Below are positions 1-64,000 of a stretch of 64,000 nucleotides of DNA, piece after piece; within the stretch, counting starts at the first letter, position 1, and every line of letters starts with the position of its first letter. Source of the stretch: Arthonia radiata (taxonomy: Eukaryota > Ascomycota > Arthoniomycetes > Arthoniales > Arthoniaceae). The translations under genes and the position numbers were made by a program. Location: NCBI GenBank assembly GCA_002989075.1, contig PSQN01000002.1:1008097-1072096 (forward strand), given 5' to 3'. The notes below the pieces were generated by a model. It did no database searches, was not told the DNA's origin, and saw only the letters and a list, made by a program, of their open reading frames with translations.

Positions 1-937
1 TTCACTGCTCAGCATGTCTTAAGCTGGCCCTCGTGTTTGTAGGTAGAGTCCCCGTAGGCGCCCGAAGAGCTTGTTATTCATCGAGGCGACGGTCACACAA
101 CATCTTCAAGAGTCTACCCCATCATTACGCCCTGTCCTACATACTCGGCTAACGAATTAGGCAGGTAAGATGCGAGATAATATAAGCGCCACTCTATCAA
201 TAAGATGTCTTGAGACGGGTTACACTGCTGGTTTGGGGGGGGAAATGCAGTAAAAAAGATACAGTACATCGACACCAATTATGTTATCCCTGATATCCAT
301 CACTCAATCTGCACGTCCCACTGCCAGTACTAAAGAAGTTGGCAGCTAACGGATGGGCGGAATTGATCGAGCGGCACAGTACCTGCAAGTCGGCTTGGCA
401 AGTGTGCAGAGAGAGGGTGAGAGGTTACCATCAGGCAGGCTCGCCCACCATTTGCAGGCTCTGCATGATCTGCCTTGAGATGCATGTTCGCCTTGTGACT
501 GAAGACTGGCTCGTCCTCGAGTGGCATCGTATAAGGCATAATTCGTTTCCTGCGTTGTACCGTCTGCCTACAATGATTTTCGCGCGGCACCATTTCTCGC
601 CTGTGCATGATGCGCTGTAACGTAATCCGTGCTGCCCGGCGACTCACTGGCGCAGTAAGCATGTCTTTAGAGTACCGTCCTTGCAAGATCGAAAAGGCCT
701 CGCCAATTATGGCCGGCGATGGACCTATATTTAGCGGCGGCATTATTGTGCGATGATCCTTTTGAATGGCTTACATAGATTCAGACGATGACACAACCGC
801 AGTGGCGAAGCTGCAGCCAGCATCAGAGCTGCGAGACTGACCTTAAATGTCGACCTCTGTGCCTCATCGCCATTCGCCAGGTGTCACACGAATACCAATA
901 GACGCTTTGTTCCTTTCAAGTTTCAGTGGCGCGGAAA
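1..937. other. Intergenic / 5' flank of the secreted-protein gene
   Basis: Normal-composition host DNA. It holds only short open frames on both strands (for example 339-620 plus and 330-743 minus) with no recognisable domain, no convincing intron pattern and no signal peptide. A run of ten G lies near 233. I see no RNA gene, and no promoter element that I can defend beyond its position upstream of the gene starting at 938. Confidence 0.5.
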
Positions 938-3900
938 ATGAGACTTCTGACTGTGGGCGGACTTTTCGCCACTGCACAATTTGGCTATGGTGGGTTGTTC
1001 CACGTTCAACGAGCTTATACGGCGTAATTAAGCCAAGTTCATGTCTAACATTGACATTCACAGCGCAGTCGTACACTAACACATCGAGTCAAATGAGCAA
1101 CGGTTCCAATAACGCTTCATTGCTCAGCCCTGGATCAAGCGCACACAGACCAGCGCTGGTCTCAGCAAATGACACCAGCCTGTCAAAGACCACTCAAGCA
1201 GGTTCATATTTGATGCCTTCAGCACAGGCAAGCTTTTCTGCCCTTCACGTTACGTTCGATGGCTACAATTCGTCCTCTGTGGCTGCAATTGCAACGAAGC
1301 CATGGGCTAGCTCAGCATCAATTGCCCCAACTCTACTAAGACAAAACTTATCATCTAATGAAACAACTAAAAGCACTGGGATAATAGGTTCGGCACAATC
1401 GCTCAATGAATCTTCTCCGGCTGCTACAGCAGGTGGCATCGATGCATCTAACATGCAAAGTAGTTTGCAAAATACTAACAGCACGACACACCGACCATAC
1501 GTATCGAAGAATGCTTCAGAAACGACTCGGAGTGGCAACATCGGCGCAAATACCATGCACGGTCTTTCTGTAACTACAGTGACGTCTCAAACGAGCAATA
1601 TGTACCCTAACTCTACAGAAGTCATTTCTGCTCATCCTGATTGCGCTGCGCCAAGATTAGGGTGGAACGATATATTCCCTTCTCCAGCTCCCACTGGCTG
1701 TGGCGAAGATTACGTGAGGGTTTGCGCTATTGCTACAGTGGCTTGGAGCGAACAGTCGTAAGTATACATGCCAGTACAGATCTCCCCAGCTCCGACCCAA
1801 TCGAAACTCTGACATAACCGATCAACAGTAGCCACTACCAGTTCTCCCTCTACGACACGGTATCAAGAGTTTCGTCTCTGACAACGACTACTGGCATTAC
1901 TACACGAGAGGTAACCAGAACAGTTGTTAGTACCGCCGTTTTTCCCGAGGGATATCTCGATTGCGACGACTTTGTCAGACCTAAGGTGGTTTCTTACACG
2001 TTTGATGAGCTTTCAGAAGTCACGACCTTGGGGACAGATCTCGTGCCGTCGTCCACCCTAAAATCAGGATGTTCGTCAATAGATTGGCCGTACAGCCTGC
2101 CAACGTGCCAGTACTCTTGCACAGGTGCTTCCTCAAATAGAACTGCCCTCAATGCTCAAGAACGTCCGGGGGGGGTATATGCTCCTGATTTACAGGGTTT
2201 TTGCACGTTAAGCGCAAGATCCATTGACTTATACTTCTGGCCTATCACTACCACCGGCTCACCGTCGTGTGGTCCAGATGGTGGCCTCACTTGGGAAACG
2301 GTACGTATTTAGCTTATCCACTATCTAATGCAGCTGCATAACGAGCTGATGAATATACGCAGATACCTGCTCCCGATGGTGAGAGGACTGCGATCGTCAC
2401 GGTTCCGGGATTTGAAAGTATGAACACTCGGGTGACAATGACTTCACCTTCTGTGTACCTCGCTGTAGCTGGTCTAGGGGCTGCTGGAGATCTCGGTCAC
2501 TATGGTGACCACGCTCTCAATATTGGCTCAGCTAAGCCTAACCAAATCATTCCTCTCGCACCCAGCGAATTATCGAGCATCGTGAGGCATTTGAGCGGAT
2601 ATGTTGGCCCTTGGGAGGACGAGGTACAGACTATAATCTCGTCGCGTAACATCAGCAATCCGTTTAACGGCCAGTCTTGGGCCCATTTCTTTGGGGGTAC
2701 GGCTGGTACGACTTGGGACTGGGATTTCACGGAGAGTGTGGAGCCTTTCAATATCTTCAACCTTCAGAGACCTGTCCCTGCATCTGCTTATTTCTTCTCG
2801 CCAGATGGCTGGGGCTATTATCCACAAGACATGACAATAAGACCTGATTATCATGCAAGGATTGCTGCACGTTGAGACCTCATGACTGTATAACCGATCT
2901 GAAGCTAACTGGGTCTTACGCCAGGTACCTTCGAAGCTGAGAAACCTTGATCCGGCGTGGGCAGTTTGCGACATTCATTTGGGTGGGTGAGTAAACGAGG
3001 TCTATGAATCTCGAAATATTTCCTGATTGCTCGATGTGTTAATCTGTTATTAGGATATACGATCCTCCACACACGCTTACTGCCACTCCCTTTTTGGAAC
3101 CAACGCCCGGTCCTGGCCCAATCACAAGTCCTCCAGTAGCTGCGCCTGGATCCACACCTCAAGGTCCTGCAAAACAGTCTGATCCACCGATACCGCAGGC
3201 GACGCAACGGCCAGATCCGCCAAGAGCCGATTCGGACCCACCGCAAAACCCATCCACAGAAGTAGACCCAGCAGTAAATGAGGATCCAATTGATCCACAA
3301 GTCCCCGCTGGTACCCAAAGTGTTCCTAACCCCAAAATTTCTACTAAAACCAAAAGTCCTACTGACCCCAAAGGCCCGACTGACCCCAAAGGCCCGACTG
3401 ACCCCAAAGGCCCGACTGACCCCAAAGGCCCGACTGACCCCAAAGGCCCGACTGACCCCAAAGGCCCGACTGACCCCAAAGGCCCGACTGACCCCAAAGG
3501 CCCGACTGACCCCAAAGGCCCGACTGACCCCAGAGGCCCGACTGAACCTAAAGGCTCTGCTGAACCCACTGGTCCTGCTGATCCACAGCTTCCCGCTGAT
3601 CCCAAGAAACCTGCTGTTCCCAAGAATCCTGCTGACCCAGAAATTTCATTAAATCAACAAGGGCAAACCGGCTCTTCAGGTTCGGCGGATTCTCAGGACC
3701 CTGCCGTGTTACACCACCCATCTTCACCACAAAGCTCGCCGGAGGTCACGGATAAAGAGTCACAAAGTCCTGACCTACCGGCAGATACCTTGCGCAGAGT
3801 TTCACAGCCGATTTTGGGAGCCATACTTGAATTAGGGTCTGCATCTGTTCCAGGTTCTGGTACCAATTCTGTGACTGCGATCGTCGGACACGACGCCAAA

Positions 3901-5622
3901 GGTCAAGCAATTGCCGTTGCAGGTGGCGCCACCGTGGTACAAGGCGGTCCAGCCGTGATCGCGAATGGAGCAATGATGCAATATACTCCTGACGGTAGCC
4001 TTGTAGCAGTACATCATGACGAGTCTGGCTCGCCCGCGACTGTGACAGCCAGAGTGTCTGCACTCCCCATGTCTGCCAGCCCCGGCTCACCCGCAGCAGT
4101 TGGAAATGCTGTAGTAGCTGCTGCTGCTGCGCTCGACGAGGCCCATTCTGCGCCGAAAATTGGTGGCGGTGTCGCGGAACTTGCTGCGCAGGGAAAGGCC
4201 GCGGCACCTTTCTTTGACCTCCCGATGGTCCTAACCCTTGATCATCAACCAGGGGCTGAGGGAGCAGTGGCAAACCCGCAGGTTATGACCGTTACACCGA
4301 CGTCTGTTCTCGGCAACAACGGAAAGGTGACACTCCAAGCCGTCGTCGCCAGTTATACTATGGTAGCTGGACAAAGCTCTGCTACAGTCTCTGGGCATAC
4401 CTTTTCCATCCATCAAGATGGCACCTTGGTCGTCGATGGAATGATCAAGGCAGTTGGCAGAAATGTCGGCGCTGAAGCGCATGGCAGAGTGGAAATGCTC
4501 ACACTGAATCCTTCGTCAGGTGCTCAAGGCGCACATGCCAACCCAACGCTTCTGCCGGCTACAAAGACGTCTATCATCGGCACAGACGGTGAAACGACAG
4601 CTGCAGAGATCATTGCAGATCAGACCCTCGTAGCTGGTCGTGGGTCAATCACTGTTTCAGGGCATGTCTTCTCCGTTGCATCCGATGGCGCCGCATTTGT
4701 CGACGGTACGGCTGGCGCCAAGTTCGTTAATACCCCGCTTGCCTCTCCTGCTCCAGCGTCTTTGATCACGTCTGGTCCTCCAAGAGGTCTTGCAGCTCAA
4801 CAAACGAGTACTGTTGGAGCAGATGGGGGCACGACCGTGCAATATGTCGTCGATGGCACGAGCCTTACTGCCGGCGCGACAGCTTTCATCCGGGGACATA
4901 CGGTTTTCATAGCTGCAGCTGATCGAATAATCGTAGATGGAGCATCTACCAGTGAGTTACCTACAGTGACGGGACCATTAGACAAGTCTACCATAGAGGC
5001 TGGCCCTCTACGAGGCGCGTTTGTCGAGCGCACGAGCACTATTGGACCCGACGGTACGACAACTACATTTGACATCGTCGATGGCACGACTATAGCCCAA
5101 GGCGCCAGACCAACAATGATTCATGGACATACGGTCACTGTAGCTAAGGACGGAGCGTTGTTTATCGACGGCACCTCAACTGTTCCAGCATCAGCACTCG
5201 CCACTGGCCACAACGCAGCCATTTCAATCACAGTCACGGACGCACAAAGCGCTCACAGTTTTGGATTGATCTCGACGACATTCGTCCACGTAGGCGAGAA
5301 ACCAACAATCATGGATATTTTGGGTGGCGCGACACTAACCGCCTACGGTGCTCCTATAACGATTGAAGGACTCGTATTTTCGATGCAACCAGACGGCCAG
5401 CTGATCGAGGACGGCACTAGTACAATTGAACCTGAGACGACGCCGAGCAGCTCAAGCGTCAACACCAGCAGCACTTCGTCCGTTGATGTAGCCTCCAGTA
5501 TTGCATCTCAGGATAGTCCGCCAGCGAGAACGAGTGCTGCGTCGACCTACAGCGTAGTGCGGAATGTGGCGAATTTCGTGCTAGTTGGACTATTGCACGG
5601 ACTGTGTTTACTGGCAAGTTAG
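938..5622 (+). CDS. Large secreted, probably GPI-anchored repeat protein (six exons, 1446 aa)
   Basis: Model: 938-989, 1064-1757, 1829-2300, 2363-2854, 2925-2986, 3054-5622 (4341 nt, in phase throughout). The start at 938 with the 990-1063 intron gives the signal peptide MRLLTVGGLFATAQFGYA followed by QSYTN. Residues ~19-230 are Ser/Thr/Asn-rich with many N-glycosylation sites. Residues ~230-600 form a Cys-containing domain ending in LDPAWAVC and then GGIYDPP, a pattern I recall from uncharacterised secreted fungal proteins (established only as a hypothetical family). A Pro-rich stretch (~600-850) contains the PTDPKG array. Six ~47-residue repeats (~863-912, 1004-1053, 1095-1142, 1175-1220, 1251-1297, 1333-1378) share the pattern G-x-T/V-x-x-x-G-H-x-F/V-x(5)-DG-x(3)-DG. 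A Ser-rich linker and a hydrophobic end (~1428-1446) resemble a GPI signal. Likely a cell-wall or adhesin-like protein; the function is unknown. Confidence 0.85.
990..1063 (+). other. Intron 1, which decides the start codon
   Basis: Donor GTGGGT, branch TCTAAC near 1044 and acceptor CACAG. The intron is phase 1 and joins the signal-peptide exon (938-989) to the long frame. Without it one would start at 847 in the other frame and obtain a protein with no signal peptide, so this intron is the better reading. Confidence 0.8.
2855..2924 (+). other. Intron 4, probable GC-AG intron
   Basis: The frame from the upstream exon and the downstream LDPAWAVC motif join in phase only if the intron runs from GCAAGG (2855) to CCAG (2924). 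It is 70 nt long with a perfect GCTAAC branch site about 15 nt before the acceptor. The nearby GT at 2871 gives either the wrong phase or an intron of only 34 nt. Confidence 0.65.
3358..3558 (+). repeat. 18-bp coding minisatellite (PTDPKG)n
   Basis: Nine identical 18-bp units (ACTGACCCCAAAGGCCCG, 3361-3522) are followed by two degenerate units (3523-3540 and 3541-3558). The unit encodes PTDPKG. Because it is a multiple of three, the other frames are open too and read as periodic nonsense. Identity at the DNA level, including third positions, indicates recent expansion or homogenisation. Confidence 0.95.
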
Positions 5623-6849
5623 TGGGCAGGTTTGGTAGTATTTGCATCGCGTTCGGAAAAGAGGAGATCTTGTATGCTGCAGACAGTCGAATGCAAGCTC
5701 TGGAGTCGTGTTACGCCATCAGACCGAAACGAATTCGCATGAATTCAAGACTTCTGCCCTGCAACGCCGGGCCCACTATCAGCACTTCTTAACATCGTCC
5801 ATACTTCCAGTGGGCACGAGGACTAGCTCAGCTTTGCTTCAAACTCTCGAATGGACGGTGCTCGAAGGGCTAATTCTAATGGTCACATGAACGAGCGGCT
5901 TCACTTCCAGAGATCGGCCTCACTTTCCATGTTGACACGTGACCTGCCGTTTTGGACCCCAGTAGTACGATTTCAAGCGTCACGATCAGCCTCTCTCCTA
6001 GTCGACAGCGCAATCTTTGCCTTTTCCCTGGCTTCTATCAGGACTATTGGCCCTGCCTTGTTCCCGGCCTCTATCGGGCTTTTTACTCTTGCCGTCCCCG
6101 TGATGAATCGCACGGGAATGCTCGTTCACCACCAATAAGAGGCAACACTAACATCGCTAAGGGTATGCACACGTTTGTCAGAAAGAGACTCTAGATTGCC
6201 AAAGTGAAGATAGAAGCTCGGGGAGGAGCGATGCGGTGTCCGCAAGGCGGATTCTCAGTAGGGCCGCAACTGCTTGTGCGATGTGCTGTGGGTCCTCGTC
6301 GGGAATCCAGGAATTTTCGAACACGCTTATGCGCGTTGCCGTTGAAGGCACAACCCTCTTTATCTGCTCGACGGCTAAATTGCGATTGCTCTGACGGGTT
6401 GGTTGTCGATAATTGCTGTAGAAGGCTTCAGGTGATGATTTTGAATCCATGACTAATCAGCACATCTCAGTATTGTGCACGTCCAACGGTTTGCATTGCC
6501 TGTTGGGGCATCCGGCAGTGCAGATGTGCCTCGTAGCACGGGTGCAGGGGCTCATTGGAGCCTGGCCCCAGCATGTACTTCGATTGTGGTACGACAGGAG
6601 TTGGCGCATTTTATCTGCCCGTCTGGGATATGACCAGCTGCAGAATACTGCATATATGTACCAGTGACAGCTCAGTGCTCTAAACTTAGACTGTCTATCA
6701 TGACGACTCAGTACCAGATCACAGAGTCGTGTTGCACTACAGAGAGATCTAAATCGCGCAAGATAGTTGCCAAATCGCCATTACCTGTCTATCTTTTTTT
6801 CAAAGCCCGCTCACGCTGACCTTCTGAATACGAGAGTGATGCGCATTTG
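5623..6849. other. Intergenic region between the two host genes
   Basis: Host-composition DNA with several short open frames and no recognised domain. A pyrimidine-rich tract at about 6781-6800 lies just upstream of the next gene and is typical of fungal promoters. The one open frame with protein-like composition is at 6178-6450 on the minus strand and is listed separately. Confidence 0.5.
6178..6450 (-). CDS. Possible small hypothetical protein (90 aa), doubtful
   Basis: An open frame starting ATG at 6450 and ending at 6178 on the minus strand. The product is hydrophilic at first and then carries an Ala/Leu-rich stretch that could be helical (HIAQAVAALLRIRLADTASL). I recognise no family and there is no signal peptide. 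It lies alone between two plus-strand genes. The length is close to what chance allows in DNA of this composition; only the amphipathic C-terminal half makes it worth noting. Confidence 0.2.
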   Translation of the reverse strand: MDSKSSPEAFYSNYRQPTRQSNRNLAVEQIKRVVPSTATRISVFENSWIPDEDPQHIAQAVAALLRIRLADTASLLPELLSSLWQSRVSF

Positions 6850-8591
6850 ATGCCATTCCCACGGCCAATTGTGTTAGACCCTAGTCAGAGTTGGTAAGTC
6901 AGACCACCTGATCCTTAATCTGCAGCATTCAACATCAGTAACAAGGCTCATGCTCATCCTAAACATTGGCCCTGTTGCAGAGGGTGTTCTGACTGTGTAG
7001 GGATGGCAATGACGGGCTCTGGTCAACGTTTGCCGTCCAGATAGGCTCACCTCCGCAAGTTATACGCGCGCTACCATCAACCTCCGGCTCTAGTATATGG
7101 GCTGTCCTTCCAGAAGGATGCGATTCAGACCTTTTCCCGGACAATTACAAATGCAACGACAAACGTGGTTATGACTTCAACCCCAACATGTCTGCCACGT
7201 TCTCCCGAGTCGGTAAGGACTACTTTGAGTTGCCGCTGGAATCCGAAGCAGCACTTGGATATTCCGGAAATGCAGAAGCTGGATATGACAATATCACGAT
7301 TGGGTGGCAGGGTTCCGGTGGCCCTTCCATTGACCATCAGGTCGTCCTGGCGTATGCGACACAAGATATTTATCTCGGGCAGTTGGGCCTCACGCCCCGG
7401 CCTGTAAACGTGACAAGCTTCAATGATGGGCACAGCAGCCCATTAGCAACATTACGGAATACCGGACGGATCATAAGCTCGTCCTGGGGATACACGGCAG
7501 GCGCTCACTATCGAGGCGTCAATGCTTTTGGAAGTCTTACCCTTGGGGGTTTCGATTTTGCTAGATTCAGTGCAGAGTCCCAAGTGTCTCTGCCAATGGG
7601 TCAAGATATTTCGAGAGACCTTGTGGTGCCTTTGCAGAGCATTAGCATCGAGACGCCCACACAAGCCACTAAAGGAATATCCAGCGTACCGATTAGTGCT
7701 TATATTGATTCGACAGTATCACAGCTATGGCTGCCAGCGTCGACGTGTCGAGAATTTGAGTCAGTGTTCGGATTGGTCTGGGATGACCCAACCCAGCTTT
7801 ACCTTCTCAATAGCACTCAGCATGACAAGCTCATCGCACAAAATGCAAGCGTCAAGTTTCAGCTTGGCAATTCGTCGACTCAGAGCATTGTCCTGCCTTA
7901 CGCTGCATTCGACCTCACTGCATCGTACCCGCTCCTAGGCGGAAATGCTGACCCAAACACATCGTCTTACTATTTCCCTCTTAAACGTGCGCAGAACGAG
8001 TCGCAGTATGTCCTCGGCCGGGTGTTCTTGCAAGAAGCGTACGTGATCATGGATTATGATCGCCAAAACTTCACAATTGGCCAAGCGCTCTGGCCAAGCG
8101 CGGACGTGCAACCAAATCTGGTGACAATCTTCCCGCCGGGAAACGACACAGCTGCTGGACATCGTAACATGGCCACTGCGATCATTATCGGTATCTCCGT
8201 TGCGGTTGCTGTAGTAGTGCTATCAATTACCTGTTCGACTGTGTTGTGTTTCGTAAAGAAGCGGAAGCGGAAGGAAGATCTGCGCAAACAACAAGCTGAG
8301 CGTGCAGCAGCCATTGCACGTGAGCAACACGAGCGAGAAATTGCCAAGCTCAAGCCAGAACTCGATGGATGGAATACAGCAGTGGGCCGACTCAACCTCG
8401 CGTCATACGAGCGGCAGGAGCTGGATTCGGCTGATGCTGAGATCGCACCCAGGCAGGCGGTCGAGATGGATGCTAAGAGTCCAAGTCGGTACGAGCTTGA
8501 ATGTTTCCCGACTCGCGAAAAGTCCGGGCTCCCAAATAACGATCTGCATCTAGGTATTGGACAAAAGGGGTGTCCTTTAGGTGGAAAATAA
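6850..8591 (+). CDS. Pepsin-like (A1 fold) membrane protein, likely inactive protease
   Basis: Exons 6850-6893 and 7001-8591 (544 aa). The 107-nt intron has a GTAAGT donor and a CTGAC branch, and the splice creates PSQSWDGNDGLWSTF. That fits a family of fungal pepsin-like proteins that begin PPSQYWDGNDGPW (recalled pattern). The first catalytic loop, normally DTGS, reads PSTSGSSIW (about residues 40-48), so the catalytic Asp is absent. The second reads YIDSTVSQLW with Asp at ~251 as DST. An N-glycosylated lumenal domain is followed by a membrane span (~406-432), KKRKRK and a ~110-residue charged, partly coiled-coil cytoplasmic tail. This suggests a cell-surface sensor or binding protein, not an enzyme. 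No signal peptide is visible at 6850; either a further upstream exon was missed or it has been lost. Confidence 0.8.
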
Positions 8592-8912
8592 CTCATTCTT
8601 ACAACCACTTTGGTGGCGATGATTAGTGTACTGGGTGGATCCCTGCTTTCTGCTTCTGATCAAGCTCTGAAAAAACTTTGCAGTAACATGAAGTCGAAAG
8701 CATGGGTGTGGGGATGATAGACATATTGTTCCAGAGCGCCAAATCTCCACATGTGCCGCGTGCGATCGTGGAGGCTCCTTTTCGCGATATTGACGAGTGA
8801 GAGGGGCGCGAGTATGACATTTGCATCGATGCAGGCTATTGTGCGATGAAGAGAAAGGTAAAAGGCTACCTGGTTTCTATACACCTTCACACATAAATTG
8901 GGTGGCGGGATA
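8592..8912. other. 3' flank of the pepsin-like gene
   Basis: Unmutated host DNA between the stop codon at 8591 and the TA that precedes the first inverted repeat at 8913. It contains only short open frames with no recognisable content. Confidence 0.5.
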
Positions 8913-8948
8913 TTGGGGTGTGAGTTAATCGGTTGAAACGGTCTGTGC
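8913..8948 (+). repeat. Left terminal inverted repeat (36 bp)
   Basis: Starts TTGGGGTGTGAGTTAATCGG and ends GGTCTGTGC. It matches the reverse complement of 62267-62302 at all 36 positions and is preceded by TA. Confidence 0.85.
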
Positions 8949-8951
8949 GTC

Positions 8952-9142
8952 TGTCAAGAATTATTGGTCACGTTCAGTCTCAGCCTTCGTGCACTAGCTT
9001 TGGTGTCTTAGAGCGGGCTTGTCATGTCACGATAGTAGATGCTAGCACCCGTCTTGGCACCGGACTTCGTCCAGTTCCAAGCTTCCTTCCTAGCTAGTTC
9101 TCCTACTAAGAATTTAACCAATTTTAACTATATCTTTTAACA
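8952..9142 (+). repeat. Left LTR of H (191 bp), nearly free of RIP
   Basis: Begins TGTCAAGAATTATTGG and ends TTTTAACA. It retains CpA, TpG and CpG steps that the right copy has largely lost. The sequence right after it (GGTTATACGC) is in primer-binding-site position. Confidence 0.88.
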
Positions 9143-9479
9143 GGTTATACGCTTAGTTTAGCAACTTTTAAAGCCTTTATTAGTACTATATAAAGTATTA
9201 ATTAGTAAGGTCATTAGAGTTATATAAAGTTAATAACCTTAAGACTTACTACCGCTATTAAATAGTATTCTCTACTAAAAACCTAAATTATTAAAAATAG
9301 TATTAGTAATTAAGCTCAATTTAGCTATCTCTAGCCTAAAAGGTAGTAAGAACTATAATAGCTGGTTATAGAAGATTAAGCTAGTACTATAATTATATAG
9401 TTTCTTTAAGATTATTACTAGTAAGAATAAAAAGCTAGAGAATTCTAAGAAAGATGTTATTACTAGGGTAGTCTACTAT

Positions 9480-10065
9480 ACTAAGTTAAAGATATAGTAT
9501 AAAGAAGATACTAAAGCCTTTCTTATTATTATTATATACTATAGCGCTACTATCTAGAATATCCTTAATACTAATAAGCTTACTACTATAAAAGTAAAGT
9601 AGAATTACCTTAAGTAGTATAAGAATACTAGCTTTATTAAGCTAATTGAAGTATTATTAAAGCTACATTAGCTTATACTATTAGTCTATAAGAGTAATAG
9701 TAGTATTAAAGAGTTTTATACTTATTTTAAAAATAAGATTAACTAGCTTAATAATCTTAAGCCTACTAGCATTAGTTATATAATTTATTTTACTCTCTAA
9801 GTAATCTAGTTTCTTACTTAGATTCTTATCTATAATAGTAGCTAGGCTAGCCTCTCTATCTTTATTAACTAGAAGCAATCTAAGCTCTAGAAGCTTAGTA
9901 TAGCTAACTAGAGAAGAGTCTTTTAAAGTAATTAAAGCTAGGTAATAGTAGTAATAGTAGAAGAGTATAAAAGATAATCTATATACTTTAGTAATCTATA
10001 TATATAATAGTAGTAGTAATAGTAATAGTAATAGTTAAGATTGTCTATACTATACTATATATAAG
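9480..10065 (+). pseudogene. Decayed gag-like remnant of H
   Basis: The left internal part of H has a spacing of hydrophobic and charged codons reminiscent of the Ty1/copia gag (UBN2 type), but no frame stays open. It ends in TAG/TAA-rich trinucleotide tracts (~9945-10034) just before the G3 insertion. Family assignment is weak. Confidence 0.3.
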
Positions 10066-10531
10066 TATAACGCTAATCGCTAGGAGGACCGAACTAAGGC
10101 TTACTTACCTTATATACTTATCGACCTTAGTAGTAGGTATCTTATATACTAGAGACTAAAAGGTAGGAGAGGTAAGATAGATTATAGAAGGTAAGAGGGG
10201 CTTAACTTAAAGTAGATAGAAGATAAAGTACGTTAATTAAATATAGTTAAGAAACTTATATTTAGATATTAAGTTAATAAACTAAAGTTTATTCTAAGAT
10301 TAGTTATTAGTCTAGCTATATAGTCTAAAGTATATTAGTATATTCCGCTAGAGGACGTAGTAGATGTATAGCTCTATATTTGTTTTAGACATTTTTAACG
10401 TCCTATAGACGTAGTAGATATACAGGTTAGCTATATCTTTAACGTCTTTCCTAATTAGTGCGTCCTAATTTAGAGCTTAGTTTAGCCTCGTATATTTTCT
10501 ATTTAGGTTTAGGTAAGGCAGACTCGTAACT
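10066..10531 (-). repeat. 3' LTR of G3 (~466 bp)
   Basis: Read on the minus strand it starts near GTTACGAGTCTGCC and ends in the family's GGCGTTACA-type terminus (TATAACGC on the plus strand). The R-U5-like ~260 bp is shared with all other chromovirus LTRs here; the U3 is of its own type. Confidence 0.85.
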
Positions 10532-12797
10532 TAAGGTCCCCTCTTTAGGTCAAATTGTCTACGATTGACTATACCTTTGCTAAACTATTAAAACCTAGTA
10601 ACTACGCTACTTTCTTCGTTGCTCTATAAGTTATTATGCCTCGGACTATTAATCGTTAAGCTAATCGTATACGTCGCATAGCTATTATCGAAGCTATTAG
10701 CTCGTTTATAATACCGGCTTGCCCTTCCTACGTTTAGGTTAAGAAAACCTACAAAGTTATTCTTAATTAGACTATCTACGGCTGTTGTACCTAACTAGGT
10801 CGGCGGTGTAGTCTCGTTACTTTAGGAGCTAAGTGTATATTTTTATGCTTGCCTGTTTTACTTTCGAGTAGTTTCTAACAATATTCTAGGGGATCGTTTG
10901 TTGGCGCTTATCTAGAACAAAAGGTAGCGAAAGAAGGAGCTCAAAAAGGCTCTATTTATACAAAAGGAACGTCTTACTTAGTTAGAGCGTAAACTAGCTG
11001 GTCGTGTCCGTCGCGACAAACAGTTTAAAGAGAAGGAGCGGGTAGCGTCGGAGTCTTGTTTTAGCGTCTCGACTAGGTTAAAATTTATTAATACTAGGTT
11101 AAACTAGGGCAGTCTTAATTCGGAGTAGCATACGGTTATATTGTACTTAGCTAGTAGCGGTACTTCCGGTAGTGCTATAGAAGGTCCTAGCAGTAGATTA
11201 AATATTTAACTAGTTCCTACTAGTTTTCGTATTCGGAGTATTCCTTCTATTTTACGAGATATTAGTCCTTGCCTCTATATTATCGGTATGCTTGTATCGC
11301 TTCTACCTTGTATTTAGGTTCTTAGTTCTTATATAGGATCTCTAGGTTAGGTCGTTCTACTTCTTAGAAGTAGACTAGTTTTAATAGCGCTACGTAGAAT
11401 ATAGAATATATTCTTATTGTCCTTAGGAGTTCGAGTTTAAATATTATAGGTCCTAATTGCTATAAGATTCTAAACGGTCCTATTTTAGTATAGTTAAGTT
11501 TTTTGCTTAGTCTAATAAGTTTTAAGTTTCTTATAAGTAAATAAGCTCTTTTCCCTTCCTTTATGCTTATATTTAGGTTAGTTCTTAACTTGTTATACTA
11601 TTTCTTTATACGTTCGTTAATAAACTTGCTATCGGACTTTAATTGCTGGTATAGGGTTTTTATATTTGTTGCTATTTGTATAGCAGTGTCGTTTTATAGA
11701 GTATTCTAGAGTTGTCTGCCCTAAAGAGGGTAATAGCCGTATAAGGCGTAAAACAGAGTTATTTTGGTAGTATTGTTTTTAGTATTATTATACGCGGCCT
11801 ACGCTACTAGCAACAGCTGTACCTTATTATTCTATTAATAGTTAATATATGCTCGTAGATACTATTTAAGGGTTTAGTTTATTCTTTCTGTTTGTCTATC
11901 TGTTTGTAGATAGAATAACGTAGATATTTTTTGTTTTGTTCCTAGTTGTTGTATTAGAGATATCTAAAATCGTAAGACAAATTTTTAGTCTCTATCTAAA
12001 ACGATTCTTTGTGGTTAAACGTAGTTAGCTAGGATAATCTAAAGGAATATATATACTGACTGTTCTAAGTTACTAGCTTCCTTATAGGGTACAAAGTACG
12101 CGTACTTTGTTAGTTTATTGTATATAAATAGAATAGCATTGTAAGATACTCTTATAAGTAGATCCTTAGAGATTAGTAACTTAGTAATAAAGTCTAGTAA
12201 GACTATATACTATAGTCTCTCGGGTATTTCTAATAGCTATAGCTTACCGTATAGTAAATATCTTAGGTACTTGGTCCTTACGTATATATTGTATTCTTAG
12301 ATATAATTTTCGACGTAGTGTCGGATTCTTAGGATATAGTAGGTTCTTATAATCTTTTTAATAGTATTGTCGATACTCTTATATCCTTTTGTTAGGTTAT
12401 TATAGTATTTACTAATAATATATTGGATTAGATTTCTTAGAATATAGATTTTGCCTTAAAATTCGTAATAGCCCTTATTATTCTTAGTTAATTCTAGGTG
12501 TCGTTTCTCGTTTTTCTAGTAGGTTTTAGGGTCGTTTAGAATATCTAGAATTCGGCTGTCTAGTTCGATAATAAACTCGGTTGTTATAGCTAATTAATTG
12601 TGTCTAATCTCGTTATTATATTCTTAGAATATTACGTGCTCGACGTATTCCTTATTATTAAGGTAATCTAGACGTCGGCTTAGAGCGTTAGCTCTATCGT
12701 TCTCGGAACCTTTCTTATAGATAATAATAAAGTCGTATAGAGCTATAGTTTCCAACTATCTAACTTATCTGCGGTTAAATTTCTTTGTTGTTATAAA

Positions 12798-12993
12798 TAT
12801 AATCTAGGTATAGGGCAGGAAGCATTTAGATAGCAAAAAGGGTCTAAATAGGTTCTACTAGTATTTAAGCTAATTATTAAGGAAACTAGAAAGAGATACG
12901 TCTACTAGAGAGAAGATATCCTCCTAGAATTATAGCGTTCCTAAATAGATAACATTCTGTTCTAATTCGCTATTAGAACGTCTATATATTATA
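12798..12993 (-). repeat. 3' LTR of B1 (196 bp)
   Basis: Matches 20614-20809, 38938-39133 and 54050-54245 in length and order; differences are RIP-type transitions. Confidence 0.88.
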
Positions 12994-13641
12994 ACTACCT
13001 TCCCTCTTAAGGAGGATCGCCCTCGATCTAGGTGCAATTTACTATCTCTATCGTACCTTCTATTTATTGTCTTACGTAGAGCAACAACCTTATTAAAAAT
13101 CTGCTAACTTATATCTACGTTTAGTTAGAAAAAGAGTAATGTTGCTTACTATTATTCTATACGTCGTTTAGTACTAGTTTTCTGTAGCATTGAGTTATAG
13201 TACTAAGCTTTACTTTTAATTTAAAGCTCCCGAGCCTAAGTTATAAGCTTAGTAGTAAGGTTTTATATTATTTTTACCTAATTTTATATTCTTTTATATG
13301 CTCTTATATACGCTTTTACCGATTAATTGCCTCTATAGGTAGTAGCAACCTATATAAATAGGCTTCTTTGCTTCTAAATTAGTATCTATAGGTAGAAGCT
13401 TTATTATTAATATCTAACAATAGATATAAAATAAGGCTCTTACTCTTTTAAACTTTCTCTTTCTTTCTTTAATATTATTATACTCTTCTACTTAGCTTAT
13501 AAGCTTCTCTTCTTTAGTAGGCCTTTATTTCTTTTCTTAGATAATAAGTTTATAGCTAATCTAATATTGAATTACCTCTAACTTACCTTTATAATCTCTA
13601 CTATATTAGATTTTAACTCTGTTAATAAACCTACTACTAGA

Positions 13642-13884
13642 GTGGGCTCTCTTAAAGCGCTAACTCGCTACTTAACTTACAGTATTAAGAACTCTAAAGC
13701 TACCGTTAATCTTAAAGCTCTTCTTTATAACGCTTATAAGAAGAAAGCTTCTAAGGTTACTTTACTAATTTCTAAATTATCTATAGCTTCTTCTAGTTTA
13801 TACTCTCTTAAACTAGATAGCGTATCTCTAACTTCTATAACTTCTTATAAGTTTACTATCTCTTATTACTTTATTCTAGTCTAA
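13642..13884 (+). other. Open frame antisense to B1, 3' region
   Basis: About 80 codons open on the plus strand while B1 itself reads on the minus strand. The product is Lys/Ser/Leu-rich with no domain I know. The related frame lies at the same place in B2, where it is split by the G1 insertion (39743-39775 and 47066-47300). Persistence in two copies hints that it is an original part of the family, but it may be only a shadow. Confidence 0.35.
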
Positions 13885-16800
13885 CTATTAGTATTCTAGC
13901 TTATTAAAAGTATTACGTCCGTAAAGATAACTCTAATAATAATAAAATTATTTATTCTCTTTATTACTGCGGTACTACTTATAAGCCTAAGTCGTCTATA
14001 AAGTCTTGCCGGTTTACCTCCTCGAATCCCGCTTTTTACGCTATATCTACGTTAATTTAGTCTTAGCTAGAGGCTTACGTCTTAGTATACTACCGTTATA
14101 TAAAGGCCTTATTTAGCGATATAGCTATATATAGTAGTTCTTCTACGAACTCTAATTTTAAGTATTATAAGGATTAGACCTATAAGTAGCCTAAGGAATA
14201 GTATACTAAGTATACTCGCTATACTAGTATTAGAAGGTTAGAAGATAAGTATAAGATAGTAAGTCTAATACTCTTCTATCTTAGATACTAATTAACTCTA
14301 TATTAATATATACTAGGTCTCCGCTTAATAGAGATATACCTATAACCTTCTTATACGCGCTAACTTTTTCTTAACTTCTAGTAAGAACGTCTAAGATAAT
14401 AAAGAGTCTTTCTATAATAACTATCTTACTCTACTTCGTACCTTTTATATTTAGCTATAGGCTTAGTAGCGCGGTTTAGATACTAAGTCAATTAAGTAGG
14501 GTAATACTAATAATTTTAAGTGTATTAAGGCGCTACGCTAGAGCTTCGATTCTAGTATAGGGTTGTACGGCCCTTAGCCGTCTATAAATAAGACTTCTTA
14601 TAAGCTAGCTATAGTAGATCTAGTTAATTAAATTTAGAACCGTATTAACGGTAGTCGCGGCTAAGTTAAATAGTATTATACCGCCGATCTATACTAACTT
14701 TAGTACTAGTTTGGATAGTCTTTCTATAGTTTTCTACCTTTTGTTTAGCTAGAGTTTAGTCTGTACGAGTAGTTTTCCTTAGCTTATCGGAATAGTTCTA
14801 TATTTTCTTTCTATATAAGTCTTATTTTAGCTTTTTTATAGCTTAAGCTTTATAATTATATATAAATAGTCTTAGAGTTTAATACTATACTAATTCTATA
14901 TTCTAAACTATACTCAAGGTATTCTACCTTCTATTCGGCGTTATATTGTAGGCTAATTATATAGACTTATAGTCTCTTCTTATCTATATTGTCTAGTTTA
15001 CCTTAGACGCTTGCCTCTCGACTTAGTACTTTTACGCTTTTTAAATTCTTTAAGAGTATTAGAGTCTTTAAGATATACCCGCGGCTCTATCGTATTATTT
15101 ACCTCTAACTACCCCTACTACTTAGTCTAATACTAGTCTTTATTCTTAATCTTAAAGCGAATCGCCTTAATAGGCTATTCCTTACTACTATTAATCTTAA
15201 CTAGACTAGGCGGTTCCGTACCGGGCTAGTAGCAATATAGCTCTAGTAAGGATATATAGAAGATAGAGTAGATACAGTAGAAGTCTAGTAGTATTAGCTA
15301 GTAACCTTATTTACCTACTTTCTTAAGAATTCTAAATAGTCCTAAGCTTCGATTATTAAGCTTCTTTATTAGCCTCTTTATTTTAAGGTTCTTTAACAAT
15401 AGCAGCACTAAGTTATCTACTATATAGTATTTTAGTATATACTTAGTATTATACTATTTTGTCTATAAACACTAAGCTTTCTTTAGCTACTACTTTATTT
15501 CTTATTAGCGGAGAAGACATTCTTCTATGTACTTAACTACTATAGGATATTCTAGCCTAGGCTACCTCTTTCCTTAACAAGAGATATTCTTGCCGATAGA
15601 AAGGTTATCTAGCTTAACTACAGTATAGTACCAATTTAGCGGCGGTACGCCGTCTAGTACGTTTATAACGTAACTAAACGTATATTTAATTAGTAAAATT
15701 TTTATCGATAAATAAACTTTTAAATTATACACAAAAGTAGCTTCTTCTAGATACTTATACTAATTATCTTAATCTTAAGAGATATAGATACGTAGGTAGT
15801 TTTTAAGCTTCTAGTTCTAACGCTCGGTTTAGCTATTAGTTTAAAGGGAAAACGCTATACTTAACCTTTATTTTACAGCTAAATACTAGTAGAAGGTACT
15901 CTAATATAAGCTAGTAAATATAGATCCTCTATTAGACAAGAGGCTTCTTAGGAATCCTAATGTTTTTACTTAGTGTTTATAAAGTACTTCCGCTAGCTCT
16001 ATAGTATTTATAGTTTTACTAACTAGAATATAGGTTATAAACTTAGAGAAGCGGTTTATAACTATAAGAATTAAATTAACAATGTCTCTGTTCTTTAAAA
16101 GAACTATCGGTAGTTTAATAATAAAGTTTAAGAATAGGTCCTTAAAGGAGCTAATCGGGGCCGGTATCGCTACTATTTCGCTATATAGTTTATACCTCTT
16201 TACGGCTGTCCGTTAGTATATATTATATTTAGTAATAAAGTTCTTAATATACGTTACTATCTTTTCTTATATATATTTATATCTTAGAATTTTAAGGGTC
16301 TTCTTAATCTTAAAGTAGCTAGTAAGCTTATTATTATAATTTCTACTTATAATTTTAAGCTTTAACGTAGAGTATTTTAGTATCTAGATTTTACTATCTT
16401 AGCGCAATAACTTATAGCTATCAATTAACTATTTTATATACTTTAGAGACTCGGAATTCGAGTTAGATTCTATTAAAGTATCTAAGTCGATTCGACTCGT
16501 ACGGTGCTTTATTATACCGGCTTAACGGTAATCTACTACCGTTTCGTTACTCTACTAACTTTTAGTTCTAGCTAATAATTTTAACTCTAATACTTTCTAC
16601 TTTATAAACGCGTCCCCTTATTAGGCTTCTAAGATTAAGGCTACAAGACCTCGAGAAGTATTATTATAAGCTGTTTTAAGAGTAGTAGCTATAACTATCT
16701 TAACTAATAATACGAGAGCTACTAGAAAAGGCTCTATATTAGTAGAGAAAAACGGATACGTTTCTTGCTTCTAGGTATCCTATAAAAGGTCTATATTTAA

Positions 16801-19800
16801 CTCTAATTTACCTCTAACTTAGACTATAGTCGCATCTAGAATTTAAGGTTAGTAGCTCAACCGCTAATAGTATTTAAACTAATCTTTGAGTAATATAATT
16901 AAGGTAGCAATTATACCTTCTTCTAGACTAGAGAGCTTCTCCCCGGTACTAGGCAAAGTAGTACCTCTCCTAAGCTTCTACTATAGGCTTAGTAATATCT
17001 TATTAGTATTATCTTTTTTTGCTCTACGTAGGTTTTTATAATCTAAACGGCGTAACGGCGTGTCTACTAGGTTCTTACTACCCGTATAGTATAGTATTTT
17101 AAAGTTAAATACTAATAGATCTTCTACCTAGCGTACCTATTAGCGAGACAATACTTTTATTGTTATAAAATACTATAGATTATTGTAGTCTATTACAACC
17201 TTTACTAGATACTATATACTAATAAGGTAATAGCGCTAGTACTTAAAGCTAGTCTATATTGCTATAAGCTCTTTATTATAGGTATTATATTTTAGCTTAG
17301 TGTCTATAAATTTCTTTAAAAAGAATACTACCGGATATAGATATATATCTACCTTATTATTAGTACTAGTCCGGACGGTGTCCGCTATATCTAATATAGA
17401 CAAGCTTAAGTTAATATTTAACGGTAGTGTTAATCGACTATCTTCCCTTAGCTAAAGTAAGATATCTACTATTATAAAGTCTAATACGTTAGTTATTAAA
17501 ACGATCGATAGTATTAGGTTAAAGGACTTTAGCACTAGTATATTTATTAAGGCTTGCTTTAGCGCTTTAAAAGCTTTTTATTAGGCTTTGCCCTAGATAA
17601 ACTTAATATCTTTCGTTAGTACGTTTATTAGCGCTATAATGCGGCTAAATCTATAAATAAATCGCTAATAGAAGTTTACGAATTCTAAGAAGAATAGAAT
17701 CTGCTTTACGGTAGTAGAAACTAGCTATTTAGCTATAGTTTGTACCCTTTTTAGGTCTATTTTAATACTATCGACTCCTATAGTAAACCCTAGGAAAGAA
17801 ACCTTAGTAGTATAAAATTAATACTTAAACAGCTTTATAAATAAACCCTATTTATAGAGCCTTTATAGAACTTCTTTAATATAGCCTTTATAGCTTTCCT
17901 TATCTTTAGAGAAAATTAAGATATTATCTATATAAACAATATATACAGTATCAATAAGATTACCTATAGCTTTATAGATATATATCTAGAACATAGTAGA
18001 GGCGTTTACTAGTCTAAAAGGTATTACTAGGTATTTATAGTACCTATATTAGGTATAAAACGCTATCTTTTACTTATTCTCTTTATAGATATAGATACGG
18101 TAATAGGTATTATAAAGATTAAGCTTTATAAATACCTTTAAGCCTTATAGCTAATTAAGAATCTTAGAGACTAGCAGCAATATATAGCGATTTTTTATAG
18201 TTATATTGTTTAAACCGTAGTAGTTAATATATAGTCTTAACAATCTATCTACCTTAAATATAAATAGAACCGAAGTACCTATCGGACTAGTAAAGGGTTA
18301 TATCTACTCTTTCTTAATTATAGTATTTAGATACCTTTAGAGCGTCTTTAGCTTATTCTACGATATAGGGTAGATTAGCTTATACAGAGGTTCTATACTA
18401 TTCTTAAGCTTAATCTTATAAGTATACTTACTAAGCGGCGTAAGCTTACTTAATAGTTCTTTAGAAAAGATATCTTTATATTTAGTGTACTAAGAAGGAA
18501 GCTTATTTCGCTTCTCTACTTTCTTAGACTCGCTATCTAGAATCTAGTTTAGTAGTAAACTAACGTCTAATAGAACCGCTATTTAATACTTATAACGTTT
18601 ATCCGCTTCTATCTATAGAATTATAGAGTAGTACTATTCGCCTCTTTATAAATATACTAAAATTATATCTTTACTAATAATCTTAATAAATTTAGCTTCT
18701 ACTACCCGTTCTTTGGGCGTAGAGAGGTTTCTCTAAGTAATTATTCTTATTACCTAGCTAATCTAGGGCTTAACTTACTTAACCTATAGGTATCCTAAGA
18801 CAAGGCTATATTCTATAAAGTTAGCTAAATATAGATAGAGTTAGTAATACTGTTTCTCTCTATATACGTCTCTTACAGTTATATTTACGTTATATACGCT
18901 ATAGAGCTATAGCTTATTTTTATTAAGAAACTTAGTATATAGGAGCTTTACTCTATATAATTTTTGCTACCCTCTTTTAAGTATAATACAATAATTAATA
19001 AGATTAATCTCTATACTAAAATCTACTAGTGCGAGAATCTCTTACAGCAACCTACTTAGCTGTACCGAGACTTTAATTTATCCTTACCGTTAATTAACAG
19101 CTCTAAGCTTTAGAGACGCAAGGCTTACTCTTAGGGTCTATCGTTTTTCCGCCTAACTAGCGTTAAATTAATACTAGTTTGGGGCGTAGTATATTTAGTA
19201 GTATAATACCCTTTCTAATTATATATAAAGTAGGTAATATTTACCTTACTATATATTAACCTTAGTTGCCTCTATACGGTAGAGCTATTATCTCTTTATC
19301 GGACTAGTAAGTTACCTCGTTCTTAGTATAAACTACCTTGTCTATAGCCTAACCCCTATAGGGATGCTCTAGCGTTATAACTACTATAGTTTATACCTAA
19401 TCCGCTACTAGAGCAATTTTAGTTTATATTAGTAATATAGACGTTTTACGATATACTACGATTAATATTTATATATTAACAAACTTTCTTTAGAAGCTTA
19501 TTTATGTCTTTAAGTAGGTTTTCTAAGAGACCTTACTTAATTAGCTTCGCCTTAATTTATAAAGATAAGCGCGTATAGTAGAATACAGCCTAATTTAGGT
19601 CTAGTATCTTGCTACTTAGTAACTTAGTTTCTTTATTCTATAAAAAGCTTAGAAAGTCCTTAAGCTTCTACGTTAAACTCTATATTAATATAAAGAACTT
19701 TTCTATATTAGCTATAGTAGCTATAGCTAGGTCGACGATATATTCTATTATCTATTCTTTAAAGTATACCTATAGGTAGAGCGACGTCTTCTCTTTATTT

Positions 19801-20613
19801 TCTTTAGTATAAGTTTGCTACCTATCTACTAGGTCTCTAAGGAGTCTCTAGACGTACTATATAATAATATAAACGTTATTGGGGTCCGATACGTTAGCTA
19901 TCTAAAATCTTTTCTTAATAGTCTAAGTTTATTAAGTATCTATAGAGCTTATAGCTCTCTTAAGCTTAGACGTCTCTTTCTTAAGAAGCTCGTTAATCTA
20001 GCTTTAAAGGCTTAAATCGCTCTATAGCTACTTACTACTAGCTTCTAAATTATAGATAGACTAAAGCTTAACTTTAAGTATTCGCTTTTCGAGCTTAAGC
20101 TTCTTAATAGTATACTGTTACTACTATACTAGCAGTTCTTATCTTAGCTTTTATATCTTAACGCTTAAGAAGGCGCTAAAGAGAGATTCTTTGCGGTTAG
20201 AGCCTTAGTAAGCCCCTTTATCGTTGTTATTATTTTAGTTTAGACTATTGTTCTTCTTAGTTTATAATCTACTCGACGTCTGTTTGCTAGCTTATAAGCT
20301 CTCTTACTTATTATTGTTGTTAGATTCTATATAAGAGTCCTAGTCTTCTTTAATATTAGCTATATTTTGCTACGCTCTATATTCTACTTATACAGCGGAT
20401 ATAAAGCAACTACCGTTGTATACTTAGTTTCTTACTTATTCTCTTTAAATACGGTACTTACTAGCACCGGCTATTAATTAATTTTAATATTATTTATTTT
20501 AACATATATATAGATTCTTGGCTATACTTAGTTATACTAGGCTAACCTCTAAGCGACGTCGATAAGGTACCTAACTGCTAGCCGCCCCCCTCGTAGGTTT
20601 AAAATAATTAGAA

Positions 20614-20809
20614 TATAATCTAGATATAGGGCAGGGAGCAGTTAGATAGTAAAAAGGGCCTAAATAGGCCCTACTAGTATTTAAGCTAATTATTAAGAAG
20701 ACTAGAAAGGGATACGTCGACTAGAGGGAAGATATTCTTCTAGAATTATAGCCTTCCTAAATAGGTAACATTCTGTTCTAATTTGCTATCGGGACGTCTA
20801 TATATTACA
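20614..20809 (-). repeat. 5' LTR of B1 (196 bp)
   Basis: Same 196-bp repeat as 12798-12993. The C-rich stretch GCCGCCCCCCTCG lies just inside it (~20580), as in B2. Confidence 0.88.
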
Positions 20810-22421
20810 ATAAAGTAAGTTAGATTCTTATAGTCTATATATACTATAATTATATAGTTTGCTTCTTTTAGGTAAGCTCGCTATATCTCGAATACTGCTA
20901 TAATAGCTAAAAGCTTTTTATTGTAAATATTGTAGTTCTGTTCTGTAGATAATATTTTTTTTAAGTAGAAAGCTACTAGTCTAAGCTTTCTTTCCTTATT
21001 ATTTTAACTTATATATACTCTAATCGTATAGTCTAACGTATCTATTTCTATAATAATTAGCAGGTTAGGGTTAAATATTACTAGTATACGCCTAATTCTA
21101 AAAGCTTTCTTAAGCTCTTTAAATACTAATTGTTCTTTTTATGTCTAGAAGAATCCTATCGATTATTTTGTTTATTAAGACAGCGGTGCTATAATTTGGC
21201 TAAAGTTAGATATTTATTGTCTATAGTAGTTAGTAAAACTAAGAAACTATTATAGTTATTTTATATTCTTTAGTATAGGCTAGATTAGAATAGATTAGAT
21301 CTTTAAATCTTCTATTTAGAGACTGTACTCGGTAATTATAAATCTAAGAAATTTGATAGATTATTAGTAAAACTAGGTTTTCTCGATATTAATTTATAAA
21401 TTGGTACGTACTAATCTTTCTAATACCTTCTTAATATATTCCTTATATTCTTCTAGTATACGGCTGTATACTAGGATATTGTCTAGATAAGCAGTTATAA
21501 ATATATCTAGGTAATTACTAAGTATATTGTTAATTAGTTTCTAAAATAATACTAGTACGTTTATTAGCCTAAAGAGTATAATACAATACTTAAAAAGTCT
21601 GTATCTGGTATAGAAGGCTATTTTCTATTCTTTAACTTTCTTTATATAGATTAGGTTGTAGGCTCCTTATAGATTAAACTTAGTAAACTATTATATATTA
21701 TATAGTTAGTCTATAATTTTGTCGATATATAGTAGTAGGTATTAGTTTTTAATAGTTACTCCGTTTAATTATCTATAATCTATATAAAGTTGTAGTTTAC
21801 TATTCTTCTTTGGTACAAAGAGTATTAGGTATTTGGCTAGTAATGTTAATTTCTAGATAAATCCTTTCTTAAGGTTTTTATTAAGATAATTATAGAGCGC
21901 TTAATTTTCTGCTTCCGATAGAGAGTATATTAGACCGAATATTAGCGTTTTACCTTCTTATAAAGATATTATATAATCCTACGGTTTATATTTTAGGAGA
22001 GCTAAGTCTAGCTTAGCTTCTTTAAATAGATATTAGAATTAATTGTATTTCTCTAGTATCTTAGTAATTAACTAAGTACTTGTTGTCGTATAGAATTGTT
22101 AGCGTATAGTTATCTCTTATTTATACTTATATATAGTTAGCTATAGACAAAATACTATATTAGACTTCTCTTATAGGATATTTAGGTATCGGAGTATAGT
22201 AGTACTAATCTACGTAAGTTCTTTATTATACTCTTTATTCTTACTACTAAAATTAGCTTATAGAGTATCTATTCTATAGAACGACTCTTATCTAGACTAC
22301 TTATATCTAGTAAAGAGAAGCTTCTTAGTTCTCTAATCTACTTCTAGGTTATATTGTTGTAACTAAGGTATATTTAGTACCGTATAGTACTAGTTAATAT
22401 TTATAATATTATAAGTAATTT

Positions 22422-22892
22422 TATTACAGATACTAGCTCTAGACGGCCTAGCGTATATTTAAGTATTAACTACCGCTAGTTATCTTAGCCCTACTAGTAT
22501 TATTCCCGACTAAGCCTATAAAACTGCTATAGGCATTATTAAACAAGATAGCTATAAAGGCCTATATTCTCTATAGACCTAATATATATATTATTAGGTT
22601 AACGCAAGTAGAGGAACTTCCCTATGTACCTTAAACTATATAGCTAGACTAATAGCTAACCTTAAAATAAACTTTAGTCTATTAATTTAATATCTAAATA
22701 TAAGTTTCTTAATTATATTTAGGTAATATACTTTACCTTCTATCTATTTTAGTTAAGTCTCTTCTACCTTTTATAATCTATTTCGCCTCTCCTACCTTTT
22801 AGTCTCTAGTATATAAGATACCTACTACTAAGGTCGATAAGTATATAAGATAAGTAAGCCTTAGTTCGGTTCTCCTAGCGACCGGCGTTATA
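22422..22892 (+). repeat. D: solo LTR (471 bp) of the chromovirus family
   Basis: A single LTR with no body, flanked by AATTT (22417-22421 and 22893-22897), inserted in G3. It is the same U3 type and length as the LTRs of F (471 bp) but in the opposite orientation. It formed by recombination between the two LTRs of a former full element. Confidence 0.9.
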
Positions 22893-23401
22893 AATTTCTT
22901 CCTAATAGTCTCTAATTTTTATATCTATTAGTAAAGCTTTGTAGTCGACTCTTCCCTCTGTCCCTTAGAATTTAGATAGTACGTAGGGTAATTTCTTCTT
23001 TTGTGTTTATATCTGGTACTCTCTAACGTAGCGTATTAAAATAAAGTTGCCTATTACGTCTAAATTAATTATACTTTTAATGTTTCTATAGTTTATTATT
23101 ACCTAAGTATATAGATATGTTCTATAGGTAGCCGAGCTCGTATAGAGCTAGACTCTTAGAGGGTCTAACTGTTAGACGGGCTAGTACTACTATTCTTAAA
23201 GTAGTCGGTCTAGTCTTTTTTCTGTTAATTATATACGTTCTAGAGTATTTTAGGTATTAGAACCTATTGTCGGTTAATTTGCTATAGAAATTCCTATATA
23301 GGGTATTCTAGTACTATTTTTATTATAACGTCTAGTTTATTATTTACAGTCTCTACTTTAATTATACAACTATTACTAGTTAGAACTTATCGTATTTATA
23401 G

Positions 23402-23872
23402 TATAACGCTAGTTGCTAGGAGAACCAAACTAAGGCTTACTTACCTTATATACTTATCGACCTTAGTAGTAGGTATCTTATATGCTAGAGACTAAAAGGT
23501 AGAAGAGGTAAGATAGATTATAGAAGGTAAGAGAGGCTTAATAGAAGTAGACAGAGGATAAAGTATATTACTTAAATATAGTTAAGAAACTTATATTTAG
23601 ATATTAAATTAATAGACTAAAGTCTATTCTAAGGTCGGCTTATAGTTTAGTTATATAGTCTAAGGTATATAGAGAAGTTCCTCTATATCTATTAACCCGA
23701 TAATACCTATATTAGGTTTATAAAGAATATAGGTCTTTATAGCTATTTTGTTCAATAATACCTATAGCGGGTTTATAGGCTTAGTCGGGAATAATACTAG
23801 TAGGGCTAAAATAACTAGCGGTAGTTAATACTTAAATATACGCTAGGCTGTCTAGAACTAGTATCTATAATA
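23402..23872 (-). repeat. 3' LTR of F (471 bp)
   Basis: Reverse-complement relative of solo LTR D; a purine tract lies just inside it at ~23875-23890. Confidence 0.88.
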
Positions 23873-26800
23873 TAATCCCCCCTCTTTTAGTTAAATTGTC
23901 CTCGATTAACTCTTAGCTTGTTAAATACCTATAAGTTATATATCGTCCCTTCTTTTATAACTAATCTATAAGTTGCTATATCTTATATAAAGTCTATTAC
24001 TTTAGGTTCTAATAAAAAGTATAGCTAATACCTATTAATTAAAGCCTACAGTATTAAAATACTTCTTATTTTAAATATATATTAACTAAGGAAAAGTATA
24101 TAGTTTAGTCTAAGAAGGTAACGTATTTAGTATATACTTAGAATAGGAAGAGTTATAATTTATAGGTATCGATAGTAGATAGTATACCTAGTTGCTATCC
24201 TTCTATAATATTTAAAACTAACTTAGTTATAGCGCGTTTAGTTTATTCTTAATATTCCTCTTAGTTAGCTGCCCTTTAGCGTATAAAGCGCTAATTATAT
24301 ACGTTAAAAGCTTAGATAGCAGTATTAGTTGTAGCTATATAGCGTAACCGATTTAAGGTCTAGAAGTTAAAAGAGAAGGTTAAGAAGACTCGTACGCAGA
24401 TAGTAGCGAAGTTAGCTTAGAATAAATTGTTAGAATAAGAAGAGTTTACTACGTTGATAGCTAGTAGCAATATATTTAAATGTTTAAGTAGGTTATCTAT
24501 TAATTTTTAAGGTAACTCCTATCCGGAGTTAGATAGTAGTCCTGTAACGTAGTTAGCTAGCTTGTTTAAGGATAATCTAGATACTAGTAAAGTATACTAG
24601 ATAGTAAATTAGAGTATTAGTGCTACTACGACTAATTAATATTTTAGTTCTAATATTGTCGAATAGTGTCTTTATAGTTAGTTAGGTTTCGTTCCGGTTC
24701 CTATTAATTTTTATATTTAGAGTATCCTTTCTATTTTATAAGATACTGTCGTTTACCTTAGTATTGTCTATAAGCTCGAATCGTTTTAACCTTATACTCG
24801 GGTTCTTAGTTATTAGAAAGGATTTCTAGGTTAGGTCGTTCTACTTCTTAGTAGTAGGCTAGTTTTAATAGCGCTATATAGAATATAGGATATATTCTTA
24901 TTATCTTTAGGAGTTCTAGTTTAAATATTATAGATCCTAATTACTATAAGATTTTAAACGGTTCTGTCTTAGTATAGTTAAGTTTTTTACTTAGTCTAAT
25001 AGTCTTTATATTTCTTATAAGTAAGTAAACTCTTCTCCCTTCTTTTATGCTTGTATTTGGGGTAGTTCTTAATTTATTATACTATTTTCTTGTACGTTTA
25101 TTAATAAACTTGCTGTTAGACTTTAACTACTTGTATAGGGTTTTTATGCTTATAGCTATACGCGTAGCTAATTCGTTTTCTATATTATTTTATAGTTATC
25201 TTCCCTAAAGAGGGTAATAGCTATATAGAGTATTGAACAGAGTTATCTTAGTTATATTGTTTCTCGCATTATTGTACGCAGCTTACGCTACTAGTAGTAA
25301 TTGTACCTAGTCGTTTTACTAGTAGTTAATATATGCTCGGAGATACTATTCTAGTATTTAATTTATTTATTCTATCTGTCCGTCTGTTTGTAGATAGAAT
25401 AACGTAGATATTTTCTATTTTGTTTCTAGTTATTATATTAGAGATATTTAAAATCGTAAGATAAATTTCTAGTCTCTGTCTAAGATAATTCTTTATAGTT
25501 AACTATAGTTTGCTAGGATAATCTAAAGGAATATATATACTAATTGTTCTAAATTGCTAGCTTCTTTATAAGGTACGAAGTATACATACTTTATTAGTTT
25601 ATTGTATATAACAAGGATAGCGTTATAAGCTACTTCTATAAGTAAATCCTTAGATATTAGTAGCTTAATAATAAAGTCTAGTAAGACTATATACTATAGT
25701 CTCTTAGGTATCTCTAGTAGCTATAGTTTACTGTATAGTAAATACCTTAGGTACTTAGTTCTTACGTATACATTACATTCTTAAATATAATTCTTAACGT
25801 AGTATTAGATTCTTAGGATATAGTAGGTTCTCGTAATCTTTTCTATAGTGTAATTAATACTCTTGTGTCCTTTTGTTAGGTTATTATAGAAGTTACTAAT
25901 AATATATTAGATTAGATTCCTTAGAACGTAGATTTTACCTTAAAATTTATAATAGCCCTTATTATTCTTAGTTAATCCTAGGTGTCGTTTCTCGTTTTCC
26001 TAGTAGGTTTTAGGGTCGTTTAGAATATCTAGGATTCGGCTATCTAGTTCGATAACAAACTCGGTTGTTATAGCTAATTGATTGTATCTAATCTTATTAT
26101 TATATTCTCGGAATATTATATACTCGACGTATTCCTTATTATTAAGGTAATTAGGTTGTTAGCTTAGAGCGTTAGCTCTATCGTTCTTAGAACCTCTTTT
26201 GTAGGTAATAATAAAATCGTATAGAGCTATAGTTTCTAACTATCTAACTTATCTACAGTTAAGTTTCTTTGTTGTTATAAAGTAAGTTAGGTTCTTATAG
26301 TCTATATATACTATAACTATATAGTTTGCTTCCTCTAGGTAAGCTCGCTATATCTCGAATACTGCTATAATAGCTAAAAGCTCCTTGTCGTAAATATTAT
26401 AGTTCTGTTCTATAGGTAATACCTTTCTTAAGTAGAAAGCTACTAGTCTAAGCTTTCTTTCCTTATTGTTTTAACTTATATATACTCTAATCGTATAGTC
26501 TAACGCGTCTATTTCTATAATAATCGGTAAGTTAGGGTTAAATATTGCTAGTACGGGTCTAATCTTAAAAGCTTCCTTAAGCTCTTTAAATACTAATTAT
26601 TCTTTTTACGTCTAAGAGAATTCTATCGATTATTTTGTCTGTTAAGACAGCGGTGCTATAATTCGGCTAAAGTTAGATATCTATTGCCTATAGTAGTTAA
26701 CAAAACTAAGAAACTATTGTAATTATCTTATATTCTTTAGTATAGACTAGGTTAGAATAGATTAGATCTTTAAATCTTCTATTTAGAGACTGTACTCGGT

Positions 26801-29800
26801 AATTATAAATCTAAGAAATTCGACGGATTATTAGTAAAAATAGGTTTTCTCGATATTAATCTATAAATTGGTACGCGCTAATCTTTCTAATACCTTCTTA
26901 ATATGTTCCTTATATTCTTCTAGTGTATAGCTATATACTAGGATATCGTTTAGATAAGTAGTTATAAATATATCTAGATAATTACTAAGTATATTGTTAA
27001 TTAGTTTCTAAAATAATACTAGAGCGTTTATTAGCCTAAAGGATATAACGTAATACTTAAAAAGTCTGTGTCTAGTACGGAAGGCCGTTTTCTATTCTTT
27101 ACCTTCTCTTATATAAATTAGGTTGTAGGCTCCTTATAGATTAAACTTAGTAAACTATTGTACGTTATATAGTTAGTCTATAATTTCGTTGATACGTAGT
27201 AGTAGATATCGGTTTTTAATTGTCTATAATCTATATAGAGCCGTAGTTTACTATTCTGCTTTGGTACAAAGAGTATCGGGTATCTAGCTAGTAATATTAA
27301 TTTCTAGATAAAGCCTTTTTTAAGGTTTTCGTCGAGATAGTCGTAGAGCGCTTAATTTTCTACTTCTAATAGGAAGTATATTAGACCGAATATTAGTATC
27401 TTACCTTCTTATAAAGGTATTGTATAATCCTACGGTTTGTATTCTAGGAGAGCTAAGTCTAGCTTAGCTTCCTTAAATAGGTATCGGAATTAATCGGATT
27501 TCTTTAGTATCTTAGTAATTAACTAAGTACTTGTCGTTGTATAGAATTGTTAGCGTACAGTCGTCTCTTATTTATACCTACGTATAGTTAGCTATAGACG
27601 AGATACTACGTTAGACTTCTCTTATAAGATATCTAAGTATCGGAGTATAGTAGTACTAACCCGTATAAGTTCTTTATCGCGCTCCTTATTCTTACTACTA
27701 AAGATAGCTTATAGAATATCTATTCTGTAGAACGACTCTTATCTAGAGTACTTATACCTAGTAAAGAGGAGTTTCTTAGTTCTCTAATTCACTTCTAGGT
27801 TATATTATTATAACTAAGGTATATCTAGTATAGCGTAGTACTAGTTAATATCTACAATATTATAAGTAATTTCTTCCTAATAGTTTCTAATTATTATACC
27901 TATTAGCGAAGTCTTATAGTTAGCTCTTCCCTCTGTCTCTTAAAATCTAGATAGTACGTAGAGTAATTTCTTTTTTTATATTTATATCTAGTACTCCTTA
28001 ACGCAGCGTATTAAGATAAAGTTACCTATTACGCCGGAATTAATTATAATTTTAATGTTTCTATAGTTTATTGTTGCCCAAGTATATAGGTAAATTCTAT
28101 AGAAAGCTAAGTTTGTATAGAGCTAGGCTTCTAGAGGGTCTAACCGTTAGATAGACCGGTACTACTGCTCTTAGAGTAGTCGGCCTAGTCTTTTTTCTAT
28201 TAATTATATACGTTCTAGAGTATTCTAGGTACTAGAACCTATTGTTGGTTAATTTACTATAAGAATTTCTGTATAAGATATCCTAGTACTACCTTTATTA
28301 TAACGTCTAGTTTATTGTTTACGATCTCTACTTTAATTATATAACTATTACTAGTTAGAACTCGCCGTATCTATAGATTATATATTGTTAGTCGAAGATA
28401 TTAGTACTAACTACGCAATTCTAGACCTCTAATAAGGTAGTCTACTAGTTATTGTAGGCATAAATAAATATATCCTAGAATATCGTTAATATCTCTATTA
28501 GTGCTTAACTTCCTATTATAAAAGGCTAACTAATAGAGTCTCTATATTATTCCTTCCCAACGAATTAGAGTTTATTCTTTCTAGTTAGTATTGTTCTCGA
28601 GAGAGGATTCTATACCATTAGAATCTATATTTTTGTCTTTGAGTCGTTATCTTACCTATAACGTATCGTAGCTACTATCTTACTTAGCTTCTACGGTCTA
28701 TTCTTCCTTTAATTCCCCTTAGGTTTCTAGATAAGGTAACCTAGGTCGTCCTCGGATAAAGTCTAGTTCTTATATCGAATCTTGTTTCAGAGATATTAGT
28801 TTCTTTAGCTACTATCCTAACCCCCGTTTATTGAATTTATAAATTATATAATTGTTATTATAGTACGCGGTCTAGAATAGCATTTCGTATAGTATAACAG
28901 TACTCTATACCCGATATCTTAGAATAGTACGGTTAATATTGTTCTAGTCCTATAGGCTCTATTATTCCTATTTTATTTGTCGTTCCTTTATTTTCTTCTA
29001 TAACTTGTTATCTGTATTCTAATTAGCATATAATTTAAATAGATTAGGATTCTCTTTTTCTTCCCTAATAGGACCGGTAGGGTCGTAACAATCCTAGCTA
29101 ATCTTTAAATACAAGTCCTAACGATCTATAAAGGTTGCTAGTAGGTTCTTTGCTCTATCTTAATTTTCGTTTAATAGTATCTAAGTAGTTATATTAAACT
29201 ATTATCGCGGAGAGCGGGGTTTCTAAGATCGGTTATTGTTGTATCTACTTCGTCCGGTACTGTTAAACTATTATTTCTTAGAACAGTATTTCTTAACTTA
29301 ATGCCCTAGTTTTCTGTAATATAGGTATAGCTTATTCTTTATTTTATATTCTCTTTTCTAGTTGTTTAGTTTCCTTTGAAGCTTTATAAAATCTAACTCT
29401 ATTAGGTTGCCTCGGTCTTATCGTAAGTTTACTCGATTTTTTGTTTTATAGAACCTATTAGTAGGGTTACCCTTCTTTTCTATTTATCTTTCGAAGTTAC
29501 TGTCGTCGATCTTCTTTACTCGTTATATAAAGCTATTAAGATTATCGAACTTCTCTCTATAAATATAGATTATTTCCTTAACGTAATCTTTAAGTCCTTT
29601 ATAAAAGGTTTTAATAAGGAGTTTCTTGTTCTATCCTATTTAATTAGTATACTATATAAATTCGGCGGCATACCTGCTTGCTAGTCCTATTTATTTTAGA
29701 TTCTAGAGTTTTCTAGTAGCAACGCGTCTAGTGTTAGTCTAACTAAAGATCTCTCGGAGCTTTCTTTAAAAGAAGGTAAAGCTAGCAAAGAACTTATCGG

Positions 29801-30149
29801 TATCCTTACGTCTACTCTTTATTAGAGTAAATAAGAAGTCGTTAAGGTAATACTTAACTTACTTGTAAGTATCTCTGTCTATATAAGAGGTAGCGAATAA
29901 AACTATAGTAGTGTTATTCGAAAACTAGTCTTTATAAGTTTTAAAGTATATAGCTAGGCGTATTAAAAATAAAGTAACTTTAGAATGTTTATTTAAGAAG
30001 CTTTTTTCTATTTTAGTGATAATATATAATATCTTACTTATACTAGCTATCCTGTTAGCTAATCTATCTGTAGCGTTACGGCTATTAGATACCAAAGTAG
30101 TAGATATAATTAATCTACTTTCTCTACTTTCGTAGCGAGTCTATTAAAG

Positions 30150-30499
30150 TATAACGCTGGTTGCTAGAAATACCGAACTAAGGCTTACTTACCTTATATA
30201 CTTATAAACCTTAGTAGTAGATATCTTGTATACTAGAGACTAAAAGGTAGGAGAGGCGAGATAGATTATAGAAGGTAAGAGGGGCTTAATAGAAGTAGAT
30301 AGAGAGTAAAGTACGTTACCTAAATATAGTTAAAAAACTTATATTTAGATATTAAGTTAATAAACTAAAGTCTATTCTAAGATCGGCTATTAGTCTAGCT
30401 ATATAGTTTAAGGTACATAGGGAAGTTCTTTTGTATCCGTTAACCTAATAATACCTATATTAGGTTTATAGGGAATATAGGTCTTTATAGCTGTCTTGT
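30150..30499 (-). repeat. 5' LTR of F, first piece
   Basis: 350 bp up to and including the CTTGT target site of element I; continues at 35911. Confidence 0.88.
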
Positions 30500-31004
30500 T
30501 GTTAGAAATCAACCAACTAGCTGGTTAGCTAGAACCTCTAGGGACCTAGAGTATCGGACAGGTCTTACCGGCTATCTCGGTCTAGAATAGAACAAGCCTT
30601 TTACCTCTAAGGTTGGGCCTAGTAGCCCGGGTCTAGGACAAAAAGGAGTATTGTACGACCTATCCTAGACAGCTAGCCTATAGTCTAAGACAATATAGGA
30701 TAGACTAAGACTAATAGTTTTAGATAGACAGAATTACTATCTTATATAGTAAGTTACAGGCTATCTAGCCCCTATTAAAAGAATAGATATCTAGTAGGTC
30801 CTATATAGACCGCTAGACTTAGATATATAAGCTAGGATCCCTCTAGAGGATTCTAGCTAACAAGACAGATAATATAACAACAGCTTCTCTTTGTTACTAA
30901 GTATTATACCTATACTAAGCCTAAGTATTGTACTAGTCCTAAGCTGGTCTCGTCTTCCTACTCTTTGTAGTAGTATTCTTCTTCTTCCCTATACCTTTTT
31001 AATA
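30500..31004 (+). repeat. 5' LTR of I (505 bp)
   Basis: Starts TGTTAGAAATCAACC. Same length as 35401-35905; differences between the two are nearly all transitions. Confidence 0.92.
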
Positions 31005-31020
31005 GGTTATAAGCCCGAGT
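31005..31020 (+). other. Candidate primer-binding site of I
   Basis: GGTTATAAGCCCGAGT directly follows the LTR. It is close to the complement of the anticodon stem-loop of initiator tRNA-Met (CTCATAACC core), which fits the half-tRNA priming known for many copia elements; the one core difference is a RIP-type change. Inference from memory of the tRNA sequence. Confidence 0.45.
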
Positions 31021-31169
31021 TAGCACCAATTTCTTTTGAATTTCCTTTTTAGAAAATATTCCCTCTACGACATCTATCGGCACCTCCGGACGATTCTATT
31101 ACCAATCGACTCTAAATTTTAAGCCTAATTTAACTATTAGAACAGAATTTCCTTTTTTTGGAAATCTTC

Positions 31170-32049
31170 GACCATACATTTGGCTATAGACTCCTCTTAC
31201 AAGATTCCTAAACTTAAGGGCTCTACTAATTAGGATATTTGGTCGATTCGAATAGAGGCCCTTTTAACTAAAAAGGGCTACGGTAATGTTATAATCCCCT
31301 TTTCTGGCTATTTAGCTAGAGATATTACTAAAGCTAGCCGCCAGAAACGGTCGACAAGGGCAGCAGCCCTTATTCGACTAACTCTAGAGGACGGTCCCCT
31401 TATTTAAACAAAGGGAATCTATAACTCTCTAGAGCTTTGGGATAGCCTAAAAAGATTATACGAATCAAAAGGTTTTAGTTTCAAGTTTCTAATTTGCAAG
31501 GAGCTCTTTAGCACTATACTAGGTAAGATAAAAAACCTTAAGCTTTACCTTACTAAAATTAGACAATTAACGGACGATTTAGCAACCCGAGGACTAGTAC
31601 TACCTAACAAGGTAGTAGCTACCTACGTTCTTTACAATCTGACCTCCAAATATAAGCACACGGTAACTATTATTAGCCAAAGCTACTAGCAAACGACTAG
31701 CGATATAAGTCTACAGAACTTATTTAGTTAACTTATAGACGAGTCTCATCGAATCCGTGGTAATACTCTAGTAGAAAAGATTTTTACTGCAATAGACAAT
31801 AAATCGATGCAAAGGACCAGAGGAAAATTAAAACCTCTAAGTAAAAATCAAGAAAAATGCCCCTTTTGTAACAAAAAGGGGCATAAACCGGCAACTTGTT
31901 GGAAAAAATATTTAAATCTCCGGCCAAATTCCAATAAAAGCTCTAAAAACACCGATTTTTTAATGTTTTCTGTACATAGTTCTAACCTACAAGAAGAGCA
32001 ATGCTTTATAGCATTACTAGACAGAGTTAATTACTCTACTAATTCTTAG
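31170..32049 (+). pseudogene. gag region of copia element I, with zinc knuckle
   Basis: Copia-type gag remains, ending in a clear CCHC zinc knuckle (C-x2-C-x4-H-x4-C, CPFCNKKGHKPATC) at 31858-31899. The stretch 31807-32049 is the longest open part. Fossil; broken upstream. Confidence 0.75.
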
Positions 32050-35000
32050 ATCCTCGATATAGGCTTAATAAGCTATATTTGCTCGAATATTGACCTTCTA
32101 ACGGATATCCGGTTAACTAACTGGATTATTCGTTAGAGAGAGGGGAAGTTAATCTAAGCCTTACAGACAGGTAAAGCAAAACTGTTCTTTAAGGACAAAA
32201 TAATTGTCCTAGACGAAGTTTTGTTTGTTAAGGAATTTAGAATTAACCTCCTAAGCTTCGATAAGCTTAGAAAGAGAGGAGGTAAGGTAACTCTTAGCCA
32301 AAACAAGCCAAAAGTTGATTGGGCCGGATAACTAACCACTAAGGGGCGGTATATTGACGGCCTAATAGTAATAGAAGCTCAGACTATTAACACAGTCCGA
32401 TCTCTCTACACTATTTCTTCGAAAACTGACCTTTAGCATCAACGAATAGGATATATAGGCTAAAACGCCTTAAAACAGCTTAAAAAAGTTGCCCTAGGAA
32501 CAGATCATTCGGACAAATTAGGAGATAATTGCTAAATTTGCTTCGAAGTAAAGGCAACGGCTAAAGTTAGCCGAGAAACTCTAGACGAATCGGCCAATTA
32601 TTTGGGAAAAGTCTACTCAGATATTTGCGGGCCAATTGTACCGCAAACCCCTTCTAAAGATCGATTATTTACTAGCTTTATAGATAATAAAACCCGGTAT
32701 ACGACTACCGAGGTACTATAGTCTAAAGACTAGGTTTTCGATATACTATCTATCTATATTACCTAAAAAGAAACGTAGTCTAAGTATTCTTTTAAAAGAT
32801 TATACTTAAACAACGCAAAAGAATACCAGGAAGGCTAGATAAAACAGCTTCTAAAACAAAAAGGAGCTATTCTAACGACATCCGTATCGTATACCCTCCA
32901 GCAAAACGGACGAGCCGAACGCTTTAACCGAACAATTGTTAGTAAAGTTCGAGCAATACTTTATACCGCCGGGCTACTCTAGATATATTGGGGCGAAGCG
33001 CTAAAAGTAGCTACCTATATTTGTAACAGGACCCTCTATACTAGATTGCTGGGGTTTATTACCCCGTACGAAGCAAAATACGGTAAAAAACTAGATGTCA
33101 GTACTATCAAAATCTGGGGCTCAGTTACTTATCTTAAAGAACCCAAACCAAAAAAACTAGACGCCAGAGCAACTGCCTATATCCTAATAGGCTACGTATC
33201 GAACTAATATAAGCTCTTAGACCTCAATAGCCGGAAGGTTTACTAGGGGAGAGACGTCTACGTCTAAGAAGGAAAATTTGTTTGTAACCTACGGAGATCT
33301 ATAATTAATCGATTAACCGAGAGTATTCCTAAAGAGCCTGAAGAACAACTAAAAGTTGAGTTTAAAAATAAGCTAAATTTAACCGCTAGATCCCAAAATA
33401 ATAGGGAGGTACCTCCCGATAAAGGAGGGAGTCCTCTATACGAGGGACAATATATCTCCCCTATATCTTAACAACCAGCAGACGAATTTAGACAAGAACT
33501 ATACTAATCTAGAGCTCTAAACGAGTCTAACCTTTCTACCGAGTTAGATTACAGAAGTACCGAAGACCCCGGCCGGGCAGACACCGATTGCGCCCAGGAA
33601 ATAGATTTTATATACGAAAACGCTAACAAAATTTAGTTTAACGAGTTCTACAATAATCTAGAATAATACGCCGAACAGGCCTTAGTCGCAGTTACTAAAG
33701 AGTCTACTAATTTAAAAGAAATGAGGGCATCTAAGGATTAGCCTTCTTGGCTAGACGTAATGCAGTTAGAGCTCAAAGAGCTAGCTAACTAAGAAACCTA
33801 GATATTAACTAAGCTGCCGCCGGATAGAAAGGCGCTAAAAGGGCGCTGGGTACCGAAGGTTAAGTACCCCCCGGAGGGCGAGCCGATTTTTAAAGCCCGC
33901 TGGGTAGCTAAGGGCTGCCAGCAAAGACCCGGCCTCGATTTTATAGAGACCTTTGTAAATATAGTAAATTTAATTACCTACCGGCTTATACTAGCCTTAG
34001 TAGCAGAGAAAGACTAGGAAATAAAGCAATGGGACGTAAAATTAGCTTATTCTAACGCAAAGTTAGATAAGGTTGTCTATGTCGAGTAACTAACTAGCCT
34101 ATCTAACAGAACTAATAGAGTTTGTTGAATAAAGAAGGCCCTTTACGGTCTAAAACAGGCCGGCCAACAGTAGAAAGCCTATCTTTAAGAATTACTAAGG
34201 GGAATAGGTTTCGAACCCCTAGTATCCGATTAGTCGGTTTATATTCAAAGAACCGGAAAGCAGGCAATTTTGATCGTCTATGTAGACAATATATTAGCTG
34301 TATCCGATTCTACCGAAACAATCTCCGGAATCTACTAGGAACTAAATAAGACTCTTACGGTTAAGAACTTAGGAGACGTTAGTAAGTTCCTAGGAATTAA
34401 AATTACCCGAGATCGCCCGGCAAAAACAATTTGCCTAGACTAGTCGACTTATTTGGCTAAAATTTTAACCAAATACTTGAAGAAAAACGGCCGAATGCCC
34501 GGAAAAATACCGCAACTCGTCGGCTCAAAATTGGTACCGAATCCTAACCAAGCTAGCAGTGCCGATATTTCTAATTATCAGCAACAAATTGGGTCAATTT
34601 TGTATCTAACAACAAAGACAAGACCCGATATTGCCTTTATAACTAGCCTACTAGCCCGGTACATATCGAATACTAGCGAGGAGCACTAAAGAGTTTTAAG
34701 TAGCCTTTAGGCTTACTTAGATAAAACTCCTAACCTTGGCCTTTACTATAAATCTCCCTCAATAGACGGTATAACTAGCTATTGTAACGTAGATTGGGGG
34801 GAGGACCTTGGTACTAGGAGATCAACTACCGGCTATATCTTTCTACTCAGGAACGGAGCCCTTAGCTAGAATTCGAAGCTACAAAAAACGATCGCCTTAA
34901 GCTCTTATGAGGCCAAATATATAGCCCTTAAAGAAGCTATAAAGGAACAGTCATTTATCCGATTAATCGCTACCAAACTGTCTGGGATTTTCAAAGAAAA

Positions 35001-35355
35001 TTCGATTACTACCGATTTAGCGGGTACTTTTAAAAAGTCTGCAGATAAAAAGACTCGGTAGGCTCTAACACACCAGGCAAGTATAGATTTGCCCGGGCAA
35101 GCCGGTTAAATTAGACCGGAGACCCCGGTTTTGCCGGTAAAACTGTTACTTACCGACAGCAATTTAGCAAAAGAACTTGCAAAAAACCCTACCTTCCGAG
35201 CTAAATCTAAGCATATTGATATACAGTATCACTATGTTAGATAAAACGTTTAGGCAGGCCAAATAGAGCTCAAATACGTTTCTATAAAGGAACAATTAGC
35301 GGACGGTTTAACAAAACCGATCGACTTAGCTAAAATACTAACGTTTAGAACTTAA
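32050..35355 (+). pseudogene. pol region of copia element I
   Basis: Order: protease remnant (~32.05-32.1 kb), integrase (~32.43-33.28 kb), copia-type RT (~33.77-34.4 kb) with the ALYGLKQA motif near 34.14 kb and the YVDN box near 34.28 kb, RNase H (~34.79-35.33 kb) with EAKYIALKEA and the closing KHIDIQYHYVR motif. Two stretches of 75-78 codons remain open (34122-34349 and 34453-34689). Decayed. Confidence 0.85.
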
Positions 35356-35400
35356 ATTAGCTTATAATCTGGCTAAAGTAACTAGTCAATTAAGGGGGTG

Positions 35401-35905
35401 TATTAGAAATTAACTAACTAGCTAGTTAGCTAGAACCTCTAGAGACCTAGAGTATCGGATAGGTCCTACCAGCTATCTTAGTCTAAAATAGAATAAGCCT
35501 TTTACCTCTAAGGTTGGGCCTAGTGGCCCGGGCTTAGAACAAAAAGAAGTATTATACGACTTATCCTAGACAGCTGGCCCGTAGTCTAAGACAATATAGA
35601 ATAGACTAAGACTAACAGTTTTAGATAGATAGAATTACTATCTTATATAGTAAGGTATAGGCTATCTAGCCTCTATTAAAAGAATAGATATCTAGTAGAT
35701 CCTATATAGGCCGCTAGACTTAGATATATAAGCTAAGATCCCTCTAGAGGATTCTAGCTAATAAGACAGACAATATAATAACAGCTTCTCTTTGTTACTA
35801 AGTATTGTACCTGTACTAAGTCTAAGTATTGTACTAGTCCTAAGCTGGTCTCGTCTTTCTACTCTTTGTAGTAGTATCCTTCTTCTTCCCTGTACCTTTT
35901 TAACA
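35401..35905 (+). repeat. 3' LTR of I (505 bp)
   Basis: Matches 30500-31004; followed by CTTGT and then by the remainder of the F LTR. Confidence 0.92.
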
Positions 35906-36031
35906 CTTGTTCGATAATACCTATAGCGGGTTTATAGGCTTAGTCGAGAATAATGCTGGTAGGGCTAAGATAACTAGCGGTAGTTAATACTTAAATATAT
36001 ACTAGGCCGTCTAGGGCTGGTATCTGTAATA
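35906..36031 (-). repeat. 5' LTR of F, second piece
   Basis: Begins with the CTTGT duplication; 350 + 121 bp restores the 471-bp length of the other F-type LTRs. TATAG follows. Confidence 0.85.
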
Positions 36032-37916
36032 TATAGATTATATATTGTTAGTCGAAGATATTAGTACTAACTATATAGTTCTAGACCTCTAATAAGATAG
36101 TCTACTAGTTGTTGTAGGCGTAAGTAAATATAATCTAGAATATTATTAATGTCTCTATTACCGCTTAACTTCCTATTGTAGAAGGCTAACTAATAAAGTC
36201 TCTATATTATTCTTTCCTAACAAATTAGAGTTTACTCTTTCTAATTAATATTGTCCTCGAAAAAGAATTCTATACTATTAGAATCTATATTTTTGTCTTT
36301 AAGTTATTATCTTACCTATAACGTATCGTAGATACTATCTTACTTAGCCTCTACGGTCTATTCTTCCTTAAATTCCCCTTAGGTTTCTAGGTAAGGCGAT
36401 CTAGATTGTTCTCGGGTAAGGTCTAGTTCTTGTATCGAATCTTATTTCTAAGAGGCTAGTTTCTTTAGCTACTATTCTAATTCTATTTTGTCGGATTTAT
36501 AGATTGTATAATTATTATTGTAGCATACGGTTTAAGATAGTGTTTCGTATAGTATAACGGTATCTCGTACCTACTACCTTAGAATAGTACGGTTAATATT
36601 ATTGCAGTCCTATAGGTTTTATTGTTTCTATCCTATTTATCGTTCTTTAGTCTCTTTCTATAATTTACTATTAGTATCCTAATTTTTGTATAAATTGAAT
36701 AAGTTTAGCTAGTAGTGTTCTCTACTAAAAGTATCTTAATAAGTATTCTCTTGGTCGTAGAAGGCATTTCAATAGATATCTCTCTCTTTTTCTTAGTTAG
36801 TCTGGTAACATACTTATACTAGTTCTAATTAATTTTTAGTAGGAGTTCTAGTCCTTAAAGAGGACGACCTTTGGTTAAATCTATATACTAGCGGTCGGAG
36901 AAGGCTACTAGCAATTCTATCGCCTTATTACGACCGTTGTCTCCCCGTATCTAGATAGTTATATTAAACTATTATCGCGGAGAGCAAGGCTTCTAAGATC
37001 GATTATTATACCTACTTCGTTCTATACTGTTAAACTATTGTTTCTTAGAATAGTATTCCTTAACTTAATGCCCTAGTTTTCTATAATATAAGTATAGCTT
37101 ATTCTTTATTCTATATTTCTTTTTCTAGTTATTTAGTTTCCTTCGAGGCTTTATAAAATCTAACTCTATTAGATCGCCTTAGTCTTATTGTAAGTTTGCT
37201 CGATTCTTTATTCTATAGAACCTATTAGTAGGGTTACTCTTCTTCTCTATTTATCTTTTAAAGTTACAATTATTAATCTTCTTTACTCGTTATATAAAGC
37301 TAGTAAGATTATTAAACTTTTCTCTATAGATATAGATTATTTTCTTAATATAATTCTTAAGTCCTTTATAAAAGATCTTAATAAGGAGTTTCTTATTCTA
37401 TCCTATTTAATTAGCATACTATATAAATTCGGCGGTATACTTACTTACTAGTCCTATTTATTTTAGATTCTAGAGCTTTCTAGTAGCGACGCGTCTAGCG
37501 TTAGTCTAACTAAAAATCTCTTAGAGTTTTTTTTAAAAGAAGGCGAAGCTAGTAAAGAACTTATTAGTATTCTTATGTCTACTCTTTATTAGAGTAAATA
37601 AGAAATCGTCGAGATAGTACTTAACCTACTTATAAGTATCTCTATCTATATAAGAGGTAGCAAATAGAACTATAGTAGTATTGTTTAGAAACTAGTTCTT
37701 ATAAGTTCTAAAGTATATAGCTAGGCGTATTAAGAATAAGGTAACTTTAGAACGTTTATTTAAGAAGCTTTTTTTTATCTTAGTATTAACGTTTAATATC
37801 TTATTTATACTAGCTATTCTATTAGCTAATCTATTTATAGCGTTGTAGCTATTAGATATTAAAGTAGTAGATATAACTAATCTACTTTCTCTACTTTTAT
37901 AGCGAGTCTATTAAAG

Positions 37917-38227
37917 TATAACGCCGGTTACTAGGAAGACTAAACTAAGGCTTACTTACCTTATATACTTATCGACCTTAGTAGTAGATATCTTATATAC
38001 TAAAGACTAAAAGATAGAAGAGGCGAGATAAATTATAGAAGATAAGAGAGGCTTAACTTAAAGTAGATAGAAGGTAAAGTATATTACCTAAATATAGTTA
38101 AGGAACTTATATTTAAATATTAAGTTAATAAACTAAAGTTTATTTTAAGATCGGCTATTAGTCTAGCTATATAGTCTAAATTATATTAGTATACCCCGCT
38201 AGAAGATATAGTAGACGTATAGCTCTA
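37917..38227 (-). repeat. 5' LTR of G3, first piece
   Basis: Starts TATAACGCC on the plus strand and stops at CTCTA, the target site of G2. The rest lies at 60829-60989. Confidence 0.85.
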
Positions 38228-38677
38228 TATTACGATCTTACTATATTAGGCTAGTACAGGGCTAAGCGTAGCCAGTCTTATTGAAGCATTATACAGTATA
38301 CCCGACGACTTTAATATAGCGACGTCGGCAACGTTACTATATCGCAATAGAATCCTAACTACGCGATAAAGAGAGTATTAGAACTATTAAACACAGAGAA
38401 ACATATCTTTGTACCTTAGACTATATAGCTAAACTAATAGCTAACCTTAGAATAGACTTTAGTCTATTAACTCAACATCTAAATACAAGTTTCTTAACTC
38501 TATTTAAGTAACGTACTTTACCTTCTGTCTACTCTAGTTAAGCCTCTCTTACCTTCTATAATCTATCTCGCCTCTCCTACCTTTTAGTCTCTAGTATATA
38601 AGACACCTACTATTAAGGTCGATAAGCATATAAGGCAAGTAAGCCTTAGTTCAGTTCTCTCAGCGACCGGCGTTATA
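38228..38677 (+). repeat. 5' LTR of G2 (450 bp)
   Basis: Same type as 39776-40225, 46616-47065 and 60379-60828. Followed at 38720 by the gag start (MSTTLAPNSRDATDRLVNRI). Confidence 0.9.
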
Positions 38678-38937
38678 CTTTAATAGACTCGCTACAAAAG
38701 CAGAGAAAGTAGATTAATTATGTCTACTACTTTGGCACCCAACAGCCGCGACGCTACAGACAGGTTAGTCAACAGAATAGCTAGTATAAGTAAGATATTA
38801 AACGTTAATACTAAGATAGGAAAGAGCTTCTTAGATAAACGTTTCGAAGTTACTTTATTTTTAATACGCCTAGCTGTATACTTTAAAACTTATAAAGACT
38901 AGTTCCTAAACAATACTACTATAGTTTTATTTACTAC

Positions 38938-39133
38938 TGTAATCTAGGTGTAGGGCAGGGAGCAGTTAGGTGGCAAAAAGGGCCCAAATAGGCCCTACTA
39001 GTGTTTAAGCTAATTATTGAGGAGACTAGAAAGGGATGCGTCTACTAGAGGGAAGATATCCTTCTAGGATCGTAGCCTTCCTAAATAGGCAACATTCCGT
39101 TTTAATTCGCTATCGGGACGTTTATACATTACA
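38938..39133 (-). repeat. 3' LTR of B2 (196 bp)
   Basis: TGTAATC...CATTACA; pairs with 54050-54245. A purine tract lies just inside it on the minus strand. Confidence 0.9.
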
Positions 39134-39775
39134 ACTGCCTTTCTTCTTAAGGAGAATCGTCCTCGATCCGGGTACAATCTGCTATCTCTATCGCACCTTC
39201 CATTTATTGTCTTACGCAGAGCAACAACCTCATTAAAAACCTGCTAGCTTATATTTACGTTTAGTCGAAAAAAGAGTAATGTTGCTTACTATTATCGTAC
39301 GCGTCGTTTAGTGCTAATTTTCTATAGCACCGAGTTATAGTGCTAAGCTTTACTTTTAATTTAAAGCTCTCGAGCCTAAGTTGTGAGCTCGGTAGTAAGG
39401 TTATATATTATTTTTACTTAATTTTACGTTCTTTTATATACTCTTATATACGCTTTTACCGATTAATTGCCCTTATAGGTAGTAGCAACCTACGTAAATA
39501 GGCTTCTTTACTTCTATATTAGTATCTGTAGGCGGAAGCTTTGTTATCGGTACCTAACGATAGGTATAAAATAAGGCTCTTGCTCTTTTAAACTTTCTCT
39601 TTTTTTCTTTAACATTATTATACTCTTCTACTTAGCCTATAAGCTTTTCTTCTCTGATAGGCCTTTACTTCTCTTCTTAGATAATAAGTTTATAGCTAAT
39701 CTAGTGTTAGATTGCCTCTAATTTACCTTTATAATCTCTACTATGTCGGGTTTTAACTCTATCAATAAACCCGCT

Positions 39776-40225
39776 TGTTACGATCTTACTATGTTAGGCT
39801 AGTACAGGGCTGAGCGCAGCCAGCCTCATTGGAGCATTATACAGCATACCCGACGACTTCAATATAGCGACGTCGGCAACGTCGCTATATCGCAATAGGA
39901 TCCCAACTACACGACAAAGGAAGTATTAGGACCGTCGGACATAGAGAAATATATCTATATACCTTAGACTATATAGCTAGACTAATAGCTAACCTTAAGA
40001 TAGACTTTAGTCTATTAACTTAATATCTAAATATAAGTTTCTTAACTATATTCAAATAACGTACTTTACCTTTTATCTACTCTAGTTAAGCTTCTCTCAC
40101 CTTCTATAATTTATCTCGCCTCTCCTGCCTTTTAGTCTCTAGTATATAAGACACCTACTATTAAGGTCGATAAGTATATAAGATAAGTAAGCCTTAGTTC
40201 GGTTCTCCTAGTAACCGGCGTTATA
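39776..40225 (+). repeat. 5' LTR of G1 (450 bp)
   Basis: Starts TGTTACGATCTTACTATG. Differences from 46616-47065 are almost all transitions. Confidence 0.93.
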
Positions 40226-40267
40226 CTTTAATAGACTCGCTACAAAAGTAGAGAAAGTAAATTAGTT

Positions 40268-43200
40268 ATGTCTACTACTTCGGCACTCAACAGCCGCAAC
40301 GCTACGAACAGGTTAGCCAACAGAATAGCTAGCACAAGTAAGATATCGAACGTTAACACTAAGATAAGAAAAAGCTTCTTAGATAAACGTTTTAAAGTTA
40401 CTTTATTCTTAATACGCCTAGCTGTATACTTTAAAACTTATAAAGACTAGTTCTCGAACGATACTACTATAGTTCTATTCGCTACCTCTTATATAGACGG
40501 AGATGCCTACAAGTAGGTTGAGTACTACCTCGACAATTTCTTGTTTACTCCGATAAAGAGCAGGCGCGAGGATACCGACGAGTTCTTCGCTAGCTTTACC
40601 TTCTTTTAGAAGAAGCTTCACAAAATCTTTAAATAGACTGACGCTAGACGCGTCGCTACTAGAAAGCTTAGGAACCTTAAACAAATAGGACCAGCAAGCA
40701 GGTACGCCGCCGAATTTATACAGTATACTAATTAAACAGAATAGAACGAGAAACCCCTTATCGAGATCTTTTACGAAGGACTTAAAGATTATATTAAGGA
40801 AATAATCTATATTCGTAGAGAAAAGTTTAATGATCTCGACAACTTTATACAACAAGTAAAGGAGATCGACGACAGTAACTTTAAAAGACAGATAAAAAAG
40901 AAGGGTAATCCTACTAATAGGTTCTATAAAACAAAGAATCGAGCAAACTTACGATAAGACCGAGGCGATCCAATAAAGCTAAATTTTACAAAGCCTCGAG
41001 GAAAACTAAACAACCAAGAAAGGAAACATAGAATAAAGAATAAGCTATACTTATATTACAGAAAACCAGGGCATTAAGTTAAAGAATACCGTTTCAAAAA
41101 ATAACAGTTTAACAGTACCGGCAAAAACAGGCACAACAATCGATCTTAGAAACCCTGTCTTCTACAACAATAGTTTAATATAACTACTTAGACAAAAGAG
41201 AACAACGGTCGCAATAAGGCAATAAAACTACTAGCAGTCTTCTCTGACCGCTGGTAGAAGGACCCGACCGAGGGTTGTCTTCTTTAAGAATTGGGTCTCC
41301 TACAAAAGACTATCTAGAACTAGTATAAGTACGTTACTAGACTAACTAAGGAGTAGAAGGACATCTACTAGAATACCTTCTGTAACCAGGAAAATACTCA
41401 CCAGGTTTCGTCTAACGAGAAGTACTACGAGTAGAATTTATTTAATTTACACAAAAACTGAGATACAGACATTAAGTTATAAGAAGAAACAAAAGAACGA
41501 CAAATAAAATAGGAACAACAAAACCTATAGAACTAGAACAACATTAACTACACTATTCCGAGACAGTAGATACGAGATACCGCTACACTATACAAAACAC
41601 TATTTTAAACTGCGTACTACGATAATAATTGCACGACCTACAAATCCAATAAATTAGAATTAAGATAATGGCCGAAGAAACCGATATCTCTAAAACAAGG
41701 TTTAATACAAGAACTAGGCCTTACCCGAGGACGACCTAGGTTACCTTACCTAGAAACCTAAGGAGAATTTAAGAACAAACAGACCGTAGAAGCTAAGCAA
41801 GACAGCAGCTATAATACGTTATAGGCAAGACAACGACTTAAAGACAAAAACGTAGATTCTAATAGTACGAAATCCTCGCTCAAGAACGATACTAACTAGA
41901 AAGAGCAAACCTTAATTCGTTGGGAAGGAATAATATAGAGACTTTGTTAGTTAGCCTTCTACAAGGGAAAGTTAAGCACTAATAGAGAGATTAACGATAT
42001 TCTAAGATATATTTACTTACGTCTACAACGACTAGTAGACTACCTTATTAGAGGTCTAGAATTACGTAGTCAGTATTAATATCTTTGACTAACAATATAC
42101 AATCTACAGACACAACGAGTTTTAACCAGCGATAGTTATATAATTAAAGCAGGGATCGTAAACAATAAACTAGACGTTATAATAAAAGTAGTACTAGAAC
42201 ACCTTATACAGGAATTCTTATAGCAAATTAACCGACAATAGGTTCCGGTACCTAAAATACTCTAGAACGTATACAATTAACAGAGAAAAGACTAAGCCGA
42301 CTACTTTAAGGGTAGCAGTACCGGCTCGTCCAACGGTTAGACCCTTTAAGAGTTTAGCTCTACGTAAGCTTAGCTACCTACAAAACATACCTACACACTC
42401 GAGCAACAATAAACTATAGAAACATTAAAATTATAATTAATTTAGGCGTAACAGGCAACTTTATCTCAATACGCTGCGTTAAGGAGTATTAGATATAAAC
42501 ATAAAAGAAGAAATTACTCTACGCACTGTCTAGATTTTAAGGAGCAGAGGAAAGAGTTAACTATAAGACTTCGCCAATAGGTATAATAATTAGAAACTAT
42601 TAAGAAGAAATTACTTATAATATCGTAGATATTAACTAGTACTACGCTGTACTAAGTATACCTTAGTTACAACAATATAATCTAGAAGTAAATTAGAGAA
42701 CTAAGAAACTCCTCTTTACTAAGTATAAGCACTCTAAACAAGAGTCGTTCTACAGAACAAATACTCTACAAGCTATTTTTAGTAGTAAGGATAAGGAGCG
42801 CGATAAAGAACTTACGCAGGTTAGCACTACTATACTCCGACATTTAGACATCCTACGAGAGAAGTCTAACGCAGTATCTCGTCTGTAGCTAGCTATACGC
42901 AAGTATAAACAAGAGACAACTGTACGTCAACGATTCTATACGATAATAAGTACTCAGTTAATTACTAAGATACCTAAGGAATACAATCAATTCCGATACC
43001 TATTTAAAGAAGCTAAGCCGAACTTAGCTCTCTTAGAACATAAACCGTAAGATTATACAATACCTTTACAAGAAGGCAAAACGCTAACATTCGGTTCAAT
43101 ATACTTCTTATTAGAAGCAGAAAATTAAGCACTCTGCGATTATCTTAACAAGAACCTTAAGAAAGAATTTATCCAGAAATTAACATTACTAGCCGAATAC

Positions 43201-45840
43201 CCGATACTCTTTGTATCAAAGAAGAATAGCAAACTACGACTCTATATAGATTATAAACAACTAAACAGAGTAACTATTAAAAACTGGTACTCTCTACTAC
43301 GTATCGACGAAATAACAGATCGATTGTATAACGCGCAATAGTTCACTAAGTTTGATCTACAAGGAGCCTACAACCTAATTTGTATAAAGAAAGGTAAAGA
43401 ATAGAAAACGGCCTTCTACACTAGACACAGACTTTTTGAGTATTGCGTTATACCCTTTAAACTAATAAACGCTCTAGCATTATTTTAGAAACTAATTAAC
43501 AACACACTTAGCGATTACCTAGACATATTTATAACTACTTATCTAGACGATATTTTAGTGTACAGCCGTATACTAGAAGAACATAAGAAACATATTAAAA
43601 AGGTATTAAAAAGATTAGCGCGTACCGATTTACAAATTAATATCGAGAAAACTCAGTTTTACCAACAATCCGTCGAATTTCTTAGATTTATAATTACCGA
43701 GCACAGTCTTTAAATAAAAGATTCGAAAATCTAATCCGTTCTAACCTGGCCTACACTAAAGAATATAAAACAATTACAATAGTTTCTTAGTTTTGTTAAC
43801 TACTACAGGCAATAGATATCCAACTTTAGCCGAATTATAGTACCGCTGTCTCAACAGACGAAACAATCGATAGAATTCTCCTAGACGCAGAAAGAACAAT
43901 TAGCATTTAAAGAGCTTAAAGGAGCTTTTAAGATTGAGCCCGTACTAGCAATATTCGACCCTAACCTACCAATCATTATAAAAATAAACGCGTCAGACTA
44001 TGTAATTGAAGCATATATAAGTTAAAACAATAAGGAAGGAAAGCTTAGACCAGTAGCTTTCTACTCAAAGAAAATATTACCCACAGAACAGAACTACGAT
44101 ATTTACGATAAAGAGCTTTTAGCTATTATAGCAGCATTCAAAACATAGCGAGCTTACTTAGAAGGAGCTAATTATACGATTATAGTATATATAGACTATA
44201 AGAACCTAACTTATTTTACGACAACAAAGAAACTTAACTACAGACAAGTAAGATAGTTAGAAACTATAGCTCTATACAACTTTATTATTACCTACAAGAA
44301 GGGTTCCGAGAACGACAGAGCTGACGCTCTAAGCCGACGACCCGATTATCTCAATAACAAGGAACACGTCGAGCATACAATATTCTAAGAACACAATAAC
44401 GAGATTAGATACAATCAATTGGCTATAACAACAGAGTTTGTTATTGAACCGAACAGCCGAATCCTAGACATCCTGAACGACCCTGAAACCTACCAAGAGA
44501 ACGAGAAACGACACCTAGAATTAACTAAGAACAATAAGGGATATTACGAATTCTAAGGCAAAATCTACGTCCCAAGAAATCTAATCCGAAACATTATCAA
44601 TAATTTTTACGATAACCCAACTAAAGGACACAAAGGCATCGACAATATTATAAAAAAGATTATAAGAATCTACTATATCTCGAGGATCCGACACTACGTT
44701 AAGAATTATATCTAGGAATACGATATATACGCAAGAACTAAGTACCCGAGGCATTTACTATACGGTAAACTACAACTACTTAAGATACCCAAGAGACTAT
44801 AGTATACAGTCTTACTAGACTTTATTACTAAGTTACTAGCCTCCAAGGATTTACTTATAGAAGTAGCTTACGACGCTATTCTAGTTATATGCGACAAACT
44901 AACAAAGTACGCATACTTTGTACCTTACAAGGAAGCTAGCAACTTAGAACAATTAGTATATACCTTTCTTCGGATTATCTTAGCTAACTACGGCCAACCT
45001 CAAAGAATTGTCTCAGACAGAGACTAAAAGTTTGTCTTACGATTTTAAACATCCCTAATGCAACAGCTAGAGACAAAACAAAAAAATATTAATATTATTC
45101 TATCCACAAACGGACGGACAGACAGAACGAACAAATTAAACACTTAAATAGTATCTCTAGGCATACATTAACTACCAGCAGAACGACTAGGTATAGTTAC
45201 TACTAGTAGCGCAAGCAGCGTACAACGATACGAAGAACGATACGACCAAGATAACTCCGTTCTACGTCTTATATAGCTATTATCTCCTTCGAGGAAGACA
45301 GCTACAAAATATTATAGAGAACGAATTAGCTATACGAATAGCTACTAATATAAAACACCTGCACTAGTAGTTAAAGTCAGACAGCGAGTTTATTACGGAA
45401 TAAACAAAAAAATGGTATAACAAGTTAAGAACAACCCTAGACACAGGCATAAAAGAGAGGAGAAGAGCTTACTTGCTTATAAGAAACTTAAAAACTATCA
45501 GACTAAGCAAAAAACTTAACTATACCAAGACAAGACTGTTTAAAATCCTACAGCAATTAAGACCCGTAACATTTAAACTTAAACTCCTAAAGACAATAAG
45601 AATACATTCTGTATTCTACGTAGCGCTGTTAAAACCAGCCTACTTCCGAGAAGCAGAACGACCTAACCTAGAAATCCTTTCTAACAATTAAGAACCCGAG
45701 TATAAGGTCGAAATAGTTCGAGCTTATAGACAATACCGAGGCAAACGACAGTATCTTATAAAGTAGAAAGGATATTTTAAACACAAAAATTAATAAGAAC
45801 TAGAATAAAACCTAACTAACTATAAAGACACTATTTAACG
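40268..45840 (+). pseudogene. gag-pol region of G1
   Basis: gag starts at 40268 (MSTTSALNSRNATNRLANRI) and ends in a degenerate zinc-knuckle region (~41.05-41.09 kb). Then come protease (~42.42-42.48 kb, LG-x-TGNFI), RT (~43.1-43.7 kb) with YLDDILVYS near 43.54 kb, RNase H (~43.9-44.35 kb, DRADALSRR at its end), integrase (~44.57-45.35 kb, GHKGIDN in the zinc domain), a GPY/F module in the open stretch 45473-45691 (IRIHSVFYVALLKP) and a chromodomain-like stretch (~45.7-45.8 kb). The chromodomain places the family among chromoviruses. Fossil with dozens of breaks. Confidence 0.88.
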
Positions 45841-46310
45841 ATATTGAAACTAGAATATTAATTGGTCGTAGCAGTACTAACACTCTAATCTACTATCTAG
45901 TATGCTTTACCGGTACTTAGGTTATTTACAAACGAACCAGCTTACTATATTAGTAGCCTACCACCTAACTTTAGAAACAGATCGTTACAAAAATCTATAC
46001 TTAGGCTACTCGGCACCTCTACGATATTACTATTAAACATAGCCGCCAGCTATTCTTCTTCAAACAATATATTATTCTAATTCATTTTGTTCTACGCCTA
46101 GATACACAACCTTTTGAGCTCCTTCTTCGAATCTATAACCGCCGCTTTAATAACTTTACGCTGCCTTTTCGCCGTACGAACGACTTCCTTCTCTTCCGTT
46201 AAACGCTTACGTTGCCTCTAAAGGGCATTCAACGCTTATAAGTACTGAGAACAAATACTTTGAGCTAAAAACAAGTTAAATTAACACAAACAACAAATAT
46301 AAGATAGAAA

Positions 46311-46520
46311 CTAACTATCCTTTAACAACGAACGAACGTCACACGACTTTTTATCGCGAGTACACACAAAATACGATGCCTTCCTAGACTTTAGAACACA
46401 CTTCTTACCTAAGTAAGAGTAACGGGAACACGGAGGCATCTCTCGACTACAGACTTTAACAAGGACGGTATTAATTTTAAGCGCTTTATTAGCGTTAGGG
46501 ACTTTCTTAACTTTAAGCAT
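46311..46520 (-). other. Cys-rich open frame antisense to G1, 3' region
   Basis: About 69 codons open on the minus strand between the chromodomain and the 3' LTR of a plus-strand element. The product is basic, with Cys spaced as in a small zinc-binding module (CSRYSYLGKKC ... CTRDKKSCDVR). The matching region of G2 lies at ~60.07-60.28 kb. It may be an extra antisense gene of the family; its function is unknown. Confidence 0.4.
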
Positions 46521-46615
46521 AATGACTTACAGAACTAAATTTACTACAGAAAGACGACAAGGTTTTAATGTCTCTAGGGCCGTCGAGGACGACTAGCCTT
46601 AAAGAGGGGACCTTG

Positions 46616-47065
46616 TGTTACAATCTTACTATGTTAGGCTAGTACAGGGCTGAGCGCAGCCAGCCTTATTAGAGTATTATATAGCATACCCGACGACTCT
46701 AATATAGCGACGTTAGCAACGTCGCTATATCGCAATAGGATTCCGACCACGCGACAAAGAAAGTATTAGAACCGTCGGACACAGAGAAATATACCTATAT
46801 ACCTTAGACTATATAGCTAGACTAATAACTAACCTTAGAATAGACTTTAGTCTATCAACTTAATATTTAAATATAAGTTTTTTAACTATATTTAGGTAAC
46901 GTACTTTACCTTCTATCTACTCTAGTTAAGCCCTTCTTACCTTCTATAATCTGTCTCGCCTCTCCTGTCTTTTAGTCTCTAGTACACGAGATACCTACCA
47001 TTAAGGTCGATAAGTACATAAGGCAAGTGAGCCTTAGTTCGGTCCTCCTAGTAACCGGCGTTATA
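46616..47065 (+). repeat. 3' LTR of G1 (450 bp)
   Basis: Pairs with 39776-40225; followed by CTGCT. Confidence 0.93.
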
Positions 47066-50000
47066 CTGCTGCTAGAGCGAGCTCTTTTAAAGCGCTAACT
47101 CGCCGCTTAACTCGCGGCATTAAGGACTTTAAAGCCGCTATTAATCTTAAAGCTCTTTTTCGTAACGCCTGTAAGAAGAAAGCTCTCAAAGTTGCTTTAC
47201 TAATTTCTAAATTATTTATAGCTTCTCTTAGTTTACGCTCTCTTAAACTAGGTAGCGTGTTTCTAACTTCTACGACTCCTTGTAAGTTTACTATCTCTTA
47301 TTACTTTGTCTTAGTCTAAATATTAGCATTCTAGCTCGTTAAAAGCGTTACGTCCGTAAAGACAACTCTAACGATAATAAGATCGTCCGTTCTCTCTATT
47401 ACCGCGGTACTGCTTATAAGTCTAAGTCGTCTATAAAGTTTCGCCGGTCTGCCTCCTCGAATCCTACTTTTTGCGCCGTACCTACGTTAATCTAGTCCTA
47501 GCTAGAGGCTTACGTCTTAGTATGCTGCTGTTGCATAAAGACCTTATTTAGCGATATAGCTGTACATAGTAGTTCTTCTGCGAACTCCGATTTTAAGTAT
47601 TATAAGGACTAGACCTATAAGTAGCCTAAGAGATAGTACGCTAAGTATACTCGCTATACTAGTGTTAAGAGGTTAGAAGATAAGTATAAGATAGTAAGTC
47701 TAATACTTTCTTGTCTTAAGTACTAATTGACTCTATATTAACGTATACTAGGTCTCCGCTCGGTAAAGACGTGCCTGCAACCTTCTCGTACGCGTTAACT
47801 TCTTCTTAACCTCTAGTAAGGACGTCTAAGATAACAAAGAGTCTTTCTGCGACAACTATCTTACTCTACTTCGCGCTTTTTACGTTTAGCTATAGGCCTA
47901 GTAGCGCGGTCTAGGCACTAAGTCAGTCGAGTAGACCGATACTAACGATTTTAAGCGTATTAAGGCGCTACGCTAGAGCTTTAATTCTAGTATAGGGTTG
48001 TACGGCCCTTAGCCGCCTACAAATAAGACTTCTTACGAGCTAGCTATAGTAAATCTAGTTAATTAGATTCGGGACCGCGTCGACGGTAGTCGCAGCTAAG
48101 TTAAGTAGTATTATACCGCCGATCCGTACTAACTTTGACGCCAGTTTAGGTAGTCTTCTTGTAGTTTTCTGCCTTTTGTTTAGCTAAGGTTTTAATCTGT
48201 GTAAGTAGTTTTCCTTGGCCTATCGGAATGATTCTATATTTTCTTCCTATATAAGTCTTATTTTAGCTTTCTTATAGCTTAAGCTTTATAATTATATATA
48301 AATAGTTTTAAAGTTTAATACTATACTAATTCTATGTTTAGAACTGTACTTTAGGTAATTTACCTTCTCTTCGGCGTTATATCGTAAGCTAATTACGTAG
48401 GCTTATAGCTCTTTTTTATCTACGTTGCCTAGTTTATCTTAGACGCTTGCCTCTCGGCTCAGCGTCTTTATGCTTCTTAAATTTTTTAAGGGCGTTAGAG
48501 TCTTTAAGATGTGCTCGCGGCTTTATCGTGTTATTTGCCTCTAACTACCCCTGCTACTTAGTTTAATACTAGTCTTTGTTTTTAACCTTAAAGCGGATCG
48601 CCTTAATGAGCTATTCTTTATTACTATCGACTTCGATCGGACCAGACGGTTTTATACCGGGTCGATAGCGATATAGCTCTAGTAAGAATACATAGAAGAC
48701 AGAGTAAATGCGGTAGAAGTCTAGTAGTGCTAGCTAGTAAGCTTATTTACCTACTTTCTTAAGGATTCTAAATAATCCTAAGCTTCGATCGTCGAGCTTC
48801 TTTATTAGCCTCTTTGTCTTAAGGTTCTTTAACGACAGCAGCACTAAGTTATCTACTGCATAGTGTTTTAGTATGTACTTAGTATTGTACTATTCTGTCT
48901 ATAAACGCTAAGCTTTTTCTAGCTACTACTTTATTTCTTGTTAGCAGAGAAAGCGTTCTTCTATATACTTAACTGTTATAGAATATTCTAGCCTAGGCTA
49001 CCTTCCCCCTTAACGGGAGGTGTCCTTACCGATAGAAGGGTTGTTCGGCTTAACTACGGTACGATACTAATCTAGCGGCGGCGCGCCGTCTAATACGTCT
49101 GTAACGCGACCGAACGCATATTTAATCGGTAAAATTTTTGTTAATAAATAAACTTTTAAATTGTACGTAAAAGCAGCTTCTTTTAAATACTTATACTAAT
49201 TATCTTAATTCTAAGAGATATAGATACGTAGGTAGTTTTCAAGCTTCTAGTTCTAGCGCTCGGTTTAACTATTAGTTTGAGGGTAAAATGCTGTACTCAA
49301 CCTTCGTTTTACGGCCAAATACTGGCAAAAGGTGCTCTAATATAAGCTAGTAAATATAGATTCTCTATTAGACAAGAGGCTTCTCGGGAATCTCGACGTT
49401 TTCGCCTAGTGTTTGTAAAGCACTTCTACTAGCTCTATAGCATCTATAGTTTTACTAACTAGAATATAGGTTATAAACTTAAAGAAGCGGTCTACAACTA
49501 TAAAAATTAAATTAACAATGTCCCCGTTCTTTAAAAGAACTATCGGTAGTTTAACAATAAAGTCTAAGGATAGGTCCTTAAAGAGGCCAATCGAAACCGA
49601 TATCGCCGCTATTTCGCTATATAGCTTATACCTCTTTACGGCTGTCTGTTAGCATATATTGTATTTAGTAATAAAGTTCTTAATATACGTTACTATCTTT
49701 TCTTACGTATATTTACGTCTTAGAATTTTAAAAGTCTTTTCGACCTTAAAGTAGCTAGCAAGCTTATTATTATAATTTCTGCTTATAATTTTAAGCTTTA
49801 ACGCAGAGCATTCTAATATCTAGATTTTGCTATCTTAGCGCAACAACCTATAGCTATCGACTAACTATTCTGTATACTTTAGAGACTTGGAGTCCGAGTT
49901 AGGCTCTATTAGGGTATCTAAGTCGATTCGACTCGTACAGCGCTTTCTTATACCGGCTTAACGGCGATCTATTGCCGTTTTGTTACTCTGCTAATCTTTA

Positions 50001-51283
50001 GTCTTAGCTAATAATTTTAACTCCGATACTTTCTGCTTCATAAAGGCGTTCCTTTGCTAAGCTTCGAGAATTAGAGTCGCGAGACCCCAAGAAAAATTAT
50101 TGTAAGCGGTTTTAAGAGCGGTAGCTGCAACTACCTTAACTCGTAATACGAGAGCTATCGAAAAAGGCTCTATATCAGTAGAAGAAGACAGACGCGTTTC
50201 TCGCTCCTAGGCGTTCTATATAAGGTCTGTATTTAACTCCAATCTGCCTCCGATTTGGGCTACAGTTGCGTTCAGAGTTTTAGGTCGGTGGTCAAACCGC
50301 TAATAGTGTTTAAACTAATTTTTAAGCAATATAATTAAGGCAGCAATTACACCTTCTTTTAGGCTAGAAGGCTCTTTTTTAGTACTAGGCAAAGTAGCAC
50401 CTCTCCTAAGCTTCTACTATAGGCTCGATAACATCTTATTAGCGTTATCTTTCTTTGCTCTATATAAATTCTTATAATCTAAACGGCGCGACGGCACGTC
50501 TGCTAGGTTCTTGCTATCCGCACGGTATAGTATTTTAAAGTTAAATGCTAACAGGTCTTTTGCCTAGCGCGCCTGTTGGCGAGACAATACTTTTGTTGTT
50601 ATAAAATACCGCAGATTATTGTAGTCTGTTACGACCTTTACTAAGTACTGTACATTAATAAGGTAATAGCGCTAGTACTTAAAGCTAATCTATATTGCTA
50701 TAAGCTCTTTATTATAGGTATTATATTTTAGCTTAGCGTCTATAAATTTCTTTAAAAAGAACGCTATCGGATATAGATATATATCTACCTTATTATTAGT
50801 GCTAGTTCGGACGGTGTCCGCTATATTTAGTGTAGACAAGCCTAAGTTAATATTCAACGGCAATAGTAATCGGCTATCTCCTCTTAGCTAAAGTAAGATG
50901 CCTGCTATTACAAAGTCTAATGCGTTAGTTATTAAAACGATCGATAGTACCGAGTTAAAGTGCGTTAGCACTAGTATATTTATAAAGGCTTGCTTTAGCG
51001 CTTTAAAAGCTTCTTGTTAGGCTTTGCTCTAAACAAACTTAACGTCTTTCGTTAGTGCGTTTATTGGCACTACGATGCGGCTAAATCTATAGATAAATCG
51101 CCGGTAGAAGTTTATAAATCTCAGGAAGGATAGAATCTGCTTTACGATAGTAAAGACTAGCTATTTAGCTATAGTCTGTACCCTTTCTAGGTCTATTTCG
51201 ACACTATCGACTTCTACGGTGAACCCTAGGAAAGAAACCTTGGTAATATAAAATTAACACTTAAACAGCTTTATAAATAAACC

Positions 51284-51499
51284 CTATTTACGAAGCCTTC
51301 GTAAAACTTCTTTAATATAGCCTTTATAGCTTTCCTTGTCTTTAGAGAAAATTAAGATATCGTCTATATAAACGATATACACGGTATTAATAAGATTACC
51401 TATAGCTTTATAGATATATACCTGAAACGTAGTAGGAGCGTTTACTAGTCTAAAAGGTATTACTAGGTATTTATAGTGCCCGTATCGGGTACAAAACAC
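51284..51499 (-). pseudogene. Reverse transcriptase fragment of B2
   Basis: Open stretch with the classic gypsy RT motifs YLVIPFRLVNAPTTFQ and VYIDDILIFSKD. This fixes the orientation and superfamily of the B elements. It is part of a decayed pol. Confidence 0.9.
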
Positions 51500-54049
51500 T
51501 GTCTTTTACTTATTCCCTTTATAAATATAGATACAGTAATAGGTATCGCAAAGATTAAGCTTTATAAATATCTTTAAGCCTTATAGACGATTAAGAATCT
51601 TAGAGACTAGCGGCAATGCGTAGTAATTCTTTACAGTTACATTGTTTAAACCGCGGTAGTTAACATACAGTCTCAACGATCTATCTACCTTAGGCACAAA
51701 TAGGACTAGAGCACCCGCCGGACTAGTAGAGGGTTGTATTCACCCTTTCTTAATTATAGCATCTAGGTACTTCTAGAGCGTCTTTAGCTTATCCTACGAT
51801 GTAGGGTAGATTAGCTTATACGGAGGTTCTATACTATCCTTAAGCTTAATCTTATAAGTATACTTACTAAGCGGCGTAAGCTTACTCAACAGTTCTTTAG
51901 AAAAGACGTCTTTATATTTAGCGTACTAAGAAAGAAGCTTATCTCGCTTCTCTACTTTCTTAGGCTCGCTATTCGAAGTCCGGTCTAGCGGCAAACTAAC
52001 GTCTAATAGGACCGCTATTTAATACTTATAACGTTTATCCGCTCTTATCTATAGAATCGCGGAGTAGTACTGTTCGCCTCTTTATAAATATACTAAAATT
52101 ACGTCTTTATTAACGATCTCAATAAATTTAGCTCCTACTACTCGTTCTTCGGGCGCAGAGAGGTTTCCCCAAGCGATTGTTCTTATCGCCTAACTAATCT
52201 AAGGCTTAACTTACTTAAGCTATAGGTATCCTAAAACGAGGCTGTATTCTATAAAGTTAGCTAAATATAGGTAGAGTTAGTAATATCGTTTCTCCTTATA
52301 TACGTCTCTTACAGTTACATTTACGTTATAAGCGCTATAAAGCTACAGCTTATTTTTATTAAGAAATTTAGTATACAGGAGCTTTACTCTATACAATTTT
52401 TGCTATCCTCTTTTAAGTACAATACGATAATTAATAAGGTTAATCTCTATACTAAAATCTACTAGCGCGAGGACCTCTTGCGGCGACCTATCTAGCTGTA
52501 CTAAGACTTTAATTCGTCCTTACCGTTAATCGATAGCCTTAAGCTTCAGAAACGTAAGGCTTACTCTTAAGGCCTGTCGTTTTTCTACCCAACTAGCGTC
52601 AAATTAACACTAGTTTGGGGCGTAGTACATTTAGTAGTATAATGCCCTTTCTAATTGTACGTAAAGTAGGTAATGTTTGCCTTACTATATATCGACCCTA
52701 GTTGCCTCTATGCGGTAGAGTCATTGTCTCTTTATCGGACCGGTAAGTTGCCTCGTTCTCGGTATAAACTGCCTTGTCCGCGGCCCGACCCCTATAGAGA
52801 TGCTCTAGCGTTATAACCGCCACAGTTTGTATCCGATCCGCTACCGAAGCGATCTCGGTTTGTATTAGTGTTGCGGGCGTCCTACGATATACTACGATTA
52901 ATATTTATATATTAACGAACTTTCTTTAGAAGCTCGTTTATGTCTTTAAGCAGGTTCTTTAAGAGACCTTACTTAATTAGCTTCGCCTTAATTTATAAAG
53001 GTAAGCGTGTGTAGTAGAATACGGCCCGATTCGAGTCCAGTATCTTGCTACCTAGCAACTTAGTTTCTTTGTTCTGTAGAAAGCTTAGGAAGTTCTTAAG
53101 CTTCTACGTTAAACTCTGCGTTAACGTAAAGAACTTTTCTACGTTAGCTATAGTAGCCGTAGCTGGGTCGACGATACATTCTATTACCTATTCTTTGAAG
53201 TACGCTTATATATAGAGCGACGTCTTCTCTTTATTCTCTTTAGCGTAAGTTCGCTATCTATTCGCTAGGTCTCTAGGGAGTTTCTAAACGTACTAGGTAA
53301 TAACACAAACGTTGTTAAGGTCTAAGACGTTAGCTATCTAAAATCTTTTCTCAATAGTTTAAGTCTATTAAGTACTTACAGAGCCTATAACTCTCTTAAG
53401 CTTAGGCGCCTCTTTCTTAAGAAGCTTATTAATCTAGCTTTAAAGGCTTAAATCGCCCTGTAGCCGCTTGCTACTAGCTCTCGAATTGCAGGCGGACTAA
53501 AGCTTAACTTCGAGTATTCGCTTTTTAAGCTTAAGCTTCTTAATAGTGTACTACTACTGCTATGCTAGTAGTTCTTGTCTTAGCTTTCGTACCTTAACGC
53601 TTAAGAAGGCGCTAAAGAGGGATTCTTCGCGGTTAGAGCCTTAGTAAGCCCCTTCGTTGTCGTTATTGTTTTGGTTTAGACTATTGTTCTTCTTAGTTTG
53701 CGATCTGCTCGGCGTCTGTTCGTCGGCTTATAAGCTCTCTTGCTTATTGTTGTCGCCGGATTCTATATAAGAGTCCTAGTCTTCTTCGATGTTGGCTATA
53801 TTTTGCTACGCTCTGTATTCTACTTGTGCGGCGGATATAAAGCGACTACCGTCGCGTACTTAGTTTCTTACTCGTTCTCTTTAAACACGGTACTTGCTAG
53901 TACCGGCTATTAATTAATTTTAATATTATTTATTTTAACGTGTATACAGAGTCTCAGCTATACTTAATTATACTGGGTTGACCCCTAAGCGACGTCAATA
54001 AGGTACCTGACTGCCGGCCGCCCCCCTCGTAGGTTTAGAATAATTAGGA

Positions 54050-54245
54050 TGTAATCTAAGTATAGGGCAGAGAGCAGTTAGGTAGCAAAAAGGGCCTAAA
54101 TAGGCTCTACTAGTGTTTAAGCTAATTATTAAGGAGACTAGAAAGGGATGCGTCTACTAGAGAGAAGATATCCTCTCAGAATCGCAGCCTTCCTAAATAG
54201 ACAACATTCTGTTTCAATTCGCTATCGGAACGTTTATGCATTACA
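54050..54245 (-). repeat. 5' LTR of B2 (196 bp)
   Basis: Pairs with 38938-39133; followed by ACTAC and the rest of G2 gag. Confidence 0.9.
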
Positions 54246-57200
54246 ACTACCTCTTATATAGATAGAGATGCCTACAAGTAGGTCGAGTACTACCTCGACG
54301 ATTTTTTGTTTACTCCGATAAAGAGTAGACGCGAGGACACCGACGAGTTCTTTACTAGCTTTATCTTCTTTTAGCAGAAGCTTTATAAAATCTTTAGATA
54401 GACTAACGCTAGACGCGTCGCTACTAGAAAGCTTAGGAACCTTAAGTAGATAGGACCAGCGAGCAGGTACGCCGCCAAATTTATATAGTATTCTAACTAA
54501 ACAGAATAGAACAAAAAACCCCTTATTAAGACCTTTTACGAAGGACTTAAGAATTATATTAAGGAAATAATCTATATTCGTAGAGAAAAGTTTAATAATC
54601 TCGACAACTTTATATAACAAGCAAAGAAGATTAACGATAGCAACTTTAAAAGATAAATAGAAAAGAAGGGTAACCCTACTAATAGATTCTATAGAATAAA
54701 GAATCGAGCAAACTTACGATAAGACCGAGGCGATCCAATAGAGTTAGATTTTATAAAGCCTCGAAAGAAACTAAACAACTAGGAACGAGAACACAGAATA
54801 AAGAACAAGCTATACTTATATTAAGAAGAACTAGGGCATTAAGTTAAAGAATACCGTTCCAAGAAATAACAGTTTAATAGTACCGGCAGAAACGGGCACA
54901 ACAATCGATCTTAGAAACTCTATTTCCTACGACAATAGTTTAATATAACTATTTAGACAAAAGAGGACAACGGTCGCAATAAGGCAATAGAACTACTAGC
55001 AGCCTTCTCCGACCGCTAATAGAAGGACCCGACCGAGGGTTATCTTCTCTAAGAATTAAGTCTCCTACAGAGGACTGTTTAGAACTAGTATAAGTACGTT
55101 ACTAGACTAACCAAGGAGCAGAAGGATATCTACTAAAATGCCTTCTGTAACTAGAAAAACACTCACTAGGTTTCGTTCAACGAGAAGCACAACGAGTAGA
55201 ACTTATTTAACTTATACAAAAACTGGGACACGGACGTTAAGTTATAGAAAGAGACAAAGAAACGATAAATAAAACAGGAACGATAAAATCTATAGAACTA
55301 GAATAACATTAACTATATTATTCCGAGGCAGCAGATACAAAATACCGTTGCACTACACAAAACACTATTCTAGACCGCGTACTACAACAATAACTATACG
55401 ACCTACGAATTCGACAAACTGAGGTTAGAATAGTAGCCAAAGAAACCGACATTTCTAAAACAAGGTGCGACACAAGAACTAGACCTTACTCGAGAACGAT
55501 CTAGATTACCTTATCTAGAAACTTAAGGAGAATTTAAGGAAGAACAGATCGTAGAAGCTAAGTAAGATAGCAGCTACGATGCGTTATAGGCAAGACAACG
55601 ACTTAAAGACAAAAATATAGATTCTAATAGTATAGAATTCTTTCTTAAGAACGATACTAACTAAAAAGAGCAAACCCTAATCCGTTAGAAAGAAATAATA
55701 TAGAGACTTTATTAGTTAGCCTTCTATAAGAGGAAATTAAGTACTAATAAAAATATTAATAATATTTTGGGATATATTTACTTACGCCTACAATAACTAG
55801 TAGACTACCTTATTAGAGGTTTAGAATTGCGTAGTTAGTACTAATATCTTTAACTAACAATATACAATCTATAGACACAACAAGTTTTAACTAGCAATAG
55901 TTGTATAATTAAAGTAGAGATCGTAAACAATAAACTAGACGTTATAATAAAAGCAGTACTAGAACACTCTATATAGGAATTCTTATAGTAAATTAACCGA
56001 CAATAGGTTTTAGTATCTAAAATACTCTAGAACGTATACAATTAATAGAAAAAAGACTAGGCCGACTACTTTAAGGGCAGCAGTACCGGCCCGTCCAACG
56101 GTTAAACCCTTTAAGAGTCTAGCTCTACGCGAGCTTAGCTACCTATAGAACATATCTACACACTCGGGCAACAATAAACTATAGAAACATTAAAATTATA
56201 ATCGACTTAGGCGCAACAGGCAACTTTATTTTAACACGCTACGTTAAGGAGTATTAGATATAAATATAAAAGAAGAAATTACCCTATATACTGTCTAGAT
56301 TTTAAGAAGTAGAAGGAAGAGTCGACTACAAGACTTTATTAATAGATATAACTATCGGAGACTATTAAAAAGAAATTACTTATAATATTGTAGATATTAA
56401 TTAGTACTACGCCGTACTAGGTATACTTTAGTTACAACAATATAATCTAAAAGTAGATTAAAGACCTAAGAAACTCCTCTTTACTAGGTACAAGCACTCT
56501 AAACAAGAGTCGTTCTACGGAACAGATACCCTATAAGCTAATTTTAGTAATAAGAATAAGGAGCGCGATAAAGAACTTATGCGGGTTAGTACTACTATAC
56601 TCCAACATTTAGACATCCTACGAGAAGAGTTTAACGCAGTATTTTGTCTATAGCTAGCTATACGTAAGTATAAACAAAAGATAACTATATACCAACGATT
56701 CTATACGACGACAAGTACTCAGTTAATTACTAAAATACCCGAGAAATACGATCAATTCTAATATCTGTTCGAAGAAGCTGAGCTAAACTTAGCTCTCCTA
56801 GAATACAAACCGTAGAATTACACAATATCTTTATAAGAAGGTAAAACGCTAATATTTAGTTTAATATACTTTCTATTAGAAGCAGAAAATTAAGCGCTCT
56901 GCGACTATCTTAATAAAAACCTTAAGAAAGGATTTATCTAAAAATTAATATTACTAGCCAGATACTCGATACTCTTTGTACTAAAGAAGAATAGCAAACT
57001 ACGACTCTATATAAATTATAGACAATTAAATAGAGTAACTATTAAAAATTAGTACTCTTTACTATATATCGACAAAATAACAGATTAATTATATAACGCG
57101 CAATAGTTTACTAAGTTTAATCTACAAGAAGCCTACAACTTAATTTGTGTAAAGAAAGATAAAGAATAGAAGACTACCTTTCGTACTAGACACAGACTTT

Positions 57201-60200
57201 TTAAGTATTGCATTATACCTTTTAGACTAATAAACGCATTAGTATTATTTTAGAAACTAATTAACAATATACTTAGCAATTACTTAGATATATTTATAAC
57301 GGCTTATCTAGACGATATCCTAGTATACAGCCGTATACTAAAAGAACATAAAAAATATATTAAGAAGGTATTAGAAAGATTAGTGCGTACCGATTTACAA
57401 ATTAATATTAAGAAAACCTAGTTTTATTAACAATCCGTCGAATTTCTTAGATTTATAATTACCGAGCACAGTCTTTAAATAAAAGATTCAAAGATCTAAT
57501 CTATTTTAACCTAGCCTATACTAAAGAATATAAAACAGTTGCAATAGTTTCTTAGTTTTGTTAACTATTACAGGCAATAGATATCCAACTTTAGCCGAAT
57601 TATAGCACCGCTGTCTTAACAAATAAAACAATCGACAGGATTCTTCTAGACGTAGAAAGAACAATCAGTATTTAAAGAGCTTAAGGAAGCTTTTAAGATC
57701 GGACTCGTACTAGCAATATTCGACTCTAACCTACCAATTATTATAAAAATAGACGCGTTAGACTATACAATTAAAGTATGTATAAGTTAAAACAACAAGG
57801 AAAGAAAGCTTAGACCAGTAGCTTTCTACTTAAAAAAGATGTTACCTACAGAACAGAACTATAATATTTACAATAAAGAGCTTTTAGCTATTATAGCAGC
57901 ATTCAAAATATAGCGAGCTTACCTAAAAGAAGCAAACTATACAATTATAGTATATATAAACTATAAGAACCTAACTTACTTTATAACAACAAAGAAACTT
58001 AACCGCAGATAAGTTAAATAGTTAGAAACTATAGCTCTATACAACTTTATTATTACCTACAAAAAGGGTTTTAAGAACAACAGAGCCAACGCTCTAAGCT
58101 AACGTTTAGATTACCTTAATAACAAGGAACACGTTAAACACACAATATTCTAAGAACACAATAATAAGATTAGATACAATCAATTAGCTATAATAACCGA
58201 GTTTGTTATCGAACTAGACAGCCGAATCTCAGACATTCTGAACGACTCTAAGACCTACTAGAAAAACGAGAAACGACACCTAAGATTAACTAAAAACAAT
58301 AAAGGCTATTACAAATTTTAAGGCAAAATTTACGTTCTAAAGAATCTAATTCGATACATTATTAGTAACTTTTACAATAACCTAACAAAAGGGCACAAAG
58401 GTATCGACAATACTATAGAAAAGATTACAAGAACCTACTATATTCCGAGAATCCAACACTACGTCGAGAATTATATCTAAAAATACGACGTATGCGCAAG
58501 AACTAAGCACCCAAGGCATTTACTATACGGTAAACTACAATTACTAGAGATACCCAAGAGACTATAATATACAGTCTTACTAAACTTTATTACTAAGTTA
58601 CTAACTTTCAAGGATTTACTCATAAAAGTAGCTTACAACGCTATTCTAGTTATATGCGACAAACTAACAAAGTACGCATACTTTGTACCTTACAAGGAAG
58701 CTAGCAACTTAGAGCAGTTAGTATATACCTTCCTTTATATTATCTTAGCCAACTACGGTCAACTACAAAGAATTGTCTTAGATAGAGACTAGAAATTCGT
58801 CTTACAATTTTAGATATCCTAAATACAACAGCTAGGGACAAAATAAAAAATATTAACGTTATTCTATCTACAAACAGACGGACAGACAGAACAAACAAAT
58901 TAAACACTAAAACAATATCTCTGAGCATACATTAACTACCAGCAAAACGACTAGATATAGTTACTACTAGTAGCGTAAGCAGCGTACAACGATACGAAGA
59001 ACGATATAACCAAAATAACTTTGTTCTATGCCTTATATAGCTATTACCCTCTTTAAAGAAGACAACTATAAAATACTATAGAGAACGAATTAGCTACACG
59101 AATAGCTACAAACATAAAATACCTATACCAGTAGTTAAAGTCTAACAGCGAGTTTATTACCAAACAAACAAGAAAATAGTATAATAAGTTAAGAACGACC
59201 CTAAATACAAGCATAAAAGAGAAGAGAAGAGCTTACTTACTTATAAGAAACTTAAAAACTATTAGACTAAGCAAAAAACTCGACTATACTAAGACAAAAC
59301 TGTTTAAAATCTTACAGCAATTAAGACCCGTAACATTTAAACTTAAACTTCTAAACACAATAAGAATACATCCTATATTCTACGTAGCGCTGTTAGAGCC
59401 AGCCTACTCTTAAGAAGTAGAACAACCTAACCTAGAAATCCTTTCTAACAATTAAGAACCCGAGTATAAGGTTAAAACGATTCGAGCTTATAAACAATAC
59501 CGAGGCAAACAACAGTATCTTATAAAGTAGAAAGGATATTCCGAACACAAAAATTAATAGAAACCGAAACGAAACCTAACTAACTATAAAGATACCGTTT
59601 AACAATATTAGAACTAAAATATTAATTAGTCGTAATAGTACTAATACTCTAATTTACTACCTAGTGCGCCTTGCTAGCATCTAGGTTATCTACAAACAAA
59701 CCAGTCTACTATGTTAGTAGCCTACTACCTAATTTCGGGAATAGATTATTATAAAAATCTATACTTAAGCTACTTAGCATATCTACAATATTACAACTAA
59801 ATATAGCTGCCAGCTATTCTTCTTTAAACAATATATTATTCTAATTTATTTTATTCTACGCCTAAATACGCAATCTTTTGAGCTCCTTCTTTAAATCTAT
59901 AACCGCCGCTTTAACAACTTTGCGCTATCTTTTCGCTATACAAACGACTTCCTTCTCTTCCGCTAAACGCTTACATTGCCCTTAAAGGGCATTTAACACC
60001 CGTAAGTACTAAAAATAGATACTCTAAGCTAAAATAAGTTAGATTTATACTAAGAACAGACGCAGGATAGAAACTAACTATTCTCTAACGACGGGCGAAC
60101 GTTACACAACTTCTTATTACGAGTATATACGAAATACGACGCCTTCCTAAACTTTAGAATACACTTTTTATCTAGATAAGCGTAGCGGGAACACAGAAGC

Positions 60201-60378
60201 ATCTCTCGACCGTAGACTTTAGTAAGAATAGTATTAATCTTAAGCGCTTTGTTAGCGTTAGGGACTTTCTTAACTTTAAGTATAACGACTTATAGAACTA
60301 GATCTACTATAGAGGAACAACGAGGTTTTAATGTCTCTAGGGCCGTTAAGGACGACTAGCCTTAAAAAGGAGACCTTG

Positions 60379-60828
60379 TGTTACGATCTTACTATATTAG
60401 GCTAGTACAGGGCTGAGCGCAGCCAGCCTTATTAAAGCATTATATAGCATATCCGACGACTCTAATATAGCGACGTCGGTAACGTCGCTATATCGTAATA
60501 AGATCCCAACTATACGACAAAGGAAGTATCGGAACCGTCGAACACAGAGAGACATACCTTTATACCTTAGACTATATAGCTAGACTAATGGCCGACCTTA
60601 GGATAGACTTTAGTCTATTAACTTAATATCTAAATATAAGTTCCTTAACCCTATTTAAGTAACGTACTTTACCTTCTGTCTACTCTAGTTAAGCCCCTCT
60701 TACCTTCTATAATCTGTCTCGCCTCTCCTGCCTTTTAGTCTCTAGCACACGAGACATCTACTACTAAGGTCGACAAGCACACAAGGCAAGTGAGCCTTAG
60801 TTTGGTCCTCCCAGCGACCGGCGTTACA
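60379..60828 (+). repeat. 3' LTR of G2 (450 bp)
   Basis: Starts TGTTACGATCTTAC and ends GGCGTTACA, the least altered terminus of this family in the window. Followed by CTCTA. Confidence 0.92.
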
Positions 60829-60989
60829 CTCTATATTTGTTTTAGATATTTTTAACGTTCTACGGATATAATAGATATATAAATTAGCTATATATTTAAT
60901 GTCTTTCTCTAATTAGTACGTCCTAATTTGAGGCTTAGTCTAGCCTTGTATGTTTTCTATTTAGATTTAGATAAGGTAGACTTGTAATA
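60829..60989 (-). repeat. 5' LTR of G3, second piece
   Basis: Continues the LTR from 38227. The two pieces sum to about 467 bp, like the left copy at 10066-10531. Followed by ATAAG. Confidence 0.85.
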
Positions 60990-60994
60990 ATAAG

Positions 60995-61768
60995 TAAGAT
61001 AGTTATTAGTAACTATATTATTTCTATAATTATTTAGAGATTACTACTTAGAGCTAGAGACTTACTAAATAAATTAGTAAGTTTATTAGTAAGAACCTTA
61101 CTAACAGTAATATATTTATTAAGAAGATAAGAGATAGAGATATATAATTAATTACTATATCTACTTTCTTCTATACTTACTATACCCTTATATAAGATAT
61201 TATTAATAAGCTTATATATCTATAATCTATCTACTATAGTGTTAGTAAGAGTAATATAGCTTTAATTAGTACTTAATATTCTATAGTAGGTACTACTACT
61301 AGAAGGGCTTTATCTATAATATATTTAGTATACTAGCTATAATAGTATTACTACCTCTTCTCTCTTTAGTATAAGGCTATAATACTAATACTGGTAATAG
61401 GCCCTTAGTAAAAGGCTACTCCTTAGTAAAAAGCTACTAGTAAAAGGCTACTTTTAGTAATAAGCCCTTAGTATAAGGCTATATATATATAGTAGAAAGT
61501 ATACTAGTAGAAAGCTAATAACAATATAAAATTAAGTATTAGTATAGATATGTTTAGAATAATTTAAAGATAATACCTCTAGTATAGAATCTAGCGTTTT
61601 AAAAGACCTTTAGTATATAGACAATACTAGATAGATTAAGATAAGAGTTAGCTTCTCTTATAGAGATTAATAAGGGTAATATACTTAGAAAGTTTAGAGC
61701 TAGTAGTAGTAATATAGAAGGAGTAATAAATCTTACTATTGTTATTATAGGCTTTAACTAAGGGAGTA
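60995..61768 (+). other. Right internal part of H
   Basis: AT-rich, RIP-mutated sequence with no recognisable coding domain. It contains the short tandem array at 61369-61480 and ends in a purine tract before the right LTR. Confidence 0.5.
61369..61480 (+). repeat. Imperfect short tandem array inside H
   Basis: Several diverged copies of a core like TTAGTAAAAGGCTAC/TTAGTATAAGGCTA follow one another. The array is either original to H or grew after insertion. Confidence 0.6.
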
Positions 61769-61959
61769 TGTTAAGAATTATTAGTTATATTTAGTCTTAG
61801 CCTTTATATACTAGCTTTAGTACCTTTAAGCAAGCTTAGTATACTACAATAGTAGATACTAGCATCTATCTTAGTACTAGACTTTATCTAGTTCTAAGCT
61901 TCCTTCCTAGCTAGTTCTCCTACTAAAAATTTAACTAATTCTAACTATATCTTTTAATA
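61769..61959 (+). repeat. Right LTR of H (191 bp), RIP-mutated
   Basis: Begins TGTTAAGAATTATTAG and ends TTTTAATA. Aligns without gaps to 8952-9142, with transitions at most differing sites. Followed by GCATC. Confidence 0.88.
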
Positions 61960-61964
61960 GCATC

Positions 61965-62266
61965 TTTAATGATTTTATAACCCTTATCTTATACTACTTC
62001 CTTTACTTAAACTAGCAATTTTAGGCACAAAATCTTGCCAAATAGGCCTTTTTATTAGTTTAAGACAAGAAGACTTAGTTTCTCTAACACTGTAGCTCGA
62101 ATAGTAGGAGAATACTAGAGAGTTATAATACGTATAGCTTGTTGTACTACTCTCTCTGGCCTTAGCCCTTGTAATGCTAAATAATAGCGTTGCAAAGGTA
62201 CAGCTTTCTTATATCTTACCTCTAGAATAGGTACTTTAATGGTGATGCAAAATGGAAAACAAAAAA
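61965..62266. mobile_element. Interior of the TIR element, right of H
   Basis: About 300 bp between the H target site and the right inverted repeat. AT-rich and mildly RIP-like up to ~62240, then normal. A part reads on the minus strand like a decayed coding stretch, but I could not assign it to a transposase family. Confidence 0.45.
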
Positions 62267-62302
62267 GCACAGACCGTTTCAACCGATTAACTCACACCCC
62301 AA
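62267..62302 (-). repeat. Right terminal inverted repeat (36 bp)
   Basis: Exact reverse complement of 8913-8948; followed by TA. Confidence 0.85.
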
Positions 62303-62304
62303 TA

Positions 62305-62837
62305 CCACCAAGCCTTTTGCCAGCCATCCCATTTTTCAACAGCTCACGCTTCGCTGATTTGTGTGTGAGCGAGATCAAAGGTCAGCGGCGCGTGTGGGCC
62401 TCCGACCTCGAACCCCTTTGGATAGTCTGATAATCCGATTTCTTGCTTGTTGGTGTTGCCTAATCACATGAAACCTCACCCCGAACGACCTGCACGCTCA
62501 CAGCCTCGCTCGCATAGGATTGCCATGTGCTACTTGCATTGAGATGTCGAAAAGCTCTATTTCAGCATGCGCGCGATGCCACTTGCGCCATCCTTCCTGG
62601 TATTTGCCCTCACCTTGAGCCCACGGAGACTCGTCGACGACGATGTCAGGAGATGATGCGAGCTCAACTTGAGCCTAGACAGACTCGTTGAAGACAAGAT
62701 CCGGAGGTCACGCAAGCTCATCGTTGCCACCGCCCGCCCTACAGAACACTCCTGGGGCACAGGACAGCATCAACCACACAGCGGAGCCCAAACCTTCGTT
62801 GGACGTTTCTTCATCTCGGAGAACGATTGATGGTGAA
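62305..62837. other. Host flank upstream of the MFS gene
   Basis: Normal-composition DNA. The open frame at 62239-62430 crosses the inverted repeat and has no domain. From ~62679 the frame of the transporter is open without an ATG; its Ser/Glu-rich content resembles a transporter N-terminus. Confidence 0.5.
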
Positions 62838-64000
62838 ATGACTGAGGAAGAAGCGAGGAAGCTACCCGAAGCACCTAGGACGCTAAAGCCGTGGCACCTC
62901 AACGCGCTGATCCTGGGGTAAAATTGAAAACAGACAGGGAGCTGGCGCTGCCCTGGATATATCTGACGGTTACCCAGTTTATGCGTCAGCCTCCTCCTCT
63001 CGACGCTAGAGACCACCATCGTCAGTACGGCGCTAGTTACAATCACTAATGAGCTCAATGGCTTCTCTCAGGGAGATTGGATCGTCACTTCCTATCTCCT
63101 TACCTACACGGGTAGGTACCCACAACCTCATACCACGCCAACAACCCTACAGACAGCTAGATGAGTGCAAAGGCATCCTCACCGCATTCGCTAAGTTTAG
63201 CGACATCTTCGGTCAGAAGGTTCTCATGCTCCTCGCTGTTTCGATTTTCATGCTTTTCTCCATCCTCTACGGTGTCAGCAACTCGATCACAAGCCTATAT
63301 AACCGGCTGCAATACAATCTTTGCTGATCTGCGCTGACTTTAATGGACACAGCATCATCCTACGTGCCTTCCAAAGCTTGAGTGGATCGGGAATATACTC
63401 CATGTTCATGGTAATCATCTCTAAAGTGGTACCACGTCCAGGACTCGGCAAGTTCATGGCCATAGTGCCCTCCGTATTTGCTCTTGCCAGTGTTTTGGGG
63501 CCAGTTCTGGGTGGTATCATCACCTCATCCTGCCTTCTTACCGCTAGCGGCAAGCTTCTTGTTGGTGTTTGTGCTGGAAGAAACCGGAGCAGAAAGGTAC
63601 TCGTGGAAAAGCGCAGGTATCATTGTCAGCCTGGTTTGCACTGTACTATGCTGGATCATACTACCATTCTGGGAGCATTATGTCGACACCAAGCTGTCCA
63701 CTCAGGAGCCAATATTTCCAGTGCGACTGCTCAAAGATCGTCTATATTCGGGCGCGATGCTCGTCAGCTTCTTCACTGGCTTCCCATCCATGGTCGTTGT
63801 GGTAAACCTGCCTCAACGTTTCCAAGCGGTCAACGACAAGTCACCGTTGCTGGCCGGTGTCTACCTACGGCCTCTTCTACTAGGCTCACTTTTTGCGAGC
63901 GGGGCCAGTGGATATCTCTGCTCAAAGCTAAACATCCCACCGCTCTACCTCATTCTCCTTGGTTCTGTCTTTCAGCTGGTCGGCGTTTGTCTTAATGGGC
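62838..64000 (+). pseudogene. DHA2-type MFS transporter, degenerate, cut by the window end
   Basis: Pieces: 62838-62917, 62978-63111, 63173-63296, 63353-63530 and, in a shifted frame, 63535-64000. TMS1 carries LSTLETTIVSTAL, then FSQGDWIVTSYLLTYTG, a motif-A-like loop KFSDIFGQK, AFQSLSGSGIYSM and motif C as LGPVLGGII, all typical of fungal 14-TMS drug:H+ antiporters in the plasma membrane. After GGIITSS the frame changes directly to FLPLAASFLLVFVLEETG; the segment WRWVF-LN...FDxxG and about 50 residues expected there are missing. The third intron (63297-63352) has a proper branch and acceptor, but its donor reads AT instead of GT (ATATAACC). The first in-frame ATG (62838) leaves a short N-terminus. 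The gene is therefore likely dead or strongly altered; the rest lies beyond the window. Confidence 0.8.
63297..63352 (+). other. MFS intron with a lost 5' splice site
   Basis: Phase and homology (ITSL joined to IILRAFQ) place the donor exactly at ATATAACC. A TpG-to-TpA change from GTATAACC, the RIP direction, would explain it. Reading through gives a stop at 63325-63327. Confidence 0.6.

Follow-up and report, generated by a model that had tools for sequence, protein, structure and literature searches.

Locus and nest architecture

The window, the whole stretch of 64,000 nucleotides of Arthonia radiata DNA analyzed here, lies on contig 16 of a genome that was searched as 33.5 Mb in 16 contigs. 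Window composition shows a repeat block with elements of 25–38% GC between flanks of ~52% GC. The block consists of nine LTR insertions inside an outermost element with terminal inverted repeats (TIRs), and they are nested to a depth of five (H, G3, G2, B2 and G1). All nine could be bounded at single-base resolution by self-comparison of the window and base-level reading of the ends.

The outermost TIR element (8913–62302, net 377 bp, no strand assigned) has its termini at 8913–8948 and 62267–62302, with TA on both sides. Within it lies H (8952–61959, net 2079 bp, also without assigned strand), an LTR element with LTRs at 8952–9142 and 61769–61959 and the target site duplication GCGTC/GCATC. 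H contains the G-family LTR element G3 (10066–60989, reverse strand; duplication ATAAG), which is host to four further insertions. These are the B-family LTR element B1 (12798–20809, reverse strand; ATAAA), whose strand and type were taken from its homolog B2; D, a 471 bp solo LTR of family G (22422–22892, forward strand; AATTT); the G-family element F (23402–36031, reverse strand; TATAG); and G2, also of family G (38228–60828, forward strand; CTCTA), which sits inside the right LTR of G3. In F, too, the right LTR is occupied, here by I, a copia-type LTR element of 5406 bp with 505-bp LTRs (30500–35905, forward strand; CTTGT). G2 contains the B-family element B2 (38938–54245, reverse strand; ACTAC), and B2 contains G1 (39776–47065, forward strand; CCGCT/CTGCT), the innermost G-family element.

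Each of the nine LTR insertions is flanked by its 5-bp target duplication, exact in seven cases and with one transition each in the other two. Direct LTR pairs are present in all eight full elements and align with 78.5–91.9% identity; those of F and G3 are interrupted, and each was aligned in two parts. Net lengths, calculated by taking away whatever is nested inside together with one target copy per insertion, match within families: 7190, 7219, 7288 and 7290 bp for G3, F, G2 and G1, and 8012 and 8013 bp for B1 and B2. The initial annotation had described nine LTR insertions at five levels inside a TIR element and had listed their duplications; ends, LTR pairs and duplications bear this out at base level, and the family lengths it gave for inside-out removal were reproduced. 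The nest is thus real, and the order of events can be read from it.

Uninterrupted sites

For each insertion, 60 bp of host sequence from either side were joined with one target copy kept, and relatives of the joined sequence were sought in the window. Contiguous paralogs were found for seven of the nine insertions, all of them gap-free: three each for B1, D, F and B2, two for I, and one each for G2 and G1. Since only one target copy was kept, the lack of gaps fits duplication of exactly 5 bp and not a chance repeat. No uninterrupted paralog of the H or G3 site was found within the window. Relatives of H elsewhere in the genome comprise one sizeable partial match on contig C14 and a short match on contig C10; the former was considered as a test of the G3 site and rejected, because it covers part of H only and does not span that site.

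Element families

Pieces of the elements were searched separately against Pfam. Matches to RVT_1 and SH3_Tf2-1 were found in G1, with RVT_1 about 3.4 kb from the element start, and F has a chromodomain match at 24650–24796 on the reverse strand (27.9 bits against a cut-off of 25.1), calculated to lie about 5.8 kb from the element start net of I. Family G therefore shows the Ty3/gypsy arrangement of RVT_1 with a chromodomain downstream, albeit with the two domains in different copies (G1 and F). Scoring of 150 of 195 chromodomain candidates gave at least 143 matches in the genome, most of them with stops, and none in G1, G2, G3, B1 or B2. An RVT_1 piece is present in B2 (51287–51505, reverse strand), and I has both RVT_2 (PF07727) and a copia-type gag (PF14223), the combination used here to recognize Ty1/copia elements. 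No Pfam domain was found in the two pieces of H that were searched, which together with its net length of 2.08 kb makes H probably non-autonomous or deleted. For twelve of the 17 element pieces, either nothing matched at E 0.01 or the matches were weak and under the family cut-off. LTR matches in the genome number at least 47 for G, 40 for B and 43 for I (a first look gave 788, 259 and 516 candidates, of which 40 per family were scored), so all three families are multi-copy. Overall, the nested elements appear to be Ty3/gypsy and copia retrotransposons mutated by RIP.

The form of the outermost element agrees with its initial designation as a TIR element, in that its 36-bp arms are identical at 36 of 36 positions and TA stands on both sides, but searching the genome for its body gave no second copy. 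Nor did the genome yield multiple copies sharing its ends and a TA duplication, as a TA-type TIR transposon or MITE would be expected to have. Contig C2 has a single related terminus, with 31 of 37 bases matching, at a border between AT and GC, and it is preceded by AA and not TA; two word matches on contigs C1 and C5 (3 mismatches, in GC-rich DNA) were set aside because only 20–21 bases match. The failure of the search to find a second body, and a right part with no stop-free piece longer than 74 aa, would also suit an inverted repeat that arose by chance or secondarily at the edge of the island, with no transposon involved. The identical arms, the paired TA and the terminus on C2, even though AA-preceded, make that reading unlikely, and the outermost element is likely, but not proven, to be a transposon.

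RIP-like mutation

Differences between the LTRs of the eight pairs amount to 323 transitions and 14 transversions, with CpA accounting for only 109 of the 323 transitions. When the comparison is confined to G internal pieces with an invariant next base, the mutated fraction is 0.52 at CpA, 0.27 at CpC, 0.16 at CpT and 0.15 at CpG; an excess of C-to-T changes with a CpA bias, as sought for RIP, is thus present. CpA makes up 4–18% of CpN in all nine LTR insertions versus 28–29% in the flanks. In the right part of the TIR element it is 25% and not depleted. The predominance of CpT among the remaining CpN had prompted us to consider an unusual RIP context that spares CpT, an idea that was dropped in view of the CpA-led order at invariant next bases.

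At four DNA-methylase loci in the genome, the open frames are at least 544 aa long. One of these has a BAH match of 28.7 bits, just under the curated cut-off of 30.8, and its closest PDB relative is 9baq_A, a DNA (cytosine-5-)-methyltransferase (E = 6.7e-133). RIP takes place in sexual crosses and depends on RID. CpA-type signatures are described in ascomycetes with RID (PMC4352252). The C-to-T/CpA pattern, together with the four candidate methylase loci, points to RIP as the likely cause of the mutations in the elements.

Order of insertions and relative age

The nesting order begins with the TIR element, followed by H, then G3, then B1, D, F and G2, with I after F, B2 after G2, and G1 after B2. 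This is a partial order only, as nesting does not order B1, D, F and G2 among themselves. D is placed by nesting only. Transversions within LTR pairs number 2/191 in H, 4/465 in G3, 3/196 in B1 and 4/470 in F, and 1/505 in I, 0/450 in G2, 0/196 in B2 and 0/450 in G1 (0/1096 for G2, B2 and G1 together). Grouped accordingly, H, G3, B1 and F have 13/1322 versus 1/1601 for I, G2, B2 and G1 (Fisher p = 0.0005, from small counts and with the old/young split chosen post hoc). The value is 0.0009 if an adjacent TA/AT change in F is counted once, and 0.0018 if a terminal-base change in G3 is dropped as well. The distinction between the two sets is not clear from LTR transitions (163/1322 versus 160/1601, p = 0.05).

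The internal pieces of the G elements (4220 columns) provide a second comparison. Private transversion-type changes are 46 in G3, 21 in F, 8 in G2 and 14 in G1, so that G1 exceeds G2, against a simple age order. Among 2:2 splits, 12 join G3 with F and G2 with G1, and the alternatives have 4 and 1. GC content is 28.3% in G3, 29.2% in F, 31.0% in G2 and 34.2% in G1, and the fraction of CpA sites mutated is 0.74 in both G3 and F, 0.40 in G2 and 0.20 in G1. In family B, AT-ward differences over three blocks number 787 in B1 and 256 in B2.

We compared 17 ancestor-descendant pairs (D left out), which are not mutually independent. Transversions agree with the nesting in 12, tie in three and disagree in two; for LTR transitions, 15 pairs fit and two do not. 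With H left out and D included, the RIP index follows the nesting in only seven of 11 pairs once families are mixed, and even within family G both F (0.23) and D (0.13) score a little more RIP-mutated than G3, in which they lie (0.26). Broadly, then, transversions and, within family G, CpA loss track age, with exceptions. The topology and the nest-implied order given initially were right, but G2 had been grouped with B1 and F. Transversions and within-family RIP load, not nesting, suggest that G2 is later than F and B1 and belongs to a younger set with I, B2 and G1.

Origin of the nest

We are highly confident that the locus as a whole is best explained by successive LTR integrations followed by RIP-like mutation, in the order given. 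In a genome like that of a filamentous ascomycete, an AT-rich and presumably heterochromatic repeat island grew as LTR retrotransposons integrated one after another into older elements; such successive integration is shown by the 5-bp duplications, the LTR pairs and the paralogous sites that lack the insertions. RIP-like C-to-T changes, with RIP as their putative agent, then mutated the copies, leaving transitions and CpA loss. The order runs from the TIR element through H and G3 to B1, D and F, and then to a later set of G2, B2 and G1, with I in F. The window is repeat-dense, and mis-joined repeats in the assembly might produce a false nest; nine duplications (two with one difference), gap-free paralogs at seven of nine sites and near-equal family lengths make this highly improbable, all the more so as the mutation signals broadly track the nest and the copies in the window are ~10–19% different, hence easily told apart. 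It is somewhat less improbable, yet still unlikely, that the whole tier of B1, D, F and G2 is contemporaneous and that its differences in mutation load reflect uneven RIP and not age. RIP efficiency can vary, nesting alone leaves the tier unordered, and LTR transition rates overlap (58/450 in G2, 50/470 in F and 18/196 in B1). Transversions are not RIP products, however, and it is these that set G2 apart from F and B1 in the LTRs and join it with G1 in the internal splits.

The accumulation of insertions at this locus probably reflects the fact that LTR elements of this genome adjoin AT-rich DNA, almost without exception in our sample: the first 500 bp of host-side DNA are below 45% GC at 53 of 54 sampled LTRs outside the window (36/37 for G, 9/9 for B and 8/8 for I). 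The sample comprised all 37 full-length G matches listed, some of which are the two LTRs of one element, nine of 38 B matches and eight of 39 I matches. An AT-rich neighborhood agrees with elements integrating into heterochromatin, with genic insertions being lost, or with RIP reaching the flanks. RIP may spread into flanking DNA, and a flank could thus have become AT-rich only after the insertion. A more specific possibility, which we regard as open to considerable doubt, is that G elements, guided by a chromodomain to H3K9-methylated DNA, built the nest. F has its chromodomain match and the genome has many more. Farther from the insertions, G copies may also be set deeper in AT-rich DNA than B and I copies, in that any 500-bp stretch of at least 45% GC within the first 1 kb of host side was found at 3/37 G versus 6/17 B and I LTRs (p = 0.02). 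This difference depends on the cut, being 1/37 versus 2/17 (B 1/9, I 1/8; p = 0.23) at 900 bp and 0/8 versus 6/17 (p = 0.13) for 1.5-kb flanks, and the DNA directly beside B and the copia element I is AT-rich too. Moreover, three of the nine insertions (B1, B2 and I) are not G elements, and loss of genic insertions accounts for the same pattern. A first look at loci outside the window had flagged a GC-rich side at 0/8 G, 5/9 B and 3/8 I loci before the host side was assigned; two of the five B flags (L034 and L035) then proved to come from inside the element. These data hint, at most, at the G chromodomain having a role of its own.

Comparison with known nests

In Mycosphaerella graminicola, 78 nested TE clusters of 7.5–63 kb with 2–7 different elements are described; 49 have an LTR base element, and for 35 of these the duplications were verified (PMC4522978). 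The nest described here resembles them in its LTR base elements, in its target duplications (4–6 bp there, mostly 5), in its low GC relative to flanks and in its CpA-biased RIP (PMC4522978). It differs in having nine LTR insertions within a TIR element, every one bearing a duplication of its own and all in a transversion-checked order, and in its five levels as compared with at most three within the base element among the 35 clusters tabulated there (43 others are untabulated; PMC4522978). The initial description of the locus as rare is therefore apt insofar as it is deeper than those 35, but not in the light of 78 nested clusters in one fungal genome. Nests are a known, ordinary feature of RIP-active fungi, and this locus is a well-resolved example, not a new phenomenon.

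Nested plant LTR retrotransposons show the same element-in-element structure and nesting-based relative order (PMC6911290). Unlike in plants, which are not known to have RIP, LTR-pair dating is distorted by RIP here. The element crapaud of Podospora anserina is likewise a RIP-affected LTR element with a chromodomain, although that work is a study of one element's subfamilies and not of a resolved nest (PMC10787394). It urges care with ages from LTR divergence (PMC10787394), and RIP is noted as a possible source of inflated LTR ages in M. graminicola as well (PMC4522978). Among the titles and abstract openings from a literature search, none reported a nest chronology or transversion dating in RIP fungi.

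Where RIP acts, LTR-pair dating is unreliable. A deep nest in which every boundary is fixed gives a separate order of events against which RIP load or transversions can be tested, and this one possibly serves as a calibration point for RIP. We tentatively suggest, while thinking it somewhat more apt to be wrong than right, that either RIP adds mutations over successive sexual cycles and so works as a rough, ordinal clock, or an earlier period saw stronger RIP that has since weakened. Both readings draw on the rise of CpA loss in family G from G1 through G2 to F and G3.

Related sequences elsewhere in the genome and features of the left flank

A relative of H, the LTR element at the first level inside the TIR element, is present on contig 14 of the same genome (1619332-1619907) with 73% identity. 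The internal match to H is directly followed by an H-like LTR, an arrangement that suggests an LTR element of the H type, but shorter. On contig 2, a terminus ∼84% similar to the TIR of the nest (687233-687252, minus strand) lies at the border between DNA of 46-65% GC and DNA of ∼20% GC, and is preceded by the dinucleotide AA, not TA.

In the gene-rich left flank, Pfam searches identified an aspartyl protease-like ORF (7188-8591; PF00026, E = 2.2e-6) ending ∼320 bp from the nest; the two other long ORFs searched there gave no Pfam match. Self-comparison of the window shows a tandem repeat with a period of ∼36 bp at 3350-3568 in this flank.
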